DNA from: Acanthococcus lagerstroemiae
Taxonomy: Eukaryota; Arthropoda; Insecta; Hemiptera; Eriococcidae
Assembly: GCA_031841125.1 (NCBI GenBank)
Contig: JAJSSI010000018.1
Coordinates: 1-64,000 of the forward strand
Direction of reading: 5' to 3'
DNA length: 64,000 nucleotides
Part shown: positions 1 through 64,000 of the stretch, one piece after another
Layout of the letters: the number at the start of each line of letters is the position of its first letter
Numbering within the stretch: position 1 is the first letter of the stretch
The notes under the pieces: model-generated
What the model saw: the letters and a program-made list of their open reading frames with translations, nothing else
Database searches by the model: none
Told to the model about the DNA's origin: nothing
Made by a program: the position numbers and the translations under genes

Positions 1-209
1 AATTCTGTATCATTATGAATAATTTTTTCTAAATCTACAAACATATCAGTATTAAATAAATGAATCAATCTAAATTGTTCTTCATCGTTAATATTATATT
101 GATTGATATTTTTTAATCTTTTTATCAGATTAGATGTATAACCAATTTTATAAACATTATTTTTTAAATTTATTTTATTTGATACAATATAAACTCCTTT
201 TTGTTTCAT
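1..209 (-). CDS. T5orf172 (GIY-YIG-like) protein, cut by window edge
   Basis: Reading from an ATG at 209 on the minus strand gives 69 codons that run off the window. The visible part is the N-terminal half of a T5orf172/GIY-YIG-like domain: GVYIV at residues 5-9, YKIG at 20-23 and an arginine at 31, matching the usual Y...KIG.T...RL pattern. It is a close paralogue of the next gene (550-1218), which has lost the arginine. The family is a nuclease-like domain common in large DNA viruses and phages; activity here is inferred only. The upstream DNA has a TTGAAA box within an A+T-rich stretch. The C-terminal half is not in the window. Confidence 0.75.
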   Translation of the reverse strand, partial: MKQKGVYIVSNKINLKNNVYKIGYTSNLIKRLKNINQYNINDEEQFRLIHLFNTDMFVDLEKIIHNDTE

Positions 210-549
210 GGTATTTCAGTTTCAATATTATAATTTTTTTTTTGAAAACAGATTCGAAAAAGAATATTAGTTTAAAGTAATATAAATAAATATTTATATA
301 AATTTTAAATAGATTATAAATAAATTAACTAATTTTTTAATATTTTTAATATTATTTCATTATTAATAAAAAAAACAATACAATATTTATCTTTATCTTC
401 CAAAAAAAAAATTATTATGAATCTGATCAAAGCAAGATTAAATTTTATTTTTTTTAATCTTCTTCGAAGAAAATATAATTAATGAATTTCATCACAAATC
501 AGATTAATTTTAAAATAAAAAAACAAATATCAAACATCAAAAATATATC
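210..549. other. A+T-rich intergenic region
   Basis: No gene is visible. The part next to 209 should hold the promoter of the minus-strand gene. One isolated TCTTCGAAGA palindrome, the core of the minisatellite seen elsewhere, lies near 468-478. Confidence 0.5.
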
Positions 550-1218
550 TTATTTTTTTGAATCGATATTTTTATCTAAAACTAAAAGAATAGAATTTAC
601 TTTATCTTGTATTGTATCATATAAAACATGAAGAGTATCAATTCGATTTAATAATTCATTGAAATTTTTTTTTTGTTCATATAAATTATCTAAAAGTTCT
701 TGATTTTGTTTTTTTAATGTATTATTATATTCTAGTGATAATTTTACATCATTAGATACAATTTCTAATAAATCAAATAAATTATCAATATTATTATTTT
801 GATTTTCCATAACTGATATAAATTTATCAGAAATATCTTTAATTATTTTTCTAATAAAATCTTTATTTTCTGAAATTTTATTTTCAGATACAACATTTAA
901 AATATCAAATACATGATTTAAAATATCTTTATATTTAATATTAATTGATTCGATAAAATTATCAATATCATCTATTTTAAAAAATTGATTTTTAACCCTT
1001 AAAGATTTGAAATCTAAATCATTATAAATACTTTTTTCTAAATTTACATAATCATCGGTATCAAATAAATAAATTAAAAAAAATCGATCTTCATCATTAA
1101 TATTACATTCATTTATTTGTTTTAATTTATTTTTTAAATTATTTGTATGACCAATTGCATAAACATTATTTTTTAAATTTATTTTATTTGTTATGATAAA
1201 AACTCCTTTTTGTTTCAT
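550..1218 (-). CDS. T5orf172-like protein with coiled-coil tail
   Basis: This 222-residue protein starts like its neighbour at 1-209: GVFII at residues 5-9 and YAIGHT near 20-25 fit the first two strands of a T5orf172/GIY-YIG-like domain. The lysine of KIG is alanine and the expected arginine near 31 is lysine, so catalysis is doubtful. Residues about 100-222 are long, charged and helical with many Asn, Leu and Lys, and look like a coiled coil. The ATG at 1218 is in the same context (MKQKG) as in the neighbour, which supports the start. The pair looks like a tandem duplication in which this copy may have become a binding or regulatory protein. Confidence 0.7.
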   Translation of the reverse strand: MKQKGVFIITNKINLKNNVYAIGHTNNLKNKLKQINECNINDEDRFFLIYLFDTDDYVNLEKSIYNDLDFKSLRVKNQFFKIDDIDNFIESINIKYKDILNHVFDILNVVSENKISENKDFIRKIIKDISDKFISVMENQNNNIDNLFDLLEIVSNDVKLSLEYNNTLKKQNQELLDNLYEQKKNFNELLNRIDTLHVLYDTIQDKVNSILLVLDKNIDSKK

Positions 1219-1335
1219 GATATTTTAAGAGAAATTATAATTATGTTTAAATTTAAAATTTATTTTAATTATTTTTCTAGATTTTCAAAACACGTGTGTT
1301 TGATGATTTAAAGAAATTATATAATTATTTTTCAT

Positions 1336-1803
1336 TTTTTTATTTTTCTTCGAAGATTATCATGATTCAAGTTTGAATAGAATTTTATTTTTTTTTTATT
1401 TTTTAAAATATTCTTCGAAGACAATCATAATTGTTAGTTTGAATAGAATTTTATTTTTTTTTTATTTTTTAAAATATTCTTCGAAGACAATCATAATTGT
1501 TAGTTTGAATAGAATTTTATTTTTTTTTTATTTTTTAAAATATTCTTCGAAGACAATCATAATTGTTAGTTTGAATAGAATTTTATTTTTTTTTTATTTT
1601 TTAAAATATTCTTCGAAGACAATCATAATTGTTAGTTTGAATAGAATTTTATCTTTTTTTTATTTTTTAAAATATTCTTCGAAGACAATCATAATTGTTA
1701 GTTTGAATAGAATTTTATCTTTTTTTTATTTTTTAAAATATTCTTCGAAGATAATCATGATTCAAGTTTGAATAGAATTTTATTTTTTTTTTTAATTTTT
1801 TAA
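1336..1803. repeat. Minisatellite array, 66-bp period, TCTTCGAAGA type
   Basis: About six tandem units of roughly 66 bp each contain TTCTTCGAAGA, then a Tn-A-Tn tract and the phrase GTTTGAATAGAATTTTA. Because 66 is a multiple of three, the array gives open frames with no genuine start, which are not genes. It fills the gap between the T5orf172-like gene and the first BRO-N gene. Confidence 0.9.
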
Positions 1804-1854
1804 AATATTGAAAATATATTAAACAATAAATAAACGATAATATTATTACAAATA

Positions 1855-2394
1855 ATGGATTTAATAACAGATATAGAAAATATTTATTCAAATAATAATG
1901 ATCCTTTAAATCATCTTTCATCACTCTTGGATAACAATTTATCATTTGATAATGTACCAATTGCCGTTTTTGGAATAACCGATGAACCATTTTTTAGAGC
2001 CAAAGATATTTTATTAATATTAGGATATCCTCAAGATAATAATTTTCTTGAATCATTTATTAAAGATAATATACCTGATAAAAATAAATTATTATTACCC
2101 GAAATTGAATATAAATCGGAAGAACGTCATCAAAACACATCTTCTGAATGTAAAAAATCATATCGATTATATAAAGAAATATATATCAATGAACCAGAAT
2201 TGTATAAATTGATATTAAAATCAAATAAAAATAATGCAGAACAATTTTTAGAATATATTTATAATAGTCTTACAAAAAATAGAATAAAAATATCAAATAA
2301 ACGTATTTCTGATATAAGAATATTAATTGAAGAAAATAAAAAAAAATCAAATCTCAATATAAATGCTATCAATGAAGAAATATCTAAAAAATAG
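1855..2394 (+). CDS. BRO-N domain protein
   Basis: The 179-residue protein shows the BRO-N signature: a beta segment (VAVFG-like, around residue 38), FFRAKDILLILGY near 47-59, and YINEPELYKLILKSNK with a following A..F..Y..N near 108-135. BRO-N is a DNA-binding domain of viral and phage regulators. The C-terminus begins a charged helix. The frame ends at a TAG just after a run of six A (2387-2392). In the next frame a helical sequence continues to a TAA at 2498, so a one-base slip may have shortened the protein. Two paralogues lie at 4924-5565 and 5660-6190. Role inferred: transcription or replication regulator. Confidence 0.8.
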   Translation: MDLITDIENIYSNNNDPLNHLSSLLDNNLSFDNVPIAVFGITDEPFFRAKDILLILGYPQDNNFLESFIKDNIPDKNKLLLPEIEYKSEERHQNTSSECKKSYRLYKEIYINEPELYKLILKSNKNNAEQFLEYIYNSLTKNRIKISNKRISDIRILIEENKKKSNLNINAINEEISKK

Positions 2395-2498
2395 ACAAAA
2401 TATTAAATGGGTTAAAAGAAAATATCAAAATTAAAGATGAAACATTGAATAATGATATTTCATATAATAAAATATTATTTTTATTTTTTCAAATATAA
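2395..2498 (+). pseudogene. Out-of-frame tail of the BRO-N gene
   Basis: Shifted by one base after the A-run at 2387-2392, this stretch encodes about 34 further residues of helical, charged sequence before TAA at 2498. It is consistent with a lost or slippage-dependent C-terminal extension of the preceding gene. Confidence 0.4.
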
Positions 2499-2514
2499 TC
2501 ATAAAAATGAATTA

Positions 2515-3035
2515 GATTAGATTTTTATTTTTTTATTTTTCTTCGAAAGACAATCATGATTCAAGTTTGAATAGATTTTTATTTTTTCTTCGAAGATAAT
2601 CATGATTCAAGTTTGAATAGAATTTTATTATTTTTTATTTTTTCTTCGAAGATAATCATGATTCAAGTTTGAATAGAATTTTATTATTTTTTATTTTTTC
2701 TTCGAAGATAATCATGATTCAAGTTTGAATAGAATTTTATTATTTTTTATTTTTTCTTCGAAGATAATCATGATTCAAGTTTGAATAGAATTTTATTATT
2801 TTTTATTTTTTCTTCGAAAGACAATCATGATTCAAGTTTGAATAGAATTTTATTATTTTTTATTTTTCTTCGAAAGACAATCATAAAGATAAGTTTGAAT
2901 AGAATTTTATTTTTTTTATTTTTTCTTCGAAAGACAATCATAAAGATAAGTTTGAATAGAATTTTATTTTTTTTTATTTTTCTTCGAAAGACAATCATGA
3001 TTCAAGTTTGAATAGAATTTTTATTATTTTAAAAT
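2515..3035. repeat. Minisatellite array, TCTTCGAAGA type
   Basis: About nine units of roughly 57-60 bp. Each has TTCTTCGAAGA or the variant TTCTTCGAAAGA, a GACAATCATGATTCAAG or ATCATAAAGATAAG linker and GTTTGAATAGAATTTTA. Two linker variants alternate, which shows expansion by unequal exchange. Frames open across it are artefacts. Confidence 0.9.
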
Positions 3036-3080
3036 CTTTTCGTGAAAATATATTTTTCTAATAATAATTTTTTTTATTAA

Positions 3081-3458
3081 ATGGATATATCAAATATTAT
3101 TTCGAACGATGAAAATATTACTTTAGAAATAAACGATACTTTAAATAAATTTAATAATATCGAAGATCAAACAATTAAAGATGAAATCGTTAAAAATTCT
3201 CTAGAAACAAATATTAAATACAAATACGCTGTAAAGATAATAGTAAAAGCAATACAAGATAAATGTAAAATTCTTGAAGAACAAATTATGAAAATGTCTA
3301 AAGAATTAAATAAAAATGAAAATTCAAATTCAAATGAAGATTCAAATTCAAATAATCCAGATAAAATTGATGATGAATTGATTAACCAAGAAAAATCTTC
3401 AATCGATCAAAATGATGAAATAATTGATGATTTTAAAAAAAGCCTTGAAGAAAAATAA
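3081..3458 (+). CDS. Hypothetical helical acidic protein
   Basis: I do not recognise this 125-residue protein. Residues 1-80 are predicted helical by composition (alternating Ile/Leu with charged residues, including ILEEQIMKMSKEL). Residues about 83-98 are a low-complexity Asn/Ser tract with the direct repeat NSNEDSNSN, followed by an acidic tail. The start lies in TAAATG directly after an A+T-rich stretch. It stands alone between two minisatellite arrays. Confidence 0.6.
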   Translation: MDISNIISNDENITLEINDTLNKFNNIEDQTIKDEIVKNSLETNIKYKYAVKIIVKAIQDKCKILEEQIMKMSKELNKNENSNSNEDSNSNNPDKIDDELINQEKSSIDQNDEIIDDFKKSLEEK

Positions 3459-3644
3459 TTATTTTATTCTATTTTCATTATTAATTGAAATTTAAAAAAA
3501 TATAAGAAATATATTATAATCTTGTTTTACTGAATTTGTATATGAATTAAAATATTTTATCTATTATTGAAGAAATGATTTGATATTTTAGGTTATATCT
3601 AGTTTTAGATAATTTTTTTATGGTATTTCTTGCTTTGATCAAAT

Positions 3645-4905
3645 AATACAATCTTCGAAGAAAAATAAAAAAAATAAAATTTTAATCAAATCTATCTTTA
3701 TGATTATCTTCGAAGAAAAAATAAAAAAAATAAAATTTTAATCAAATCTATCTTTATGATTATCTTCGAAGAAAAAATAAAAAAAAATAAAAAATTAATC
3801 AAATCTATCTTTATGATAATCTTCGAAGAAAAAATAAAAAAAATAAAATTCTATTCAAATCTATCTTTATGATTATCTTCGAAGAAAAATAAAAAAATAA
3901 AAAAAATTAATCAAATCTATCTTTATGATAATCTTCGAAGAAAAAATAAAAAAAATAAAATTCTATTCAAATCTATCTTTATGATAATCTTCGAAGAAAA
4001 AATAAAAAAAATAAAATTTTAATCAAATCTATCTTTATGATTATCTTCGAAGAAAAAATAAAAAAAAATAAAATTCTATTCAAATCTATCTTTATGATTA
4101 TCTTCGAAGAAAAATAAAAAAAATAAAAAATTAATCAAATCTATCTTTATGATTATCTTCGAAGAAAAAATAAAAAAAATAAAATTCTATTCAAATCTAT
4201 CTTTATGATTATCTTCGAAGAAAAATAAAAAAAATAAAAAATTAATCAAATCTATCTTTATGATTATCTTCGAAGAAAAAATAAAAAAAAATAAAAAATT
4301 AATCAAATCTATCTTTATGATAATCTTCGAAGAAAAAATAAAAAAAATAAAATTCTATTCAAATCTATCTTTATGATTATCTTCGAAGAAAAATAAAAAA
4401 AATAAAAAATTAATCAAATCTATCTTTATGATAATCTTCGAAGAAAAAATAAAAAAAATAAAATTCTATTCAAATCTATCTTTATGATAATCTTCGAAGA
4501 AAAAATAAAAAAAATAAAAAATTAATCAAATCTATCTTTATGATAATCTTCGAAGAAAAAATAAAAAAAATAAAATTTTAATCAAATCTATCTTTATGAT
4601 AATCTTCGAAGAAAAAATAAAAAAAATAAAATTTTAATCAAATCTATCTTTATGATTATCTTCGAAGAAAAAATAAAAAAAATAAAATTCTATTCAAATC
4701 TATCTTTATGATAATCTTCGAATAAAAAATAAAAAAAAATAAAATTTTAATCAAATCTATCTTTATGATTATCTTCGAAGAAAAATAAAAAAAAATAAAA
4801 TTTTAATCAAACTCATCTTTATGATTATCTTCGAAGAAAAAATAAAAAAAATAAAATTTTAATCAAATCTATCTTTAGATAATCTTAGAAGAAAAATAAA
4901 TAATA
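3645..4905. repeat. Large minisatellite array (about 22 units)
   Basis: Tandem units of about 56-58 bp contain ATCTTCGAAGAAAAA, then an A-rich tract interrupted by T, and either ATTCTATTCAAATC or TTTTAATCAAATC followed by TATCTTTATGAT. Unit variants are interleaved rather than blocked. No gene is present. Confidence 0.95.
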
Positions 4906-4923
4906 TTCCATTTTTATTTTACA

Positions 4924-5565
4924 TTATTTTAGATCATTTATTTCATATTTCAAATAATTTTCTTCTAGTTTTAATTTTAAAAATTTTTCTTCTATTTTAA
5001 TTAATTTTTCTTTAATTTTAGATAATTTTTCATTATCAGAATTTGATTTAATATTTTCTTTTTCCAATGAATCAAAGATTTTTTTACTTTCTTTAATTAA
5101 CATTTCTATATCAGAAATATGTTTATTTGATATTTCTATTATTGTTTTTTTAAGCATAATATAAATATAATCTTGAAATTGTTTTGCATTTTTTTTATTT
5201 GAACTTGATATCAATTTATGGAATCCTGGTTCATTGATATAGATTTCTTCATCAAATTGATATGAATTTTTACATTCAGGAATAGATAAATTGGGCTCTT
5301 TTAACTTTAATTTAATATTTTTTAATGATATTTTATATTTATCAGGTATAATATCTCTAATAAATATTTTAAGAAAATTTTCATCTTGAGGATATCCTAA
5401 TATTATTAAAATATCTTTAGCTCTATAATACGATTCACTGATTGTTCCAATTACATTAATTTCCAAATTATCAAATAAAAAAATCTTATTAAAAGATGTT
5501 GAAATATTATCAATTAATTGATTTTTATCAAAATAAATATTTTTTATTTCTTTTATCAAATTCAT
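4924..5565 (-). CDS. BRO-N domain protein with coiled-coil tail
   Basis: The 213-residue protein has a BRO-N domain over about residues 28-135: VIGTISESYYRAKDILIILGY and YINEPGFHKLISSSNKKNAKQF are the two conserved blocks. Residues about 145-213 form a charged helix with repeated EEKFLKLKLEENYLK-like heptads, probably for dimerisation. The domain order equals that of the plus-strand BRO-N gene at 1855. It is followed downstream by the large repeat array. Regulatory role inferred from the family. Confidence 0.8.
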   Translation of the reverse strand: MNLIKEIKNIYFDKNQLIDNISTSFNKIFLFDNLEINVIGTISESYYRAKDILIILGYPQDENFLKIFIRDIIPDKYKISLKNIKLKLKEPNLSIPECKNSYQFDEEIYINEPGFHKLISSSNKKNAKQFQDYIYIMLKKTIIEISNKHISDIEMLIKESKKIFDSLEKENIKSNSDNEKLSKIKEKLIKIEEKFLKLKLEENYLKYEINDLK

Positions 5566-5659
5566 TATTTTATAATAAATATCGTTTTATTATAATTTAA
5601 TATATTTTCAATAATTTTAAAAATTAAAAAAAAAAAATAAAATTAAAAATTATTATATT

Positions 5660-6190
5660 TTATTTATTTAATATCATTTTGTTGATAAAATCTAATTCAA
5701 TATCATATTTATTAATTATTTCAAGAAGATTTTTATTAATTTTAAAAATTTTTTCATTATCATCAATTAATATTTTTATATCAGATTTTAATTTAGAATT
5801 AAACTTTTTATATTTGTATATTGATTCTTTTTTTTTATCATAAATCAAATCACAGATATAATTAAAAAATTCTTCTGTATTTTTATTTGATTTCGATATC
5901 AATCTATACAATCCTAATTCGTTGATATAGATTTCTTTTTCTAAATGTTGTGATATTTCATCATTGGTTAAAGTAAGATTTTCAATATTCAAAGTTGTTA
6001 ATTTTAAATCTTTTAACGATTTTTTATATTTATTAGGTATCTTATTAATACATGATTCAATAGTTTTTTTATCTTGTGAATATCCTAATATTATTAAAAT
6101 ATCTTTAGCTTTAAAATATAATTCATCGATTGTTTCAAATACATAGAATTTTAAATTATTGAATGATAAAATATAATTAAATAAAACCAT
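5660..6190 (-). CDS. BRO-N domain protein
   Basis: Starting at the ATG at 6190 this encodes 176 residues; an open frame extends six codons upstream but only to a TTG, so the ATG is preferred. The BRO-N blocks are YVFETIDELYFKAKDILIILGY near the N-terminus and YINELGLYRLISKSNK in the middle. The region between the blocks differs from the two paralogues. A helical C-terminus ends without extra domains. It is co-directional with the 4924-5565 gene, 94 bp upstream of it, and the two may have arisen by tandem duplication. Confidence 0.78.
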   Translation of the reverse strand: MVLFNYILSFNNLKFYVFETIDELYFKAKDILIILGYSQDKKTIESCINKIPNKYKKSLKDLKLTTLNIENLTLTNDEISQHLEKEIYINELGLYRLISKSNKNTEEFFNYICDLIYDKKKESIYKYKKFNSKLKSDIKILIDDNEKIFKINKNLLEIINKYDIELDFINKMILNK

Positions 6191-6337
6191 TATGAATCCC
6201 GAAATCAATGTTTTGATCAGTTTTTAAATGAGTATTATTTTTCAAATGATCTATATGCTCATGTTATTATATTATTGATATTTTTTTTTCAATAATTATA
6301 AAAATGTAAAAAATAATTTTTATCTTGTCAATTTATT

Positions 6338-6885
6338 ATCTTTCGAAGAAAAATAAAAAAAAATAAAATTCTATTCAAACTTGAATTATGATTATCTTCG
6401 AAGAAAAAATAAAAAAAAAGATAAAATTCTATTCAAACTTGAATCATGATTGTCTTTCGAAGAATATTTTAAAAAAGATAAAATTCTATTCAAACTTGAA
6501 TCATGATTGTCTTTCGAAGAATATTTTAAAAAAGATAAAATTCTATTCAAACTTGAATCATGATTGTCTTTCGAAGAATATTTTAAAAAAGATAAAATTT
6601 TAATCAAACTTGAATCATGATTGTCTTTCGAAGAATATTTTAAAAAAGATAAAAATTTAATCAAACTCATCTTTATGATTATCTTCGAAGAAAAAATAAA
6701 AAAAAATAAAATTCTATTCAAACTTGAATCATGATTGTCTTTCGAAGAATATTTTAAAAAAAATAAAATTTTAATCAAACTCATCTTTATGATTATCTTC
6801 GAAGAAAAAATAAAAAAAAATAAAATTCTATTCAAACTTGAATCATGATTGTCTTTCGAAGAATATTTAAAAAAATAAAATAATA
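6338..6885. repeat. Minisatellite array, mixed units
   Basis: About nine units. Most are the variant with TTGAATCATGATTGTCTTTCGAAGAATATTTTAAAA-type order, where the palindrome is extended to CTTTCGAAGA; some are the ATCTTCGAAGAAAAA type. Open frames on both strands are artefacts of unit length. Confidence 0.9.
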
Positions 6886-6939
6886 ATTAAAATTTGATAA
6901 GATTTTTTAAATACAGATCTTAAATAAAAAATAACTATT

Positions 6940-8427
6940 TTAAAATCTAATATAAAATTTTTTATCATTATAATTTAAAATAGTTTTACTATTCTTCCAA
7001 TTAAGTATATCTTTAATATATCCCCAGGCATCATTTTTATTCATATTAATATTTAAATCATTTAATAAGTCTTTCTTGTTTAACTTTTTATCATTATCAA
7101 TATTTTCTAAGATTTTAAATAATTGTTCTTTAACCAGTGCTCTATTTTCTTCTTCTATATTGATTGTTTCACTTTGATCTCCGAAGGTATATGAAATTGA
7201 AGTAATATCTAAAGCTTTCATTATAATAGGATCTTTAGATAAACTATTTTCTAACTTATTCTTAATAAAATCATATAAATATTCTAAACTTTTATCATAA
7301 TTTTCAATAATAAAATTAACAATATCAATAAGATCATCAATATTAATTCCACAATAAAGTTCATTATTTTTTTTGTATTGAAATGATCTAAGCAAAGTTT
7401 TTATATGATGATCTAGATCTTTTGAATTATAACATTTTTTAACATAAACATAATAATAATCATCAGGATGACCTGTTTGATAATTACTGATTCTTTTATG
7501 TAATCTTTCGGTTGATCCAATTTTATATATTTTATCTTTTTGGTAATTATCATTCGAAGATATATAAATCCATTCTAGTTTATTAGATTTTATTGTGATG
7601 TTATTCATGAATTGATTAATTCTTTTTGCTTTTTTATTTGCTTTGATTAATTCTTGATCTCTGAGTAATATTTTTTGATCTCTGATTAATATTTCTTGAT
7701 CTTTGATTGTTAATTTATTTTGAAGAGATAAAGATAATTGTTTTTCTTTTTGAATGTTAAATTCTTTAAGATATTCAAAGAAATAAAATAAAAATTTCTC
7801 TAATTCAATATAATATAATCTAACTTCTTTAGATTTGATCATAGCAACTTGTTTAAAATTATCTATTGTAAGTAAAATATATTTTTTTAAATGAATTGTT
7901 CTTTTATCTGAATTTTTGATATCATTTAAAATATAATCATAATTATTACATCTTGGATCGTTTGAATCTATTTGTTCAAAATTTATTTTATTATACCTTA
8001 AAAACTTAATAAATTGATATTTTTGTTCATTTAAAACTTCGAGTGATAACTCTCTAGTATTTTTTTCATTAAAATTATTAATAAAATCAAGTAAACCAGG
8101 AGTGATTAGTATTTCTTTTTTATTATATATTTGCAACCAAAATTCTTTGAATATTTCATCATTGTATATTGTATAATTTTTAATCTTCATAAAATCAAAT
8201 ATATTCAATTCTTTGCTATACAATTCAAGATGATTGATTAAATCAATATCCTCTTGTTCTTCCATGAAATCATTTTTTATCTCAGAAAGAGAATAATAAA
8301 TAATATCTTTACTTTTAAAATAATCTTCATAGTTTTCATAATTTAATATTTTGAATATATCTTTCATATTGTACTTATTATCTTTGATTTCTATTTTTTG
8401 ATTTTGATACACGATAAAAGAATCCAT
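6940..8427 (-). CDS. MSV199-T5orf172 protein, paralogue 1 (type A centre)
   Basis: The 495-residue protein has five parts: a conserved block 1-85 starting MDSFIVYQNQ; an MSV199-like central domain about 88-215 (type A, with EILITPGLLDFIN at 105-116 and LLTIDNFKQVAMIKSK at 185-200); a coiled coil 220-275 with the repeated unit (L/I)(I/L)RDQ; a T5orf172 domain 283-375 with WIYIS at 286-290, YKIG at 301-304, R312 and E356; and a winged-helix-like end 430-495. In this family MSV199 is thought to bind DNA and T5orf172 is a GIY-YIG-like nuclease fold. The tag site near codons 117-130 has no clear GC palindrome here. An 85-bp hairpin array sits directly upstream. Activity is inferred. Confidence 0.85.
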   Translation of the reverse strand: MDSFIVYQNQKIEIKDNKYNMKDIFKILNYENYEDYFKSKDIIYYSLSEIKNDFMEEQEDIDLINHLELYSKELNIFDFMKIKNYTIYNDEIFKEFWLQIYNKKEILITPGLLDFINNFNEKNTRELSLEVLNEQKYQFIKFLRYNKINFEQIDSNDPRCNNYDYILNDIKNSDKRTIHLKKYILLTIDNFKQVAMIKSKEVRLYYIELEKFLFYFFEYLKEFNIQKEKQLSLSLQNKLTIKDQEILIRDQKILLRDQELIKANKKAKRINQFMNNITIKSNKLEWIYISSNDNYQKDKIYKIGSTERLHKRISNYQTGHPDDYYYVYVKKCYNSKDLDHHIKTLLRSFQYKKNNELYCGINIDDLIDIVNFIIENYDKSLEYLYDFIKNKLENSLSKDPIIMKALDITSISYTFGDQSETINIEEENRALVKEQLFKILENIDNDKKLNKKDLLNDLNINMNKNDAWGYIKDILNWKNSKTILNYNDKKFYIRF

Positions 8428-8470
8428 TTTTGTTTATTATATATTATAATTTCAAATTTTAATAATTGAA
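8428..8470 (-). promoter_or_regulatory. Conserved upstream box of MDSF-type genes
   Basis: Reading on the minus strand, TTTGAAATTATAATA lies about 25-40 bp before the ATG at 8427. The same box precedes the starts at 11,467, 16,750 and 24,027 and their mirror copies, and a related AATTGAAATTATAATA precedes the helicase at 24,448. It is a candidate promoter; its similarity to known viral early motifs is suggestive only. Confidence 0.5.
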
Positions 8471-8511
8471 TTAATTATTATTTTAGTTAAAATATTTAAT
8501 ATAAGAAGTTG

Positions 8512-9585
8512 AGCAAATCTTAATAATCATTAAATTTTGATTTTATTTTATTGTTTATAGATATAAAAAAACACCCGGAGAAAATCTCCGGATGATTTGA
8601 AATCTTAATAATCATTAAATTTTGATTTTATTTTATTGTTTATAGATATAAAAAAACATCCGGAGAAAATCTCCGGATGATTTGAAATCTTAATAATCAT
8701 TAAATTTTGATTTTATTTTATTGTTTATAGATATAAAAAAACATCCGGAGAAAATCTCCGGATGATTTGAAATCTTATTAATCATTAAATTTTGATTTTA
8801 TTGTTTATAGATATAAAAAACACCCGGAGAAAATCTCCGGATGATTTGAAATCTTAATAATCATTAAATTTTGATTTTATTTTATTGTTTATAGATATAA
8901 AAAAACACCCGGAGAAAATCTCCGGATGATTTGAAATCTTAATAATCATTAAATTTTGATTTTATTTTATTGTTTATAGATATAAAAAAACATCCGGAGA
9001 AAATCTCCGGATGATTTGAAATCTTAATAATCATTAAATTTTGATTTTATTTTATTGTTTATAGATATAAAAAAACATCCGGAGAAAATCTCCGGATGAT
9101 TTGAAATCTTAATAATCATTAAATTTTGATTTTATTTTATTGTTTATAGATATAAAAAAACACCCGGAGAAAATCTCCGGATGATTTGAAATCTTAATAA
9201 TCATTAAATTTTGATTTTATTTTATTGTTTATAGATATAAAAAAACATCCGGAGAAAATCTCCGGATGATTTGAAATCTTAATAATCATTAAATTTTGAT
9301 TTTATTTTATTGTTTATAGATATAAAAAAACACCCGGAGAAAATCTCCGGATGATTTGAAATCTTATTAATCATTAAATTTTGATTTTATTTTATTGTTT
9401 ATAGATATAAAAAAACACCCGGAGAAAATCTCCGGATGATTTGAAATCTTATTAATCATTAAATTTTGATTTTATTTTATTGTTTATAGATATAAAAAAA
9501 CACCCGGAGAAAATCTCCGGATGATTTGAAATCTTATTAATCATTAAATTTTGATTTTATTTTATTGTTTATAAATAAAAATACC
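8512..9585. repeat. 12-unit tandem array, 85 bp, GC-rich hairpin in each unit
   Basis: The stem CCGGAG starts at 8575, 8660, 8745, 8824, 8909, 8994, 9079, 9164, 9249, 9334, 9419 and 9504, so the period is 85 bp except for one 79-bp step. Each unit has CCGGAG-AAAAT-CTCCGG (extended to nine-base stems in units with CATCCGGAG) embedded in A+T-rich DNA that ends TTGTTTATAGATA. Units differ at very few sites. A single unit is found at 24,085-24,160 and its mirror. No gene lies inside. Possible roles are transcript 3' end hairpins or binding sites; neither is shown. Confidence 0.95.
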
Positions 9586-9589
9586 ATAC

Positions 9590-9895
9590 TTATAAATTTT
9601 CTATAAATATCTTCTAATCAAAAATATCAACATATATCAAATTAAAATATTATTATATTATTTTTATTCAACATATTATACGTGGATTTGATTTCTTAAT
9701 ATCTTCTTTAATGATTTATAAAATTATGATCTTGGATCTTTATAATTTATTTGTTCAAAATCTATTTAATTATCATTCAAAACCTCTGTATTTTTTTGAT
9801 AAAATCGTGTTTATTAAAAGTAATCATGTTTTTATTATTAGAAATATTAATAAAATTATTCAAAATAAGTCAAACTATATCTTTATGATTATCTT
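9590..9895 (-). pseudogene. Decayed MSV199 fragment
   Basis: On the minus strand this stretch carries a broken version of the MSV199 segment that reads FEQINYKDPRS in intact type A genes, with several stops and frameshifts. A degenerate palindrome (9806-9828) occupies the same relative place as the in-frame palindromes of the intact genes. Near-identical fragments occur at 11,540-11,860 and 16,830-17,130. It is followed by one and a half minisatellite units up to about 9945. Confidence 0.65.
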
Positions 9896-9970
9896 TCGAA
9901 GAAAAATAAAAATTTAATCAAACTTATCTTTATGATTATATTTCAAAGCAGATTTTAAAAAATAAATATT

Positions 9971-11467
9971 TTAAAACTTAATATAAAATTTCTTATCATT
10001 ATAATTTAAAATACTTTTACTATTTTTCCAATCAAGAATATCTTTAATATATTTCCAAAGATCGTTTTTATTCATATTAATATTCAAATCATTTAATAAT
10101 TCTTTCTTGTTTAATTTTTTATTATTATCAATATTTTCTAAGATTTTAAATAATTGATCTTTAACTAATTCTCTATTTTCTTCTTCTATATTGATTGTTT
10201 CACTTTGATCTCCGAAGGTATATGAAATAGAAGTAATATCCAAAGCTTTCATAATAATAGGATCTTTAGATAAACTATTTTCTAATTTATTCTTAATAAA
10301 ATCATATAAATATTCTAAACTTTTATCATAATTTTCAATAATAAAATTAACAATATCAATAAGATCATCAATATTGATTCCACAATAAAGTTCATTATTC
10401 TTTTTGTATTGAAATGATTTAAGTAAAGTTTTTATATGATGATCTAGATCTTTTGAATTATAACATTTTTTAACATAAACATAATAATAATCATCAGGAT
10501 GACCAGTTTGATAATTACTGATTCTTTTATGTAATCTTTCGGTTGATCCAATTTTATATATTTTATCTTTTTGGTAATTATCATTCGAAGATATATAAAT
10601 CCATTCTAGTTTATTAGATTTTATTGTGATGTTATTCATAAATTGATTGATTCTTTTTGCTTTTTTATTAGCTTTGATTAATTCTTGATCTTTGATTGTT
10701 AATTCTTGATCTTTGATTTTTAATTGATTTTGAAAAGATAAAGATAATTGTTTTTCTTTTAATAAATTTATTTTTTCTTGATTGATTTTAAACTCAGAAA
10801 TATATTTAGAATAATCATAAAAGATTTCTTCGAGTGAAATATAATATTCTCTAATTTCTTGAGCTACTTTTGTATTTAATCTCATAATCAAAGATTTAAA
10901 ATTTCTAACAGTTAATAAAATCCAAGTTTTCTGAACAAGATTATTAGGAGATAAATTTTTAATTTCATCTTGAATATATTGATATTCTAAAGATAAAGGA
11001 TTATTATGTTTTAATTTTTTAAAATCTATTTTATAATTGATTAAAGATTCTATTAAATTATGTTTAATATTTTTATTTTTTTCAGGGTGTGGCGCCACAC
11101 ACCCTGTAATTCCATAATGAATAAATTTCAAAATATCATTTGTAATTAATACATCTTTTTGTTCAAATAAAGGATACCAAATATCTTCGAACCAAGTACC
11201 TAGATTTATTTTATAATTTTTAATTTTCATGAAATCAAATATATTTAATTCTTTGCTATATAATTCAAGATGATTGATTAAATCAATATCCTCTTGTTCT
11301 TCCATGAAATTATTTTTTATCTCTGGAAGAGAATAATAAATAATATCTTTACTTTTAAAATAATCTTCATAGTTTTCATAATTTAATATTTTGAATATAT
11401 CTTTCATATTGTACTTATTATCTTTGATTTCTATTTTTTGATTTTGATATACGATAAAAGAATCCAT
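9971..11467 (-). CDS. MSV199-T5orf172 protein, paralogue 2 (type B centre)
   Basis: The 498-residue protein is nearly identical to paralogue 1 over its first 85 residues and from the coiled coil to the end, but its centre is a different MSV199 version (type B: GTWFEDIWYPLFEQKDVLIT, then ILLTVRNFKSLIMRLNTKVA). The T5orf172 signature WIYIS...YKIGSTERLHKRI is intact, as is the glutamate in NNELY. A GC-rich palindrome (11,083-11,106) is read in frame as part of GCVAPHPEK at about residues 121-128. The number of (I/L)KDQE coil repeats is two, fewer than in paralogue 1. The sharp change between conserved and unrelated segments indicates recombination. Confidence 0.85.
   Translation of the reverse strand: MDSFIVYQNQKIEIKDNKYNMKDIFKILNYENYEDYFKSKDIIYYSLPEIKNNFMEEQEDIDLINHLELYSKELNIFDFMKIKNYKINLGTWFEDIWYPLFEQKDVLITNDILKFIHYGITGCVAPHPEKNKNIKHNLIESLINYKIDFKKLKHNNPLSLEYQYIQDEIKNLSPNNLVQKTWILLTVRNFKSLIMRLNTKVAQEIREYYISLEEIFYDYSKYISEFKINQEKINLLKEKQLSLSFQNQLKIKDQELTIKDQELIKANKKAKRINQFMNNITIKSNKLEWIYISSNDNYQKDKIYKIGSTERLHKRISNYQTGHPDDYYYVYVKKCYNSKDLDHHIKTLLKSFQYKKNNELYCGINIDDLIDIVNFIIENYDKSLEYLYDFIKNKLENSLSKDPIIMKALDITSISYTFGDQSETINIEEENRELVKDQLFKILENIDNNKKLNKKELLNDLNINMNKNDLWKYIKDILDWKNSKSILNYNDKKFYIKF
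11083..11106. repeat. In-frame GC-rich palindrome in paralogue 2
   Basis: A 24-bp element begins CAGGG and ends CCCTG around the perfect 14-bp core GTGTGGCGCCACAC, with a two-base slip on one side. It is strikingly GC-rich inside an A+T-rich gene and does not break the frame. Confidence 0.9.
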
Positions 11468-11515
11468 TTTTATTTTTATTATATATTTATTATAATTTCA
11501 AATTTTAAAAATATT
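11468..11515 (-). promoter_or_regulatory. Conserved upstream box of MDSF-type genes
   Basis: The same TTTGAAATTATAATA box seen before the other MDSF starts lies about 25-45 bp upstream of the ATG at 11,467. Confidence 0.45.
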
Positions 11516-11539
11516 AATCATTGAATTTTGATTTTATTG

Positions 11540-11860
11540 TTTATAGATAAAAATATCATACTCATAAATTTTCTATAAATATCTTCTAATCAAAAATATC
11601 AACATATAATCAAATTAAAATATTATTATATTATTTTTATTCAACATAATATACGTGGATTTGATTTCTTAATATCTTCTTTAAGATTTATAAAATTATG
11701 ATCTTGATTCTTTATAATTTATTTGTTCAAAATCTATTTAAATATTATTTATAACCTCTGTATTTTTTTGATAAAATCGTGATTACTAAAAGTAGTTACG
11801 GTTTTATTATTAGAAATATTGATAAAATTATTCAAAAGGAGCCACAAACTATATATTTTA
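11540..11860 (-). pseudogene. Decayed MSV199 fragment
   Basis: This is a second copy of the fragment at 9590-9895, with stops and frameshifts. At 11,778-11,800 it keeps an imperfect inverted repeat with ten-base arms, CGTGATTACT and AGTAGTTACG, separated by AAA. Two of the ten pairs are T-G, so it could still fold. Its sequence looks like a decayed form of the palindrome inside the gene at 15,263-16,750. Confidence 0.65.
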
Positions 11861-12342
11861 TCATTTTTGAAAAAATAATATATAATTTAAAAACAATATT
11901 ATAGTATCTATTTTAATTTAATTTTAATACTTAATTTTAATACTTAATTTTAATACCTAATTATAAATTTTAAATTATAAGTAATTTTTATCATATATCT
12001 AATTTTATCGATTTTATAAAAATTAAAAAAATTATAATTAAGTAAAATTGATCATTACTCTGCTCGAACATTGCCAAATAAATATTTTAAGATAAAATTA
12101 ATGAAATAATTATTATTAAATTATAATAATTGGAGAGCGATAGACTTAGAATAATAAAAATAATTAATTTTAAGATTTGCTTTTGGATCTAGAAAAAATA
12201 AAAATGAAAAATTAATAAAAAAAATTAAATCTAATCATATTAAGATTATTATAGAATTTATCTTTCTTCTTTAAAGAACATTTTATAAATTAATTAATTA
12301 TCATTTTCAATATAATATATTTTATCAATTTAATCATTAAAT
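11861..12342. other. Intergenic region, no gene seen
   Basis: A+T-rich, with a short triplicated TTAATTTTAATAC motif near 11,920-11,960 and two less A+T-rich spots near 12,055-12,075 and 12,130-12,150. The 3' part should contain the promoter of the 94-residue gene. The palindrome TTCTTTAAAGAA is at about 12,268. Confidence 0.4.
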
Positions 12343-12627
12343 ATGGCAAATAATACAATCATAATAAACATGATAAATAAATATAAAGAAAAAAAAATTA
12401 AATTAGATGAAATAAATAATTGCGATGATGATTTGTTAGAAAATTTATCAATGAATAATGGTCTTGAAAATCAAATCAATCTAATATATAATGTTATTAA
12501 AGGGCACGATGAAAAAGAAAAAGAAGTTTTAATCAAAGATCTTATATCGCAAATTACAATTAAAGATATGAAATATGCAATGGTAATAGAATTTTTAAAA
12601 AATGGTATCATAGATATAACTAAATAA
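12343..12627 (+). CDS. Small hypothetical protein
   Basis: I do not recognise this 94-residue protein. It is helical and charged, with no signal peptide or membrane segment. Its length, ATG start, ordinary codon pattern for this window and lack of repeats support a real gene. It lies co-directional with the ATPase gene about 660 bp downstream. Confidence 0.55.
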   Translation: MANNTIIINMINKYKEKKIKLDEINNCDDDLLENLSMNNGLENQINLIYNVIKGHDEKEKEVLIKDLISQITIKDMKYAMVIEFLKNGIIDITK

Positions 12628-12994
12628 TTTATAATTATTTATAATATTTTTAAAACAATTATTAAAATATAAGGTTATCTATTATTTTATTTTAACTATA
12701 ATAATAATTAAATTATTTTATCAATAGAATTTTTAACCTAATTATATCAAATACAAATATATTATTTTAATCTTTTTTTAAATTAATCATAAATACAAAT
12801 ATCTTATTTTAATCTTTTTTTTTTAAATTAATCATAAATATCTATATAATTATTTAAAATTCTTTAAATATTTGTTTTTTATTAGATTTTTAATTAAAAT
12901 CTAAAATCATATAAATGTTTATAAATTTATTTTTGAAAATTAAAATTATATTTTGATATAAGAATGAAAGATTTTAAAAAATAAATAAAAGATA
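12628..12994. other. Intergenic region with a two-copy direct repeat
   Basis: A segment of about 48 bp containing AAATACAAATAT and TTAATCATAAATA is present twice in tandem at about 12,747-12,840. No gene is visible. Confidence 0.5.
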
Positions 12995-13175
12995 AAAATC
13001 TATTCAAACTCATCTTTATGATTATCTTCGAAGAAAAGATAAAAATCCATTCAAACTTATCTTCATGATTATCTTCGAAGAAAAGATAAAAATCTATTCA
13101 AACTTATCTTCATGATTATCTTCGAAGAAAAGATAAAAATCCATTCAAACTCATCTTTATGATTATCTTCGAAGA
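12995..13175. repeat. Short minisatellite array (4 units)
   Basis: Four units of about 47 bp of the TATCTTCGAAGAAAAGATAAAAATC type precede the ATPase gene. They are shorter than units elsewhere because the A-rich tract is reduced. Confidence 0.9.
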
Positions 13176-13285
13176 ATATTCTAAAATAATTTTATTCAAT
13201 AAAATAATCATTTGTTAAAATAGAATTAAAATTATTAGTGATGATAAATCAATAGACAGGATTTTTTTTTTTTTTTTCTTATTAA

Positions 13286-14653
13286 ATGAATATAATCAGA
13301 AATGATTGTGTGAAAGTACTTGATCAATTTTCTCATTCCACTGAATCTGAATTATTAATTTTATTTGGAACAAGAAGAATAGGAAAAACATATACAATAA
13401 AAGAATATTTTAAAAATCAAATTATTTCCATAACCGGTATTTATAATCTCAACACTTTAAAACAAATATCTAATTTTAGAAATATTTTAAATGAAAAATT
13501 TCCTGAAAATAATTTTTTAAATTGTAAATCATGGCAAGATATATTTTTTAATTTAAAAAATGTTAAAAAAGATTTTATATTATTCTTAGATGAAATTAAT
13601 TGGATTCAAAGAAAAAAATCTTCATTTCTTTCTTATCTTGGGCATTATTGGAATACATGTCATTTAGATCAAAAAATCAAATTAATAATATGCGGATCTG
13701 ATTCTCATTTTATTATTAATAATTTTATAATAACACAAAATCAGTTTAATTTTAGAGCATCATACATTATTCATATGAAACCTTTTACATTAAACGAAAC
13801 ATATAAATATTTTAATTTATTAAATTATCATTACAATATTGAACAAGTTTGTTTTATATATATGATTGTAGGTGGAATTCCTTTTTATTTAAAGAAATTT
13901 ATTAAATCGAATTCTATTAATGAAAATATAGAAAATATTATTTTTTCTAAAAATGGAATTTTATCTCAAGAATTTTATTATCTCATATCGAGTATATTTG
14001 AAAATCCTAATAGATACATTGATATATTAAATTCTATTGTTTTTTCAAAGAAAAATTATTTATCTTTTACAGAAATAAAAGATAAATTAAAAACAAAATC
14101 TAATCAAGTATTAGAACAAATTAAATATTTATTAAATTGTGAAATTTTATCTATCACTAAACCATATTTTAATAAAGAAAAAAAAAATTGTTACAGAATA
14201 AATCATGAGTTTATTAATTTTTATATTTATTGGAAAGATAAAAAATCATGGTATGATATAATTGATACTCCAAATTTTTATTCATGGAGAGGTTTAAGCT
14301 TTGAAAATATAATTTATAAAAATATTAAATCCTTAGAAAAAAAATTAAATATTAGAATATTAAATATTTTTTATCCTTTTATCTTAGAATCAAAAGATTA
14401 TAAAATACAAATTGATCTTTTATTAGAAACTAAAAGAGAAAATTACATAATAGAATGTAAATTTAATGATAATTGTTTTTATATAGATAAAGAATATAAT
14501 TCTAAATTAGTAAGAAAAATTAGTTTATTAGAAAAAACTTTGAGAAAAGAAATTATTGTTATTTTTATTTCAAATAAAAAAATAAAAGAAAATAATTATT
14601 CTTCTTTTTATAAAAATATTTTAATAGATGATTTGTTTGATAAACATAATTAA
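13286..14653 (+). CDS. AAA+ ATPase with C-terminal PD-(D/E)XK-like region
   Basis: The 455-residue protein has a Walker A GTRRIGKT at 28-35, a Walker B FILFLDE with D102-E103, and a sensor-like strand LIICGSDS near 133-140. The phrase MKPFTLNE and then VGGIPFYLKKFI follow, matching the bacterial and archaeal AAA ATPase family that carries a winged helix and a DUF234-like nuclease-fold tail. The tail shows IQIDLLLE and IIECKF, compatible with the D...ExK of PD-(D/E)XK. Such proteins are common in bacteria, so transfer from bacteria is likely. The start ATG sits in TAAATG. A partial second copy runs off the right edge of the window. Function in this genome is unknown. Confidence 0.85.
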   Translation: MNIIRNDCVKVLDQFSHSTESELLILFGTRRIGKTYTIKEYFKNQIISITGIYNLNTLKQISNFRNILNEKFPENNFLNCKSWQDIFFNLKNVKKDFILFLDEINWIQRKKSSFLSYLGHYWNTCHLDQKIKLIICGSDSHFIINNFIITQNQFNFRASYIIHMKPFTLNETYKYFNLLNYHYNIEQVCFIYMIVGGIPFYLKKFIKSNSINENIENIIFSKNGILSQEFYYLISSIFENPNRYIDILNSIVFSKKNYLSFTEIKDKLKTKSNQVLEQIKYLLNCEILSITKPYFNKEKKNCYRINHEFINFYIYWKDKKSWYDIIDTPNFYSWRGLSFENIIYKNIKSLEKKLNIRILNIFYPFILESKDYKIQIDLLLETKRENYIIECKFNDNCFYIDKEYNSKLVRKISLLEKTLRKEIIVIFISNKKIKENNYSSFYKNILIDDLFDKHN

Positions 14654-14759
14654 TTGAATTATTTTTTAAAAATTATTTTATGATTGATTGAGAAATTTCA
14701 GATAATATTTTTTTTATAATCTTTTTAATCAAAACTTTCTGAAAATAAAAAATGATAAT

Positions 14760-15110
14760 CTGTGATTTATTTATATTGGATCCTCTTATTTAAATAGAAA
14801 GATATTTTGATTACAAATGATATTTTGAATTTCATCCATTATGGAACAGGGCCTATGGCCATAGGCCCTGAAAAAAATAAAAAAAACAAAAGCAATCTAT
14901 TGATCATTTTACAAAACAATAACATTGAATACATGGAAATCAAATATAACAATCCATTAATTTTAAACATATATTCAATGAGATTAAAAATATATCTCCT
15001 AATAATCTTGTTCAGAAAACTTGAATTTTATATTTTATTAACTGTAATTTTAAATCTTTAATCATGAGACTGTATGTAAAAACGGCTCAAGAAATTATAA
15101 AATATTTGTT
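14760..15110 (+). pseudogene. Decayed type B MSV199 fragment with perfect palindrome
   Basis: The fragment encodes ITNDILNFIHYG, then a palindrome (read as GPMAIGPEK), then shifted frames that still show the type B pieces PLILNIYS, LVQKT-like and SLIMRL...AQEI. There is no N-terminal block or nuclease domain. The open frame starting at a TTG near 14,807 is not a gene. It lies just after the ATPase gene. Confidence 0.7.
14847..14870. repeat. Perfect 24-bp GC-rich palindrome
   Basis: The half site is CAGGGCCTATGG, followed without spacer by its reverse complement. It sits at the position in the MSV199 fragment where intact genes have their own, different, palindrome. Confidence 0.95.
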
Positions 15111-15262
15111 TTCAAAAATAAAGAAAAATAAAAAAATAATAAAATTCTATTCAAGCATATCTTTATGATTGAAAAATAAAAAATTTAAAAATTCTTTTTA
15201 TGATTAATCCTGTTGAAATAATTTCAGATTATTACAATTAATAAATTAATTATCTTTATTTT

Positions 15263-16750
15263 TTAAAATCTAATATAAAAGTTTTTATTATTATAATTTA
15301 AAACGGTCTTACTGTTTTTCCAATCAAGAATATCTTTAATATATTTCCAAAGATCGTTTTTATTCATATTAATATTTAAATCATTTAATAATTCTTTTTT
15401 TTCTATTTTTTTATTATTATCAATATTTTCTAAGATTTTAAATAATTGTTCTTTAACCAATGCTCTATTTTCTTCTTCTATATTAATTGTTTCAACTTGA
15501 TCATTTATAACATATGAAATTGAAGTAATATCTAAAGCTTTCATTATAATAGGATCTTTAGATAAACTATTTTCTAATTTAGTTTTAATAAAATCATATA
15601 AATATTCTAAACTTTTATCATAATTATCAATAATAAAATTAACAATATCAATAAGATCATCAATATTGATTCCACAATAAAGTTCATTATTCTTTTTGTA
15701 TTGAAATGATCTAAGCAAAGTTTTTATATGATGATCTAGATCTTTTGAATTATAACATTTTTTAACATAAATATAATAATAATCATCAGGATGACCGGTT
15801 TGATAATTACTAATTCTTTTATGTAATCTTTCGGTTGATCCAATTTTATATATTTTATCTTTTTGGTAATTATCATTCGAAGATATATAAATCCATTCTA
15901 GTTTATTAGATTTTATTGTGATGTTATTCATGAATTGATTAATTCTTTTTGCTTTTTTATTAGCTTTGATTAATTCTTGATCTCTAATTGATATTTTTTG
16001 ATCTCTGATTAATAATTCTTGATCTTTGATTGTTAATTTATTTTGTAAAGAGAAAGATAATTGAATTCCTTTTTGAATATTAAATTTTGAAATATAATCA
16101 AAATATAAAGATAAAATTTTTTCTATTTCAATATAATATAATCTAACATGTTTAGATTTAATCATTGCAACTTGTTTAAAATTATCTATTGTAAGCAAAA
16201 TATATTTCTTTGAATGAATTGTTCTTTTATCTGAATTTTTGATATCATTTAAAATATAATTATAGTTATTGCATCTTAAATCTTTATATTCGATTTGTTC
16301 AAAATCTATTTCATTTTCATTTAAAAACTTAATAAATAGCTTTTTTTCATATTTAAAAACGTGGTCACTAAAAGTGACCGCGTTTTTTTCATTATAAATA
16401 TTAATAAAATTAAGTAAATTAGGAGTGATTAGTATTTCTTTTTTGTTATATAATTGTAACCAAAGTTCTTTGAATATTTCATTATTATATATTGTATAAT
16501 TTTTAATTTTCATAAAATCAAATATATTTAATTCTTTGCTATACAATTCAAGATAATTGATTAATTCTATATCTTCTTGTTCTTCCATGAAATCATTTTT
16601 TATCTCAGAAAGAGAATAGTAAATAATATCTTTAGTTTTAAAATAATCTTCATAGTTTTCATAATTTAATATTTTAAAGATATCTTTCATATTGTACTTA
16701 TTATCTTTGATTTCTATTTTTTGATTTTGATACAAAATAAAAGAATCCAT
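15263..16750 (-). CDS. MSV199-T5orf172 protein, paralogue 3 (type A centre)
   Basis: The 495-residue protein has the MDSF N-terminal block, a type A MSV199 domain (EILITPNLLNFIN and LLTIDNFKQVAMIKSK), a coiled coil with two (I/L)(I/L)(I/S)RDQ-like repeats, an intact T5orf172 domain (WIYIS, YKIGST, KRI, NNELY) and the winged-helix-like end. A 31-bp palindrome (16,356-16,386) is read in frame as part of NAVTFSDHVF at about residues 122-132. The mirror gene at 61,318-62,805 encodes the identical protein. The upstream box TTTGAAATTATAATA is present. Its first 85 residues and last 230 are close to paralogues 1 and 2. Confidence 0.87.
   Translation of the reverse strand: MDSFILYQNQKIEIKDNKYNMKDIFKILNYENYEDYFKTKDIIYYSLSEIKNDFMEEQEDIELINYLELYSKELNIFDFMKIKNYTIYNNEIFKELWLQLYNKKEILITPNLLNFINIYNEKNAVTFSDHVFKYEKKLFIKFLNENEIDFEQIEYKDLRCNNYNYILNDIKNSDKRTIHSKKYILLTIDNFKQVAMIKSKHVRLYYIEIEKILSLYFDYISKFNIQKGIQLSFSLQNKLTIKDQELLIRDQKISIRDQELIKANKKAKRINQFMNNITIKSNKLEWIYISSNDNYQKDKIYKIGSTERLHKRISNYQTGHPDDYYYIYVKKCYNSKDLDHHIKTLLRSFQYKKNNELYCGINIDDLIDIVNFIIDNYDKSLEYLYDFIKTKLENSLSKDPIIMKALDITSISYVINDQVETINIEEENRALVKEQLFKILENIDNNKKIEKKELLNDLNINMNKNDLWKYIKDILDWKNSKTVLNYNNKNFYIRF
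16356..16386. repeat. In-frame palindrome in paralogue 3
   Basis: Two 13-base arms (AAAACGTGGTCAC and GTGACCGCGTTTT) flank TAAAA, with one mismatched pair. The frame is kept. Confidence 0.95.
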
Positions 16751-16800
16751 TTTTGTTTTATTATATATTTATTATAATTTCAAATTTTAAGAATATTAAT
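16751..16800 (-). promoter_or_regulatory. Conserved upstream box of MDSF-type genes
   Basis: TTTGAAATTATAATA lies upstream of the ATG at 16,750, as before the other MDSF-type genes, followed by ATATATAATAAAACAAAA up to the start. Confidence 0.45.
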
Positions 16801-16829
16801 CATTGAATTTTGATTTTATTGTTTATAGA

Positions 16830-17210
16830 TAAAAATACCATGCTCATAAATTTTCTACAAATATCTTCTAATCAAAAATATCAACATATAATCAAATCAA
16901 AATATTATTATATTATTTTTATTCAATATCAAGAGATTTTTAAATGTATTGTACGTAGATTTGATTTTTTATTTTTTTCTTTAATGATATTCATAAATTT
17001 ATGATCTTGGATTTTTATAATTTATTTATTCAAAATCTATTTAATTATCGTTTAAAAACTCAATAAAATGTTTTTTTTCATCTCTAAACACACGGACGGA
17101 AAATCCGTCCGTGTCATATTCATTAATAAAATCAAATATATCGTAAATAATATTTTTATCTATTACTTCTCTTTGATCATAAAATAAAAGTTTTTTATTT
17201 TTTTGACATT
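16830..17210 (-). pseudogene. Chimeric remnant: MSV199 fragment joined to LRR-gene start
   Basis: On the minus strand, 17,210 to about 17,138 is a frameshifted copy of the first 25 codons of the LRR-like gene (start at 21,641). It then changes abruptly into the MSV199 fragment IFDFINEYDT, with a palindrome at 17,090-17,114 and a decayed FE.INYK.PRS segment. The DNA upstream of this chimera equals the divergent promoter at 21,642-21,734. It is evidence for an old duplication followed by deletion. Confidence 0.65.
17090..17114. repeat. GC-rich palindrome in MSV199 remnant
   Basis: Perfect ten-base arms ACACGGACGG and CCGTCCGTGT flank the loop AAAAT. It is the closest relative of the palindrome in the adjacent gene at 17,652-17,676. 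Confidence 0.95.
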
Positions 17211-17302
17211 GTATTTTTATATTATTTGTATATAAAATTGATTTTTGATTTTAATTAAAAAATTGAAATAATATTATTTTATTATAAAAATAATTTATCA
17301 TA
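17211..17302. promoter_or_regulatory. Upstream region of MSV199 paralogue 4
   Basis: It contains AAAAATTGAAATAATATTA about 30-50 bp before the ATG at 17,303. The segment is almost the same as 21,642-21,734, where it separates two divergent genes. Confidence 0.5.
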
Positions 17303-18718
17303 ATGGATAATATATTTTTTAATAATCACGAAATCAAAATTCAAGATAATAAATATTCTATGAAAGATATTTGTGATTCTTTGAATTATGATTATCAAGA
17401 ATATTTTGAAACTGATGAAGATATTTATTATTCTTTAAATGATTTAATTGATAATTTCGATGATGAAGAAATAATTAAATTTATTAAACATATTCTATTA
17501 TTCAGTAAAGAATTAAATATTTTTGATTTTATAAAAGTTAAAAAAATTAATTTATCTGATAATAAAATATTTAATGAATTATGGAATCAACTTTATAATA
17601 AAATAGAGATACTAATAACACCTGATTTACTTAATTTTATTAATGAATATGACGTGGACGGAAAATCCGTCCGCGTGTTTAAAGATGAAAAAAAACATTT
17701 TATAGAATTTTTAAATCATAATGAAATAGAATTTGAACAAATAAATTATAAAGATTTAAGAATCAAAAATTATCAATATATTTTAAAAGATATCGATCAA
17801 TCAAATCCACATACAATACATTCTAAAAAATATCTTATTTTATCTATTGATAATTTCAAACAAGTTGCAATGATTAAATCTAAATATGTAAGATTGTTTT
17901 ATATTAATTTAGAAAAATTATTAATCGAATATTCTAAATATATTTCTGAATTTAAAAGTAATCAAGATAAAATAAATTTATTAAAAGAAAAACAATTATC
18001 TTTATCTTTTCAAAATCAATTAAAAATTAAAGATCAAGAAAATCAACAATTAAAATCTACGAATCTTGTTATTAAAAACTTTATCGATAATGTTAAATCT
18101 AAAAATAAAAATGGATATATTTATATCGCAACATGCAAACAATATGCTATAATTAATAATTTCAAGATCGGCAAAACTGATAATTTAATTTCAAGATTAT
18201 CTTCATTTAATTCTTCTCATACTTCGCAAGATTTATTCTATTATTGTTATTATGAAAAAGTTTATAATGTTAATAAAGTTGAAAATGTTATTCATGATAT
18301 ACTAGATGATTTCAGAGATAAAAACGATAAAGAAATTTTCATTTTACATTATAAATATTTAAAAGAATTAATTCAATTAGTTATCAAGAATATCAATGAA
18401 CCTTATGATTATATAAATAATTTAATCAAAAATAAATTAACTTCAATGTATGAACTTAAACCAATTATCCCAGAACCTTTGATAATAAATAATGAAAATA
18501 TTATCTTAAATGAACTTAAACAAGAAATCATAAAATTATTAGATAATTGTATTGATAAAAATAATCTTAATTTATCAAGAAAAGAATTATTATCAAGATT
18601 AAATTTAGAAAATAAAAATAAAGTTCAATTATGGAATTATGTTAAAAATATCTTAAAATGGAAAGATTCTAAAACTCCAATTGATTACAAAAATAATAAA
18701 CTTTATATAACTTATTAA
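17303..18718 (+). CDS. MSV199-T5orf172 protein, paralogue 4 (MDNIFF subgroup)
   Basis: The 471-residue protein begins MDNIFFNNHE and is organised like paralogue 1: N-terminal block 1-80, type A MSV199 about 85-210 (EILITPDLLNFINEY, then LILSIDNFKQVAMIKSK), coiled coil 215-255, T5orf172 domain about 270-362 with GYIYIA, FKIGKT at 287-292, R298 and E344, and a winged-helix-like end from 405. A 25-bp palindrome (17,652-17,676) lies in frame and encodes DVDGKSVRV at about 117-125. The mirror gene at 59,350-60,765 encodes the same protein. It converges on the secreted-protein gene, whose stop is 63 bp away. Confidence 0.87.
   Translation: MDNIFFNNHEIKIQDNKYSMKDICDSLNYDYQEYFETDEDIYYSLNDLIDNFDDEEIIKFIKHILLFSKELNIFDFIKVKKINLSDNKIFNELWNQLYNKIEILITPDLLNFINEYDVDGKSVRVFKDEKKHFIEFLNHNEIEFEQINYKDLRIKNYQYILKDIDQSNPHTIHSKKYLILSIDNFKQVAMIKSKYVRLFYINLEKLLIEYSKYISEFKSNQDKINLLKEKQLSLSFQNQLKIKDQENQQLKSTNLVIKNFIDNVKSKNKNGYIYIATCKQYAIINNFKIGKTDNLISRLSSFNSSHTSQDLFYYCYYEKVYNVNKVENVIHDILDDFRDKNDKEIFILHYKYLKELIQLVIKNINEPYDYINNLIKNKLTSMYELKPIIPEPLIINNENIILNELKQEIIKLLDNCIDKNNLNLSRKELLSRLNLENKNKVQLWNYVKNILKWKDSKTPIDYKNNKLYITY
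17652..17676. repeat. In-frame palindrome in paralogue 4
   Basis: Arms ACGTGGACGG and CCGTCCGCGT flank AAAAT, with one T-G pair. The mirror is at 60,392-60,416. Confidence 0.95.
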
Positions 18719-18781
18719 AATTAATTTTATATTATTTAAAATTGTAAAAATATATTTTAATTGAGAATTAAAATTAAAAAA

Positions 18782-20683
18782 TTAACATATATAAGATGAA
18801 ATGAAAACAGAACCAGGTAAACTTACAAGAGAAGAAATCAACGATCCGGTAACACATCCAATTAAATTTCCAACTATAGGAATTATAGTTCCAAAAACAC
18901 AGCCAATAGCAGTTCCTCCTAAAGTTGAATATATGACTGTTTTCTTTTTACATGATAATATATTATCACTGAATAAACATTTTTCTTTTAAAAAACTATT
19001 AATTGATTTTGATTTAAATAATAACATATTAAATTTAATATAATTTTCAATAGAAGTATAATTATTTTGTTTTTCAAATTCTTTTTGAACATCAGATATA
19101 GATTTTATTTCTTCTATTAAATTATTTATTTTATTTTTTTTTATTTCTCTTTTAGAATAATGTTGAGAACTTATCCCTGCAATACAACCTAATAAAGCTG
19201 GTGATAAACTATTTTGAAATTGACTATTATCTTCATCGTCATCATTATCTTTTCTTTGATTTAATTCATTTTCAAATAATTTTCTTAACCATAAAGGAGT
19301 TTGATCTGGAAGTAAATTAGATTTTATATTTTCTTCATATTGTTCTGAATTTGCTATTTGATATTTAGAATTTATCAAAACCCATTTGTTAGGATTCATT
19401 TTTATTGGAAATCTAGAATTAATAAAATTTTCAGATCTAATATAATCAAAATAAATATTTTTCATTCTGGATTCAATATCTTTATCAGATCTAATAAATT
19501 TAATCACGTTGATTTTTTTATCGTTTAATTCTTTTTGTTTATTTTCTATAAATTTTAAAAAATTAATCATTTGATTATAAATATTCAAAAGATAATTATA
19601 CATTTGTCTTCCGATGATTATTTCACTGTTTTTTTCAAATTCTTTTTTAGGATCATCTAATCTAAATCTTGGACCGTAAAATAAATTAGAAGGAAGCCAA
19701 TTTAAATGTGTATTTAATTCTGTAGGATAATTTTCTAAAACATTTAAAAATTCAGTTCCTAAATCATGAATCAAAGATCCTAAAATTTCTCTATAAGAAG
19801 CTAATTGAAATCTTCTATTCAATATTCTCATCGGTAAATTATCATCTTGTCTGATATTATTTTCATAACTATCATAAAATAATACAAAATTATTTATGAC
19901 ACTTAATGGAATAACATGATGTAAAGATATTTTAATAAATTCTTTTTCATTAATCAATTTAATATAATTTTCATTTTTAGTAAAATCTATAAATTTATTT
20001 TTATGAATATTTTTTTCAAGATATTCTGGTTTTTTTCTTTCATCTTGATTTTTAGATTTAAATAAAGAAATGTATTCTTTATTTTTTTTCACAAAATCTA
20101 TATCTCGATTATTTGAATTATAAAATTTAATTTTTCCATTTAATTTTTTAATTACTTCTTTATTATTCTTGTTAAAAATCATAGGAAAGATTTTAACAAA
20201 ATTATCCTCATCTTGATCTAAAAAAGATATCATTGATCCTAATCCTCCTAATGAAAATTTAAATTCATTTTCTTCTTCATTGTAATAATATCTCGGCCAA
20301 ATATCATGTTCTGGATAATTTGATAAGTAATCAATAAACATATTTCGTATAATATTTACACAATTAATAGTATATTTAATTATCTCAGGAATAGAGTTAA
20401 TAGATTCATTTTCATATAAAATTATGTAATTAAAAAAATTATGTAAATGTTCAGAATACCTTAATAATTCCTTTTGCCCTTTGTCTCTTTCGGATAATTT
20501 TTTAATTGAAGAATTATCTTGTTCTTCTGATTTAAATTGCTTATCTTCACATCTTGTTCCATAAATAAGAAAAATAAATTTCATAGAACTTTCTAGAGCT
20601 AATTCTTCTTGAATTTCTGTTAATTGTATTGATTTATATATTAATAAAGTTATTATTAACAATGTTATTTTTCTTAAATGCAT
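18782..20683 (-). CDS. Predicted secreted protein with HNH-like motif and hydrophobic Gly-rich tail
   Basis: The 633-residue protein starts with a clear signal-peptide-like segment (residues 1-20, hydrophobic core 6-16). LHHVIPLSVINNF lies at 254-266, and NWLPSNLFYGP at 328-338 followed by RLDDP. The HHVIP plus later N.LP.N pattern resembles HNH-type nuclease folds, but I cannot confirm the family. Residues about 582-633 contain two glycine-rich hydrophobic stretches (TLGGTAIGCVFGTIIPIVG and a second) that could insert in a membrane. Cysteines are few and scattered. It is only ten bp downstream of the LRR-like gene on the same strand, so the two are probably co-transcribed. The mirror copy is identical in protein. 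Role unknown; secretion and a host-facing role are inferred. Confidence 0.75.
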   Translation of the reverse strand: MHLRKITLLIITLLIYKSIQLTEIQEELALESSMKFIFLIYGTRCEDKQFKSEEQDNSSIKKLSERDKGQKELLRYSEHLHNFFNYIILYENESINSIPEIIKYTINCVNIIRNMFIDYLSNYPEHDIWPRYYYNEEENEFKFSLGGLGSMISFLDQDEDNFVKIFPMIFNKNNKEVIKKLNGKIKFYNSNNRDIDFVKKNKEYISLFKSKNQDERKKPEYLEKNIHKNKFIDFTKNENYIKLINEKEFIKISLHHVIPLSVINNFVLFYDSYENNIRQDDNLPMRILNRRFQLASYREILGSLIHDLGTEFLNVLENYPTELNTHLNWLPSNLFYGPRFRLDDPKKEFEKNSEIIIGRQMYNYLLNIYNQMINFLKFIENKQKELNDKKINVIKFIRSDKDIESRMKNIYFDYIRSENFINSRFPIKMNPNKWVLINSKYQIANSEQYEENIKSNLLPDQTPLWLRKLFENELNQRKDNDDDEDNSQFQNSLSPALLGCIAGISSQHYSKREIKKNKINNLIEEIKSISDVQKEFEKQNNYTSIENYIKFNMLLFKSKSINSFLKEKCLFSDNILSCKKKTVIYSTLGGTAIGCVFGTIIPIVGNLIGCVTGSLISSLVSLPGSVFISSYIC

Positions 20684-20693
20684 TTTGTTAAAA

Positions 20694-21641
20694 CTAAATT
20701 ATTTCAATTTTATTTAAATCTAATTTATTTAAATCTATTTTATTTTTATATCTTTTTGATATCCTGATTATTTTTTCTATATTTATATAATTTAAAAAAT
20801 TCATATCAATTTTGTTAATATTTTCAATTTGATGATAATAATAATTTTCTAAAATTAATATTTTAGTATTGATTTTAAAATTATATTTATATTCTAAATC
20901 ATCAAAATAATCTAATTGCAATACTTCTAAATTTAAATCTTCATCAATATATTTTAATAAATCAGAAGATTGTCTTAATACAAGATATTTAAGAGAAATA
21001 GGAAGTTTGATAACACTATCATCAATATTTAAATATTTGAGATCTATGTAATCAAATTCGTGTTTTGCAAACGATGAACTTTCTAAAAATTCTATTTCTA
21101 ATAATTCTAAATTAATTAATTTTTCTAAAAATTTACAATTACCTAAAAATTTCTTCCAAGTACAAATTTCTAAATATTTAATAGAAGATGGAAAATAATA
21201 TTCATTTAAATTCATACAATATTCTTCTTTAGTTGGTTTTTTATAAATATTTAAATCTTTTTCATCATCAGAAGAATCATTATATTCACTATAATCAATA
21301 TCTTGATTTTGAGGTTGATATTTAAAAATTAAATATTTCAAATTATTAAGATTATTTAAAAAATCTTTTTTAAATATATGATCAAATCCAAATCCTGCTG
21401 GTATCAAATGAAATTGTAATTTTTCTAATTTATTAGTTAATATATCTTTTGTAAAAATATCTTTAGAACCACATTTATAATAAGTTAAAATTTTTAAATT
21501 TTTAAATTTTTTTATAAAATTTAAATCTATATCTTTTTCTATTTCACTAAGTTCTAATATTTCTATATCATCATAAATGATATTTTTATCTATTATTTCT
21601 CTTTGATCATGAAAAAAAAGTTTTTTTATTTTTTTTGACAT
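20694..21641 (-). CDS. Leucine-rich-repeat-like protein
   Basis: The 315-residue protein has recurrent segments of about 20-25 residues with L..L.......L patterns: FKNLKILTYY, LEKLQFHLIP, LNNLKYLIFKY, SIKYLEICTW, LINLELLEIEF, LKYLNIDDS, SLKYLVLRQ, LEVLQLDYF. This fits irregular leucine-rich repeats of the kind used for protein binding. An acidic insert (DSSDDEKD) lies near residue 120. There is no signal peptide. It is upstream of the secreted protein by ten bp, suggesting a two-gene unit. The mirror copy at 56,436-57,374 lacks three codons in the acidic insert and has one Ala to Thr change. Confidence 0.65.
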   Translation of the reverse strand: MSKKIKKLFFHDQREIIDKNIIYDDIEILELSEIEKDIDLNFIKKFKNLKILTYYKCGSKDIFTKDILTNKLEKLQFHLIPAGFGFDHIFKKDFLNNLNNLKYLIFKYQPQNQDIDYSEYNDSSDDEKDLNIYKKPTKEEYCMNLNEYYFPSSIKYLEICTWKKFLGNCKFLEKLINLELLEIEFLESSSFAKHEFDYIDLKYLNIDDSVIKLPISLKYLVLRQSSDLLKYIDEDLNLEVLQLDYFDDLEYKYNFKINTKILILENYYYHQIENINKIDMNFLNYINIEKIIRISKRYKNKIDLNKLDLNKIEII

Positions 21642-21734
21642 TGTATTTTTATATTATTTGTATATAAAATTGATTTTTGATTTTAATTAAAAAATTGAAA
21701 TAATATTATTTTATTATAAAAATAATCTATCATA
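21642..21734. promoter_or_regulatory. Divergent promoter region, LRR gene and MSV199 gene
   Basis: These 93 bp separate the starts of two divergent genes. The plus-strand side has AAAAATTGAAATAATATTA, the same as in 17,211-17,302. Confidence 0.5.
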
Positions 21735-22735
21735 ATGGATAATATATTTTTCAACAATCACGAAATCAAAATTCAAGATAATAAATATTCTATGAAAGAT
21801 ATTTGTGATTCTTTGAATTATGATTATCAAGAATATTTTGAAACTGATGAAGATATTTATTATTCTTTAAATGATTTAATTGATAATTTCGATGATCAAG
21901 AAATAATTAAATTTATTAAATATATTCTATTATTCAGTAAAGAATTAAATATTTTTGATTTTATAAAAGTTAAAAAAATTAATTTATCTGATAATAAAAT
22001 ATTTAATGAATTATGGAATCAACTTTATAATAAAATAGAGATACTGATCACTCCTAATTTACTTGATTTTATTAATAAATATGATAAATCTGACAATCGC
22101 GGAATTTCCGCGTATGTCAATAATGATCAAAAACATCATTTTATTGAATTTTTAAAAGCAAATGAAATAGAATTTGAACAAATAAATTATAAAGATCCAA
22201 GATCAGAATTTTATGAATATATTAAAGAAGATATTAAAAAATCAAATCCACATACAATACATTTAAAAAAATATCTTATTTTATCTATTGATAATTTCAA
22301 ACAAGTTGCAATGATTAAATCTAAATATGTAAGATTGTTTTATATTAATTTAGAAAAATTATTAATCGAATATTCTAAATATATTTCTGAATTTAAAATT
22401 ATTCAAGAAAAACAATTATCTTTATTTTTTCAAAATCAATTAAAAATTAAAGATAATCAACTTTTATTAAAAGATCAAGAAAATCAACAATTAAAATCTA
22501 AACGATTTGTATTATTAAAAATTTTATCGATAATGATGAATCTAAAAATAAAAATGGATATATTTACTTTTCAAATTGTAAACAATATGCGAAAATTAAT
22601 AATTTCAAGATTGAAAAAACCAATGATTTGATTATCTTCATTTAATTCTTCTCATATTTCGCAAGATTTATTCTATTATTGTTTATTATGAAAAAGTTTA
22701 TGGATATTAATAAAGTTGAAAATGTTATTCATGAT
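21735..22735 (+). pseudogene. MSV199-T5orf172 gene, frameshifted (paralogue 5)
   Basis: The first 298 codons are open. The N-terminal block, type A MSV199 domain and coil closely follow paralogue 4, but near 22,500 (codon about 257) the frame shifts. The T5orf172 sequence that should follow (KNKNGYIYF...FKI.KT) is present in another frame and ends broken near 22,735. The 298-residue product would lack the nuclease domain. A palindrome lies in frame at 22,092-22,118. The mirror copy has the same frameshift plus several amino-acid changes. A truncated MSV199-only protein may still be made. Confidence 0.8.
22092..22118. repeat. In-frame palindrome in paralogue 5
   Basis: The core CGCGGAATTTCCGCG (22,098-22,112) is flanked by GACA on the left and TGTC on the right. 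It encodes part of DNRGISAYV at about residues 120-128. Confidence 0.92.
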
Positions 22736-22850
22736 TTTTAATTCATTATTCTTTTTGTATTGAAATAATTTGAATAATGTTTTTATATGTTAATCTAGAT
22801 CTTTTGAATTATAACATTTTTACCATAAACATAATAATAATAAAGATAAT
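22736..22850 (-). pseudogene. Inverted T5orf172 fragment
   Basis: On the minus strand this encodes a broken piece of the T5orf172 domain of the MDSF subgroup (YYYVYGKN, then NTKRIMN-like). It abuts the plus-strand fragment of the neighbouring gene tail to tail at about 22,737. Confidence 0.6.
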
Positions 22851-22994
22851 TTTTTTAATTAAAATTTAAAGTCAAATTATTTCTTTCAAATAATTTTTAA
22901 AATAAAAAATAATTTCTTAAACTAATTTTTGATTATTGTATTTTATTTCTAAATATAGTAAATTTGTTCACTTAAAATTAATTTATTATTTCAT

Positions 22995-23130
22995 CTAAAG
23001 ATACGAAAAAATATCGTAGTGATTAAATCTTATTTAATACGAAATAATAATATCGTAGTGATTAAATCTTATTTGATACGAAAAAAAAAAATCGTAGTGA
23101 TTAAATCTTATTTGATACGAAAAAACAAAA
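22995..23130. repeat. Three-copy 43-bp repeat with TACGA...TCGTA hairpin
   Basis: Three units contain GATACGA, an A-rich loop, TCGTAGTGATTAAATCTTATTT. The TACGA and TCGTA arms can pair in each unit. The mirror lies at 54,948-55,075. It sits between two converging MSV199 remnants. Confidence 0.85.
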
Positions 23131-23134
23131 ATAT

Positions 23135-24027
23135 ACAAATTCATTAGTTTATTAGATTTTATTGTGATAGTATTCATGAAACGTTTAATTCTTTTTGATT
23201 TTTTATTTGTTTTTTAATTCTTGATTTTTATTTGATATCTTTTGATCTTTGATTGTATCTCTTGATCTTTGATATTAATTTATTTTGAAGAGATAAGAGA
23301 TATTTGTTACTCTAATAAATTTATTTTTTCTTGAATAGTTTTAAATTCAGAAATATATTTAATAAAATCATAAATAATTTCTTTAAGAGTAATATAATAA
23401 TCTCTAATTTCTTGAGCAGGTTTTGTATTAAGTCTCATAATCAAAGATTTAAAATTACGTACTGATAATAAAATCCATTTCTTTTGAATAAGATTGTTCG
23501 GTTTTAAATTTTTTATTTCTTCATCAATATGTTTATAATTTAGTTTTTTCAAATCAAGATAATTTATTTCTATAAAATTAATATTATTATTATTTAAAAT
23601 TTTTTTAAAATCTTTTTTTATTTCATAATAATTCAGGGTTGGATATCTATCCACCCCTGATTTGTTAATACCATAATGAATAAATTTCAAAATATCATTT
23701 GTAATTAATACATCTTTTTGTTCAAATAAAGGATACCAAATATCTTTAAACCACAATCCTAATTTTATTTGATAATTATTAATTTTTATAAAATCAAAAA
23801 TATTTAATTCTTTGCTATACAATTCAAGATGATTGATTAAATCAATATCCTCTTGTTCTTCCATGAAATCATTTTTTATCTCAGAAAGAGAATAATAAAT
23901 GATATCTTTACTTTTAAAATAATCTTCATAGTTTTCATAATTTAATATTTTAAAGATATCTTTCATATTGTACTTATTATCTTTTGATTTCTATTTTTTG
24001 ATTTTGATATACGATAAAAGAATCCAT
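23135..24027 (-). pseudogene. MSV199-T5orf172 gene remnant (type B centre)
   Basis: The ATG at 24,027 starts MDSFIVYQNQ, but a one-base insertion near 23,983 breaks the frame before KYNMKDIF. From 23,966 the frame is open for 219 codons through the N-terminal block and a type B MSV199 domain, then stops after the coil begins. Broken coil and NKKSKRIKRFMN-like sequence continue to about 23,135. The nuclease domain is absent. A palindrome with 13-base arms lies at 23,633-23,660. The mirror copy has, in addition, a 32-bp deletion. Confidence 0.8.
23633..23660. repeat. Palindrome in MSV199 remnant
   Basis: Arms TCAGGGTTGGATA and TATCCACCCCTGA flank two bases, with one mismatched pair. It encodes part of SGVDRYPTL. 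Confidence 0.92.
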
Positions 24028-24084
24028 TTTTGTTTTATTATATTATAGTATAATTTCAAATTTTAAGAATATTAATTATTAATT

Positions 24085-24165
24085 TTTGATTTTATTTTAT
24101 TGTTTATAGATATAAAAAAACACCCGGAGAAAATCTCCGGATGATTTGAAATCCTAACAATCATA
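24085..24165. repeat. Single copy of the 85-bp hairpin unit
   Basis: This is the same sequence as one unit of the 12-copy array at 8512-9585, with CCGGAG-AAAAT-CTCCGG at 24,124-24,140. It lies upstream of an MDSF-type gene start, as the array does. Confidence 0.92.
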
Positions 24166-24214
24166 ATATTTTAATCTAATTTTACCATAATAATTAATTA
24201 TATTTTTTTATTCG

Positions 24215-24375
24215 AAGATTTCAAAAAATAAAAATAATAAAAATCCATTCAAAATTATATTGATTAATTAATAAAATTCTATTCAAACTTGAATCACAAT
24301 TGTCTTTCGAAGAATATTTTAAAAAGATAAAAATTTAATCAAAGCATCAATCACAATTGTCTTTCGAAAAAGATT
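24215..24375. repeat. Degenerate minisatellite units
   Basis: Two to three diverged units contain CTTTCGAAGAATATTTTAAAA and the unusual linker CAATCACAATTGTC, upstream of the helicase gene. Confidence 0.7.
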
Positions 24376-24387
24376 TTATCATTTTTT

Positions 24388-24447
24388 AATATAATTGAAA
24401 TTATAATAAAACAAATTTAAAAATAAATTTAAAAATAAATTCAAAAT
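24388..24447 (+). promoter_or_regulatory. Upstream region of the intact helicase
   Basis: AATTGAAATTATAATAAAAC lies about 40-60 bp before the ATG, followed by a three-fold AAATTTAAAAATA-like repeat. The box matches the one preceding MDSF-type genes. Confidence 0.45.
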
Positions 24448-26217
24448 ATGGATTTAAATAATTTATTCAATTCAGATGTATATAATTTTATATACAAAGA
24501 TTCATTTCAATATGAATTAATTTATCTTCTTAAAAGAAATAAAATAAACAAAGATATATGGATAAATGGAATGATCAAATTTGATAATGATAAAGAAAGA
24601 TATGAAAATGAATGGAATGATCATGATTTTTATGATAAAACAATTTTTAAAAAATCATTAACAATTAATGAATTAAAAATTTCTTTATTGTTTATACCTT
24701 GTATATATAATATTTTAAATATAAAAGAAGAACTGACATATTTCCATGATTTTTCTTACAATATACCTTGTATATACAATATTTTAAATATAAAAGAAAA
24801 ACCAATATATTTTCATGAATTTTCTTATGATATAAAAAAAACCTTAACAGAAAACGATGTTGATTTATGTGTAACAGAACAAAATTCTATTAAATTAGAA
24901 AAAGAATATAAAGAATATAAAGAAAATTTGTTTACAATAATTAACAGAACTATTGATAAAGATTTTATAGAAAAAAAAATAATAAATTTATTTGAAAATG
25001 ATATTTTTATCAGTGAAAATCAAACAGCTTATATTTATAATGAAAATGAAAAAATTTATAATTATATATCTGGTGAATCTAAAATAAAAAAATTTGTTAA
25101 AGATAGATTTATAAAATTTAAACAATCTTTATCGAATCTTTCTGTATATTTTAATAAAATAGAAAATACAACAATAATTAATAATTTCCTTGAAAAAGTA
25201 AATAATTACAAAGAAGATATTTATTTCTTACTAGAAAAAAATAAAATTAATAAAATTATTTTCAATAATCATAAAAAGAATGAATTAGCATTCAAAGATA
25301 AAATAATTAATTTTGAATCTTTAGAAATTAGAGATAGATCATCGGAAGATTATTTTACTGATTTTTGCCCTTATGAATTTATTGAAGATTATAATGAAAC
25401 TCCTAATTTTATTATTGATTTATTTGATGATGAAAATATTATTAAAATGTTACATAAATTATTAGGATTTTTAATAACAGGAAACGAATCAGATTATTTT
25501 ATTAATTTTCATGGAATTGGAGCTAATGGTAAAAGTACTTTAATAAATTTTATTTCAAAAATATTAAATAATCTTTCTTGTTCAATTGATTTTAAAACAA
25601 TAGATAAAAAAGAACCAGAAGAAATATTAAATAGATTTAGATTAAAATCTAAAAGATTATATTTTATCGATGAATCTAAAGAAAATCAAAAAATAGATGA
25701 AAGAAAACTTAAATCATTGTGTTCCAAATCACCATGTAAATTAATTTTATCTTCTAATTATGATCTAAATATTTCTTTTGAAAGTTATTCTGTTGTAAGA
25801 AGATTAATTTATATTCCTTTTAAAAATGTTTTTAAATCAAATCCTAAAATTTACAATGAAAAGAAATTAATAGAAAATTATTCTTGTGATATGGATGAAT
25901 TTTTTACTTGGTTAGTTAAAGGAGCCAATAAATATATCAAAGAAGGTTTTGAATATGAAATAACAGAAAATTTAAAAGAATTATTAATTCAAAATTCTGA
26001 TCCTGTAAAATATTTTATTGATAATAATATAATTCAAGATAAAAATCATAAAATCAAATCTTCTATTCTATATGATAAATATGTTTTATGGTCTAAAGAA
26101 AACAGTGAAGAAATATTTTCTATTGTTAAATTTTCTAAATCTTTAAAGATTAAAGGTTTTGAAAATAAAAGATTTAAAGATGGTGTTCATTGGTTAAATA
26201 TTGCATTAAAATCTTGA
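24448..26217 (+). CDS. D5/P4-type SF3 helicase
   Basis: The 589-residue protein carries the SF3 motifs: Walker A GIGANGKST at 356-364, Walker B RLYFIDES with D408-E409, and motif C LILSSN ending at N437. RRLIYIPF and a D5-like C-terminal wing (KSLKIKGFENKRFKDGVHWLNI region, about 563-586) follow. The N-terminal 340 residues include a D5_N-like segment but no primase motifs that I can see, so it is a helicase without an attached primase. Residues about 85-133 contain a tandem duplication of some 25 residues (IPCIYNILNIKE twice). D5 relatives unwind DNA at viral replication origins. The mirror copy is identical in protein, and broken paralogues follow. Confidence 0.88.
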   Translation: MDLNNLFNSDVYNFIYKDSFQYELIYLLKRNKINKDIWINGMIKFDNDKERYENEWNDHDFYDKTIFKKSLTINELKISLLFIPCIYNILNIKEELTYFHDFSYNIPCIYNILNIKEKPIYFHEFSYDIKKTLTENDVDLCVTEQNSIKLEKEYKEYKENLFTIINRTIDKDFIEKKIINLFENDIFISENQTAYIYNENEKIYNYISGESKIKKFVKDRFIKFKQSLSNLSVYFNKIENTTIINNFLEKVNNYKEDIYFLLEKNKINKIIFNNHKKNELAFKDKIINFESLEIRDRSSEDYFTDFCPYEFIEDYNETPNFIIDLFDDENIIKMLHKLLGFLITGNESDYFINFHGIGANGKSTLINFISKILNNLSCSIDFKTIDKKEPEEILNRFRLKSKRLYFIDESKENQKIDERKLKSLCSKSPCKLILSSNYDLNISFESYSVVRRLIYIPFKNVFKSNPKIYNEKKLIENYSCDMDEFFTWLVKGANKYIKEGFEYEITENLKELLIQNSDPVKYFIDNNIIQDKNHKIKSSILYDKYVLWSKENSEEIFSIVKFSKSLKIKGFENKRFKDGVHWLNIALKS

Positions 26218-26504
26218 TTTGATTGTGAATTCGTTAACATATGATTTTATAGTTTTTTAGAGATGAATAATTTAGATTTTTATTTTATTAAAAATAATTT
26301 TTTATGTATTTTTATATATTATATTTATGATTATAATTTAATTTTACATTAATATGTTTCTTCGAAGAAGATTTCAAAAAATATTAATATCCCCAAAATA
26401 ACCAATCTCTTCAGATCTGATTAGTAGTATAATACCTAATTCTGGATCATATTTTTTTATTTTGATTTTATCATGTATTTTACTCATTTTTTTTTAAAAA
26501 AGAA
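26218..26504. other. Intergenic region with short orphan gene start
   Basis: On the minus strand, about 26,490-26,385 reads as the start of a protein (MSKIHDKIKIKKYDPELG and further to GYFGDI) with no continuation. Related, more decayed versions occur at 27,495-27,600 and 30,200-30,290, each next to a minisatellite array. The rest is A+T-rich with one TTCTTCGAAGAAGA near 26,360. Confidence 0.5.
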
Positions 26505-27490
26505 AAATAAAAAAAAATAAAATTTAATCAAATCTATCTTTATGATTATCTTCGAAGAAAAAATAAAAAAAATAAAAATTTAATCAAATCTATCTTTATG
26601 ATTATCTTCGAAGAAAAAATAAAAAAAATAAAAATTTAATCAAATCTATCTTTATGATTATCTTCGAAGAAAAAATAAAAAAAATAAAAATTTAATCAAA
26701 TCTATCTTTATGATTATCTTCGAAGAAAAAATAAAAAAAAATAAAAATTTAATCAAATCTATCTTTATGATTATCTTCGAAGAAAAAATAAAAAAAAATA
26801 AAAATTTAATCAAATCTATCTTTATGATTATCTTCGAAGAAAAAATAAAAAAAATAAAAATTTAATCAAATCTATCTTTATGATTATCTTCGAAGAAAAA
26901 ATAAAAAAAAATAAAAATTTAATCAAATCTATCTTTATGATTATCTTCGAAGAAAAAATAAAAAAAAATAAAAATTTAATCAAATCTATCTTTATGATTA
27001 TCTTCGAAGAAAAAATAAAAAAAAATAAAAATTTAATCAAATCTATCTTTATGATTATCTTCGAAGAAAAAATAAAAAAAAATAAAAATTTAATCAAATC
27101 TATCTTTATGATTATCTTCGAAGAAAAAATAAAAAAAAATAAAATTCTATTCAAACTTGAATCATGATTGTCTTTCGAAGAATATTTTAAAAAAGATAAA
27201 AATTTAATCAAACTTGAATCATGATTGTCTTTCGAAGAATATTTTAAAAAAGATAAAAATTTAATCAAACTTGAATCATAATTGTCTTTTGAAGAAAAAA
27301 TAAAAAATAATAAAATTCTAATCAAACTTGAATCATAATTGTCTTCGAAGAAAAAATAAAAAAAAATAAAATTCTAATCAAACTTGAATCATGATTGTCT
27401 TTTGAAGAAAAAATAAAAAATAATAAAATTCTAATCAAACTTGAATCATATTGTCTTCGAAGAAAAATAAAAAAAATAAAATTCTATTCA
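26505..27490. repeat. Minisatellite array (about 18 units)
   Basis: Around eleven near-identical units of 56-58 bp (TATCTTTATGATTATCTTCGAAG...) are followed by six or seven of the TTGAATCATGATTGTCTTTCGAAG type. The homogeneous block suggests recent expansion. Confidence 0.95.
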
Positions 27491-27825
27491 AACGAATATC
27501 TTATATCCTAAATACTAATCTCTTCAAGATCTGATTAGTAGTATATAATATACCTGATCCTGAACCACATTTTTATATTTCTCATTTTTCAAAAATAAAA
27601 AAAATTTATCTTACCTTGTGATCACAACACATTTATCAAAATAATAAAAAATAATAAAAAATACTAATTTTAAATTTTTTAAACAAATCAAAATTTATTT
27701 CCTTAAAATCTTTTGATTTTAATCTAAAATAATAAATGAAATTTTATATATTAAAAATAAATAATTAAATAATTGAAAATCAGAAAATAAATTTTTTCTT
27801 CTTGTATTTAAAATCATAATTAATA
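27491..27825. other. Intergenic region upstream of broken helicase
   Basis: Positions 27,495-27,600 hold a decayed version of the orphan gene start (minus strand). The remainder is A+T-rich and should include the former promoter of the helicase pseudogene. No other gene is visible. Confidence 0.45.
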
Positions 27826-29554
27826 ATGGATTTAGATATTTTCTTAAATACCAATCAATCTAATTTTGCTTTCAAAGATTTATTCCAATACGAATTAATA
27901 TATTATTTTAAAAAAAATAATATTGATAAAGATATTTGGATATCATGGATGATAAAAAATGATTCTTTTAAAAATAAAGATTTTTATATCGATGAATGGA
28001 ATCAACATAATATAAATGATAAAAATCTATTTAAAAAAAATCTTTCTTTGTCTGATTTAGAATTGATTATTTCTTTTATCCCTGAAATTTATAATAAAAT
28101 AAACGTTATTGAAGAAGAAATGTATTTTCATCATTTTTCAGATGAATTTAAAAAAACATTTGATTTACCTAAAGAAGAAATGAATAAAGTAGAATATGAA
28201 TCAATCAAACGAGAAAATGAATATAAAAAATATGTTAAAGATATACACAAAGTAATAAACGCTATCATCGATGATGAATTCGTTGAAAATAAAATTTTAG
28301 ATTATCTTAAAAAATATATTTTCATCAATAAGAATAATACTGCTTATGTTTATAATCTTAAAAAAAATATTTATGATTATTTCAGTTCTGAGTTAGATAT
28401 TAGAAAAAATATATATAAATATGTTAAATTATATAAACGAAATTTATCTAAATTATTAACTTATTTTAATAAAATTGAAAATACAAATATAATTAATGTT
28501 TACTTAAATAAAATAGAAAATTACAAAGAAGATATAAAATTTAAATTAGAAATATACCATCCTAATGAAATTATTTTCAATAATCATAAAAAGAATGAAT
28601 TAGCATTCAAAGATAAAATAATTAATTTTGAATCTTTAGAAATTAGAGATAGAACATCATAAGATTATTTTACTGATTCTTGCCCTTATGAGTTTATTGA
28701 AGATTATAATGAAATACCAAAATTTATCAATGATGTATTTACAAATAAAGATCCAAATAATGATATTTTAATAGATTCTATACATAAATATATGGGATTG
28801 ATGATATCAGGAATAGAATCAGATTATTTTATATATTTTAATGGAGAAGGCGGAAACGGAAAATCAACTTTAATCAAATTTCTTAATTTAATTTTAGGAA
28901 ATTTATCTACCAATATAGATTTTAAAGTTTTTGATAAAAAAGAACCAAGTGAAATTCAAAATAGATATAGATTAAAAAATAAAAGATTATATTTTATTGA
29001 TGAATCTGAAAATAAACAAAATAAAGATATTAAATTAAATGAAAGAAAAATTAAATCCTTATGTTCAAATCATCATTGTAAATTAATTTTATCATCTAAC
29101 TTTGAACCAAATTTAAATTTAAATGATTTTGCATTATACAGAAGAATAGTTTATATTCCATTTAAAAATAAATTTATAGAATATCCAAAAAAAGAAAATG
29201 AAAAAAAATTAATAGAAAATTATTCTTGCGATATGAATGAATTATTTACTTGGATGGTTAAAGGTGCAAATAAATACTTACAAGAAAAAGATTTTAAATA
29301 TAATTCAATTAAAGAAGATATTATTAAAAAAAGTATTAAACCTCTATTAATTTATTTCGGAATGTTTAGCAGTAGAAGAAAAATCTAAAATTAAATCATC
29401 TCATTTATTTGAAAAATATAATATTTGGAAAGAAAATAAATATGATGAAAAACTTTCAATTATTCAATTTACTAAAGCATTGAAAGATAAAAATTATATT
29501 AATAAAAGATACAAAGATGGAAATTACTGGATGAATATTAAATTAAAAGATTAA
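27826..29554 (+). pseudogene. D5/P4-type helicase, nonsense and frameshift
   Basis: This paralogue of the 24,448 helicase is open for 278 codons. A TAA at 28,660-28,662 then replaces the glutamate codon found in the intact gene. The same frame continues with Walker A GEGGNGKST, Walker B LYFIDES and motif C LILSSN up to about 29,350, where a one-base shift occurs. The wing (KSSHLFEKYNIW...YKDGNYWMNIKLKD) follows in another frame to TAA at 29,554. The standard code is used by neighbours, so the TAA is a real stop. The mirror copy carries both lesions. The upstream 278-residue fragment has no ATPase motifs. Confidence 0.88.
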
Positions 29555-29709
29555 AGTATAAATATAGTATGAAAAACAAAATTTATTTAATAATATTTAA
29601 TAATATAAAAAGTGAATCTGTGTAATACGATATACGTTATTTTAGGGGTAAAAATATAGCGTGTATATTTTCAAAAATAATAAAATTAATAAAAAGATAA
29701 CAAAATAAC

Positions 29710-30195
29710 AAATTTATATGTATATTTTTATATGTATATTTTTATTATTTGTTACAATTTTAAAAAATATAAAATTTATTTTATAAAGTTTTAAAGATTC
29801 TATAAAATGTTTTTTAATTTGTTTATTTGCCTCTGATAATTCATAATGAATAAATATCAAAATATCATTAGTAATCAAGATATCTTTTTGTTCAAATAAT
29901 GGATACCGGATATCTTCGAACCAAGTACCTAGATTTATTGTATAATTTTTGATTTTCATATAATAAATATATTCAATTCTTTGCTATATAATTCAAGATG
30001 ATTAATTAATTCTATATCTTCTTGTTTTTCCATGAAATCATTTTTTATCTCAGAAAGAGAATAATAAATGATATCTTTACTTTTAAAATAATCTTCATAG
30101 TTTTCATAATTTAATATTTTAAAGATATCTTTCATATTGTACTTATTATCTTTGATTTCTATTTTTGATTTTGATACACGATAAAAGAATCTATT
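29710..30195 (-). pseudogene. MSV199 gene remnant with lost start codon
   Basis: On the minus strand the MDSF block is recognisable, but its ATG has become ATA near 30,193. A deletion breaks the frame near 30,170 and a second lesion lies near 29,960. The type B segment LGTWFEDIRYPLFEQKDILIT is open for about 80 codons and ends in unrelated sequence. Coil, nuclease domain and palindrome are missing. The mirror copy is at 47,938-48,420. Confidence 0.75.
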
Positions 30196-30289
30196 TTTGT
30201 TTTTATGTAGTAAACAGATATACCTGATCCTGGATCACGATTTTTTTTTATATTAATTTTATCACGTATTTTACCCATTTTTTCCAAAA
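30196..30289. other. Orphan gene start fragment
   Basis: The minus strand reads MGKIRDKINIKK followed by a DPGSG-like segment, related to the fragment at 26,385-26,490. It borders the next minisatellite array directly. Confidence 0.5.
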
Positions 30290-31284
30290 AGAAAAATAAA
30301 ATTCTATTCAAATCTATCTTTATGATTATCTTCGAAGAAAAAATAAAAAAAATAAAAATTCTATTCAAATCTATCTTTATGATTATCTTCGAAGAAAAAA
30401 TAAAAAAAATAAAAATTCTATTCAAACTTGAATCATGATTATCTTCGAAGAAAAAATAAAAAAAATAAAAATTCTATTCAAATCTATCTTTATGTTATCT
30501 TCGAAGAAAAAATAAAAAATAATAAAATTATATTCAAATCTATCTTTATGATTATCTTCGAAGAAAAAATAAAAAATAATAAAATTATATTCAAATCTAT
30601 CTTTATGATTATCTTCGAAGAAAAAATAAAAAAAATAAAATTTTAATCAAACTCATCTTTAGATAATCTTCGAAGAAAAAATAAAAAAAATAAAAATTCT
30701 ATTCAAATCTATCTTTATGTTATCTTCGAAGAAAAAATAAAAAAAATAAAAAATAATAAAATTCTATTCAAATCTATCTTTATGATTATCTTCGAAGAAA
30801 AAATAAAAAAAATAAAAATTCTATTCAAACTTGAATCATGATTATCTTCGAAGAAAAAATAAAAAAAAATAAAATTCTATTCAAACTTGAATCATGATTA
30901 TCTTCGAAGAAAAAATAAAAAAAAATAAAATTCTATTCAAATCTATCTTTATGATTATCTTCGAAGAAAAAATAAAAAAAATAAAATTTTAATCAAATCT
31001 ATCTTTATGATTATCTTCGAAGAAAAAATAAAAAAAAATAAAATTCTATTCAAACTTGAATCATGATTATCTTCGAATAAAAAATAAAAAAAAATAAAAT
31101 TCTATTCAAATCTATCTTTATGATTATCTTCGAAGAAAAAATAAAAAAAATAAAATTTTAATCAAATCTATCTTTATGATTATCTTCGAAGAAAAAATAA
31201 AAAAAAATAAAATTCTATTCAAACTTGAATCATGATTATCTTCGAAGAAAAAATAAAAAAAAATAAAATTCTATTCAAACTCAT
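30290..31284. repeat. Minisatellite array (about 18 units)
   Basis: Units of about 55-58 bp of several linker types are mixed. The end runs without a break into helicase coding sequence at about 31,285. Confidence 0.95.
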
Positions 31285-31786
31285 CACAGATATGCTTTGT
31301 AAATTAATTCTTTGTTCAAATTATAAACCTAATTTTAATTATAATACTTATGCTATGGTAAGAAGATTAATTTATATCCCATTTAAAAATATTGTCGATG
31401 AGCCAGAGGCTGATAATATTTATGAAAAACAATTAATAGAAAATTATGATTGTGATTTTAATAAATTTTTCACTTGGATCATTAACGGTTCTAATAAATA
31501 TTATAAAGATGGATTGAATAAAAAAATAATTAATTCTATTAAAAATGAATTATTAGAAAATATAGATCCGATTAAAATATTTTTAGACAAATATATAATC
31601 AAAGAAATTAATTTTAAAATAAAATCAAAAGATTTATATGATTTATATCTTGATTGGTTTAATATGTTTAAAAACGAAGAAGAAAAATTATCTAATATTT
31701 CCTTTAATAAAATATTAAAATCTAAAGGTTTTAGTAATAAAAGATACAAAGAAGGCCTTTATTGGATCGATGTTAAAATTAAATAA
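31285..31786 (+). pseudogene. Helicase C-terminal fragment cut by repeat array
   Basis: From about 31,285 the sequence encodes the last 165 residues of a third D5-like helicase: CKLILCSNYKPN (motif C), RRLIYIPFKN, then the wing KSKGFSNKRYKEGLYWIDV. The Walker A and B motifs are missing; upstream is minisatellite. The open frame continues into the repeats from an ATG at 31,232, so a fusion product is formally possible but the repeat part is not a protein domain. It is the most diverged of the three helicase copies. The mirror is at 46,282-46,786. Confidence 0.8.
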
Positions 31787-31899
31787 AATGTTAATTTATT
31801 TTAATGATTTTTTCCATATAATTTTATATATTTATTGTTCTTTATTGTTAATTTTGATTAAGCTACGGAATGATGTTTTCTTTTTTAGAATGTTATACT

Positions 31900-31945
31900 T
31901 TTTGTAAAATCTGGGGGTCTCTCTGGAAAGGGTGGTGTTATCTTT
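31900..31945. other. Conserved GC-richer island
   Basis: A G-rich stretch (CTGGGGGTCTCTCTGG followed by AAAGGGTGGTG) stands out from the A+T-rich surroundings and is retained unchanged in the mirror at 46,127-46,160. No frame or RNA gene is recognised. Confidence 0.5.
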
Positions 31946-31964
31946 GAAAAATAATTTTTTTATT

Positions 31965-33465
31965 TATTTTAAATCTTTGAAGAAAAAATAAAAAAAAATA
32001 AAATTCTATTCAAACTTGAATCATGATTGTCTTTCGAAGAAAAGATAAAAAAAAATAAAATTCTATTCAAACTTGAATCATGATTGTCTTTCGAAGAAAA
32101 GATAAAAAAAAATAAAATTCTATTCAAACTTGAATCATGATTGTCTTTCGAAGAAAAGATAAAAAAAAATAAAATTCTATTCAAACTTGAATCATGATTG
32201 TCTTTCGAAGAAAAAATAAAAAAAAATAAAATTCTATTCAAACTTGAATCATGATTATCTTCGAATAAAAAATAAAAAAAAATAAAATTCTATTCAAACT
32301 TGAATCATGATTGTCTTTCGAAGAAAAAATAAAAAAAAATAAAATTCTATTCAAACTTGAATCATGATTGTCTTTCGAAGAATATTTTAAAAAAGATAAA
32401 ATTTTAATCAAACTTGAATCATGATTGTCTTTCGAAGAATATTTCAAAAAAATAAAATTTTAATCAAACTTGAATCATGATTGTCTTTCGAAGAATATTT
32501 CAAAAAAATAAAATTTTAATCAAACTCATCTTTAGATAATCTTCGAAGAAAAAATAAAAAAAATAAAATTCTATTCAAACTTGAATCATGATTGTCTTTC
32601 GAAGAATATTTCAAAAAAAATAAAATTCTATTCAAATCTATCTTCATGATTATCTTTCGAATAAAAAATAAAAAAAAATAAAATTCTATTCAAATCTATC
32701 TTCATGATTATCTTTCGAATAAAAAATAAAAAAAAATAAAATTCTATTCAAACTTGAATCATGATTGTCTTTCGAAGAATATTTCAAAAAAAATAAAATT
32801 CTATTCAAACTTGAATCATGATTATCTTCGAAGAAAAAATAAAAAAAAATAAAATTCTATTCAAACTTGAATCATGATTGTCTTTCGAAGAATATTTCAA
32901 AAAAATAAAATTTTAATCAAACTCATCTTTAGATAATCTTCGAAGAAAAAATAAAAAAATAAAATTCTATTCAAATCTATCTTCATGATTATCTTTCGAA
33001 TAAAAAATAAAAAAAAATAAAATTCTATTCAAATCTATCTTCATGATTATCTTTCGAATAAAAAATAAAAAAAAATAAAATTCTATTCAAACTTGAATCA
33101 TGATTGTCTTTCGAAGAAAAAATAAAAAAAAATAAAATTCTATTCAAACTTGAATCATGATTGTCTTTCGAAGAAAAAATAAAAAAAAATAAAATTCTAT
33201 TCAAACTTGAATCATGATTATCTTCGAATAAAAAATAAAAAAAGATAAAATTCTATTCAAACTTGAATCATGATAATCTTCGAAGAAAAAATAAAAAAAA
33301 ATAAAATTCTATTCAAACTTGAATCGTGATAATCTTCGAAGAAAAATAAAAAAAGATAAAATTTTAATCAAACTTGAATCGTGATAATCTTCGAAGAAAA
33401 ATAAAAAAAGATAAAATTCTATTCAAACTTGAATCATGATTGTCTTCGAAGAAAAATAAAAATAT
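31965..33465. repeat. Large minisatellite array (about 26 units)
   Basis: Units of 54-59 bp show at least four linker versions, including TTCGAATAAAAAAT variants where the palindrome is broken. Blocks of identical units indicate local expansion. Confidence 0.95.
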
Positions 33466-33505
33466 TTCTTAATAATCATTCTAAAATATTTCAACAAATT
33501 ATTAT

Positions 33506-34909
33506 TCATTCTAAACAATTTTTAACAACATTAAACTTTTTATAATTCTTATTTATACAACAATCTTTCCAGATATCTGTATTATTTCTGATTTTCAAAT
33601 TTTCTTTTAAATCTAAATTAATCTCATTCATTCTTCTAACATAATTTTCTTGATTACAATTAAAATAAGAAACATATTCATTGACTTGTTCAACGATCAT
33701 TTCAATCACATTAAATAAATCATCGTAATTAATTTGTATTAATTCTTTTTTATTCGGAATCATAAAAATCTTAAGAAATGAATTAATAAAATATTCTATC
33801 AATTTATAATCATGAACTCTGAATATAGCTAAAAAGAAAAAATTATCTTTATCAGAAGGATTACAATTATTTGATTTTATATTTTTATAATTTCCCAATC
33901 CTCCGATCTTAAATATATTTTGCGAAAGATAATTATTTGAACTAGCAATATAAAATATCTGTTCAAGATCTATATTCTTTCTTTCTATAAAAATATTAGA
34001 AAAAGTATTATATTTATCTATTTGTTCTTTTAATTCTTTTTCTTTGATCGTTATTTTGTTTTCATATTCTATCTTTAATTTGTTATGTTTACATTCTGAA
34101 ATATATTTAGAATAATCAAATAATATTTTTTCAATGATAATAAATATTTTCTTATTTTTTTTAGAATTTAAATCATTCATTAACATTATTGATTCTTTAA
34201 AATTATCAATAGATAAAATTAACCAAGTTTTTTGAATCAATGATTGTTTGTTATGTGTTTTAATTTCATCTTTTAAAATAAAATAATCATTTTCTATATT
34301 TTCGTAATATTTGATGATTTCAAAATCAATTTCATTTTTAATAAGAAATCTTTTATAATCTTTCTTTTTTTGAATAAAATTTATTTCTTGATGATTGTAT
34401 AAATTTGGTTCTGATTGATAATCATAAATAAATAATAAAATTTCATTAGTAATCAAGATATCTTTTTGTTCAAATAACGGATACCATATATCTTTGAACC
34501 ACGATCCTAATTTTATTTGATAATTATTTTCTTTTATGAAAGATACAATATCTTTTTCATTATCTTGTTGTTCAAGAGAAGAAAAATCGTTTTCTGCATC
34601 ATATTCTGCATTATCATCATCAGTATTATCATCATCATTACGATCAGTATTATCATAAATAGTATCATTTTCGATTTCATACTCGATTTCATATTCGATT
34701 TCCATTTCATCAGTATTAATCTCATCAGTATTAATTTCATCAGTATCGATATTATTATTTTTATCATTATTATTTTTAATTATTTGCTTTGGTTCAAAAT
34801 TATATTCCATTATTTCATTTGTTTCTGCATTTCTTTTATTTCCAAGATTATCAACATAAAACATATCTTTTAAACTTATTCTTTTAGAAGGAAATATTAC
34901 TTTTTTCAT
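33506..34909 (-). CDS. MSV199-T5orf172-like protein with acidic N-terminus (paralogue 6)
   Basis: The 467-residue protein has a unique start (MKKVIFPSKR), a very acidic Asp/Asn/Glu tract at about 45-118 with TDEIN and EIEYEI repeats, an MSV199 domain about 136-268 (LGSWFKDIWYPLFEQKDILIT, LILSIDNFKESIMLMN), a coiled coil, and a T5orf172-like domain about 317-410. In the latter FYIAS and FKIGG are kept, but the region where R is expected reads NYKNIKSNN, so it is probably not an active nuclease. It ends without the winged-helix part. There is no palindrome. The mirror copy at 43,211-44,617 differs by one extra codon and several substitutions. Confidence 0.8.
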   Translation of the reverse strand: MKKVIFPSKRISLKDMFYVDNLGNKRNAETNEIMEYNFEPKQIIKNNNDKNNNIDTDEINTDEINTDEMEIEYEIEYEIENDTIYDNTDRNDDDNTDDDNAEYDAENDFSSLEQQDNEKDIVSFIKENNYQIKLGSWFKDIWYPLFEQKDILITNEILLFIYDYQSEPNLYNHQEINFIQKKKDYKRFLIKNEIDFEIIKYYENIENDYFILKDEIKTHNKQSLIQKTWLILSIDNFKESIMLMNDLNSKKNKKIFIIIEKILFDYSKYISECKHNKLKIEYENKITIKEKELKEQIDKYNTFSNIFIERKNIDLEQIFYIASSNNYLSQNIFKIGGLGNYKNIKSNNCNPSDKDNFFFLAIFRVHDYKLIEYFINSFLKIFMIPNKKELIQINYDDLFNVIEMIVEQVNEYVSYFNCNQENYVRRMNEINLDLKENLKIRNNTDIWKDCCINKNYKKFNVVKNCLE

Positions 34910-36060
34910 TTTAAAAATTATAAAAAATATATTATATTATTTAATCTAAAAAAATAATTTTTAAAATAGAATTTTACGAATTAAAATTATTCAATGGATA
35001 ATTGATTGATTTATGGTATTTAATTATTTAATACCAACCCAATAAGTTGAAGTTTTCTTTTCAATTTTAAAGCACTCTGAAATGTAAAGATGGTAATTCT
35101 ATTTATAATATCTATCTATAAATAATCCTATAACAAGAGTAAAGTATACAAACATATCAAAGATAATTTTTTTTTAATTTTAATTTGTTAATTAGATTTT
35201 AAAATCATATTATCTATCATAAAATTATTTTTAAAATAAGAAATATTTCTTAGATCGTCTTTGATAAACTTCTTTGGAGTATTTCAGATGTTTTATTATT
35301 TTAATATTCTAAAAAGATAAATAAGAAATATATAGATGGTTATTATTGGATAAATGTTAATTTTAAAAGTTAAGTAAAATATTTAATATTTATTTGATTG
35401 AACAATGATTTTTTTGTATTATTTTAAAAAATTGATTTAATGATGTTATGTCATTCTCTTTTTTAAAAAACTTAAAATATCAATTAAATTATAATATTAT
35501 ATGTTATTAAAGATATTTTTGATCATTTTAATATATAAATATTGTACTTTTTACTATTTGATTTGTTCATGACGTTAATGACGTTGTTGCCCCCTCTAAT
35601 TTTACTATCGAGCTAGTTGAATGACGTGAAGTAAATAAAAAAATAATTTAATTTTTTTTTATAATTATAGATATAATTAGTTAAATTGTTTGAATTGTTA
35701 ATATATTTTTTTTAAAATTATTTTTTAAATTTAAATCTCTTTGTATCCTTTAATTAATTTTAAAATAAAAAAAAACATTTCTTAGATTATCTTGATAGAT
35801 TCTGTTGAGATAATTCAGATTATTATATTTATTTTGATAAATCTATTAATCCAAAAAGATAGTTAAACTATGATTATTAAACTATGATTATTAAAGATAA
35901 TTTTTTTTTAATTTTTATTTTTTAATTAGATTTTAAAATCATACATCTATATAAAATTATTTTTAAAATAAAAAAAATATTTTCTTAGATTATCTTAATA
36001 AGTTCTGTTGAGATAATTCAAATTATTATAATTTATTTTTAAGTATGTAAAATAAGCTAA
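34910..36060. other. Long gap with gene fragments and dispersed repeats
   Basis: Positions 35,015-35,160 (minus) hold a broken copy of the C-terminal domain of the next gene (KYYKN, LPSLHFQSALK). Positions about 35,308-35,372 (plus) encode a 20-residue tail INKKYIDGYYWINVNFKS, which matches helicase wings. A 50-60-bp element with TTCTGTTGAGATAATTCAGA or a close variant appears near 35,245-35,295, 35,775-35,830 and 35,975-36,035. Positions 35,568-35,632 are GC-richer with TGACGTTAATGACGTTG and a later TGACGTGA. No intact gene is visible. Confidence 0.6.
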
Positions 36061-37551
36061 TTATATATTTGCTTTAATTCCAACCCAATAAGTTGAAGTA
36101 TTAACTTTCTTTTCAGTTTTGAATCCTCTTGATTTTAAAGCACTCTGAAAATGTAAGGATGGCAATCCCATATTTTTATAATATTTATCTATAAATACTT
36201 CATAATAAGAACGAAGTAAACCAAATCTAACTGTACTATTAATATCTGATATGATACAATTAGAAATAAATTTTTCTAGTACGTTTATCTTAGTTAAATT
36301 ATTTCTTTGATTATTTCTTTGATTGTTACTTTGATTACTTTGATTACTTTGATTACTTTGATTACCAATAAAATTAAAATTATCAATTCTGTTATCAAAT
36401 CTGTTATTATTATCAAATCTGTTATTACTATCAATATTCCTATTAAAATTATTATTAATTAAATCAATTCTATTATTATTAAAATTATGATTAGCATTTA
36501 TAATCATATTAGGAATTTCAATTTCTTTTAAAGAATCAGGATCCGAATTAATTAAATTATCATTGAAAGATAAAGCATTATTGTTAATCATTTCAATTTC
36601 TTGATTAGAATTAGAAATAACTAGTTCAACTATATTTTTTAAATCATTGAACTTAATATTGTACATTTCTTTTTTATCATTCGGTTTAAAATATGAAAGT
36701 AAAATTTTTATTCTTTCTTCTACAATCTTAAAATTATTACAATAAGATAAATAAACAAAAAAATATTTATCTTCATCCGGTCTGCCGGTATTGTATGTTG
36801 ATAATCTTTGTTTACAGTATCCTAATTTAGAAATACAGTTTGATCCTCCTACTTTATAATAATCTTGTTTGATATATTCTTCAGTAGAAGCAATATAAAT
36901 AATTTGATCAAAGTTTAAATTAATAAATTTTTTATCAAATACTTGTTTGAGCTTCAAAGAATTATTTTCTTTTAATTTTAATTTATTTTCAAATTCTATC
37001 TTTAATTGATTGTGTTTATATTCTGAAATATATTTAGAGTAATCAAATAATATTTCTTCTAAAGTGATGTAATATTCTCTGATATTTTTAGCAACGTCTG
37101 TATTTAATCTCATTATTAATTTTTTAAAATCTTTTACCGAAAGAATATACCAAGTTATTTTATTCAAATTGTTCGGAGAAATGTTTTCAATATCTTTATT
37201 AATTAAATTTAAATATTCTTGTTTATTTTTAACAATTTCTTCATAATTAATAATTTTATAACTGATTTGATTGTTATTTAAAATCTTTTTAAAATTTTTC
37301 TTTATTTCTGTAATATTTAGGGAATTATCCCCAACCTCGTCAAATCCATATTTTATAAATAGTAAAATTTCATTAGTGATTAAAATATCTTTTTGTTCAA
37401 ATAAAGAATACCAAATATATTTAAACCATCTTCCTAATGATATTTCATAATTATTATTGTTTATAAAAGTTATAATATCTTGATATTTTTCTTGAATTTC
37501 GCTTTGAATTTCACTTTGATTGCTTGTACTTGGAATTATTGTATTTTCCAT
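36061..37551 (-). CDS. MSV199-T5orf172 protein, MENTII subgroup, left allele (type B centre)
   Basis: The 496-residue protein starts MENTIIPSTS in a TAAATG context. Residues 40-172 are a type B MSV199 domain (RWFKYIWYSLFEQKDILIT, ILSVKDFKKLIMRLNTDVA). Residues 175-210 form a coil and 214-310 a T5orf172 domain (IIYIAS, YKVGGS, QRLSTYNTGRP with R249, KKEMY with E295). Residues 350-405 are Asn/Arg/Gln-rich with NQS and RFDNN repeats. The end, 408-496, is a winged-helix-like domain (LPSLHFQSALKSRGF...STYWVGI) reminiscent of D5 wings. The mirror gene at 40,477-41,991 keeps nearly the same ends but has a different centre. A weak GGGA-ATTA-TCCC inverted repeat is at 37,320-37,331. Confidence 0.85.
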   Translation of the reverse strand: MENTIIPSTSNQSEIQSEIQEKYQDIITFINNNNYEISLGRWFKYIWYSLFEQKDILITNEILLFIKYGFDEVGDNSLNITEIKKNFKKILNNNQISYKIINYEEIVKNKQEYLNLINKDIENISPNNLNKITWYILSVKDFKKLIMRLNTDVAKNIREYYITLEEILFDYSKYISEYKHNQLKIEFENKLKLKENNSLKLKQVFDKKFINLNFDQIIYIASTEEYIKQDYYKVGGSNCISKLGYCKQRLSTYNTGRPDEDKYFFVYLSYCNNFKIVEERIKILLSYFKPNDKKEMYNIKFNDLKNIVELVISNSNQEIEMINNNALSFNDNLINSDPDSLKEIEIPNMIINANHNFNNNRIDLINNNFNRNIDSNNRFDNNNRFDNRIDNFNFIGNQSNQSNQSNQSNNQRNNQRNNLTKINVLEKFISNCIISDINSTVRFGLLRSYYEVFIDKYYKNMGLPSLHFQSALKSRGFKTEKKVNTSTYWVGIKANI

Positions 37552-37614
37552 TTATAAAAATAAATTTTATTAAAGAAAATTATAATATCAACTCATTTAT
37601 CCCACAATCTTCTA

Positions 37615-38112
37615 TTCAATTACATAATACTTTCTTTGAAATCAACAGATAATTTCAACCAAGTTTTTTGAATCAATGATTGTTTATTATATGTTTTAAT
37701 TTCATCTTTTAAAATAAAATAATCATTTTTTATATTTTCATAATATTTTATTACATCAAAATCAATTTCATTTTTAATAAGAAATCTTTACAATCTTTCC
37801 TTCTTTGGAAATCCATTTTTAGCAAGTGGAAAAGTTTCCTCTTATTATAATCATAAATAAATAATAAAATTTCATTTGCAATTAAGACTTCATGATTATC
37901 AAATAATGAAACTAAATACCTTCGAACCATGATCCTAATTGTATTTTATAATTATTATTGTTTATAAAAGTTATAATATCTTGATAATTTTCTTTTTGAT
38001 AATTCGTTATTTGATCATTTTCTTGATTTTCATTTTGAATTTGATTTTGAATTTCATTTTGAATTTCACTTTGATTGCTTGTATTCGGAATTATTGTATT
38101 TTCCATTTGCAA
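37615..38112 (-). pseudogene. Silent MSV199 cassette a (left)
   Basis: The ATG at 38,106 starts MENTIIPNTS, and the frame is open to LGSWFEGI, then stops. Beyond this the sequence still encodes, with stops and shifts, ANEILLFIYDY and RRKDCK-like segments followed by a counterpart of the KNEIDFEIIKYYENI block. The centre is therefore closest to the version in the gene at 33,506-34,909. There is no coil or nuclease domain. Confidence 0.7.
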
Positions 38113-38219
38113 AAATAATTTTTATTAAAGAAAGTTTATAAATATTTGATATTCATAAAAATAATTTTTAGTTAAAGTTGAAAAAAAAAAACAATTTTTC
38201 ATCTTTTCTCGATCTTAAT

Positions 38220-38475
38220 CGAATACGATCTAATCATTGTAACCGTATACCAATTTATTTTATTCAAATTGTTCGGAGAAAGATTTTCAATATCTTTGTT
38301 AATTAAATAAATATTCTTTTTATTTTTAACAATTTCTTCATAATTAATAATTTATAATTGATTAGATTATTATTTAAAATCTTTTTAAAATCTTTCTTTA
38401 TTTTTAAATATTCAGTTAGGTGCTCTTGGCACCCGCTAATATATTTTTTAAAAGAATTTTAATTATCACAAACTA
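38220..38475 (-). pseudogene. Silent MSV199 cassette b (left)
   Basis: A fragment with frameshifts encodes YEEIVKNK, LINKDIENLSPNNLNKI and YTVTMIR, matching the type B centre of the gene at 36,061-37,551 and not that of its mirror allele. A palindrome (GGTGC-TCTTG-GCACC at 38,419-38,433) is at its N-terminal end. Confidence 0.7.
38419..38433. repeat. Palindrome in silent cassette b
   Basis: Five-base GC-rich arms with a five-base loop, with TTA and TAA further out. The mirror is at 39,592-39,606. Confidence 0.8.
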
Positions 38476-38479
38476 TAAG

Positions 38480-38720
38480 ATAAAAAATCATTTTTTTATA
38501 TTTTCGTAATATTTAATGATTTCAAAATCTTTTCACTTTTAATAAGAAATTGTTTATAATTATCTTATTTTTTTACAATCAAAAAAGGTCCTAAAGATTT
38601 ACACCCTTGTAGATTTTCTAAATCTTTATATAAAAACAATAAAATTTCATTATTAATCAAATAATCTTTTGATCCAAATGTTATATCATAACATAATATA
38701 AAATTATTTTTCTTATCTTA
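38480..38720 (-). pseudogene. Silent MSV199 cassette c (left)
   Basis: A broken fragment encodes INNEILLFLYKDLENLQ, then DNYKQFLIKSE. This matches the centre of the right-arm gene at 40,477-41,991 (LYKHLENL, DNYKQFLIKNE) and not the left-arm allele. Confidence 0.7.
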
Positions 38721-38940
38721 TTCCAGTCTTCTTCGAAGAAGATCCAATCATCGTACTATGAAACAAAATTAATTTCTCATCTAATTTCTTATCTTATTTG
38801 AACTCATTAAATTAATCTATTTTAATCATAATTTTATTAAAAAATATCTTTTTAGATTTTAACCGAAATCAGAAAATCCTTTTTTTCCGAAATCATTCTT
38901 TTCTAGAGTTAATTTTTTCCCAGAATAAATCTATATTATT
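38721..38940. other. Inner end of left arm
   Basis: No gene is visible. It contains TCTTCTTCGAAGAAGA near 38,728-38,743 and ends at 38,940, the last base that pairs with the right arm. Confidence 0.6.
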
Positions 38941-39085
38941 ATCGCTTAAATTTTGTATTTGTTATTTTACATTTCATAAAAATAACCAAATTAAAATTAT
39001 AAGCTAAAAATATTATAATAATAACTTTATAAAAGGTGTTTGTAAAACAAACTCTTTTAATAAATATTATAAATAATATTTTATA
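38941..39085. other. Unique spacer at centre of giant inverted repeat
   Basis: 145 bp are not shared between the arms. It is A+T-rich with one small hairpin, GTTTG-TAAAA-CAAAC, near 39,040-39,054. No gene is visible. Together with the arms it is the loop of a potential enormous cruciform or hairpin. Confidence 0.9.
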
Positions 39086-39305
39086 AATAATATAGATTTA
39101 TTCTGGGAAAAAATTAACTCTAGAAAAGAATGATTTCGGAAAAAAAGGATTTTCTGATTTCGGTTAAAATCTAAAAAGATATTTTTTAATAAAATTATGA
39201 TTAAAATAGATTAATTTAATGAGTTCAAATAAGATAAGAGATTAGATGAGAAATTAATTTTGTTTCATAGTACGATGATTGGATCTTCTTCGAAGAAGAC
39301 TGGAA
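39086..39305. other. Inner end of right arm
   Basis: Mirror of 38,721-38,940. No gene is visible; it includes TCTTCTTCGAAGAAGA near 39,283-39,298. Confidence 0.6.
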
Positions 39306-39545
39306 TAAGATAAGAAAAATAATTTTATATTATGTTATGATATAACATTTGGATCAAAAGATTATTTGATTAATAATGAAATTTTATTGTTTTTATATAA
39401 AGATTTAGAAAATCTACAAGGGCGTAAATCTTTAGGACCTTTTTTGATTGTAAAAAAATAAGATAATTATAAACAATTTCTTATTAAAAGTGAAAAGATT
39501 TTGAAATCATTAAATAATACGAAAATATAAAAAATGATTTTTTAT
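39306..39545 (+). pseudogene. Silent MSV199 cassette c (right)
   Basis: Mirror of the fragment at 38,480-38,720 with a few base changes. It is broken and matches the centre of the gene at 40,477-41,991 on the same arm. Confidence 0.7.
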
Positions 39546-39549
39546 CTTA

Positions 39550-39805
39550 TAGTTTGTGATAATTAAAATTCTTTTAAAAAATATATTAGCGGGTGCCAAG
39601 AGCACCTAACTGAATATTTAAAAATAAAGAAAGATTTTAAAAAGATTTTAAATAATAATCTAATCAATTATAAAATTATTAATTATGAAGAAATTGTTAA
39701 AAATAAATAAGAATATTTAAATTTAATTAACAAAGATATTGAAAATCTTTCTCCGAACAATTTGAATAAAATAAATTGGTATACGGTTACAATGATTAGA
39801 TCGTA
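39550..39805 (+). pseudogene. Silent MSV199 cassette b (right)
   Basis: Mirror of 38,220-38,475. It keeps the palindrome at 39,592-39,606 and matches the centre of the left-arm gene at 36,061-37,551. Confidence 0.7.
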
Positions 39806-39919
39806 TTCGAATAAGATCGAGAAAAGATGAGAAATTGTTTTTTTTCAACTTTAACTAAAAATTATTTTTATGAATATCAAATATTTATAAACTTTCTTTA
39901 ATAAAAATTATTTTTGCAA

Positions 39920-40420
39920 ATGGAAAATACAATAATTCCGAATACAAGCAATCAAAGTGAAATTCAAAATCAAATTCAAAATCAAATTCAAAATGAAAAT
40001 CAAGAAAATGGATCAAATAACAAATTATCAAAAAGAAAATTATCAAGATATTATAACTTTTATAAACAATAATAATTATAAAATACAATTAGGATCATGG
40101 TTCGAAGGTATTTAGTTTCATTATTTGATAATCATGAAGTCTTAATTGCAAATGAAATTTTATTATTTATTTATGATTATAATAAGAGGAAACTTTTCCA
40201 CTTGCTAAAAATGGATTTCCAAAGAAGGAAAGATTGTAAAGATTTTTTATTAAAAATGAAATTGATTTTGATGTAATAAAATATTATGAAAATATAAAAA
40301 ATAATTATTTTATTTTAAAAGATGAAATTAAAAAACATAACAAACAATCATTGATTCAAAAAACTTGGTTGAAATTATCTGTTGATTTCAAAGAAAGTAT
40401 TATGTAATTGAATAGAAGAT
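39920..40420 (+). pseudogene. Silent MSV199 cassette a (right)
   Basis: Mirror of 37,615-38,112. An extra G near 40,009 shifts the frame after ENQENG, so even the short N-terminal frame is broken here. Sequence similar to the centre of the 33,506-34,909 gene follows. An opposite-strand frame at 39,885-40,088 is a shadow. Confidence 0.7.
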
Positions 40421-40476
40421 TGTGGGATAAATAAGCTTGATATTATAATTTTCTTTAATAAAATTTATTTTTATAA

Positions 40477-41991
40477 ATGGAAAATACAATAATTCCAAGT
40501 ACAAGCAATCAAAGCAAAATCCAAAGCGAAATTCAAAGCGAAATTCAAAATGAAAATCAAGAAAAATATCAAGATATTATATCTTTTATAAATAATAATA
40601 ATTATAAAATACAATTAGGATCATGGTTTAATGATCTTTGGTATCCTTTATTTGAACAAAAAGATATTTTAATTACCAATGAAATTTTATGGTTTTTATA
40701 TAAACATTTAGAAAATCTAGAGCAATCTGAAGATTTACACCCTTTTGATTATAAAACAAATAAAGATAATTATAAACAATTTCTTATTAAAAATGAGATA
40801 GATTTTGAAATTATTAAATATTACGAAAATATAGAAAATGATTATTTATCATTAAAAGATGAAATTAAAATTTATGAAAAACATTCATTAGTTCAAAAGA
40901 CCTGGTTGAAAATGTCTGTTGATAAATTTAAAGAATCAATAATGTTAATGAATAATCCTAATAGTAAACAAATCAGAAAATATTATATTGTTATAGAAAA
41001 AATATTATTCGATTACTCTAAATATATTTCAGAATGTAAACACAAACAATTAAAGATAGAATTTGAAAATAAATTAAAATTAAAAGAAAATAATTCTTTG
41101 AAGCTCAAACAAGTATTTGATAAAAAATTTATTAATTTAAAATTTGATCAAATTATTTATATTGCTTCTACTGAAGAATATATCAAACAAGATTATTATA
41201 AAGTAGGAGGATCAAACTGTATTTCTAAATTAGGATACTGTAAACAAAGATTATCAACATATAACACTGGTAGACCGGATGAAGATAAATATTTTTTTGT
41301 TTATTTATCTTATTGTAATAATTTTAAGATCGTAGAAGAAAGAATAAAAATTTTACTTTCATATTTTAAACCGAATGATAAAAAAGAAATGTATAATATT
41401 AAGTTCAATGATTTAAAAAATATAGTTGAATTAGTTATTTCTAATTCTAATCAAGAAATTGAAATGATTAACAATAATGCTTTATCTTTCAATGATAATT
41501 TAATTAATTCGGATCCTGATTCTTTAAAAGAAATTGAAATTCCTAATATGATTATAAGTGCTAATCATAATTTTAATAATAATAGAATTGATTTAATTAA
41601 TAATAATTTTAATAGGAATAATGATAGTAATAACAGATTTGATAACAGATTTGATAACAGAATCGATAACAGAATCGATAACAGAATTGATAATTTTAAT
41701 TTTATTGGTAATCAAAGTAATCAAAGTAATCAAAGAAATAATCAAAGAAATAATTTAACTAAGATAAACGTACTAGAAAAATTTATTTCTAATTGTATCA
41801 TATCAGATATTAATAGTACAGTTAGATTTGGTTTACTTCGTTCTTATTATGAAGTATTTATAGATAAATATTATAAAAATATGGCATTACCATCTTTACA
41901 TTTTCAGAGTGCTTTAAAATCAAGAGGATTCAAAACTGAAAAGAAAGTTAATACTTCAACTTATTGGGTTGGAATTAAAGCAAATATATAA
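40477..41991 (+). CDS. MSV199-T5orf172 protein, MENTII subgroup, right allele (type C centre)
   Basis: The 504-residue protein is the mirror partner of 36,061-37,551. The start MENTIIPSTS and everything from the coil (KLKIEFENK-like region, about 187) through the T5orf172 domain and winged-helix end are nearly the same. Residues about 48-180 are instead a different MSV199 version (LGSWFNDLWYPLFEQKDILIT, LWFLYKHLENLEQ, LKMSVDKFKESIMLMNNP), related to paralogue 6. The Asn-rich linker has a different number of RIDN/RFDN repeats. T5orf172 residues (YKVGGS, QRLSTYNTGRP, KKEMY) are kept. No palindrome is visible in the centre. Confidence 0.85.
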   Translation: MENTIIPSTSNQSKIQSEIQSEIQNENQEKYQDIISFINNNNYKIQLGSWFNDLWYPLFEQKDILITNEILWFLYKHLENLEQSEDLHPFDYKTNKDNYKQFLIKNEIDFEIIKYYENIENDYLSLKDEIKIYEKHSLVQKTWLKMSVDKFKESIMLMNNPNSKQIRKYYIVIEKILFDYSKYISECKHKQLKIEFENKLKLKENNSLKLKQVFDKKFINLKFDQIIYIASTEEYIKQDYYKVGGSNCISKLGYCKQRLSTYNTGRPDEDKYFFVYLSYCNNFKIVEERIKILLSYFKPNDKKEMYNIKFNDLKNIVELVISNSNQEIEMINNNALSFNDNLINSDPDSLKEIEIPNMIISANHNFNNNRIDLINNNFNRNNDSNNRFDNRFDNRIDNRIDNRIDNFNFIGNQSNQSNQRNNQRNNLTKINVLEKFISNCIISDINSTVRFGLLRSYYEVFIDKYYKNMALPSLHFQSALKSRGFKTEKKVNTSTYWVGIKANI

Positions 41992-43210
41992 TTAGCTTAT
42001 TTTACATACTTAAAAATAAATTATAATAATTTGAATTATCTCAACAGAACTTATTAAGATAATCTAAGAAAATATTTTTTTTATTTTAAAAATAATTTTA
42101 TATAGATAGTATGATTTTAAAATCTAATTAAAAAATAAAAATTAAAAAAAAATTATCTTTAATAATCATAGTTTAATAATCATAGTTTAACTATCTTTTT
42201 GGATTAATAGATTTATCAAAATAAAAATAATAATCTGAATTATCTCAACAGAATTTATCAAGATAATCTAAGAAAATATTTTTTTTTATTTTAAAATTAA
42301 TAAGATGATACAAAGAGATTTAAATTTAAAAAATAATTTTAAAAAAATATATTAACAATTCAAACAATTTAACTAATTATATCTATAATTATAAAAAAAA
42401 ATTAAATTATTTTTTTATTTACTTCACGTCATTCAACTAGCTCGATAGTAAAATTAGAGGGGGCAACAACGTCATTAACGTCATGAACAAATCAAATAGT
42501 AAAAAGTACAATATTTATATATTAAAATGATCAAAAGTATCTTTAATAACATATAATATTATAATTTAATTGATATTTTAAGTTTTTTAAAAAAGAGAAT
42601 GACGCAACATGACATAACATCATTAAATTAATTTTTTAAAATAATACAAAAAAATCATTGTTCAATCAAATAAATATTAAATATTTTACTTAACTTTTAA
42701 AATTAACATTTATCCAATAATAACCATCTATATATTTCTTATTTATCTTTTTAGAATATTAAAATAATAAAACATCTGAAATACTCCAAAGAAGTTTATC
42801 AAAGACGATCTAAGAAATATTTCTTATTTTAAAAATAATTTTATGATAGATAGTATGATTTTAAAATCTAATTAACAAATTAAAATTAAAAAAAAATTAT
42901 CTTTAATATGTTTGTATACTTTACTCTTGTTATAGGATTATTTATAGATAGATATTATAAAAATATAGAATTACCATCTTTACATTTTCAGAGTGCTTTA
43001 AAATTGAAAAGTAAACTTCAACTTATTGGGTTGGTATTAAAGCAAATATATAATTTAAATACCATAAATCAATCAATTATCCCATTGAACAATTTCAATT
43101 CGTAAAAATTTATTTTAGAAATATTTTAGAAATATTTTAAAAGTAAAATTCTATTTTAAAAATTATTTTTTTAGATTAAATAATATAATATATTTTTTAT
43201 AATTTTCAAA
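41992..43210. other. Long gap with gene fragments and dispersed repeats (right)
   Basis: Mirror of 34,910-36,060: dispersed TCTCAACAGAA elements at about 42,030-42,080, 42,235-42,290 and, as a variant, near 42,790-42,830; the GC-richer TGACGT segment at 42,420-42,486; a helicase-wing fragment (minus) near 42,690-42,755; and a broken C-terminal domain at 42,908-43,050. Near 42,600 a 10-bp insertion distinguishes it from the left arm. Confidence 0.6.
42908..43050 (+). pseudogene. C-terminal domain fragment of MENTII-type gene
   Basis: IGLFIDRYYKNIELPSLHFQ is readable, then a frameshift (KLKSKLQLIGLVLKQ instead of STYWVG). There is no other domain. Mirror of 35,015-35,160. Confidence 0.65.
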
Positions 43211-44617
43211 ATGAAAAAAGTAATATTTCCTTCTAAAAGAATAAGTTTAAAAGATATGTTTTATGTTGATAATCTTGGAAATAAAAGAAATGCAGAAACA
43301 AATGAAATAATGGAATATAATTTTGAACCAAAGCAAATAATTAAAAATAATAATGATGATAAAAATAATAATATTGATACTGATGAAATTAATACTGATG
43401 AAATTAATACTGATGAAATGGAAATCGAATATGAAATCGAGTATGAAATCGAAAATGATACTATTTATGATAATACTGATCGTAATGATGATGATAATAC
43501 TGATGATGATAATGCAGAATATGATGCAGAAAACGATATTTCTTCTCTTGAACAACAAGATAATGAAAAAGATATTGTATCTTTCATAAAAGAAAATAAT
43601 TATCAAATAAAATTAGGATCGTGGTTCAAAGATATATGGTATCCATTATTTGAACAAAAAGATATCTTGATTACTAATGAAATTTTATTATTTATTTATG
43701 ATTATCAATCAGAACCAAATTTATACAATCATCAAGAAATAAATTTTATTCAAAAAAAGAAAGATTATAAAAGATTTCTTATTAAAAATGAAATTGATTT
43801 TGAAATCATCAAATATTACGAAAATATAGAAAATGATTATTTTATTTTAAAAGATGAAATAAAAACACATAACAAACAATCATTGATTCAAAAAACTTGG
43901 TTAATTTTATCTATTGATAATTTTAAAGAATCAATAATGTTAATGAATGATTTAAATTCTAAAAAAAATAAGAAAATATTTATTATCATTGAAAAAATAT
44001 TATTTGATTATTCTAAATATATTTCAGAATGTAAACATAACAAATTAAAGATAGAATATGAAAACAAAATAACGATCAAAGAAAAAGAATTAAAAGAACA
44101 AATAGATAAATATAATACTTTTTCTAATATTTTTATAGAAAGAAAGAATATAGATCTTGAACAGATATTTTATATTGCTAGTTCAAATAATTATCTTTCG
44201 CAAAATATATTTAAGATCGGAGGATTGGGAAATTATAAAAATATAAAATCAAATAATTGTAATCCTTCTGATAAAGATAATTTTTTCTTTTTAGCTATAT
44301 TCAGAGTTCATGATTATAAATTGATAGAATATTTTATTAATTCATTTCTTAAGATTTTTATGATTCCGAATAAAAAAGAATTAATACAAATTAATTACGA
44401 TGATTTATTTAATGTGGTTGAAATGATCGTTGAACAAGTCAATGAATATGTTTCTTATTTTAATTGTAATCAAGAAAATTATGTTAGAAGAATGAATGAG
44501 ATTAATTTAGATTTAAAAGAAAATTTGAAAATTAGAAATAATGCAGATATCTGGAAAGATTGTTGTATAAATAAGAATTATAAAAAGTTTAATGTTGTTA
44601 AAAATTGTTTAGAATGA
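43211..44617 (+). CDS. MSV199-T5orf172-like protein with acidic N-terminus (paralogue 6, right copy)
   Basis: The 468-residue mirror of 33,506-34,909 has one extra Asp in the NNNDDKNNN tract and substitutions Phe to Ile near 109, Ile to Val near 402 and Thr to Ala near 454. Domain content and the degenerate T5orf172 motif are unchanged. The long open frame in both copies despite substitutions argues that it is maintained. Confidence 0.8.
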   Translation: MKKVIFPSKRISLKDMFYVDNLGNKRNAETNEIMEYNFEPKQIIKNNNDDKNNNIDTDEINTDEINTDEMEIEYEIEYEIENDTIYDNTDRNDDDNTDDDNAEYDAENDISSLEQQDNEKDIVSFIKENNYQIKLGSWFKDIWYPLFEQKDILITNEILLFIYDYQSEPNLYNHQEINFIQKKKDYKRFLIKNEIDFEIIKYYENIENDYFILKDEIKTHNKQSLIQKTWLILSIDNFKESIMLMNDLNSKKNKKIFIIIEKILFDYSKYISECKHNKLKIEYENKITIKEKELKEQIDKYNTFSNIFIERKNIDLEQIFYIASSNNYLSQNIFKIGGLGNYKNIKSNNCNPSDKDNFFFLAIFRVHDYKLIEYFINSFLKIFMIPNKKELIQINYDDLFNVVEMIVEQVNEYVSYFNCNQENYVRRMNEINLDLKENLKIRNNADIWKDCCINKNYKKFNVVKNCLE

Positions 44618-44649
44618 ATAATAATTTGTTGAAATATTTTAGGATGATT

Positions 44650-46105
44650 ATTAAGAAATATTTTTATTTTTCTTCGAAGACAATCATGATTCAAGTTTGA
44701 TTAAAATTTTATCTTTTTTTATTTTTCTTCGAAGATTATCACGATTCAAGTTTGAATAGAATTTTATTTTTTTTTATTTTTTCTTCGAAGATTATCATGA
44801 TTCAAGTTTGAATAGAATTTTATTTTTTTTTATTTTTTATTCGAAGATAATCATGATTCAAGTTTGAATAGAATTTTATTTTTTTTTATTTTTTCTTCGA
44901 AAGACAATCATGATTCAAGTTTGAATAGAATTTTATTTTTTTTTATTTTTTCTTCGAAAGACAATCATGATTCAAGTTTGAATAGAATTTTATTTTTTTT
45001 TATTTTTTATTCGAAAGATAATCATGAAGATAGATTTGAATAGAATTTTATTTTTTTTTATTTTTTATTCGAAAGATAATCATGAAGATAGATTTGAATA
45101 GAATTTTATTTTTTTATTTTTTCTTCGAAGATTATCTAAAGATGAGTTTGAATAGAATTTTATTTTTTTGAAATATTCTTCGAAAGACAATCATGATTCA
45201 AGTTTGATTAAAATTTTATTTTTTTTTATTTTTCATTCGAAGATAATCATGATTCAAGTTTGAATAGAATTTTATCTTTTTTGAAATATTCTTCGAAAGA
45301 CAATCATGATTCAAGTTTGAATAGAATTTTATTTTTTTTTATTTTTTATTCGAAAGATAATCATGAAGATAGATTTGAATAGAATTTTATTTTTTTTTAT
45401 TTTTTATTCGAAAGATAATCATGAAGATAGATTTGAATAGAATTTTATTTTTTTTGAAATATTCTTCGAAAGACAATCATGATTCAAGTTTGAATAGAAT
45501 TTTATTTTTTTTATTTTTTCTTCGAAGATTATCTAAAGATGAGTTTGATTAAAATTTTATTTTTTTGAAATATTCTTCGAAAGACAATCATGATTCAAGT
45601 TTGATTAAAATTTTATTTTTTTGAAATATTCTTCGAAAGACAATCATGATTCAAGTTTGATTAAAATTTTATCTTTTTTAAAATATTCTTCGAAAGACAA
45701 TCATGATTCAAGTTTGAATAGAATTTTATTTTTTTTTATTTTTTCTTCGAAAGACAATCATGATTCAAGTTTGAATAGAATTTTATTTTTTTTATTTTTT
45801 CATTCGAAGATAATCATGATTCAAGTTTGAATAGAATTTTATTTTTTTTTATTTTTTCTTCGAAAGACAATCATGATTCAAGTTTGAATAGAATTTTATT
45901 TTTTTTTATTTTTTCTTCGAAAGACAATCATGATTCAAGTTTGAATAGAATTTTATTTTTTTTTATCTTTTCTTCGAAAGACAATCATGATTCAAGTTTG
46001 AATAGAATTTTATTTTTTTTTATCTTTTCTTCGAAAGACAATCATGATTCAAGTTTGAATAGAATTTTATTTTTTTTTATTTTTTCTTCAAAGATTTAAA
46101 ATAAA
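44650..46105. repeat. Large minisatellite array (right)
   Basis: Mirror of 31,965-33,465 but shorter by about one unit, with internal variant changes, so unit number differs between arms. Confidence 0.95.
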
Positions 46106-46126
46106 TAAAAAAATTATTTTTCAAAG

Positions 46127-46160
46127 ATAACATCACCCTTTCCAGAGAGACCCCCAGATT
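46127..46160. other. Conserved GC-richer island (right)
   Basis: Exact mirror of the G-rich stretch at 31,900-31,945, here C-rich. Confidence 0.5.
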
Positions 46161-46281
46161 TTACAAAAAGTATAACATTCTAAAAAAGAAAACATCATTC
46201 CGTAGCTTAATCAAAATTAACAATAAAGAACAATAAATATATAAAATTATATGGAAAAAATCATTAAAATAAATTAACATT

Positions 46282-46786
46282 TTATTTAATTTTAACATCG
46301 ATCCAATAAAGGCCTTCTTTGTATCTTTTATTACTAAAACCTTTAGATTTTAATATTTTATTAAAGGAAATATTAGATAATTTTTCTTCTTCGTTTTTAA
46401 ACATATTAAACCAATCAAGATATAAATCATATAAATCTTTTGATTTTATTTTAGAATTAATTTCTTTGATTATATATTTGTCTAAAAATATTTTAATTGG
46501 ATCTATATTTTCTAATAATTCATTTTTAATAGAATTAATTATTTTTTTATTCAATCCATTTTTATAATATTTATTAGAACCGTTAACGATCCAAGTGAAA
46601 AATTTATTAAAATCACAATCATAATTTTCTATTAATTGTTTTTCATAAATATTATCAGCCTCTGGCTCATCGACAAATATATTTTTAAATGGGATATAAA
46701 TTAATCTTCTTACCATAGCATAAGTATTATAATTAAAATTAGGTTTATAATTTGAACAAAGAATTAATTTACAAAGCATATCTGTG
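46282..46786 (-). pseudogene. Helicase C-terminal fragment (right)
   Basis: Mirror of 31,285-31,786 with one extra codon (NIFVDEP versus NIVDEP) and a few substitutions. Walker A and B are missing, and upstream is repeat array. Confidence 0.8.
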
Positions 46787-47830
46787 ATGAGTTTGAATAG
46801 AATTTTATTTTTTTTTTTTTTTTCTTCGAAGATAATCATGATTCAAGTTTGAATAGAATTTTATTTTTTTTTATTTTTTCTTCGAAGATAATCATAAAGA
46901 TAGATTTGATTAAAATTTTATTTTTTTTATTTTTTCTTCGAAGATAATCATAAAGATAGATTTGAATAGAATTTTATTTTTTTTTATTTTTTCTTCGAAG
47001 ATAATCATGATTGATTCAAGTTTGAATAGAATTTTATTTTTTTTTATTTTTTCTTCGAAGATAATCATAAAGATAGATTTGATTAAAATTTTATTTTTTT
47101 TATTTTTTCTTCGAAGATAATCATAAAGATAGATTTGAATAGAATTTTATTTTTTTTTATTTTTTCTTCGAAGATAATCATGATTGATTCAAGTTTGAAT
47201 AGAATTTTATTTTTTTTTATTTTTTCTTCGAAGATAATCATGATTCAAGTTTGAATAGAATTTTTATTTTTTTTATTTTTTCTTCGAAGATAATCATAAA
47301 GATAGATTTGAATAGAATTTTATTATTTTTTATTTTTTTTATTTTTTCTTCGAAGATAACATAAAGATAGATTTGAATAGAATTTTTATTTTTTTTATTT
47401 TTTCTTCGAAGATTATCTAAAGATGAGTTTGATTAAAATTTTATTTTTTTTATTTTTTCTTCGAAGATAATCATAAAGATAGATTTGAATATAATTTTAT
47501 TATTTTTTATTTTTTCTTCGAAGATAATCATAAAGATAGATTTGAATATAATTTTATTATTTTTTATTTTTTCTTCGAAGATAACATAAAGATAGATTTG
47601 AATAGAATTTTTATTTTTTTTATTTTTTCTTCGAAGATAATCATGATTCAAGTTTGAATAGAATTTTTATTTTTTTTATTTTTTCTTCGAAGATAATCAT
47701 AAAGATAGATTTGAATAGAATTTTTATTTTTTTTATTTTTTCTTCGAAGATAATCATAAAGATAGATTTGAATAGAATTTTATTATTTTTTATTTTATTC
47801 GGAGACAATCATGATTCAAGTTTGAATAGA
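46787..47830. repeat. Minisatellite array (right)
   Basis: Mirror of 30,290-31,284 but about one unit longer, with local four-base insertions (ATGATTGATTC instead of ATGATTC) in two units. Confidence 0.95.
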
Positions 47831-47937
47831 ATTTTATTTTTCTTTTTTGAAAAAATGGGTAAAATACGTGATAAAATTAATATAAAAAAAATCGTGATCC
47901 AGGATCAGGTATATTTGCTTACTACATAAAAACAAAA
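47831..47937 (+). other. Orphan gene start fragment (right)
   Basis: Mirror of 30,196-30,289; MGKIRDKINIKK is readable from about 47,852. Confidence 0.5.
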
Positions 47938-48420
47938 ATAGATTCTTTTATCGTGTATCAAAATCAAAAATAGAAATCAAAGATAATAAGTACAATATGA
48001 AAGATATCTTTAAAATATTAAATTATGAAAACTATGAAGATTATTTTAAAAGTAAAGATATTATTTATTATTCTCTTTCTGAGATAAAAAATGATTTCAT
48101 GGAAGAACAAGAAAATTAATCAATCATCTTGAATTATATAGCAAAGAATTGAATATATTTATTATATGAAAATCAAAAATTATATATTAAATCTAGGTAC
48201 TTGGTTCGAAGATATCCGGTATCCTTTATTTGAACAAAAAGATATCTTGATTACTAATGATATTTTGATATTTATTCATTATGAATTATCAGAGGCAAAT
48301 AAACAAATTAAAAAACATTTTATAGAATCTTTAAAACTTTATAAAATAAATTTTATATTTTTTAAAATTATAACAAATAATAAAAATATACATATAAATT
48401 TGTTATTTTGTTATCTTTTT
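47938..48420 (+). pseudogene. MSV199 gene remnant with lost start (right)
   Basis: Mirror of 29,710-30,195. It shares the ATG to ATA change and the early deletion, and has an extra deletion around 48,112 (EEQEN then a stop). Confidence 0.75.
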
Positions 48421-48555
48421 ATTAATTTTATTATTTTTGAAAATATACACGCTATATTTTACCCCTAAAATAACGTATATCGTCTTACACAGATTCACTT
48501 TTTATATTATTAAATATTATTAAATAAATTTTGTTTTTCATACTATATTTATACT

Positions 48556-50287
48556 TTAATCTTTTAATTTAATATTCATCCAGTAATTTCCATCTTTGTA
48601 TCTTTTATTAATATAATTTTTATCTTTCAATGCTTTAGTAAATTGAATAATTGAGAGTTTTTCATCATATTTATTTTCTTTCCAAATATTATATTTTTCA
48701 AATAAATGAGATGATTTAATTTTAGATTTTTCTTCTACTGCTAAACATTCCGAAATAAATTAATAGAGGATTAATACTTTTTTTAATAATATCTTCTTTA
48801 ATTAAATTATATTCAAAATCTTTTTCTTTTAAGTATTTATTTGCACCTTTAACCATCCAAGTAAATAATTCATTCATATCGCAAGAATAATTTTCTATTA
48901 ATTTTTTTTCATTTTCTTTTTTTGGATATTCTATAAATTTATTTTTAAATGGAATATAAACTATTCTTCTATATAATGCAAAATCATTTAAATTTAAATT
49001 TGGTTCAAAGTTAGTAGAAGAAAGAATCAATTTACAATGATGATTTGAACATAAGGATTTAATTTTTCTTTCATTTAATTTAATATCTTTATTTTGTTTA
49101 TTTTCAGATTCATCAATAAAATATAATCTTTTATTTTTTAATCTATATCTATTTTGAATTTCACTTGGTTCTTTTTTATCAAAAACTTTAAAATCTATAT
49201 TGGTAGATAAATTTCCTAAAATTAAATTAAGAAATTTGATTAAAGTTGATTTTCCGTTTCCGCCTTCTCCATTAAAATATATAAAATAATCTGATTCTAT
49301 TCCTGATATCATTAATCCCATATATTTATGTATAGAATCTATTAAAATATCATTATTTGGATCTTTATTTATAAATACATCATTGATAAATTTTGGTGTT
49401 TCATTATAATCTTCAATAAATTCATAAGGGCAAGAATCAGTAAAATAATCTTATGATGTTCTATCTCTAATTTCTAAAGATTCAAAATTAATTATTTTAT
49501 CTTTGAATGCTAATTCATTCTTTTTATGATTATTGAAAATAATTTCATTAGGATGGTATATTTCTAATTTAAATTTTATATCTTCTTTGTAATTTTCTAT
49601 TTTATTTAAGTAAACATTAATTATATTTGTATTTTCAATTTTATTAAAATAAGTTAATAATTTAGATAAATTTCGTTTATATAATTTAACATATTTATAT
49701 ATATTTTTTCTAATATCTAACTCAGAACTGAAATAATCATAAATATTTTTTTTAATATTATAAACATAAGCAGTATTATTCTTATTGATGAAAATATATT
49801 TTTTAAGATAATCTAAAATTTTATTTTCAACAAATTCATCATCGATGATAGTATTTATTACTTTGTGTATATCTTTAGCGTATTTTTTATATTCATTTTC
49901 TCGTTTGATTGATTCGTATTCTGCTTTATTCATTTCTTCTTTAGATAAATTAAATGTTTTTTTAAATTCATCTGAAAAATGATGAAAATACATTTCTTCT
50001 TCGATAACGTTTATTTTATTATAAATTTCAGGGATAAAAGAAATAATCAATTCTAAATCAGACAAAGAAAGATTTTTTTTAAATAGATTTTTATCATTTA
50101 TATTATGTTGATTCCATTCATCGATATAAAAATCTTTATTTTTAAAAGAATCATTTTTTACCATCCATGATATCCAAATATCTTTATCAATATTATTTTT
50201 TTTAAAATAATATATTAATTCGTATTGGAATAAATCTTTGAAAGCAAAATTAGATTGATTAGTATTTAAGAAAATATCTAAATCCAT
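48556..50287 (-). pseudogene. D5/P4-type helicase, nonsense and frameshift (right)
   Basis: Mirror of 27,826-29,554. The TAA after RDRTS (49,451-49,453) and the late frameshift are both shared. One codon is inserted near motif C (LILSSTNFE versus LILSSNFE) and there are a few substitutions. Confidence 0.88.
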
Positions 50288-50631
50288 TATTAATTATGAT
50301 TTTAAATACAAGAAGAAAAAATTTATTTTTTGATTTTCAATTATTTAATTATTTATTTTTAATATATAAAATTTCATTTATTATTTTAGATTAAAATCAA
50401 AAGATTTTAAGGAAATAAATTTTGATTTGTTTAAAAAATTTAAAATTAGTATTTTTTATTATTTTTTATTATTTTGATAAATGTGTTGTTGATCACAAGG
50501 TAAGATAATTTTTTTTTTATTTTTGAAAAATGAGAAATATAAAAATGTGGTTCAGGATCAGGTATATTGTATATTACTAATCAGATCTTGAAGAGATTGG
50601 TATTTAGGATATAAGATATTCATTTGAATAT
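50288..50631. other. Intergenic region upstream of broken helicase (right)
   Basis: Mirror of 27,491-27,825, with the decayed orphan gene start at about 50,520-50,625. No intact gene. Confidence 0.45.
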
Positions 50632-51608
50632 AATTTTATTTTTTTTTTATTTTTCTTCGAAGATAATCATGATTCAAGTTTGATTAAATTTTTATCTTTT
50701 TAAAATATTCTTCGAAAGACAATCATGATTCAAGTTTGATTAAAATTTTATTTTTTTTTATTTTTTCTTCGAAGACAATTATGATTCAAGTTTGATTAGA
50801 ATTTTATTATTTTTTATTTTTTCTTCAAAAGACAATTATGATTCAAGTTTGATTAAATTTTTATCTTTTTTAAAATATTCTTCGAAAGACAATCATGATT
50901 CAAGTTTGATTAAATTTTTATCTTTTTTAAAATATTCTTCGAAAGACAATCATGATTCAAGTTTGAATAGAATTTTATTTTTTTTTATTTTTTCTTCGAA
51001 GATAATCATAAAGATAGATTTGATTAAATTTTTATTTTTTTTTATTTTTTCTTCGAAGATAATCATAAAGATAGATTTGATTAAATTTTTATTTTTTTTT
51101 ATTTTTTCTTCGAAGATAATCATAAAGATAGATTTGATTAAATTTTTATTTTTTTTTATTTTTTCTTCGAAGATAATCATAAAGATAGATTTGATTAAAT
51201 TTTTATTTTTTTTTATTTTTTCTTCGAAGATAATCATAAAGATAGATTTGATTAAATTTTTATTTTTTTTATTTTTTCTTCGAAGATAATCATAAAGATA
51301 GATTTGATTAAATTTTTATTTTTTTTTATTTTTTCTTCGAAGATAATCATAAAGATAGATTTGATTAAATTTTTATTTTTTTTTATTTTTTCTTCGAAGA
51401 TAATCATAAAGATAGATTTGATTAAATTTTTATTTTTTTTATTTTTTCTTCGAAGATAATCATAAAGATAGATTTGATTAAATTTTTATTTTTTTTATTT
51501 TTTCTTCGAAGATAATCATAAAGATAGATTTGATTAAATTTTTATTTTTTTTATTTTTTCTTCGAAGATAATCATAAAGATAGATTTGATTAAATTTTTA
51601 TTTTTCTT
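50632..51608. repeat. Minisatellite array (right)
   Basis: Mirror of 26,505-27,490, with a similar but not identical number of units. Confidence 0.95.
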
Positions 51609-51890
51609 TTTTAAAAAAAAATGAGTAAAATACATGATAAAATCAAAATAAAAAAATATGATCCAGAATTAGGTATTATACTACTAATCAGATCTGAAGA
51701 GATTGGTTATTTTGGGGATATTAATATTTTTTGAAATCTTCTTCGAAGAAACATATTAATGTAAAATTAAATTATAATCATAAATATAATATATAAAAAT
51801 ACATAAAAAATTATTTTTAATAAAATAAAAATCTAAATTATTCATCTCTAAAAAACTATAAAATCATATGTTAACGAATTCACAATCAAA
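51609..51890. other. Intergenic region with orphan gene start (right)
   Basis: Mirror of 26,218-26,504. The plus strand at about 51,621-51,725 reads MSKIHDKIKIKKYDPELG and on to GYFGDI without continuation. Confidence 0.5.
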
Positions 51891-53660
51891 TCAAGATTTT
51901 AATGCAATATTTAACCAATGAACACCATCTTTAAATCTTTTATTTTCAAAACCTTTAATCTTTAAAGATTTAGAAAATTTAACAATAGAAAATATTTCTT
52001 CACTGTTTTCTTTAGACCATAAAACATATTTATCATATAGAATAGAAGATTTGATTTTATGATTTTTATCTTGAATTATATTATTATCAATAAAATATTT
52101 TACAGGATCAGAATTTTGAATTAATAATTCTTTTAAATTTTCTGTTATTTCATATTCAAAACCTTCTTTGATATATTTATTGGCTCCTTTAACTAACCAA
52201 GTAAAAAATTCATCCATATCACAAGAATAATTTTCTATTAATTTCTTTTCATTGTAAATTTTAGGATTTGATTTAAAAACATTTTTAAAAGGAATATAAA
52301 TTAATCTTCTTACAACAGAATAACTTTCAAAAGAAATATTTAGATCATAATTAGAAGATAAAATTAATTTACATGGTGATTTGGAACACAATGATTTAAG
52401 TTTTCTTTCATCTATTTTTTGATTTTCTTTAGATTCATCGATAAAATATAATCTTTTAGATTTTAATCTAAATCTATTTAATATTTCTTCTGGTTCTTTT
52501 TTATCTATTGTTTTAAAATCAATTGAACAAGAAAGATTATTTAATATTTTTGAAATAAAATTTATTAAAGTACTTTTACCATTAGCTCCAATTCCATGAA
52601 AATTAATAAAATAATCTGATTCGTTTCCTGTTATTAAAAATCCTAATAATTTATGTAACATTTTAATAATATTTTCATCATCAAATAAATCAATAATAAA
52701 ATTAGGAGTTTCATTATAATCTTCAATAAATTCATAAGGGCAAAAATCAGTAAAATAATCTTCCGATGATCTATCTCTAATTTCTAAAGATTCAAAATTA
52801 ATTATTTTATCTTTGAATGCTAATTCATTCTTTTTATGATTATTGAAAATAATTTTATTAATTTTATTTTTTTCTAGTAAGAAATAAATATCTTCTTTGT
52901 AATTATTTACTTTTTCAAGGAAATTATTAATTATTGTTGTATTTTCTATTTTATTAAAATATACAGAAAGATTCGATAAAGATTGTTTAAATTTTATAAA
53001 TCTATCTTTAACAAATTTTTTTATTTTAGATTCACCAGATATATAATTATAAATTTTTTCATTTTCATTATAAATATAAGCTGTTTGATTTTCACTGATA
53101 AAAATATCATTTTCAAATAAATTTATTATTTTTTTTTCTATAAAATCTTTATCAATAGTTCTGTTAATTATTGTAAACAAATTTTCTTTATATTCTTTAT
53201 ATTCTTTTTCTAATTTAATAGAATTTTGTTCTGTTACACATAAATCAACATCGTTTTCTGTTAAGGTTTTTTTTATATCATAAGAAAATTCATGAAAATA
53301 TATTGGTTTTTCTTTTATATTTAAAATATTGTATATACAAGGTATATTGTAAGAAAAATCATGGAAATATGTCAGTTCTTCTTTTATATTTAAAATATTA
53401 TATATACAAGGTATAAACAATAAAGAAATTTTTAATTCATTAATTGTTAATGATTTTTTAAAAATTGTTTTATCATAAAAATCATGATCATTCCATTCAT
53501 TTTCATATCTTTCTTTATCATTATCAAATTTGATCATTCCATTTATCCATATATCTTTGTTTATTTTATTTCTTTTAAGAAGATAAATTAATTCATATTG
53601 AAATGAATCTTTGTATATAAAATTATATACATCTGAATTGAATAAATTATTTAAATCCAT
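51891..53660 (-). CDS. D5/P4-type SF3 helicase (right copy)
   Basis: The protein is identical to the 589-residue helicase at 24,448-26,217, including Walker A GIGANGKST, D408-E409, N437, the wing and the internal tandem duplication. Identity of this copy, while the neighbouring broken helicase has diverged between arms, suggests selection or recent gene conversion. Confidence 0.88.
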   Translation of the reverse strand: MDLNNLFNSDVYNFIYKDSFQYELIYLLKRNKINKDIWINGMIKFDNDKERYENEWNDHDFYDKTIFKKSLTINELKISLLFIPCIYNILNIKEELTYFHDFSYNIPCIYNILNIKEKPIYFHEFSYDIKKTLTENDVDLCVTEQNSIKLEKEYKEYKENLFTIINRTIDKDFIEKKIINLFENDIFISENQTAYIYNENEKIYNYISGESKIKKFVKDRFIKFKQSLSNLSVYFNKIENTTIINNFLEKVNNYKEDIYFLLEKNKINKIIFNNHKKNELAFKDKIINFESLEIRDRSSEDYFTDFCPYEFIEDYNETPNFIIDLFDDENIIKMLHKLLGFLITGNESDYFINFHGIGANGKSTLINFISKILNNLSCSIDFKTIDKKEPEEILNRFRLKSKRLYFIDESKENQKIDERKLKSLCSKSPCKLILSSNYDLNISFESYSVVRRLIYIPFKNVFKSNPKIYNEKKLIENYSCDMDEFFTWLVKGANKYIKEGFEYEITENLKELLIQNSDPVKYFIDNNIIQDKNHKIKSSILYDKYVLWSKENSEEIFSIVKFSKSLKIKGFENKRFKDGVHWLNIALKS

Positions 53661-53734
53661 ATTTTGAATTTATTTTTAAATTTATTTTTAAATTTGTTTT
53701 ATTATAATTTCAATTATATTAAAAAATGATAAAA

Positions 53735-53870
53735 TCTTTTTCGAAAGACAATTGTGATTGATGCTTTGATTAAATTTTTATCTTTTTAAAATATTCTTCG
53801 AAAGACAATTGTGATTCAAGTTTGAATAGAATTTTATTAATTAATCAATATAATTTTGAATGGATTTTTA
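53735..53870. repeat. Degenerate minisatellite units (right)
   Basis: Mirror of 24,215-24,375. Confidence 0.7.
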
Positions 53871-53944
53871 TTATTTTTATTTTTTGAAATCTTCGAATAA
53901 AAAAATATAATTAATTATTATGGTAAAATTAGATTAAAATATTA

Positions 53945-54025
53945 TGATTGTTAGGATTTCAAATCATCCGGAGATTTTCTCCGGGTGTTTTTTTATATCT
54001 ATAAACAATAAAATAAAATCAAAAA
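53945..54025. repeat. Single copy of the 85-bp hairpin unit (right)
   Basis: Mirror of 24,085-24,165, with the stem CCGGAG-ATTTT-CTCCGG at 53,968-53,984. Confidence 0.92.
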
Positions 54026-54080
54026 TTAATAATTAATATTCTTAAAATTTGAAATTATACTATAATATAATAAAACAAAA

Positions 54081-54940
54081 ATGGATTCTTTTATCGTATA
54101 TCAAAATCAAAAAATAGAAATCAAAAGATAATAAGTACAATATGAAAGATATCTTTAAAATATTAAATTATGAAAACTATGAAGATTATTTTAAAAGTAA
54201 AGATATCATTTATTATTCTCTTTCTGAGATAAAAAATGATTTCATGGAAGAACAAGAGGATATTGATTTAATCAATCATCTTGAATTGTATAGCAAAGAA
54301 TTAAATATTTTTGATTTTATAAAAATTAATAATTATCAAATAAAATTAGGATTGTGGTTTAAAGATATTTGGTATCCTTTATTTGAACAAAAAGATGTAT
54401 TAATTACAAATGATATTTTGAAATTTATTCATTATGGTATTAACAAATCAGGGGTGGATAGGTATCCAACCCTGAATTATTATGAAATAAAAAAAGATTT
54501 TAAAAAAATTTTAAATAATAATAATATTAATTTTATAGAAATAAATTATCTTGATCTGAAAAAACTAAATTATAAACATATTGATGAAGAAATAAAAAAT
54601 TTAAAACCGAACAATCTTATTCAAAAGAAATGGATTTTATTATCAGTACGTAATTTTAAATCTTTGATTATGAGATTATTATATTACTCTTAAAGAAATT
54701 ATTTATGATTTTATTAAATATATTTCTGAATTTAAAACTATTCAAGAAAAAATAAATTTATTAGAGTAACAAATATCTCTTATCTCTTCAAAATAAATTA
54801 ATATCAAAGATCAAGAGATACAATCAAAGATCAAAAGATATCAAATAAAAATCAAGAATTAATTAAAGCAAATAAAAAATCAAAAAGAATTAACTAATTT
54901 ATGAATACTATCACAATAAAATCTAATAAACTAATGAATT
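54081..54940 (+). pseudogene. MSV199-T5orf172 gene remnant, type B (right)
   Basis: Mirror of 23,135-24,027, with the same insertion after KIEIK. Near 54,673 a 32-bp deletion between short GAGA-type direct repeats removes the LNTKPAQEIR region and shifts the frame, so the open part ends at 183 codons. The palindrome at 54,448-54,475 differs from the left one only in its loop. Confidence 0.8.
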
Positions 54941-54947
54941 TGTATAT

Positions 54948-55075
54948 TTTTTTTTTTCGTATTGAATAAGATTTAATCACTACGATATTATTATTTCGTA
55001 TCAAATAAGATTTAATCACTACGATTTTTTTTTTTCGTATCAAATAAGATTTAATCACTACGATATTTTTTCGTA
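54948..55075. repeat. Three-copy 43-bp repeat with hairpin (right)
   Basis: Mirror of 22,995-23,130; loop lengths between TACGA and TCGTA differ slightly. Confidence 0.85.
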
Positions 55076-55224
55076 TCTTTAGATGAAATAATAAATTAAT
55101 TTTAAGTGAACAAATTTACTATATTTAGAAATAAAATACAATAATCAAAAATTAGTTTAAGAAATTATTTTTTATTTTAAAAATTATTTGAAAGAAATAA
55201 TTTGACTTTAAATTTTAATTAAAA

Positions 55225-55338
55225 AAATTATCTTTATTATTATTATGTTTATGGTAAAAAATGTTATAATTCAGAAAATCTAGATTAACATATAAAAACA
55301 TTATTTAAATCATTTCAATACAAAAGAATAATGAATTA
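55225..55338 (+). pseudogene. Inverted T5orf172 fragment (right)
   Basis: Mirror of 22,736-22,850. Confidence 0.6.
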
Positions 55339-56342
55339 AAAATCATGAATAACATTTTCAACTTTATTAACATCCATAAACTTTTTTATAATAAACAATA
55401 ATAGAATAAATCTTGTGAAGTATGAGAAGAATTAAATGAAGATAATCAAATCATTGGTTTTTTCAATCTTGAAATTATTAATTTTCGCATATTGTTTACA
55501 ATTTGAAAAGTAAATATATCCATTTTTATTTTTAGATTCATCATTATCGATAAAATTTTTAATAATACAAATCGTTTAGATTTTAATTGTTGATTTTCTT
55601 GATCTTTTAATAAAAGTTGATTATCTTTAATTTTTAATTGATTTTGAAAAAATAAAGATAATTGTTTTTCTTGAATAATTTTAAATTCAGAAATATATTT
55701 AGAATATTCGATTAATAATTTTTCTAAATTAATATAAAACAATCTTACATATTTAGATTTAATCATTGCAACTTGTTTGAAATTATCAATAGATAAAATA
55801 AGATATTTTTTAGAATGTATTGTATATGGATTTGATTTTTTAATATCTTCTTTAATATATTCATAAAATTCTGATCTTGGATCTTTATAATTTATTTGTT
55901 CAAATTCTATTTCATTTGTTTTTAAAAATTCAATAAAATGATGTTTTTGATCATTATTGACATGCGCGGAAATTCCGCGATTGTCAGATTTATCATATTT
56001 ATTAATAAAATCAAGTAAATTAGGAGTGATCAGTATCTCTATTTTATTATAAAGTTGATTCCATAATTCATTAAATATTTTATTATCAGATAAATTAATT
56101 TTTTTAACTTTTATAAAATCAAAAATATTTAATTGTTTAGAATACAAATTAATATAATTAATAAATTTAATTATTTCTTCATCATCGAAATTATCAATTA
56201 AATCATTTAAAGAATAATAAATATCTTCATCAGTTTCAAAATATTCTTGATAATCATAATTCAAAGAATCACAAATATCTTTCATAGAATATTTATTATC
56301 TTGAATTTTGATTTCGTGATTATTGAAAATTATATTATCCAT
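55339..56342 (-). pseudogene. MSV199-T5orf172 gene, frameshifted (paralogue 5, right)
   Basis: Mirror of 21,735-22,735 with the same frameshift near codon 257. The first 298 codons differ from the left copy at about ten residues, for example INYINLYSKQ versus IKYILLFSKE in the N-terminal block, a clustered change suggesting conversion from another paralogue. The palindrome core is at 55,965-55,979. Confidence 0.8.
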
Positions 56343-56435
56343 TATGATAGATTATTTTTATAATAAAATAATATTATTTCAATTTTTTAATTAAAATCAA
56401 AAATCAATTTTATATACAAATAATATAAAAATACA

Positions 56436-57374
56436 ATGTCAAAAAAAATAAAAAAACTTTTTTTTCATGATCAAAGAGAAATAATAGATAAAAATATCAT
56501 TTATGATGATATAGAAATATTAGAACTTAGTGAAATAGAAAAAGATATAGATTTAAATTTTATAAAAAAATTTAAAAATTTAAAAATTTTAACTTATTAT
56601 AAATGTGGTTCTAAAGATATTTTTACAAAAGATATATTAACCAATAAATTAGAAAAATTACAATTTCATTTGATACCAGCAGGATTTGGATTTGATCATA
56701 TATTTAAAAAAGATTTTTTAAATAATCTTAATAATTTGAAATATTTAATTTTTAAATATCAACCTCAAAATCAAGATATTGATTATAATGATTCTTCTGA
56801 TGATGAAAAAGATTTAAATATTTATAAAAAACCAACTAAAGAAGAATATTGTATGAATTTAAATGAATATTATTTTCCATCTTCTATTAAATATTTAGAA
56901 ATTTGTACTTGGAAGAAATTTTTAGGTAATTGTAAATTTTTAGAAAAATTAATTAATTTAGAATTATTAGAAATAGAATTTTTAGAAAGTTCATCGTTTA
57001 CAAAACACGAATTTGATTACATAGATCTCAAATATTTAAATATTGATGATAGTGTTATCAAACTTCCTATTTCTCTTAAATATCTTGTATTAAGACAATC
57101 TTCTGATTTATTAAAATATATTGATGAAGATTTAAATTTAGAAGTATTGCAATTAGATTATTTTGATGATTTAGAATATAAATATAATTTTAAAATCAAT
57201 ACTAAAATATTAATTTTAGAAAATTATTATTATCATCAAATTGAAAATATTAACAAAATTGATATGAATTTTTTAAATTATATAAATATAGAAAAAATAA
57301 TCAGGATATCGAAAAGATATAAAAATAAAATAGATTTAAATAAATTAGATTTAAATAAAATTGAAATAATTTAG
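56436..57374 (+). CDS. Leucine-rich-repeat-like protein (right copy)
   Basis: The 312-residue mirror of 20,694-21,641 lacks three residues (SEY) before NDSSDDEKD and has Thr for Ala in SSSFTKHEF. It lies ten bp upstream of the secreted protein, with the same two-gene arrangement. Confidence 0.65.
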   Translation: MSKKIKKLFFHDQREIIDKNIIYDDIEILELSEIEKDIDLNFIKKFKNLKILTYYKCGSKDIFTKDILTNKLEKLQFHLIPAGFGFDHIFKKDFLNNLNNLKYLIFKYQPQNQDIDYNDSSDDEKDLNIYKKPTKEEYCMNLNEYYFPSSIKYLEICTWKKFLGNCKFLEKLINLELLEIEFLESSSFTKHEFDYIDLKYLNIDDSVIKLPISLKYLVLRQSSDLLKYIDEDLNLEVLQLDYFDDLEYKYNFKINTKILILENYYYHQIENINKIDMNFLNYINIEKIIRISKRYKNKIDLNKLDLNKIEII

Positions 57375-57384
57375 TTTTAACAAA

Positions 57385-59286
57385 ATGCATTTAAGAAAAA
57401 TAACATTGTTAATAATAACTTTATTAATATATAAATCAATACAATTAACAGAAATTCAAGAAGAATTAGCTCTAGAAAGTTCTATGAAATTTATTTTTCT
57501 TATTTATGGAACAAGATGTGAAGATAAGCAATTTAAATCAGAAGAACAAGATAATTCTTCAATTAAAAAATTATCCGAAAGAGACAAAGGGCAAAAGGAA
57601 TTATTAAGGTATTCTGAACATTTACATAATTTTTTTAATTACATAATTTTATATGAAAATGAATCTATTAACTCTATTCCTGAGATAATTAAATATACTA
57701 TTAATTGTGTAAATATTATACGAAATATGTTTATTGATTACTTATCAAATTATCCAGAACATGATATTTGGCCGAGATATTATTACAATGAAGAAGAAAA
57801 TGAATTTAAATTTTCATTAGGAGGATTAGGATCAATGATATCTTTTTTAGATCAAGATGAGGATAATTTTGTTAAAATCTTTCCTATGATTTTTAACAAG
57901 AATAATAAAGAAGTAATTAAAAAATTAAATGGAAAAATTAAATTTTATAATTCAAATAATCGAGATATAGATTTTGTGAAAAAAAATAAAGAATACATTT
58001 CTTTATTTAAATCTAAAAATCAAGATGAAAGAAAAAAACCAGAATATCTTGAAAAAAATATTCATAAAAATAAATTTATAGATTTTACTAAAAATGAAAA
58101 TTATATTAAATTGATTAATGAAAAAGAATTTATTAAAATATCTTTACATCATGTTATTCCATTAAGTGTCATAAATAATTTTGTATTATTTTATGATAGT
58201 TATGAAAATAATATCAGACAAGATGATAATTTACCGATGAGAATATTGAATAGAAGATTTCAATTAGCTTCTTATAGAGAAATTTTAGGATCTTTGATTC
58301 ATGATTTAGGAACTGAATTTTTAAATGTTTTAGAAAATTATCCTACAGAATTAAATACACATTTAAATTGGCTTCCTTCTAATTTATTTTACGGTCCAAG
58401 ATTTAGATTAGATGATCCTAAAAAAGAATTTGAAAAAAACAGTGAAATAATCATCGGAAGACAAATGTATAATTATCTTTTGAATATTTATAATCAAATG
58501 ATTAATTTTTTAAAATTTATAGAAAATAAACAAAAAGAATTAAACGATAAAAAAATCAACGTGATTAAATTTATTAGATCTGATAAAGATATTGAATCCA
58601 GAATGAAAAATATTTATTTTGATTATATTAGATCTGAAAATTTTATTAATTCTAGATTTCCAATAAAAATGAATCCTAACAAATGGGTTTTGATAAATTC
58701 TAAATATCAAATAGCAAATTCAGAACAATATGAAGAAAATATAAAATCTAATTTACTTCCAGATCAAACTCCTTTATGGTTAAGAAAATTATTTGAAAAT
58801 GAATTAAATCAAAGAAAAGATAATGATGACGATGAAGATAATAGTCAATTTCAAAATAGTTTATCACCAGCTTTATTAGGTTGTATTGCAGGGATAAGTT
58901 CTCAACATTATTCTAAAAGAGAAATAAAAAAAAATAAAATAAATAATTTAATAGAAGAAATAAAATCTATATCTGATGTTCAAAAAGAATTTGAAAAACA
59001 AAATAATTATACTTCTATTGAAAATTATATTAAATTTAATATGTTATTATTTAAATCAAAATCAATTAATAGTTTTTTAAAAGAAAAATGTTTATTCAGT
59101 GATAATATATTATCATGTAAAAAGAAAACAGTCATATATTCAACTTTAGGAGGAACTGCTATTGGCTGTGTTTTTGGAACTATAATTCCTATAGTTGGAA
59201 ATTTAATTGGATGTGTTACCGGATCGTTGATTTCTTCTCTTGTAAGTTTACCTGGTTCTGTTTTCATTTCATCTTATATATGTTAA
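57385..59286 (+). CDS. Predicted secreted protein with HNH-like motif (right copy)
   Basis: The 633-residue protein is identical to the left copy at 18,782-20,683: signal-like segment 1-20, LHHVIP at 254-259, NWLPSNLFYGP at 328-338 and a Gly-rich hydrophobic tail from about 582. Complete protein identity in both arms is notable given the divergence nearer the centre. Confidence 0.75.
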   Translation: MHLRKITLLIITLLIYKSIQLTEIQEELALESSMKFIFLIYGTRCEDKQFKSEEQDNSSIKKLSERDKGQKELLRYSEHLHNFFNYIILYENESINSIPEIIKYTINCVNIIRNMFIDYLSNYPEHDIWPRYYYNEEENEFKFSLGGLGSMISFLDQDEDNFVKIFPMIFNKNNKEVIKKLNGKIKFYNSNNRDIDFVKKNKEYISLFKSKNQDERKKPEYLEKNIHKNKFIDFTKNENYIKLINEKEFIKISLHHVIPLSVINNFVLFYDSYENNIRQDDNLPMRILNRRFQLASYREILGSLIHDLGTEFLNVLENYPTELNTHLNWLPSNLFYGPRFRLDDPKKEFEKNSEIIIGRQMYNYLLNIYNQMINFLKFIENKQKELNDKKINVIKFIRSDKDIESRMKNIYFDYIRSENFINSRFPIKMNPNKWVLINSKYQIANSEQYEENIKSNLLPDQTPLWLRKLFENELNQRKDNDDDEDNSQFQNSLSPALLGCIAGISSQHYSKREIKKNKINNLIEEIKSISDVQKEFEKQNNYTSIENYIKFNMLLFKSKSINSFLKEKCLFSDNILSCKKKTVIYSTLGGTAIGCVFGTIIPIVGNLIGCVTGSLISSLVSLPGSVFISSYIC

Positions 59287-59349
59287 TTTTTTAATTTTAA
59301 TTCTCAATTAAAATATATTTTTACAATTTTAAATAATATAAAATTAATT

Positions 59350-60765
59350 TTAATAAGTTATATAAAGTTTATTATTTTTGTAATCAATTGGAGTTTTAGA
59401 ATCTTTCCATTTTAAGATATTTTTAACATAATTCCATAATTGAACTTTATTTTTATTTTCTAAATTTAATCTTGATAATAATTCTTTTCTTGATAAATTA
59501 AGATTATTTTTATCAATACAATTATCTAATAATTTTATGATTTCTTGTTTAAGTTCATTTAAGATAATATTTTCATTATTTATTATCAAAGGTTCTGGGA
59601 TAATTGGTTTAAGTTCATACATTGAAGTTAATTTATTTTTGATTAAATTATTTATATAATCATAAGGTTCATTGATATTCTTGATAACTAATTGAATTAA
59701 TTCTTTTAAATATTTATAATGTAAAATGAAAATTTCTTTATCGTTTTTATCTCTGAAATCATCTAGTATATCATGAATAACATTTTCAACTTTATTAACA
59801 TTATAAACTTTTTCATAATAACAATAATAGAATAAATCTTGCGAAGTATGAGAAGAATTAAATGAAGATAATCTTGAAATTAAATTATCAGTTTTGCCGA
59901 TCTTGAAATTATTAATTATAGCATATTGTTTGCATGTTGCGATATAAATATATCCATTTTTATTTTTAGATTTAACATTATCGATAAAGTTTTTAATAAC
60001 AAGATTCGTAGATTTTAATTGTTGATTTTCTTGATCTTTAATTTTTAATTGATTTTGAAAAGATAAAGATAATTGTTTTTCTTTTAATAAATTTATTTTA
60101 TCTTGATTACTTTTAAATTCAGAAATATATTTAGAATATTCGATTAATAATTTTTCTAAATTAATATAAAACAATCTTACATATTTAGATTTAATCATTG
60201 CAACTTGTTTGAAATTATCAATAGATAAAATAAGATATTTTTTAGAATGTATTGTATGTGGATTTGATTGATCGATATCTTTTAAAATATATTGATAATT
60301 TTTGATTCTTAAATCTTTATAATTTATTTGTTCAAATTCTATTTCATTATGATTTAAAAATTCTATAAAATGTTTTTTTTCATCTTTAAACACGCGGACG
60401 GATTTTCCGTCCACGTCATATTCATTAATAAAATTAAGTAAATCAGGTGTTATTAGTATCTCTATTTTATTATAAAGTTGATTCCATAATTCATTAAATA
60501 TTTTATTATCAGATAAATTAATTTTTTTAACTTTTATAAAATCAAAAATATTTAATTCTTTACTGAATAATAGAATATGTTTAATAAATTTAATTATTTC
60601 TTCATCATCGAAATTATCAATTAAATCATTTAAAGAATAATAAATATCTTCATCAGTTTCAAAATATTCTTGATAATCATAATTCAAAGAATCACAAATA
60701 TCTTTCATAGAATATTTATTATCTTGAATTTTGATTTCGTGATTATTAAAAAATATATTATCCAT
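59350..60765 (-). CDS. MSV199-T5orf172 protein, paralogue 4 (right copy)
   Basis: The protein is identical to the 471-residue gene at 17,303-18,718. The in-frame palindrome is at 60,392-60,416. Confidence 0.87.
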   Translation of the reverse strand: MDNIFFNNHEIKIQDNKYSMKDICDSLNYDYQEYFETDEDIYYSLNDLIDNFDDEEIIKFIKHILLFSKELNIFDFIKVKKINLSDNKIFNELWNQLYNKIEILITPDLLNFINEYDVDGKSVRVFKDEKKHFIEFLNHNEIEFEQINYKDLRIKNYQYILKDIDQSNPHTIHSKKYLILSIDNFKQVAMIKSKYVRLFYINLEKLLIEYSKYISEFKSNQDKINLLKEKQLSLSFQNQLKIKDQENQQLKSTNLVIKNFIDNVKSKNKNGYIYIATCKQYAIINNFKIGKTDNLISRLSSFNSSHTSQDLFYYCYYEKVYNVNKVENVIHDILDDFRDKNDKEIFILHYKYLKELIQLVIKNINEPYDYINNLIKNKLTSMYELKPIIPEPLIINNENIILNELKQEIIKLLDNCIDKNNLNLSRKELLSRLNLENKNKVQLWNYVKNILKWKDSKTPIDYKNNKLYITY

Positions 60766-60857
60766 TATGATAAATTATTTTTATAATAAAATAATATTAT
60801 TTCAATTTTTTAATTAAAATCAAAAATCAATTTTATATACAAATAATATAAAAATAC

Positions 60858-61240
60858 AATGTCAAAAAAATAAAAAACTTTTATTTTATGATCAAAGAGA
60901 AGTAATAGATAAAAATATTATTTACGATATATTTGATTTTATTAATGAATATGACACGGACGGATTTTCCGTCCGTGTGTTTAGAGATGAAAAAAAACAT
61001 TTTATTGAGTTTTTAAACGATAATTAAATAGATTTTGAATAAATAAATTATAAAAATCCAAGATCATAAATTTATGAATATCATTAAAGAAAAAAATAAA
61101 AAATCAAATCTACGTACAATACATTTAAAAATCTCTTGATATTGAATAAAAATAATATAATAATATTTTGATTTGATTATATGTTGATATTTTTGATTAG
61201 AAGATATTTGTAGAAAATTTATGAGCATGGTATTTTTATC
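60858..61240 (+). pseudogene. Chimeric LRR-start and MSV199 remnant (right)
   Basis: Mirror of 16,830-17,210, with the perfect ten-base-arm palindrome at 60,954-60,978. A minus-strand frame at 61,064-61,258 is a shadow. Confidence 0.65.
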
Positions 61241-61317
61241 TATAAACAATAAAATCAAAATTCAATGATTAATATTCTTAAAATTTGAAATTATAATAAA
61301 TATATAATAAAACAAAA

Positions 61318-62805
61318 ATGGATTCTTTTATTTTGTATCAAAATCAAAAAATAGAAATCAAAGATAATAAGTACAATATGAAAGATATCTTTAAAATATT
61401 AAATTATGAAAACTATGAAGATTATTTTAAAACTAAAGATATTATTTACTATTCTCTTTCTGAGATAAAAAATGATTTCATGGAAGAACAAGAAGATATA
61501 GAATTAATCAATTATCTTGAATTGTATAGCAAAGAATTAAATATATTTGATTTTATGAAAATTAAAAATTATACAATATATAATAATGAAATATTCAAAG
61601 AACTTTGGTTACAATTATATAACAAAAAAGAAATACTAATCACTCCTAATTTACTTAATTTTATTAATATTTATAATGAAAAAAACGCGGTCACTTTTAG
61701 TGACCACGTTTTTAAATATGAAAAAAAGCTATTTATTAAGTTTTTAAATGAAAATGAAATAGATTTTGAACAAATCGAATATAAAGATTTAAGATGCAAT
61801 AACTATAATTATATTTTAAATGATATCAAAAATTCAGATAAAAGAACAATTCATTCAAAGAAATATATTTTGCTTACAATAGATAATTTTAAACAAGTTG
61901 CAATGATTAAATCTAAACATGTTAGATTATATTATATTGAAATAGAAAAAATTTTATCTTTATATTTTGATTATATTTCAAAATTTAATATTCAAAAAGG
62001 AATTCAATTATCTTTCTCTTTACAAAATAAATTAACAATCAAAGATCAAGAATTATTAATCAGAGATCAAAAAATATCAATTAGAGATCAAGAATTAATC
62101 AAAGCTAATAAAAAAGCAAAAAGAATTAATCAATTCATGAATAACATCACAATAAAATCTAATAAACTAGAATGGATTTATATATCTTCGAATGATAATT
62201 ACCAAAAAGATAAAATATATAAAATTGGATCAACCGAAAGATTACATAAAAGAATTAGTAATTATCAAACCGGTCATCCTGATGATTATTATTATATTTA
62301 TGTTAAAAAATGTTATAATTCAAAAGATCTAGATCATCATATAAAAACTTTGCTTAGATCATTTCAATACAAAAAGAATAATGAACTTTATTGTGGAATC
62401 AATATTGATGATCTTATTGATATTGTTAATTTTATTATTGATAATTATGATAAAAGTTTAGAATATTTATATGATTTTATTAAAACTAAATTAGAAAATA
62501 GTTTATCTAAAGATCCTATTATAATGAAAGCTTTAGATATTACTTCAATTTCATATGTTATAAATGATCAAGTTGAAACAATTAATATAGAAGAAGAAAA
62601 TAGAGCATTGGTTAAAGAACAATTATTTAAAATCTTAGAAAATATTGATAATAATAAAAAAATAGAAAAAAAAGAATTATTAAATGATTTAAATATTAAT
62701 ATGAATAAAAACGATCTTTGGAAATATATTAAAGATATTCTTGATTGGAAAAACAGTAAGACCGTTTTAAATTATAATAATAAAAACTTTTATATTAGAT
62801 TTTAA
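61318..62805 (+). CDS. MSV199-T5orf172 protein, paralogue 3 (right copy)
   Basis: The protein is identical to the 495-residue gene at 15,263-16,750. The 31-bp palindrome is at 61,682-61,712, and the TTTGAAATTATAATA box precedes the start. Confidence 0.87.
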   Translation: MDSFILYQNQKIEIKDNKYNMKDIFKILNYENYEDYFKTKDIIYYSLSEIKNDFMEEQEDIELINYLELYSKELNIFDFMKIKNYTIYNNEIFKELWLQLYNKKEILITPNLLNFINIYNEKNAVTFSDHVFKYEKKLFIKFLNENEIDFEQIEYKDLRCNNYNYILNDIKNSDKRTIHSKKYILLTIDNFKQVAMIKSKHVRLYYIEIEKILSLYFDYISKFNIQKGIQLSFSLQNKLTIKDQELLIRDQKISIRDQELIKANKKAKRINQFMNNITIKSNKLEWIYISSNDNYQKDKIYKIGSTERLHKRISNYQTGHPDDYYYIYVKKCYNSKDLDHHIKTLLRSFQYKKNNELYCGINIDDLIDIVNFIIDNYDKSLEYLYDFIKTKLENSLSKDPIIMKALDITSISYVINDQVETINIEEENRALVKEQLFKILENIDNNKKIEKKELLNDLNINMNKNDLWKYIKDILDWKNSKTVLNYNNKNFYIRF

Positions 62806-62954
62806 AAAATAAAGATAATTAATTTATTAATTGTAATAATCTGAAATTATTTCAACAGGATTAATCATAAAAAGAATTTTTAAATTTTTTATTTTTCAAT
62901 CATAAAGATATGCTTGAATAGAATTTTATTATTTTTTTATTTTTCTTTATTTTT

Positions 62955-63310
62955 GAAAACAAATATTTTATAATTTCTTGAGCCGTTTTTACATACAGTC
63001 TCATGATTAAAGATTTAAAATTACAGTTAATAAAATATAAAATTCAAGTTTTCTGAACAAGATTATTAGGAGATATATTTTTAATCTCATTGAATATATG
63101 TTTAAAATTAATGGATTGTTATATTTGATTTCTATGTATTTAATATTATTGTTTTGTAAAATGATCAATAGATTACTTTTATTTTTTTTATTTTTTTCAG
63201 GGCCTATGGCCATAGGCCCTGTTCCATAATGGATGAAATTCAAAATATCACTGGTAATCAAGTTACCTTTCATTCAAATAAAGGATCCAATATAAAAATC
63301 ACAGATTATC
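62955..63310 (-). pseudogene. Decayed type B MSV199 fragment (right)
   Basis: Mirror of 14,760-15,110. ITSDILNFIHYG is readable from a frame opening at 63,273, followed by the perfect palindrome (63,198-63,221) and shifted frames. The upstream part differs from the left copy, so this end of the arm is diverged. Confidence 0.7.
63198..63221. repeat. Perfect 24-bp GC-rich palindrome (right)
   Basis: Same sequence as 14,847-14,870, conserved although the surrounding remnant has decayed and diverged. Confidence 0.95.
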
Positions 63311-63413
63311 ATTTTTTTTATTTTCAGAAAGTTTTGATTAAAAAAGATTATAAAAAAAATATTATCTGAAGTTTCTCAATCAATCATAAAATAATTTTTA
63401 AAAAATAATTCAA

Positions 63414-64000
63414 TTAATTATTTTTATCAAGCAAATCATCTATTAAAATATTTTTATAAAAAGAAGAATAATTATTTTCTTTTATTTTTTTATTTGAAAT
63501 AAAAATAACAATAATTTCTTTTCTCAAAGTTTTTTCTAATAAACTAATTTTTCTTACTAATTTAGAATTATATTCTTTATCTATGTAAAAACAATTATCA
63601 TTAAATTTACATTCTATTATGTAATTTTCTCTTTTAGTTTCTAATAAAAGATCAATTTGTATTTTATAATCTTTTGATTCTAAGATAAAAGGATAAAAAA
63701 TATTTAATATTCTAATATTTAATTTTTTTTCTAAGGATTTAATATTTTTATAAATTATATTTTCAAAGCTTAAACCTCTCCATGAATAAAAATTTGGAGT
63801 ATCAATTATATCATACCATGATTTTTTATCTTTCCAATAAATATAAAAATTAATAAACTCATGATTTATTCTGTAACAATTTTTTTTTTCTTTATTAAAA
63901 TATGGTTTAGTGATAGATAAAATTTCACAATTTAATAAATATTTAATTTGTTCTAATACTTGATTAGATTTTGTTTTTAATTTATCTTTTATTTCTGTAA
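63414..64000 (-). CDS. AAA+ ATPase, C-terminal part, cut by window edge
   Basis: Mirror of the last 195 codons of 13,286-14,653, with the IQIDLLLE and IIECKF segments of the PD-(D/E)XK-like tail. The C-terminus differs (DDLLDKNN versus DDLFDKHN). The N-terminal ATPase part is beyond the window, so whether this copy is intact is unknown. Confidence 0.8.
   Translation of the reverse strand, partial: TEIKDKLKTKSNQVLEQIKYLLNCEILSITKPYFNKEKKNCYRINHEFINFYIYWKDKKSWYDIIDTPNFYSWRGLSFENIIYKNIKSLEKKLNIRILNIFYPFILESKDYKIQIDLLLETKRENYIIECKFNDNCFYIDKEYNSKLVRKISLLEKTLRKEIIVIFISNKKIKENNYSSFYKNILIDDLLDKNN

What the first reader, a model, noticed from the sequence alone, without database searches (positions are those of the whole stretch)
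11083..61712. Position-fixed, sequence-variable palindromes inside MSV199 genes
At codons about 117-130, just after the LL(N/D)FIN helix, members carry an in-frame palindrome, mostly GC-rich: 11,083-11,106; 16,356-16,386; 17,652-17,676; 22,092-22,118; 23,633-23,660; and in remnants at 14,847-14,870, 17,090-17,114, 11,778-11,800 and 38,419-38,433. Each is different, yet the architecture recurs (10-13 bp arms, often AAAAT or similar in the loop). They keep the frame and stand out from the surrounding A+T-rich DNA. Rickettsial palindromic elements are a known precedent for in-frame palindromes, but here the site is fixed and the sequence varies. They could be self-recognition sites for the encoded DNA-binding protein, recombination points for the domain exchange, or RNA hairpins.
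Basis: partly seen in the sequence, partly recalled or inferred. Interest (0 to 1): 0.9.

Follow-up and report, generated by a model that had tools for sequence, protein, structure and literature searches.

The report
Hairpin-encoding loop in poxvirus MSV199 genes
In insect-poxvirus-like DNA, one family of genes for DNA-binding, nuclease-type proteins often carries a short, usually G+C-rich mirror-image (hairpin) DNA sequence at one floppy spot of the protein; the letters change from copy to copy but the two halves keep matching, which suggests the DNA shape itself matters, possibly as the nuclease family's own target.

Summary
Confirmed and extended. All nine reported palindromes exist; 38,419 is weak. 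Every strong G+C hairpin found (27 of 27 scoring >=16; 0-1 in five shuffles) lies in an MSV199 gene, an MSV199 remnant, or an element upstream of two MSV199 genes. They exceed what the protein needs: redrawn synonymous codons never reach the stem in four of seven genes (0 of 5000), rarely in two (25, 31), often in one (815). In the nine-codon 'FIN' class 10 of 12 pairs show two-sided changes. AlphaFold gives the encoded stretch the lowest confidence. In 12 of 21 relatives' loops the peptide is unusually palindrome-codable, mostly at the same place; their DNA could not be read. Not universal: of nine distinct genes five have it, one is weak, three lack it. Exchange junctions recur 20-30 nt 5' of the site.

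Best reading: a DNA-level dyad in the variable loop of MSV199-T5orf172 (GIY-YIG) proteins, probably a recognition or breakage site for the family's own nucleases, its symmetry partly repaired by template switching. DNA-level constraint is shown; function is inferred (0.4). Main rival: a functionless palindrome kept by template switching in a tolerant loop.

The parts
9971..11467 (-). MSV199 + T5orf172 (GIY-YIG) gene, 498 aa, FIHYG class
   Evidence: Pfam MSV199 1.9e-38, T5orf172 5.5e-13
11083..11106 (-). In-frame palindrome, 11-bp arms if a 2-nt (TG) bulge is allowed; 9-bp arms without
   Evidence: 25 of 5000 synonymous redraws reach it
15263..16750 (-). MSV199 + T5orf172 gene, 495 aa, FIN class
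16355..16387 (-). In-frame palindrome, 15-bp arms with one mismatch, 3-nt loop
   Evidence: 0 of 5000 redraws
17303..18718 (+). MSV199 + T5orf172 gene, 471 aa, FIN class
   Evidence: AlphaFold model
17652..17676 (+). In-frame palindrome ACGTGGACGGAAAATCCGTCCGCGT, one mismatch; encodes residues 117-125
   Evidence: 0 of 5000 redraws; residues 117-125 are the only segment of 3 or more with pLDDT <50
21735..22631 (+). MSV199 gene, 298 aa ORF; nuclease part continues in another frame
   Evidence: tblastn frame change about 22,520-22,735
22092..22118 (+). In-frame palindrome, 13-bp arms with two mismatches, 1-nt loop
   Evidence: core 22,098-22,112; 0 of 5000 redraws
23307..23966 (-). MSV199-only ORF, 219 aa, FIHYG class, no nuclease domain
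   Evidence: model
23633..23660 (-). In-frame palindrome, 13-bp arms with one mismatch, 2-nt loop
   Evidence: 0 of 5000 redraws
6940..8427 (-). MSV199 + T5orf172 gene whose loop is at most a degenerate palindrome
   Evidence: 815 of 5000 redraws reach it
36061..37551 (-). MSV199 gene with a weak palindrome; differs from its mirror 40477-41991 by a replaced tract, codons about 63-165, starting at the LL.FI helix
   Evidence: (31 of 5000)
14847..14870 (+). Perfect 12-bp-arm palindrome in a broken MSV199 remnant (14,776-15,114)
17090..17114 (-). Perfect palindrome (11-bp arms, 3-nt loop) in an MSV199 remnant; loop reads ATTTT in sense where gene 17303 has AAAAT; junction with another gene's start at 17,136-17,142
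11778..11800 (-). Palindrome in remnant, 9 of 12 pairs in the 27-nt frame
9804..9830 (-). A further decayed cassette in a remnant, 8 of 12 pairs, G+C 0.22
8515..9581 (.). 85-bp tandem array with 12 copies of an extragenic palindrome, nearest copy about 145 bp upstream of gene 6940
24121..24143 (.). Single copy of the same extragenic palindrome, about 155 bp upstream of the 23307 ORF
38419..38433 (-). Weak palindrome in a remnant; mirror at 39,592-39,606
54448..54475 (+). Mirror copy of 23,633 palindrome; differs only in the loop
55959..55985 (-). Mirror copy of 22,092 palindrome; one change at an already unpaired position
60392..60416 (-). Mirror copy of 17,652 palindrome, identical
60954..60978 (+). 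Mirror copy of the 17,090 remnant palindrome, identical
61681..61713 (+). Mirror copy of 16,355 palindrome, identical
63198..63221 (-). Mirror copy of the 14,847 remnant palindrome, identical

Best explanation
A coding palindrome sits in a disordered loop of the MSV199 DNA-binding domain of a family of entomopoxvirus-type MSV199-T5orf172 (GIY-YIG) proteins. SHOWN: it is a DNA-level feature. The codons used are those that pair, not those the A+T-rich genome prefers; arms change in step; it sits at nearly one place; all strong G+C hairpins of the window belong to this family's genes, remnants or upstream regions; an exchange tract and several remnants start next to it. INFERRED: the dyad is the recognition or breakage site of the family's own nucleases. 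The MSV199 half binds the dyad, the GIY-YIG half nicks or cuts there in a paralogue or in another genome copy, and repair from a paralogue copies in a different centre. This would make the mosaic genes, the remnants that start beside the palindrome, and the fast-changing loop and following helix. Symmetry is kept by selection on the dyad, helped by hairpin template switching, which evens out the arms and can invert the loop.
For: DNA-level constraint: synonymous-codon null, two-sided changes, predicted hairpin energies of -10.6 to -13.2 kcal/mol for seven different sequences. Between the two arms of the large repeat 7 of 7 palindromes keep every formed pair: 5 identical, 1 loop change, 1 change at an already unpaired site. 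Family specificity: 27 of 27 strong hairpins, while genes plus remnants cover 35% of the window; the extragenic element counts by position and looks only. Variable region: 6940/15263 codons 118-133 pN 0.43, pS 0.45; 134-160 pN 0.24, pS 0.29; outside pN 0.01-0.08, pS 0.12-0.23. Exchange beside it: mirror genes 36061/40477 differ by one tract from codon about 63 (the LL.FI helix) to about 165, with flanks mostly 11-15 of 15 nt identical on the left and 14-15 of 15 on the right, indels aside; the 17,090 remnant joins other DNA 22-28 nt 5' of its palindrome with 7 nt of overlap; the 11,778 and 9,804 remnants start 28-30 nt 5'. Precedent: Odn, a T5orf172 chimeric nuclease, needs semi-palindromic ~30-bp iterons to cut (PMC8263062, passages); phage T5orf172 homing nucleases swap DNA-binding domains (PMC10448857, passages).
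Against: No binding or cleavage is shown. A nuclease whose own gene holds its target would need to spare it. Gene 6940 has the nuclease domain but at most a degenerate palindrome; 23307 has a palindrome and no nuclease domain. Perfect palindromes in two broken copies (14,847; 17,090) need no protein. The junctions are few, and the three remnants at 17,090, 11,778 and 9,804 are homologous downstream (about 83-85%), so their left edges may go back to one event. In 17303/21735 and 9971/23307 pS rises too (0.75 and 0.76 in the cassette, with pN 0.38 in both), so the divergence is not only in the protein; relaxed constraint or template-switch mutation could give the same picture (PMC8604942 makes that point, abstract). 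One of the five covariation measures, further pair types, was reached by 75 of 500 shuffles.
Confidence: 0.4

Rival explanations
1. Selfish or accidental palindrome without function: an old G+C-rich palindrome in a tolerant, disordered loop, kept symmetrical only by hairpin template switching during replication, as proposed for nematomorph mitochondrial coding palindromes; nearby exchange edges would then be ordinary palindrome fragility.
For: Low-confidence loop. Inverted loop between gene 17303 (AAAAT) and the 17,090 remnant (ATTTT), the spacer-inversion signature of template switching (PMC8604942 and PMC8794818, abstracts). Perfect palindromes in broken copies. A relative lacks the loop cleanly (P0017 second domain against P0020).
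Against: Does not explain why only one gene family is affected, why G+C pairs persist at 17.5% genome G+C, or why the more decayed remnants lose pairing (9 and 8 of 12). The inversion is one case and could also be three substitutions.
Confidence: 0.33
2. Operator inside the gene: the MSV199 protein binds the dyad to control its own transcription, without cutting.
For: A sister palindrome lies about 145-155 bp upstream of two MSV199 ORFs, and remnant palindromes lie about 310-340 bp upstream of two others (9971, 15263; by the coordinates).
Against: No shared operator sequence between gene and upstream palindromes; distances differ; upstream copies may only be debris of duplication. The nuclease domain has no role in this reading.
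Confidence: 0.13
3. mRNA hairpin acting on transcript ends, translation or stability.
For: Stable hairpins of similar energy (computed with DNA parameters only).
Against: Mismatches are not biased to G-U on the mRNA strand (read); one family only.
Confidence: 0.1
4. Chance or protein-only effect: the loop peptides happen to be codable as palindromes.
For: Several of the peptides are palindrome-prone, and 9971 and 36061 are reached by a few synonymous redraws (25 and 31 of 5000).
Against: 0 of 5000 for four genes; 16 hairpins against 0-1 in each of 20 shuffles.
Confidence: 0.02

Closest known systems
Coding palindromes in mitochondrial genes of Nematomorpha (PMC6649704; abstract, discussion and passages seen)
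   Same: Inverted repeats inside translated genes, arms kept matched, template switching proposed
   Different: There up to 284 bp, scattered over genes, in conserved protein regions; here about 25 bp, one gene family, nearly one site, in a variable low-confidence loop
Rickettsia palindromic elements (recalled, and as described in the passages of PMC6649704)
   Same: In-frame palindromes tolerated inside proteins
   Different: RPEs are transposable elements that lose repeat identity with time (PMC6649704); that they are a sequence family in many genes is recalled. Here no common sequence, near-fixed site, compensated arms
Odn, the origin-directed T5orf172 nuclease of phage ICP1 (PMC8263062; passages seen)
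   Same: T5orf172 nuclease fused to a DNA-binding domain; its target is a set of ~30-bp semi-palindromic repeats
   Different: Odn's target lies in a rival's replication origin; here the dyad lies inside the nuclease family's own genes; binding untested
Phage T5orf172 homing endonucleases (PMC10448857; passages seen)
   Same: Modular nuclease genes with exchanged DNA-binding domains and recombination between paralogues
   Different: Mostly Zn-finger domains there, MSV199 here; the word 'palindrom' does not occur in that paper's text
GC clusters and byp elements of yeast mitochondria (palindromic bypassed elements as mentioned in PMC6649704; the names recalled)
   Same: Palindromic elements inside genes
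   Different: Those of Magnusiomyces are skipped in translation; here the reading frame runs on through and relatives' predicted proteins include the loop

Membership tests
MSV199-T5orf172 (MTG / N1R-p28-like) entomopoxvirus proteins | Pfam MSV199 and T5orf172 domains in one protein above the curated cut-off | tested here: met
   Genes 6940, 9971, 15263, 17303 (4 of the 9 MSV199 genes scanned); 21735, 23307, 33506, 36061, 40477 show MSV199 only
Rickettsial palindromic elements | One recognisable sequence family inserted in many unrelated genes (recalled) | tested here: not met
   Different letters in each copy; none of the 27 strong hairpins lies in another gene family of this window
Rickettsial palindromic elements | In-frame palindrome in an open reading frame | tested here: met
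   Open frames run through five palindromes; translation itself not tested
Nematomorph-type coding palindromes | Arms stay matched beyond what the protein requires | tested here: met
Nematomorph-type coding palindromes | Scattered over genes, in conserved protein regions | tested here: not met
   One site of one family; loop is the least certain part of both models
GIY-YIG homing endonuclease | GIY-YIG fold with catalytic Arg and Glu | tested here: inconclusive
GIY-YIG homing endonuclease | Cuts a target allele and is copied into it | not testable with these tools
   Mosaic genes, a replaced tract and remnants fit but are not proof
Odn-like chimeric nuclease | Recognises a semi-palindromic site through its fused DNA-binding domain | not testable with these tools
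   Architecture alike only
byp elements | Ribosome skips the element | not tested
   No expression data

The most novel reading that the evidence does not exclude
A self-addressed specificity cassette: the DNA-recognition domain's gene carries, inside its own hypervariable recognition loop, the symmetric DNA site that the protein recognises, so that swapping or mutating the cassette changes protein specificity and target together and keeps rival paralogues from cutting the new version.
Probability: 0.18. Interest if true: 0.93.

Novelty: new variant of a known kind. Interest (0 to 1): 0.75.

Why it matters
Coding sequence that must at once spell a protein and stay a hairpin is rare; here it recurs at nearly one site of one viral gene family, and in several viruses if the codable loops of the relatives are real palindromes. 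It offers a compact system to ask whether compensated changes come from selection or from template switching, and whether a nuclease family carries its own target inside the gene for its DNA-binding part. It also suggests a role for the MSV199 domain, whose name also appears among iridovirus and giant-virus proteins with a similar predicted structure.
Full report
WHAT WAS CHECKED. The window is 64 kb of 17.5% G+C. The protein of gene 17303 has its nearest named relatives in entomopoxviruses (P0001-P0004, Amsacta, Adoxophyes and Choristoneura viruses, 44-49% identity over 99-100% of the query), so the source is most likely an entomopoxvirus; this is an inference, since the genome itself could not be searched. 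A large inverted repeat pairs 14,067-31,281 with 64,000-46,846 at 98.15% identity, so many features occur twice.

THE PALINDROMES ARE REAL. All nine reported stretches read as described. A scan that weights G-C pairs 3 and A-T pairs 1 finds 16 hairpins scoring 18 or more; 20 dinucleotide shuffles give one in all. At 16 or more there are 27 (0-1 in five shuffles): 9 in MSV199 genes, 4 in MSV199 remnants and 14 copies of one extragenic palindrome. At this score none lies in the primase-like (DUF5906), BRO-N or AAA genes or in the two large genes without Pfam hit (18782, 20694); at 14 or more three further ones appear, one in the AAA gene and two TTCGAA palindromes. Without mirror copies and array repeats the strong ones are 8 kinds of site: 5 in genes, 2 in remnants, 1 extragenic element. 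The extragenic palindrome forms a 12-copy, 85-bp array whose nearest copy is about 145 bp upstream of MSV199 gene 6940, and stands once about 155 bp upstream of the 23307 ORF. Its loop (ATTTT in the sense of the genes) and the letters after it (GTGTTT) resemble the FIN-class cassette, so I take it for a further remnant of the loop; that is a judgement by eye.

THEY ARE NOT A BY-PRODUCT OF THE PROTEIN. I redrew each cassette 5000 times with synonymous codons at the frequencies of 6411 codons from 15 genes of the window (G+C at third positions 0.11). The observed stem was never reached for 15263, 17303, 21735 and 23307, 25 times for 9971, 31 times for 36061 and 815 times for 6940. Genes 33506 and 40477, which show no palindrome, were not put through this test. 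Third-position G+C in the cassettes of the five palindromic genes is 0.31-0.54.

NEARLY FIXED PLACE, VARIABLE LETTERS, MATCHED ARMS. In the FIN class the cassette is nine codons with its centre on the middle base of the fifth (read). Seven such cassettes (four genes, two remnants, one mirror copy) give 81% paired cells against 59% (sd 3.3) when partners are shuffled among sequences (0 of 500 shuffles as high), 10 of 12 pairs with two-sided changes (shuffles 5.3), and 27-41% paired when the partner is slid by 1-3 columns; the fifth measure, further pair types, is not exceptional (75 of 500 shuffles reach it). Relatedness and the choice of centre favour the structure, so this is support, not a probability. 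Between the arms of the large repeat 7 palindromes were compared: five identical, one change in a loop, one at a pair already unpaired. Seven hairpins of different sequence, folded as DNA with short flanks, have energies between -10.6 and -13.2 kcal/mol.

NOT IN ALL MEMBERS, AND LOST IN OLDER COPIES. Of nine distinct MSV199 genes five have a strong palindrome, 36061 a weak one, 6940 a degenerate one, 33506 and 40477 none. Remnants at 14,847 and 17,090 are perfect; those at 11,778 and 9,804 keep 9 and 8 of 12 pairs and have drifted to 33% and 22% G+C; the remnant at 29,741 has lost the stretch. So symmetry outlives the reading frame for a while and then decays.

RELATIVES. Two protein searches gave 23 relatives. 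Their DNA was in no collection I could reach. I therefore asked whether some choice of codons would make each loop a palindrome. Against shuffles of the same 18 residues, 12 of 21 distinct loops have p<0.05 and 9 do not; Fisher's combination gives 4e-12, overstated because the loops are related. Scanning whole proteins, the best codable centre of the loop lies 7.0-7.3 residues after 'FI' in 17 of 22 domains, and in 17 of 22 at most three of the 866-3229 other centres of the protein do as well; the loop is the best of the whole protein in 7 of 22. The peptides differ by class (QGGKHFPPC, QGCKYLHPC, PEGGLPPPE, SGSGIPDPS, NAVANSDHV; the last one not significant), so this is not one conserved motif. 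The second domain of P0017 lacks the loop (FIYD-LEKLYQ) where P0020 has it (FIYDFQGDKNLTPYNLEKLYQ). P0006 and P0021 show no signal.

WHERE IT SITS IN THE PROTEIN. The AlphaFold model of 17303 (mean pLDDT 80.8, pTM 0.45) has one segment of three or more residues under 50: residues 117-125, the codons of the palindrome, between helices 107-114 and 129-139. The model of 23307 (81.0, 0.63) has its only such segment at 104-107, inside its palindrome. Low confidence is read here as disorder. The codons after it also change fast: between 6940 and 15263 pN is 0.43 in codons 118-133 and 0.24 in 134-160, about equal to pS (0.45, 0.29), against pN 0.01-0.08 and pS 0.12-0.23 elsewhere. In 17303/21735 and 9971/23307 pN is 0.38 in the cassette and 0.20 and 0.30 after it, but pS rises too (0.75 and 0.76, then 0.24 and 0.48). 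In the three close pairs nucleotide identity falls at the palindrome and recovers over roughly 60-200 nt on its 3' side. This is what a diverging specificity region would look like, but relaxed constraint or clustered mutation would do so too.

SIGNS OF EXCHANGE, BREAKAGE AND TEMPLATE SWITCHING. The clearest exchange is between the mirror genes 36061 and 40477: in windows of 15 nt they are mostly 11-15 of 15 identical up to codon 62 (an indel near codons 16-22 aside), drop to 3-13 of 15 from codon 63, the LL.FI helix, to about codon 165, and are nearly identical again after that, two indels aside. The left edge thus lies just before the palindrome loop and the right edge near the end of the MSV199 domain. 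The 17,090 remnant joins DNA homologous to the start of gene 20694 (17,300-17,136, 94%) to MSV199 sequence (from 17,142, 82%) with a 7-nt overlap, 22-28 nt 5' of its palindrome. The remnants at 11,778 and 9,804, tandem relatives, start at 11,830 and 9,858, 28-30 nt before theirs. All three remnants are homologous downstream (about 83-85%), so one ancestral break may stand behind them. Upstream of 6940 and 23307 homology to the other promoters begins a few nt from a palindrome edge. Not all edges lie here: 6940 and 9971 part company at about codon 81. The loop of the 17,090 palindrome is the reverse complement of that of 17,652 (ATTTT against AAAAT in sense). Spacer inversion with arm homogenisation is the reported signature of template switching between inverted repeats in yeast genes (PMC8604942, abstract), and template switching can keep hairpin stems matched (PMC8794818, abstract and opening). 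One case is not proof.

NOVELTY. Coding palindromes are known in Rickettsia and in nematomorph mitochondria (PMC6649704). What is new is the combination: one gene family of a large DNA virus, nearly one site, different letters, matched arms, a low-confidence loop of a DNA-binding domain fused to a nuclease. Nine literature searches listed nothing of the kind for entomopoxviruses among the rows shown, in an open-access library only.

Noticed in passing
14067-31281 and 46846-64000: Large inverted repeat, 98.15% identical, with a further self-inverse core 37,363-40,689 at 94.5%; the arms differ, so it is not simply one sequence assembled twice.
   Followed up: partly
36061-37551 and 40477-41991: Mirror genes at matching places of the inverted repeat, alike at both ends but with different MSV199 centres (codons about 63-165): a clean domain replacement.
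   Followed up: yes
1328-1809; 2576-3030; 3651-4900; 6335-6881; 26503-27492; 30292-33462; 44661-47846; 50622-51612: Many 56-66-bp tandem arrays whose unit carries a TTCGAA palindrome (CTTCGAAG 115 times, TTCGAA 192 times in the window); they recall the homologous-repeat regions of baculoviruses (recalled).
   Followed up: no
17136-17300: DNA 94% identical to the start region of gene 20694 (leucine-rich by eye, no Pfam hit) joined to an MSV199 remnant beside a palindrome.
   Followed up: partly
24448-26217; 28792-29388: DUF5906 reading frames, the first below the curated cut-off; reading frames of matching length stand in the second repeat arm.
   Followed up: no
13286-14653: AAA_14 ATPase reading frame of 455 aa beside the MSV199 cluster.
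   Followed up: no
33506-34909; 36061-37551; 40477-41991: MSV199 genes without a recognised T5orf172 hit also lack a strong palindrome; 33506 has no arginine at the place where the others have one, by eye. Suggestive link between nuclease and palindrome, but 6940 and 23307 go against it.
   Followed up: partly
1855-2394; 4924-5565; 5660-6208; 550-1218: BRO-N and T5orf172 reading frames outside the MSV199 cluster.
   Followed up: no
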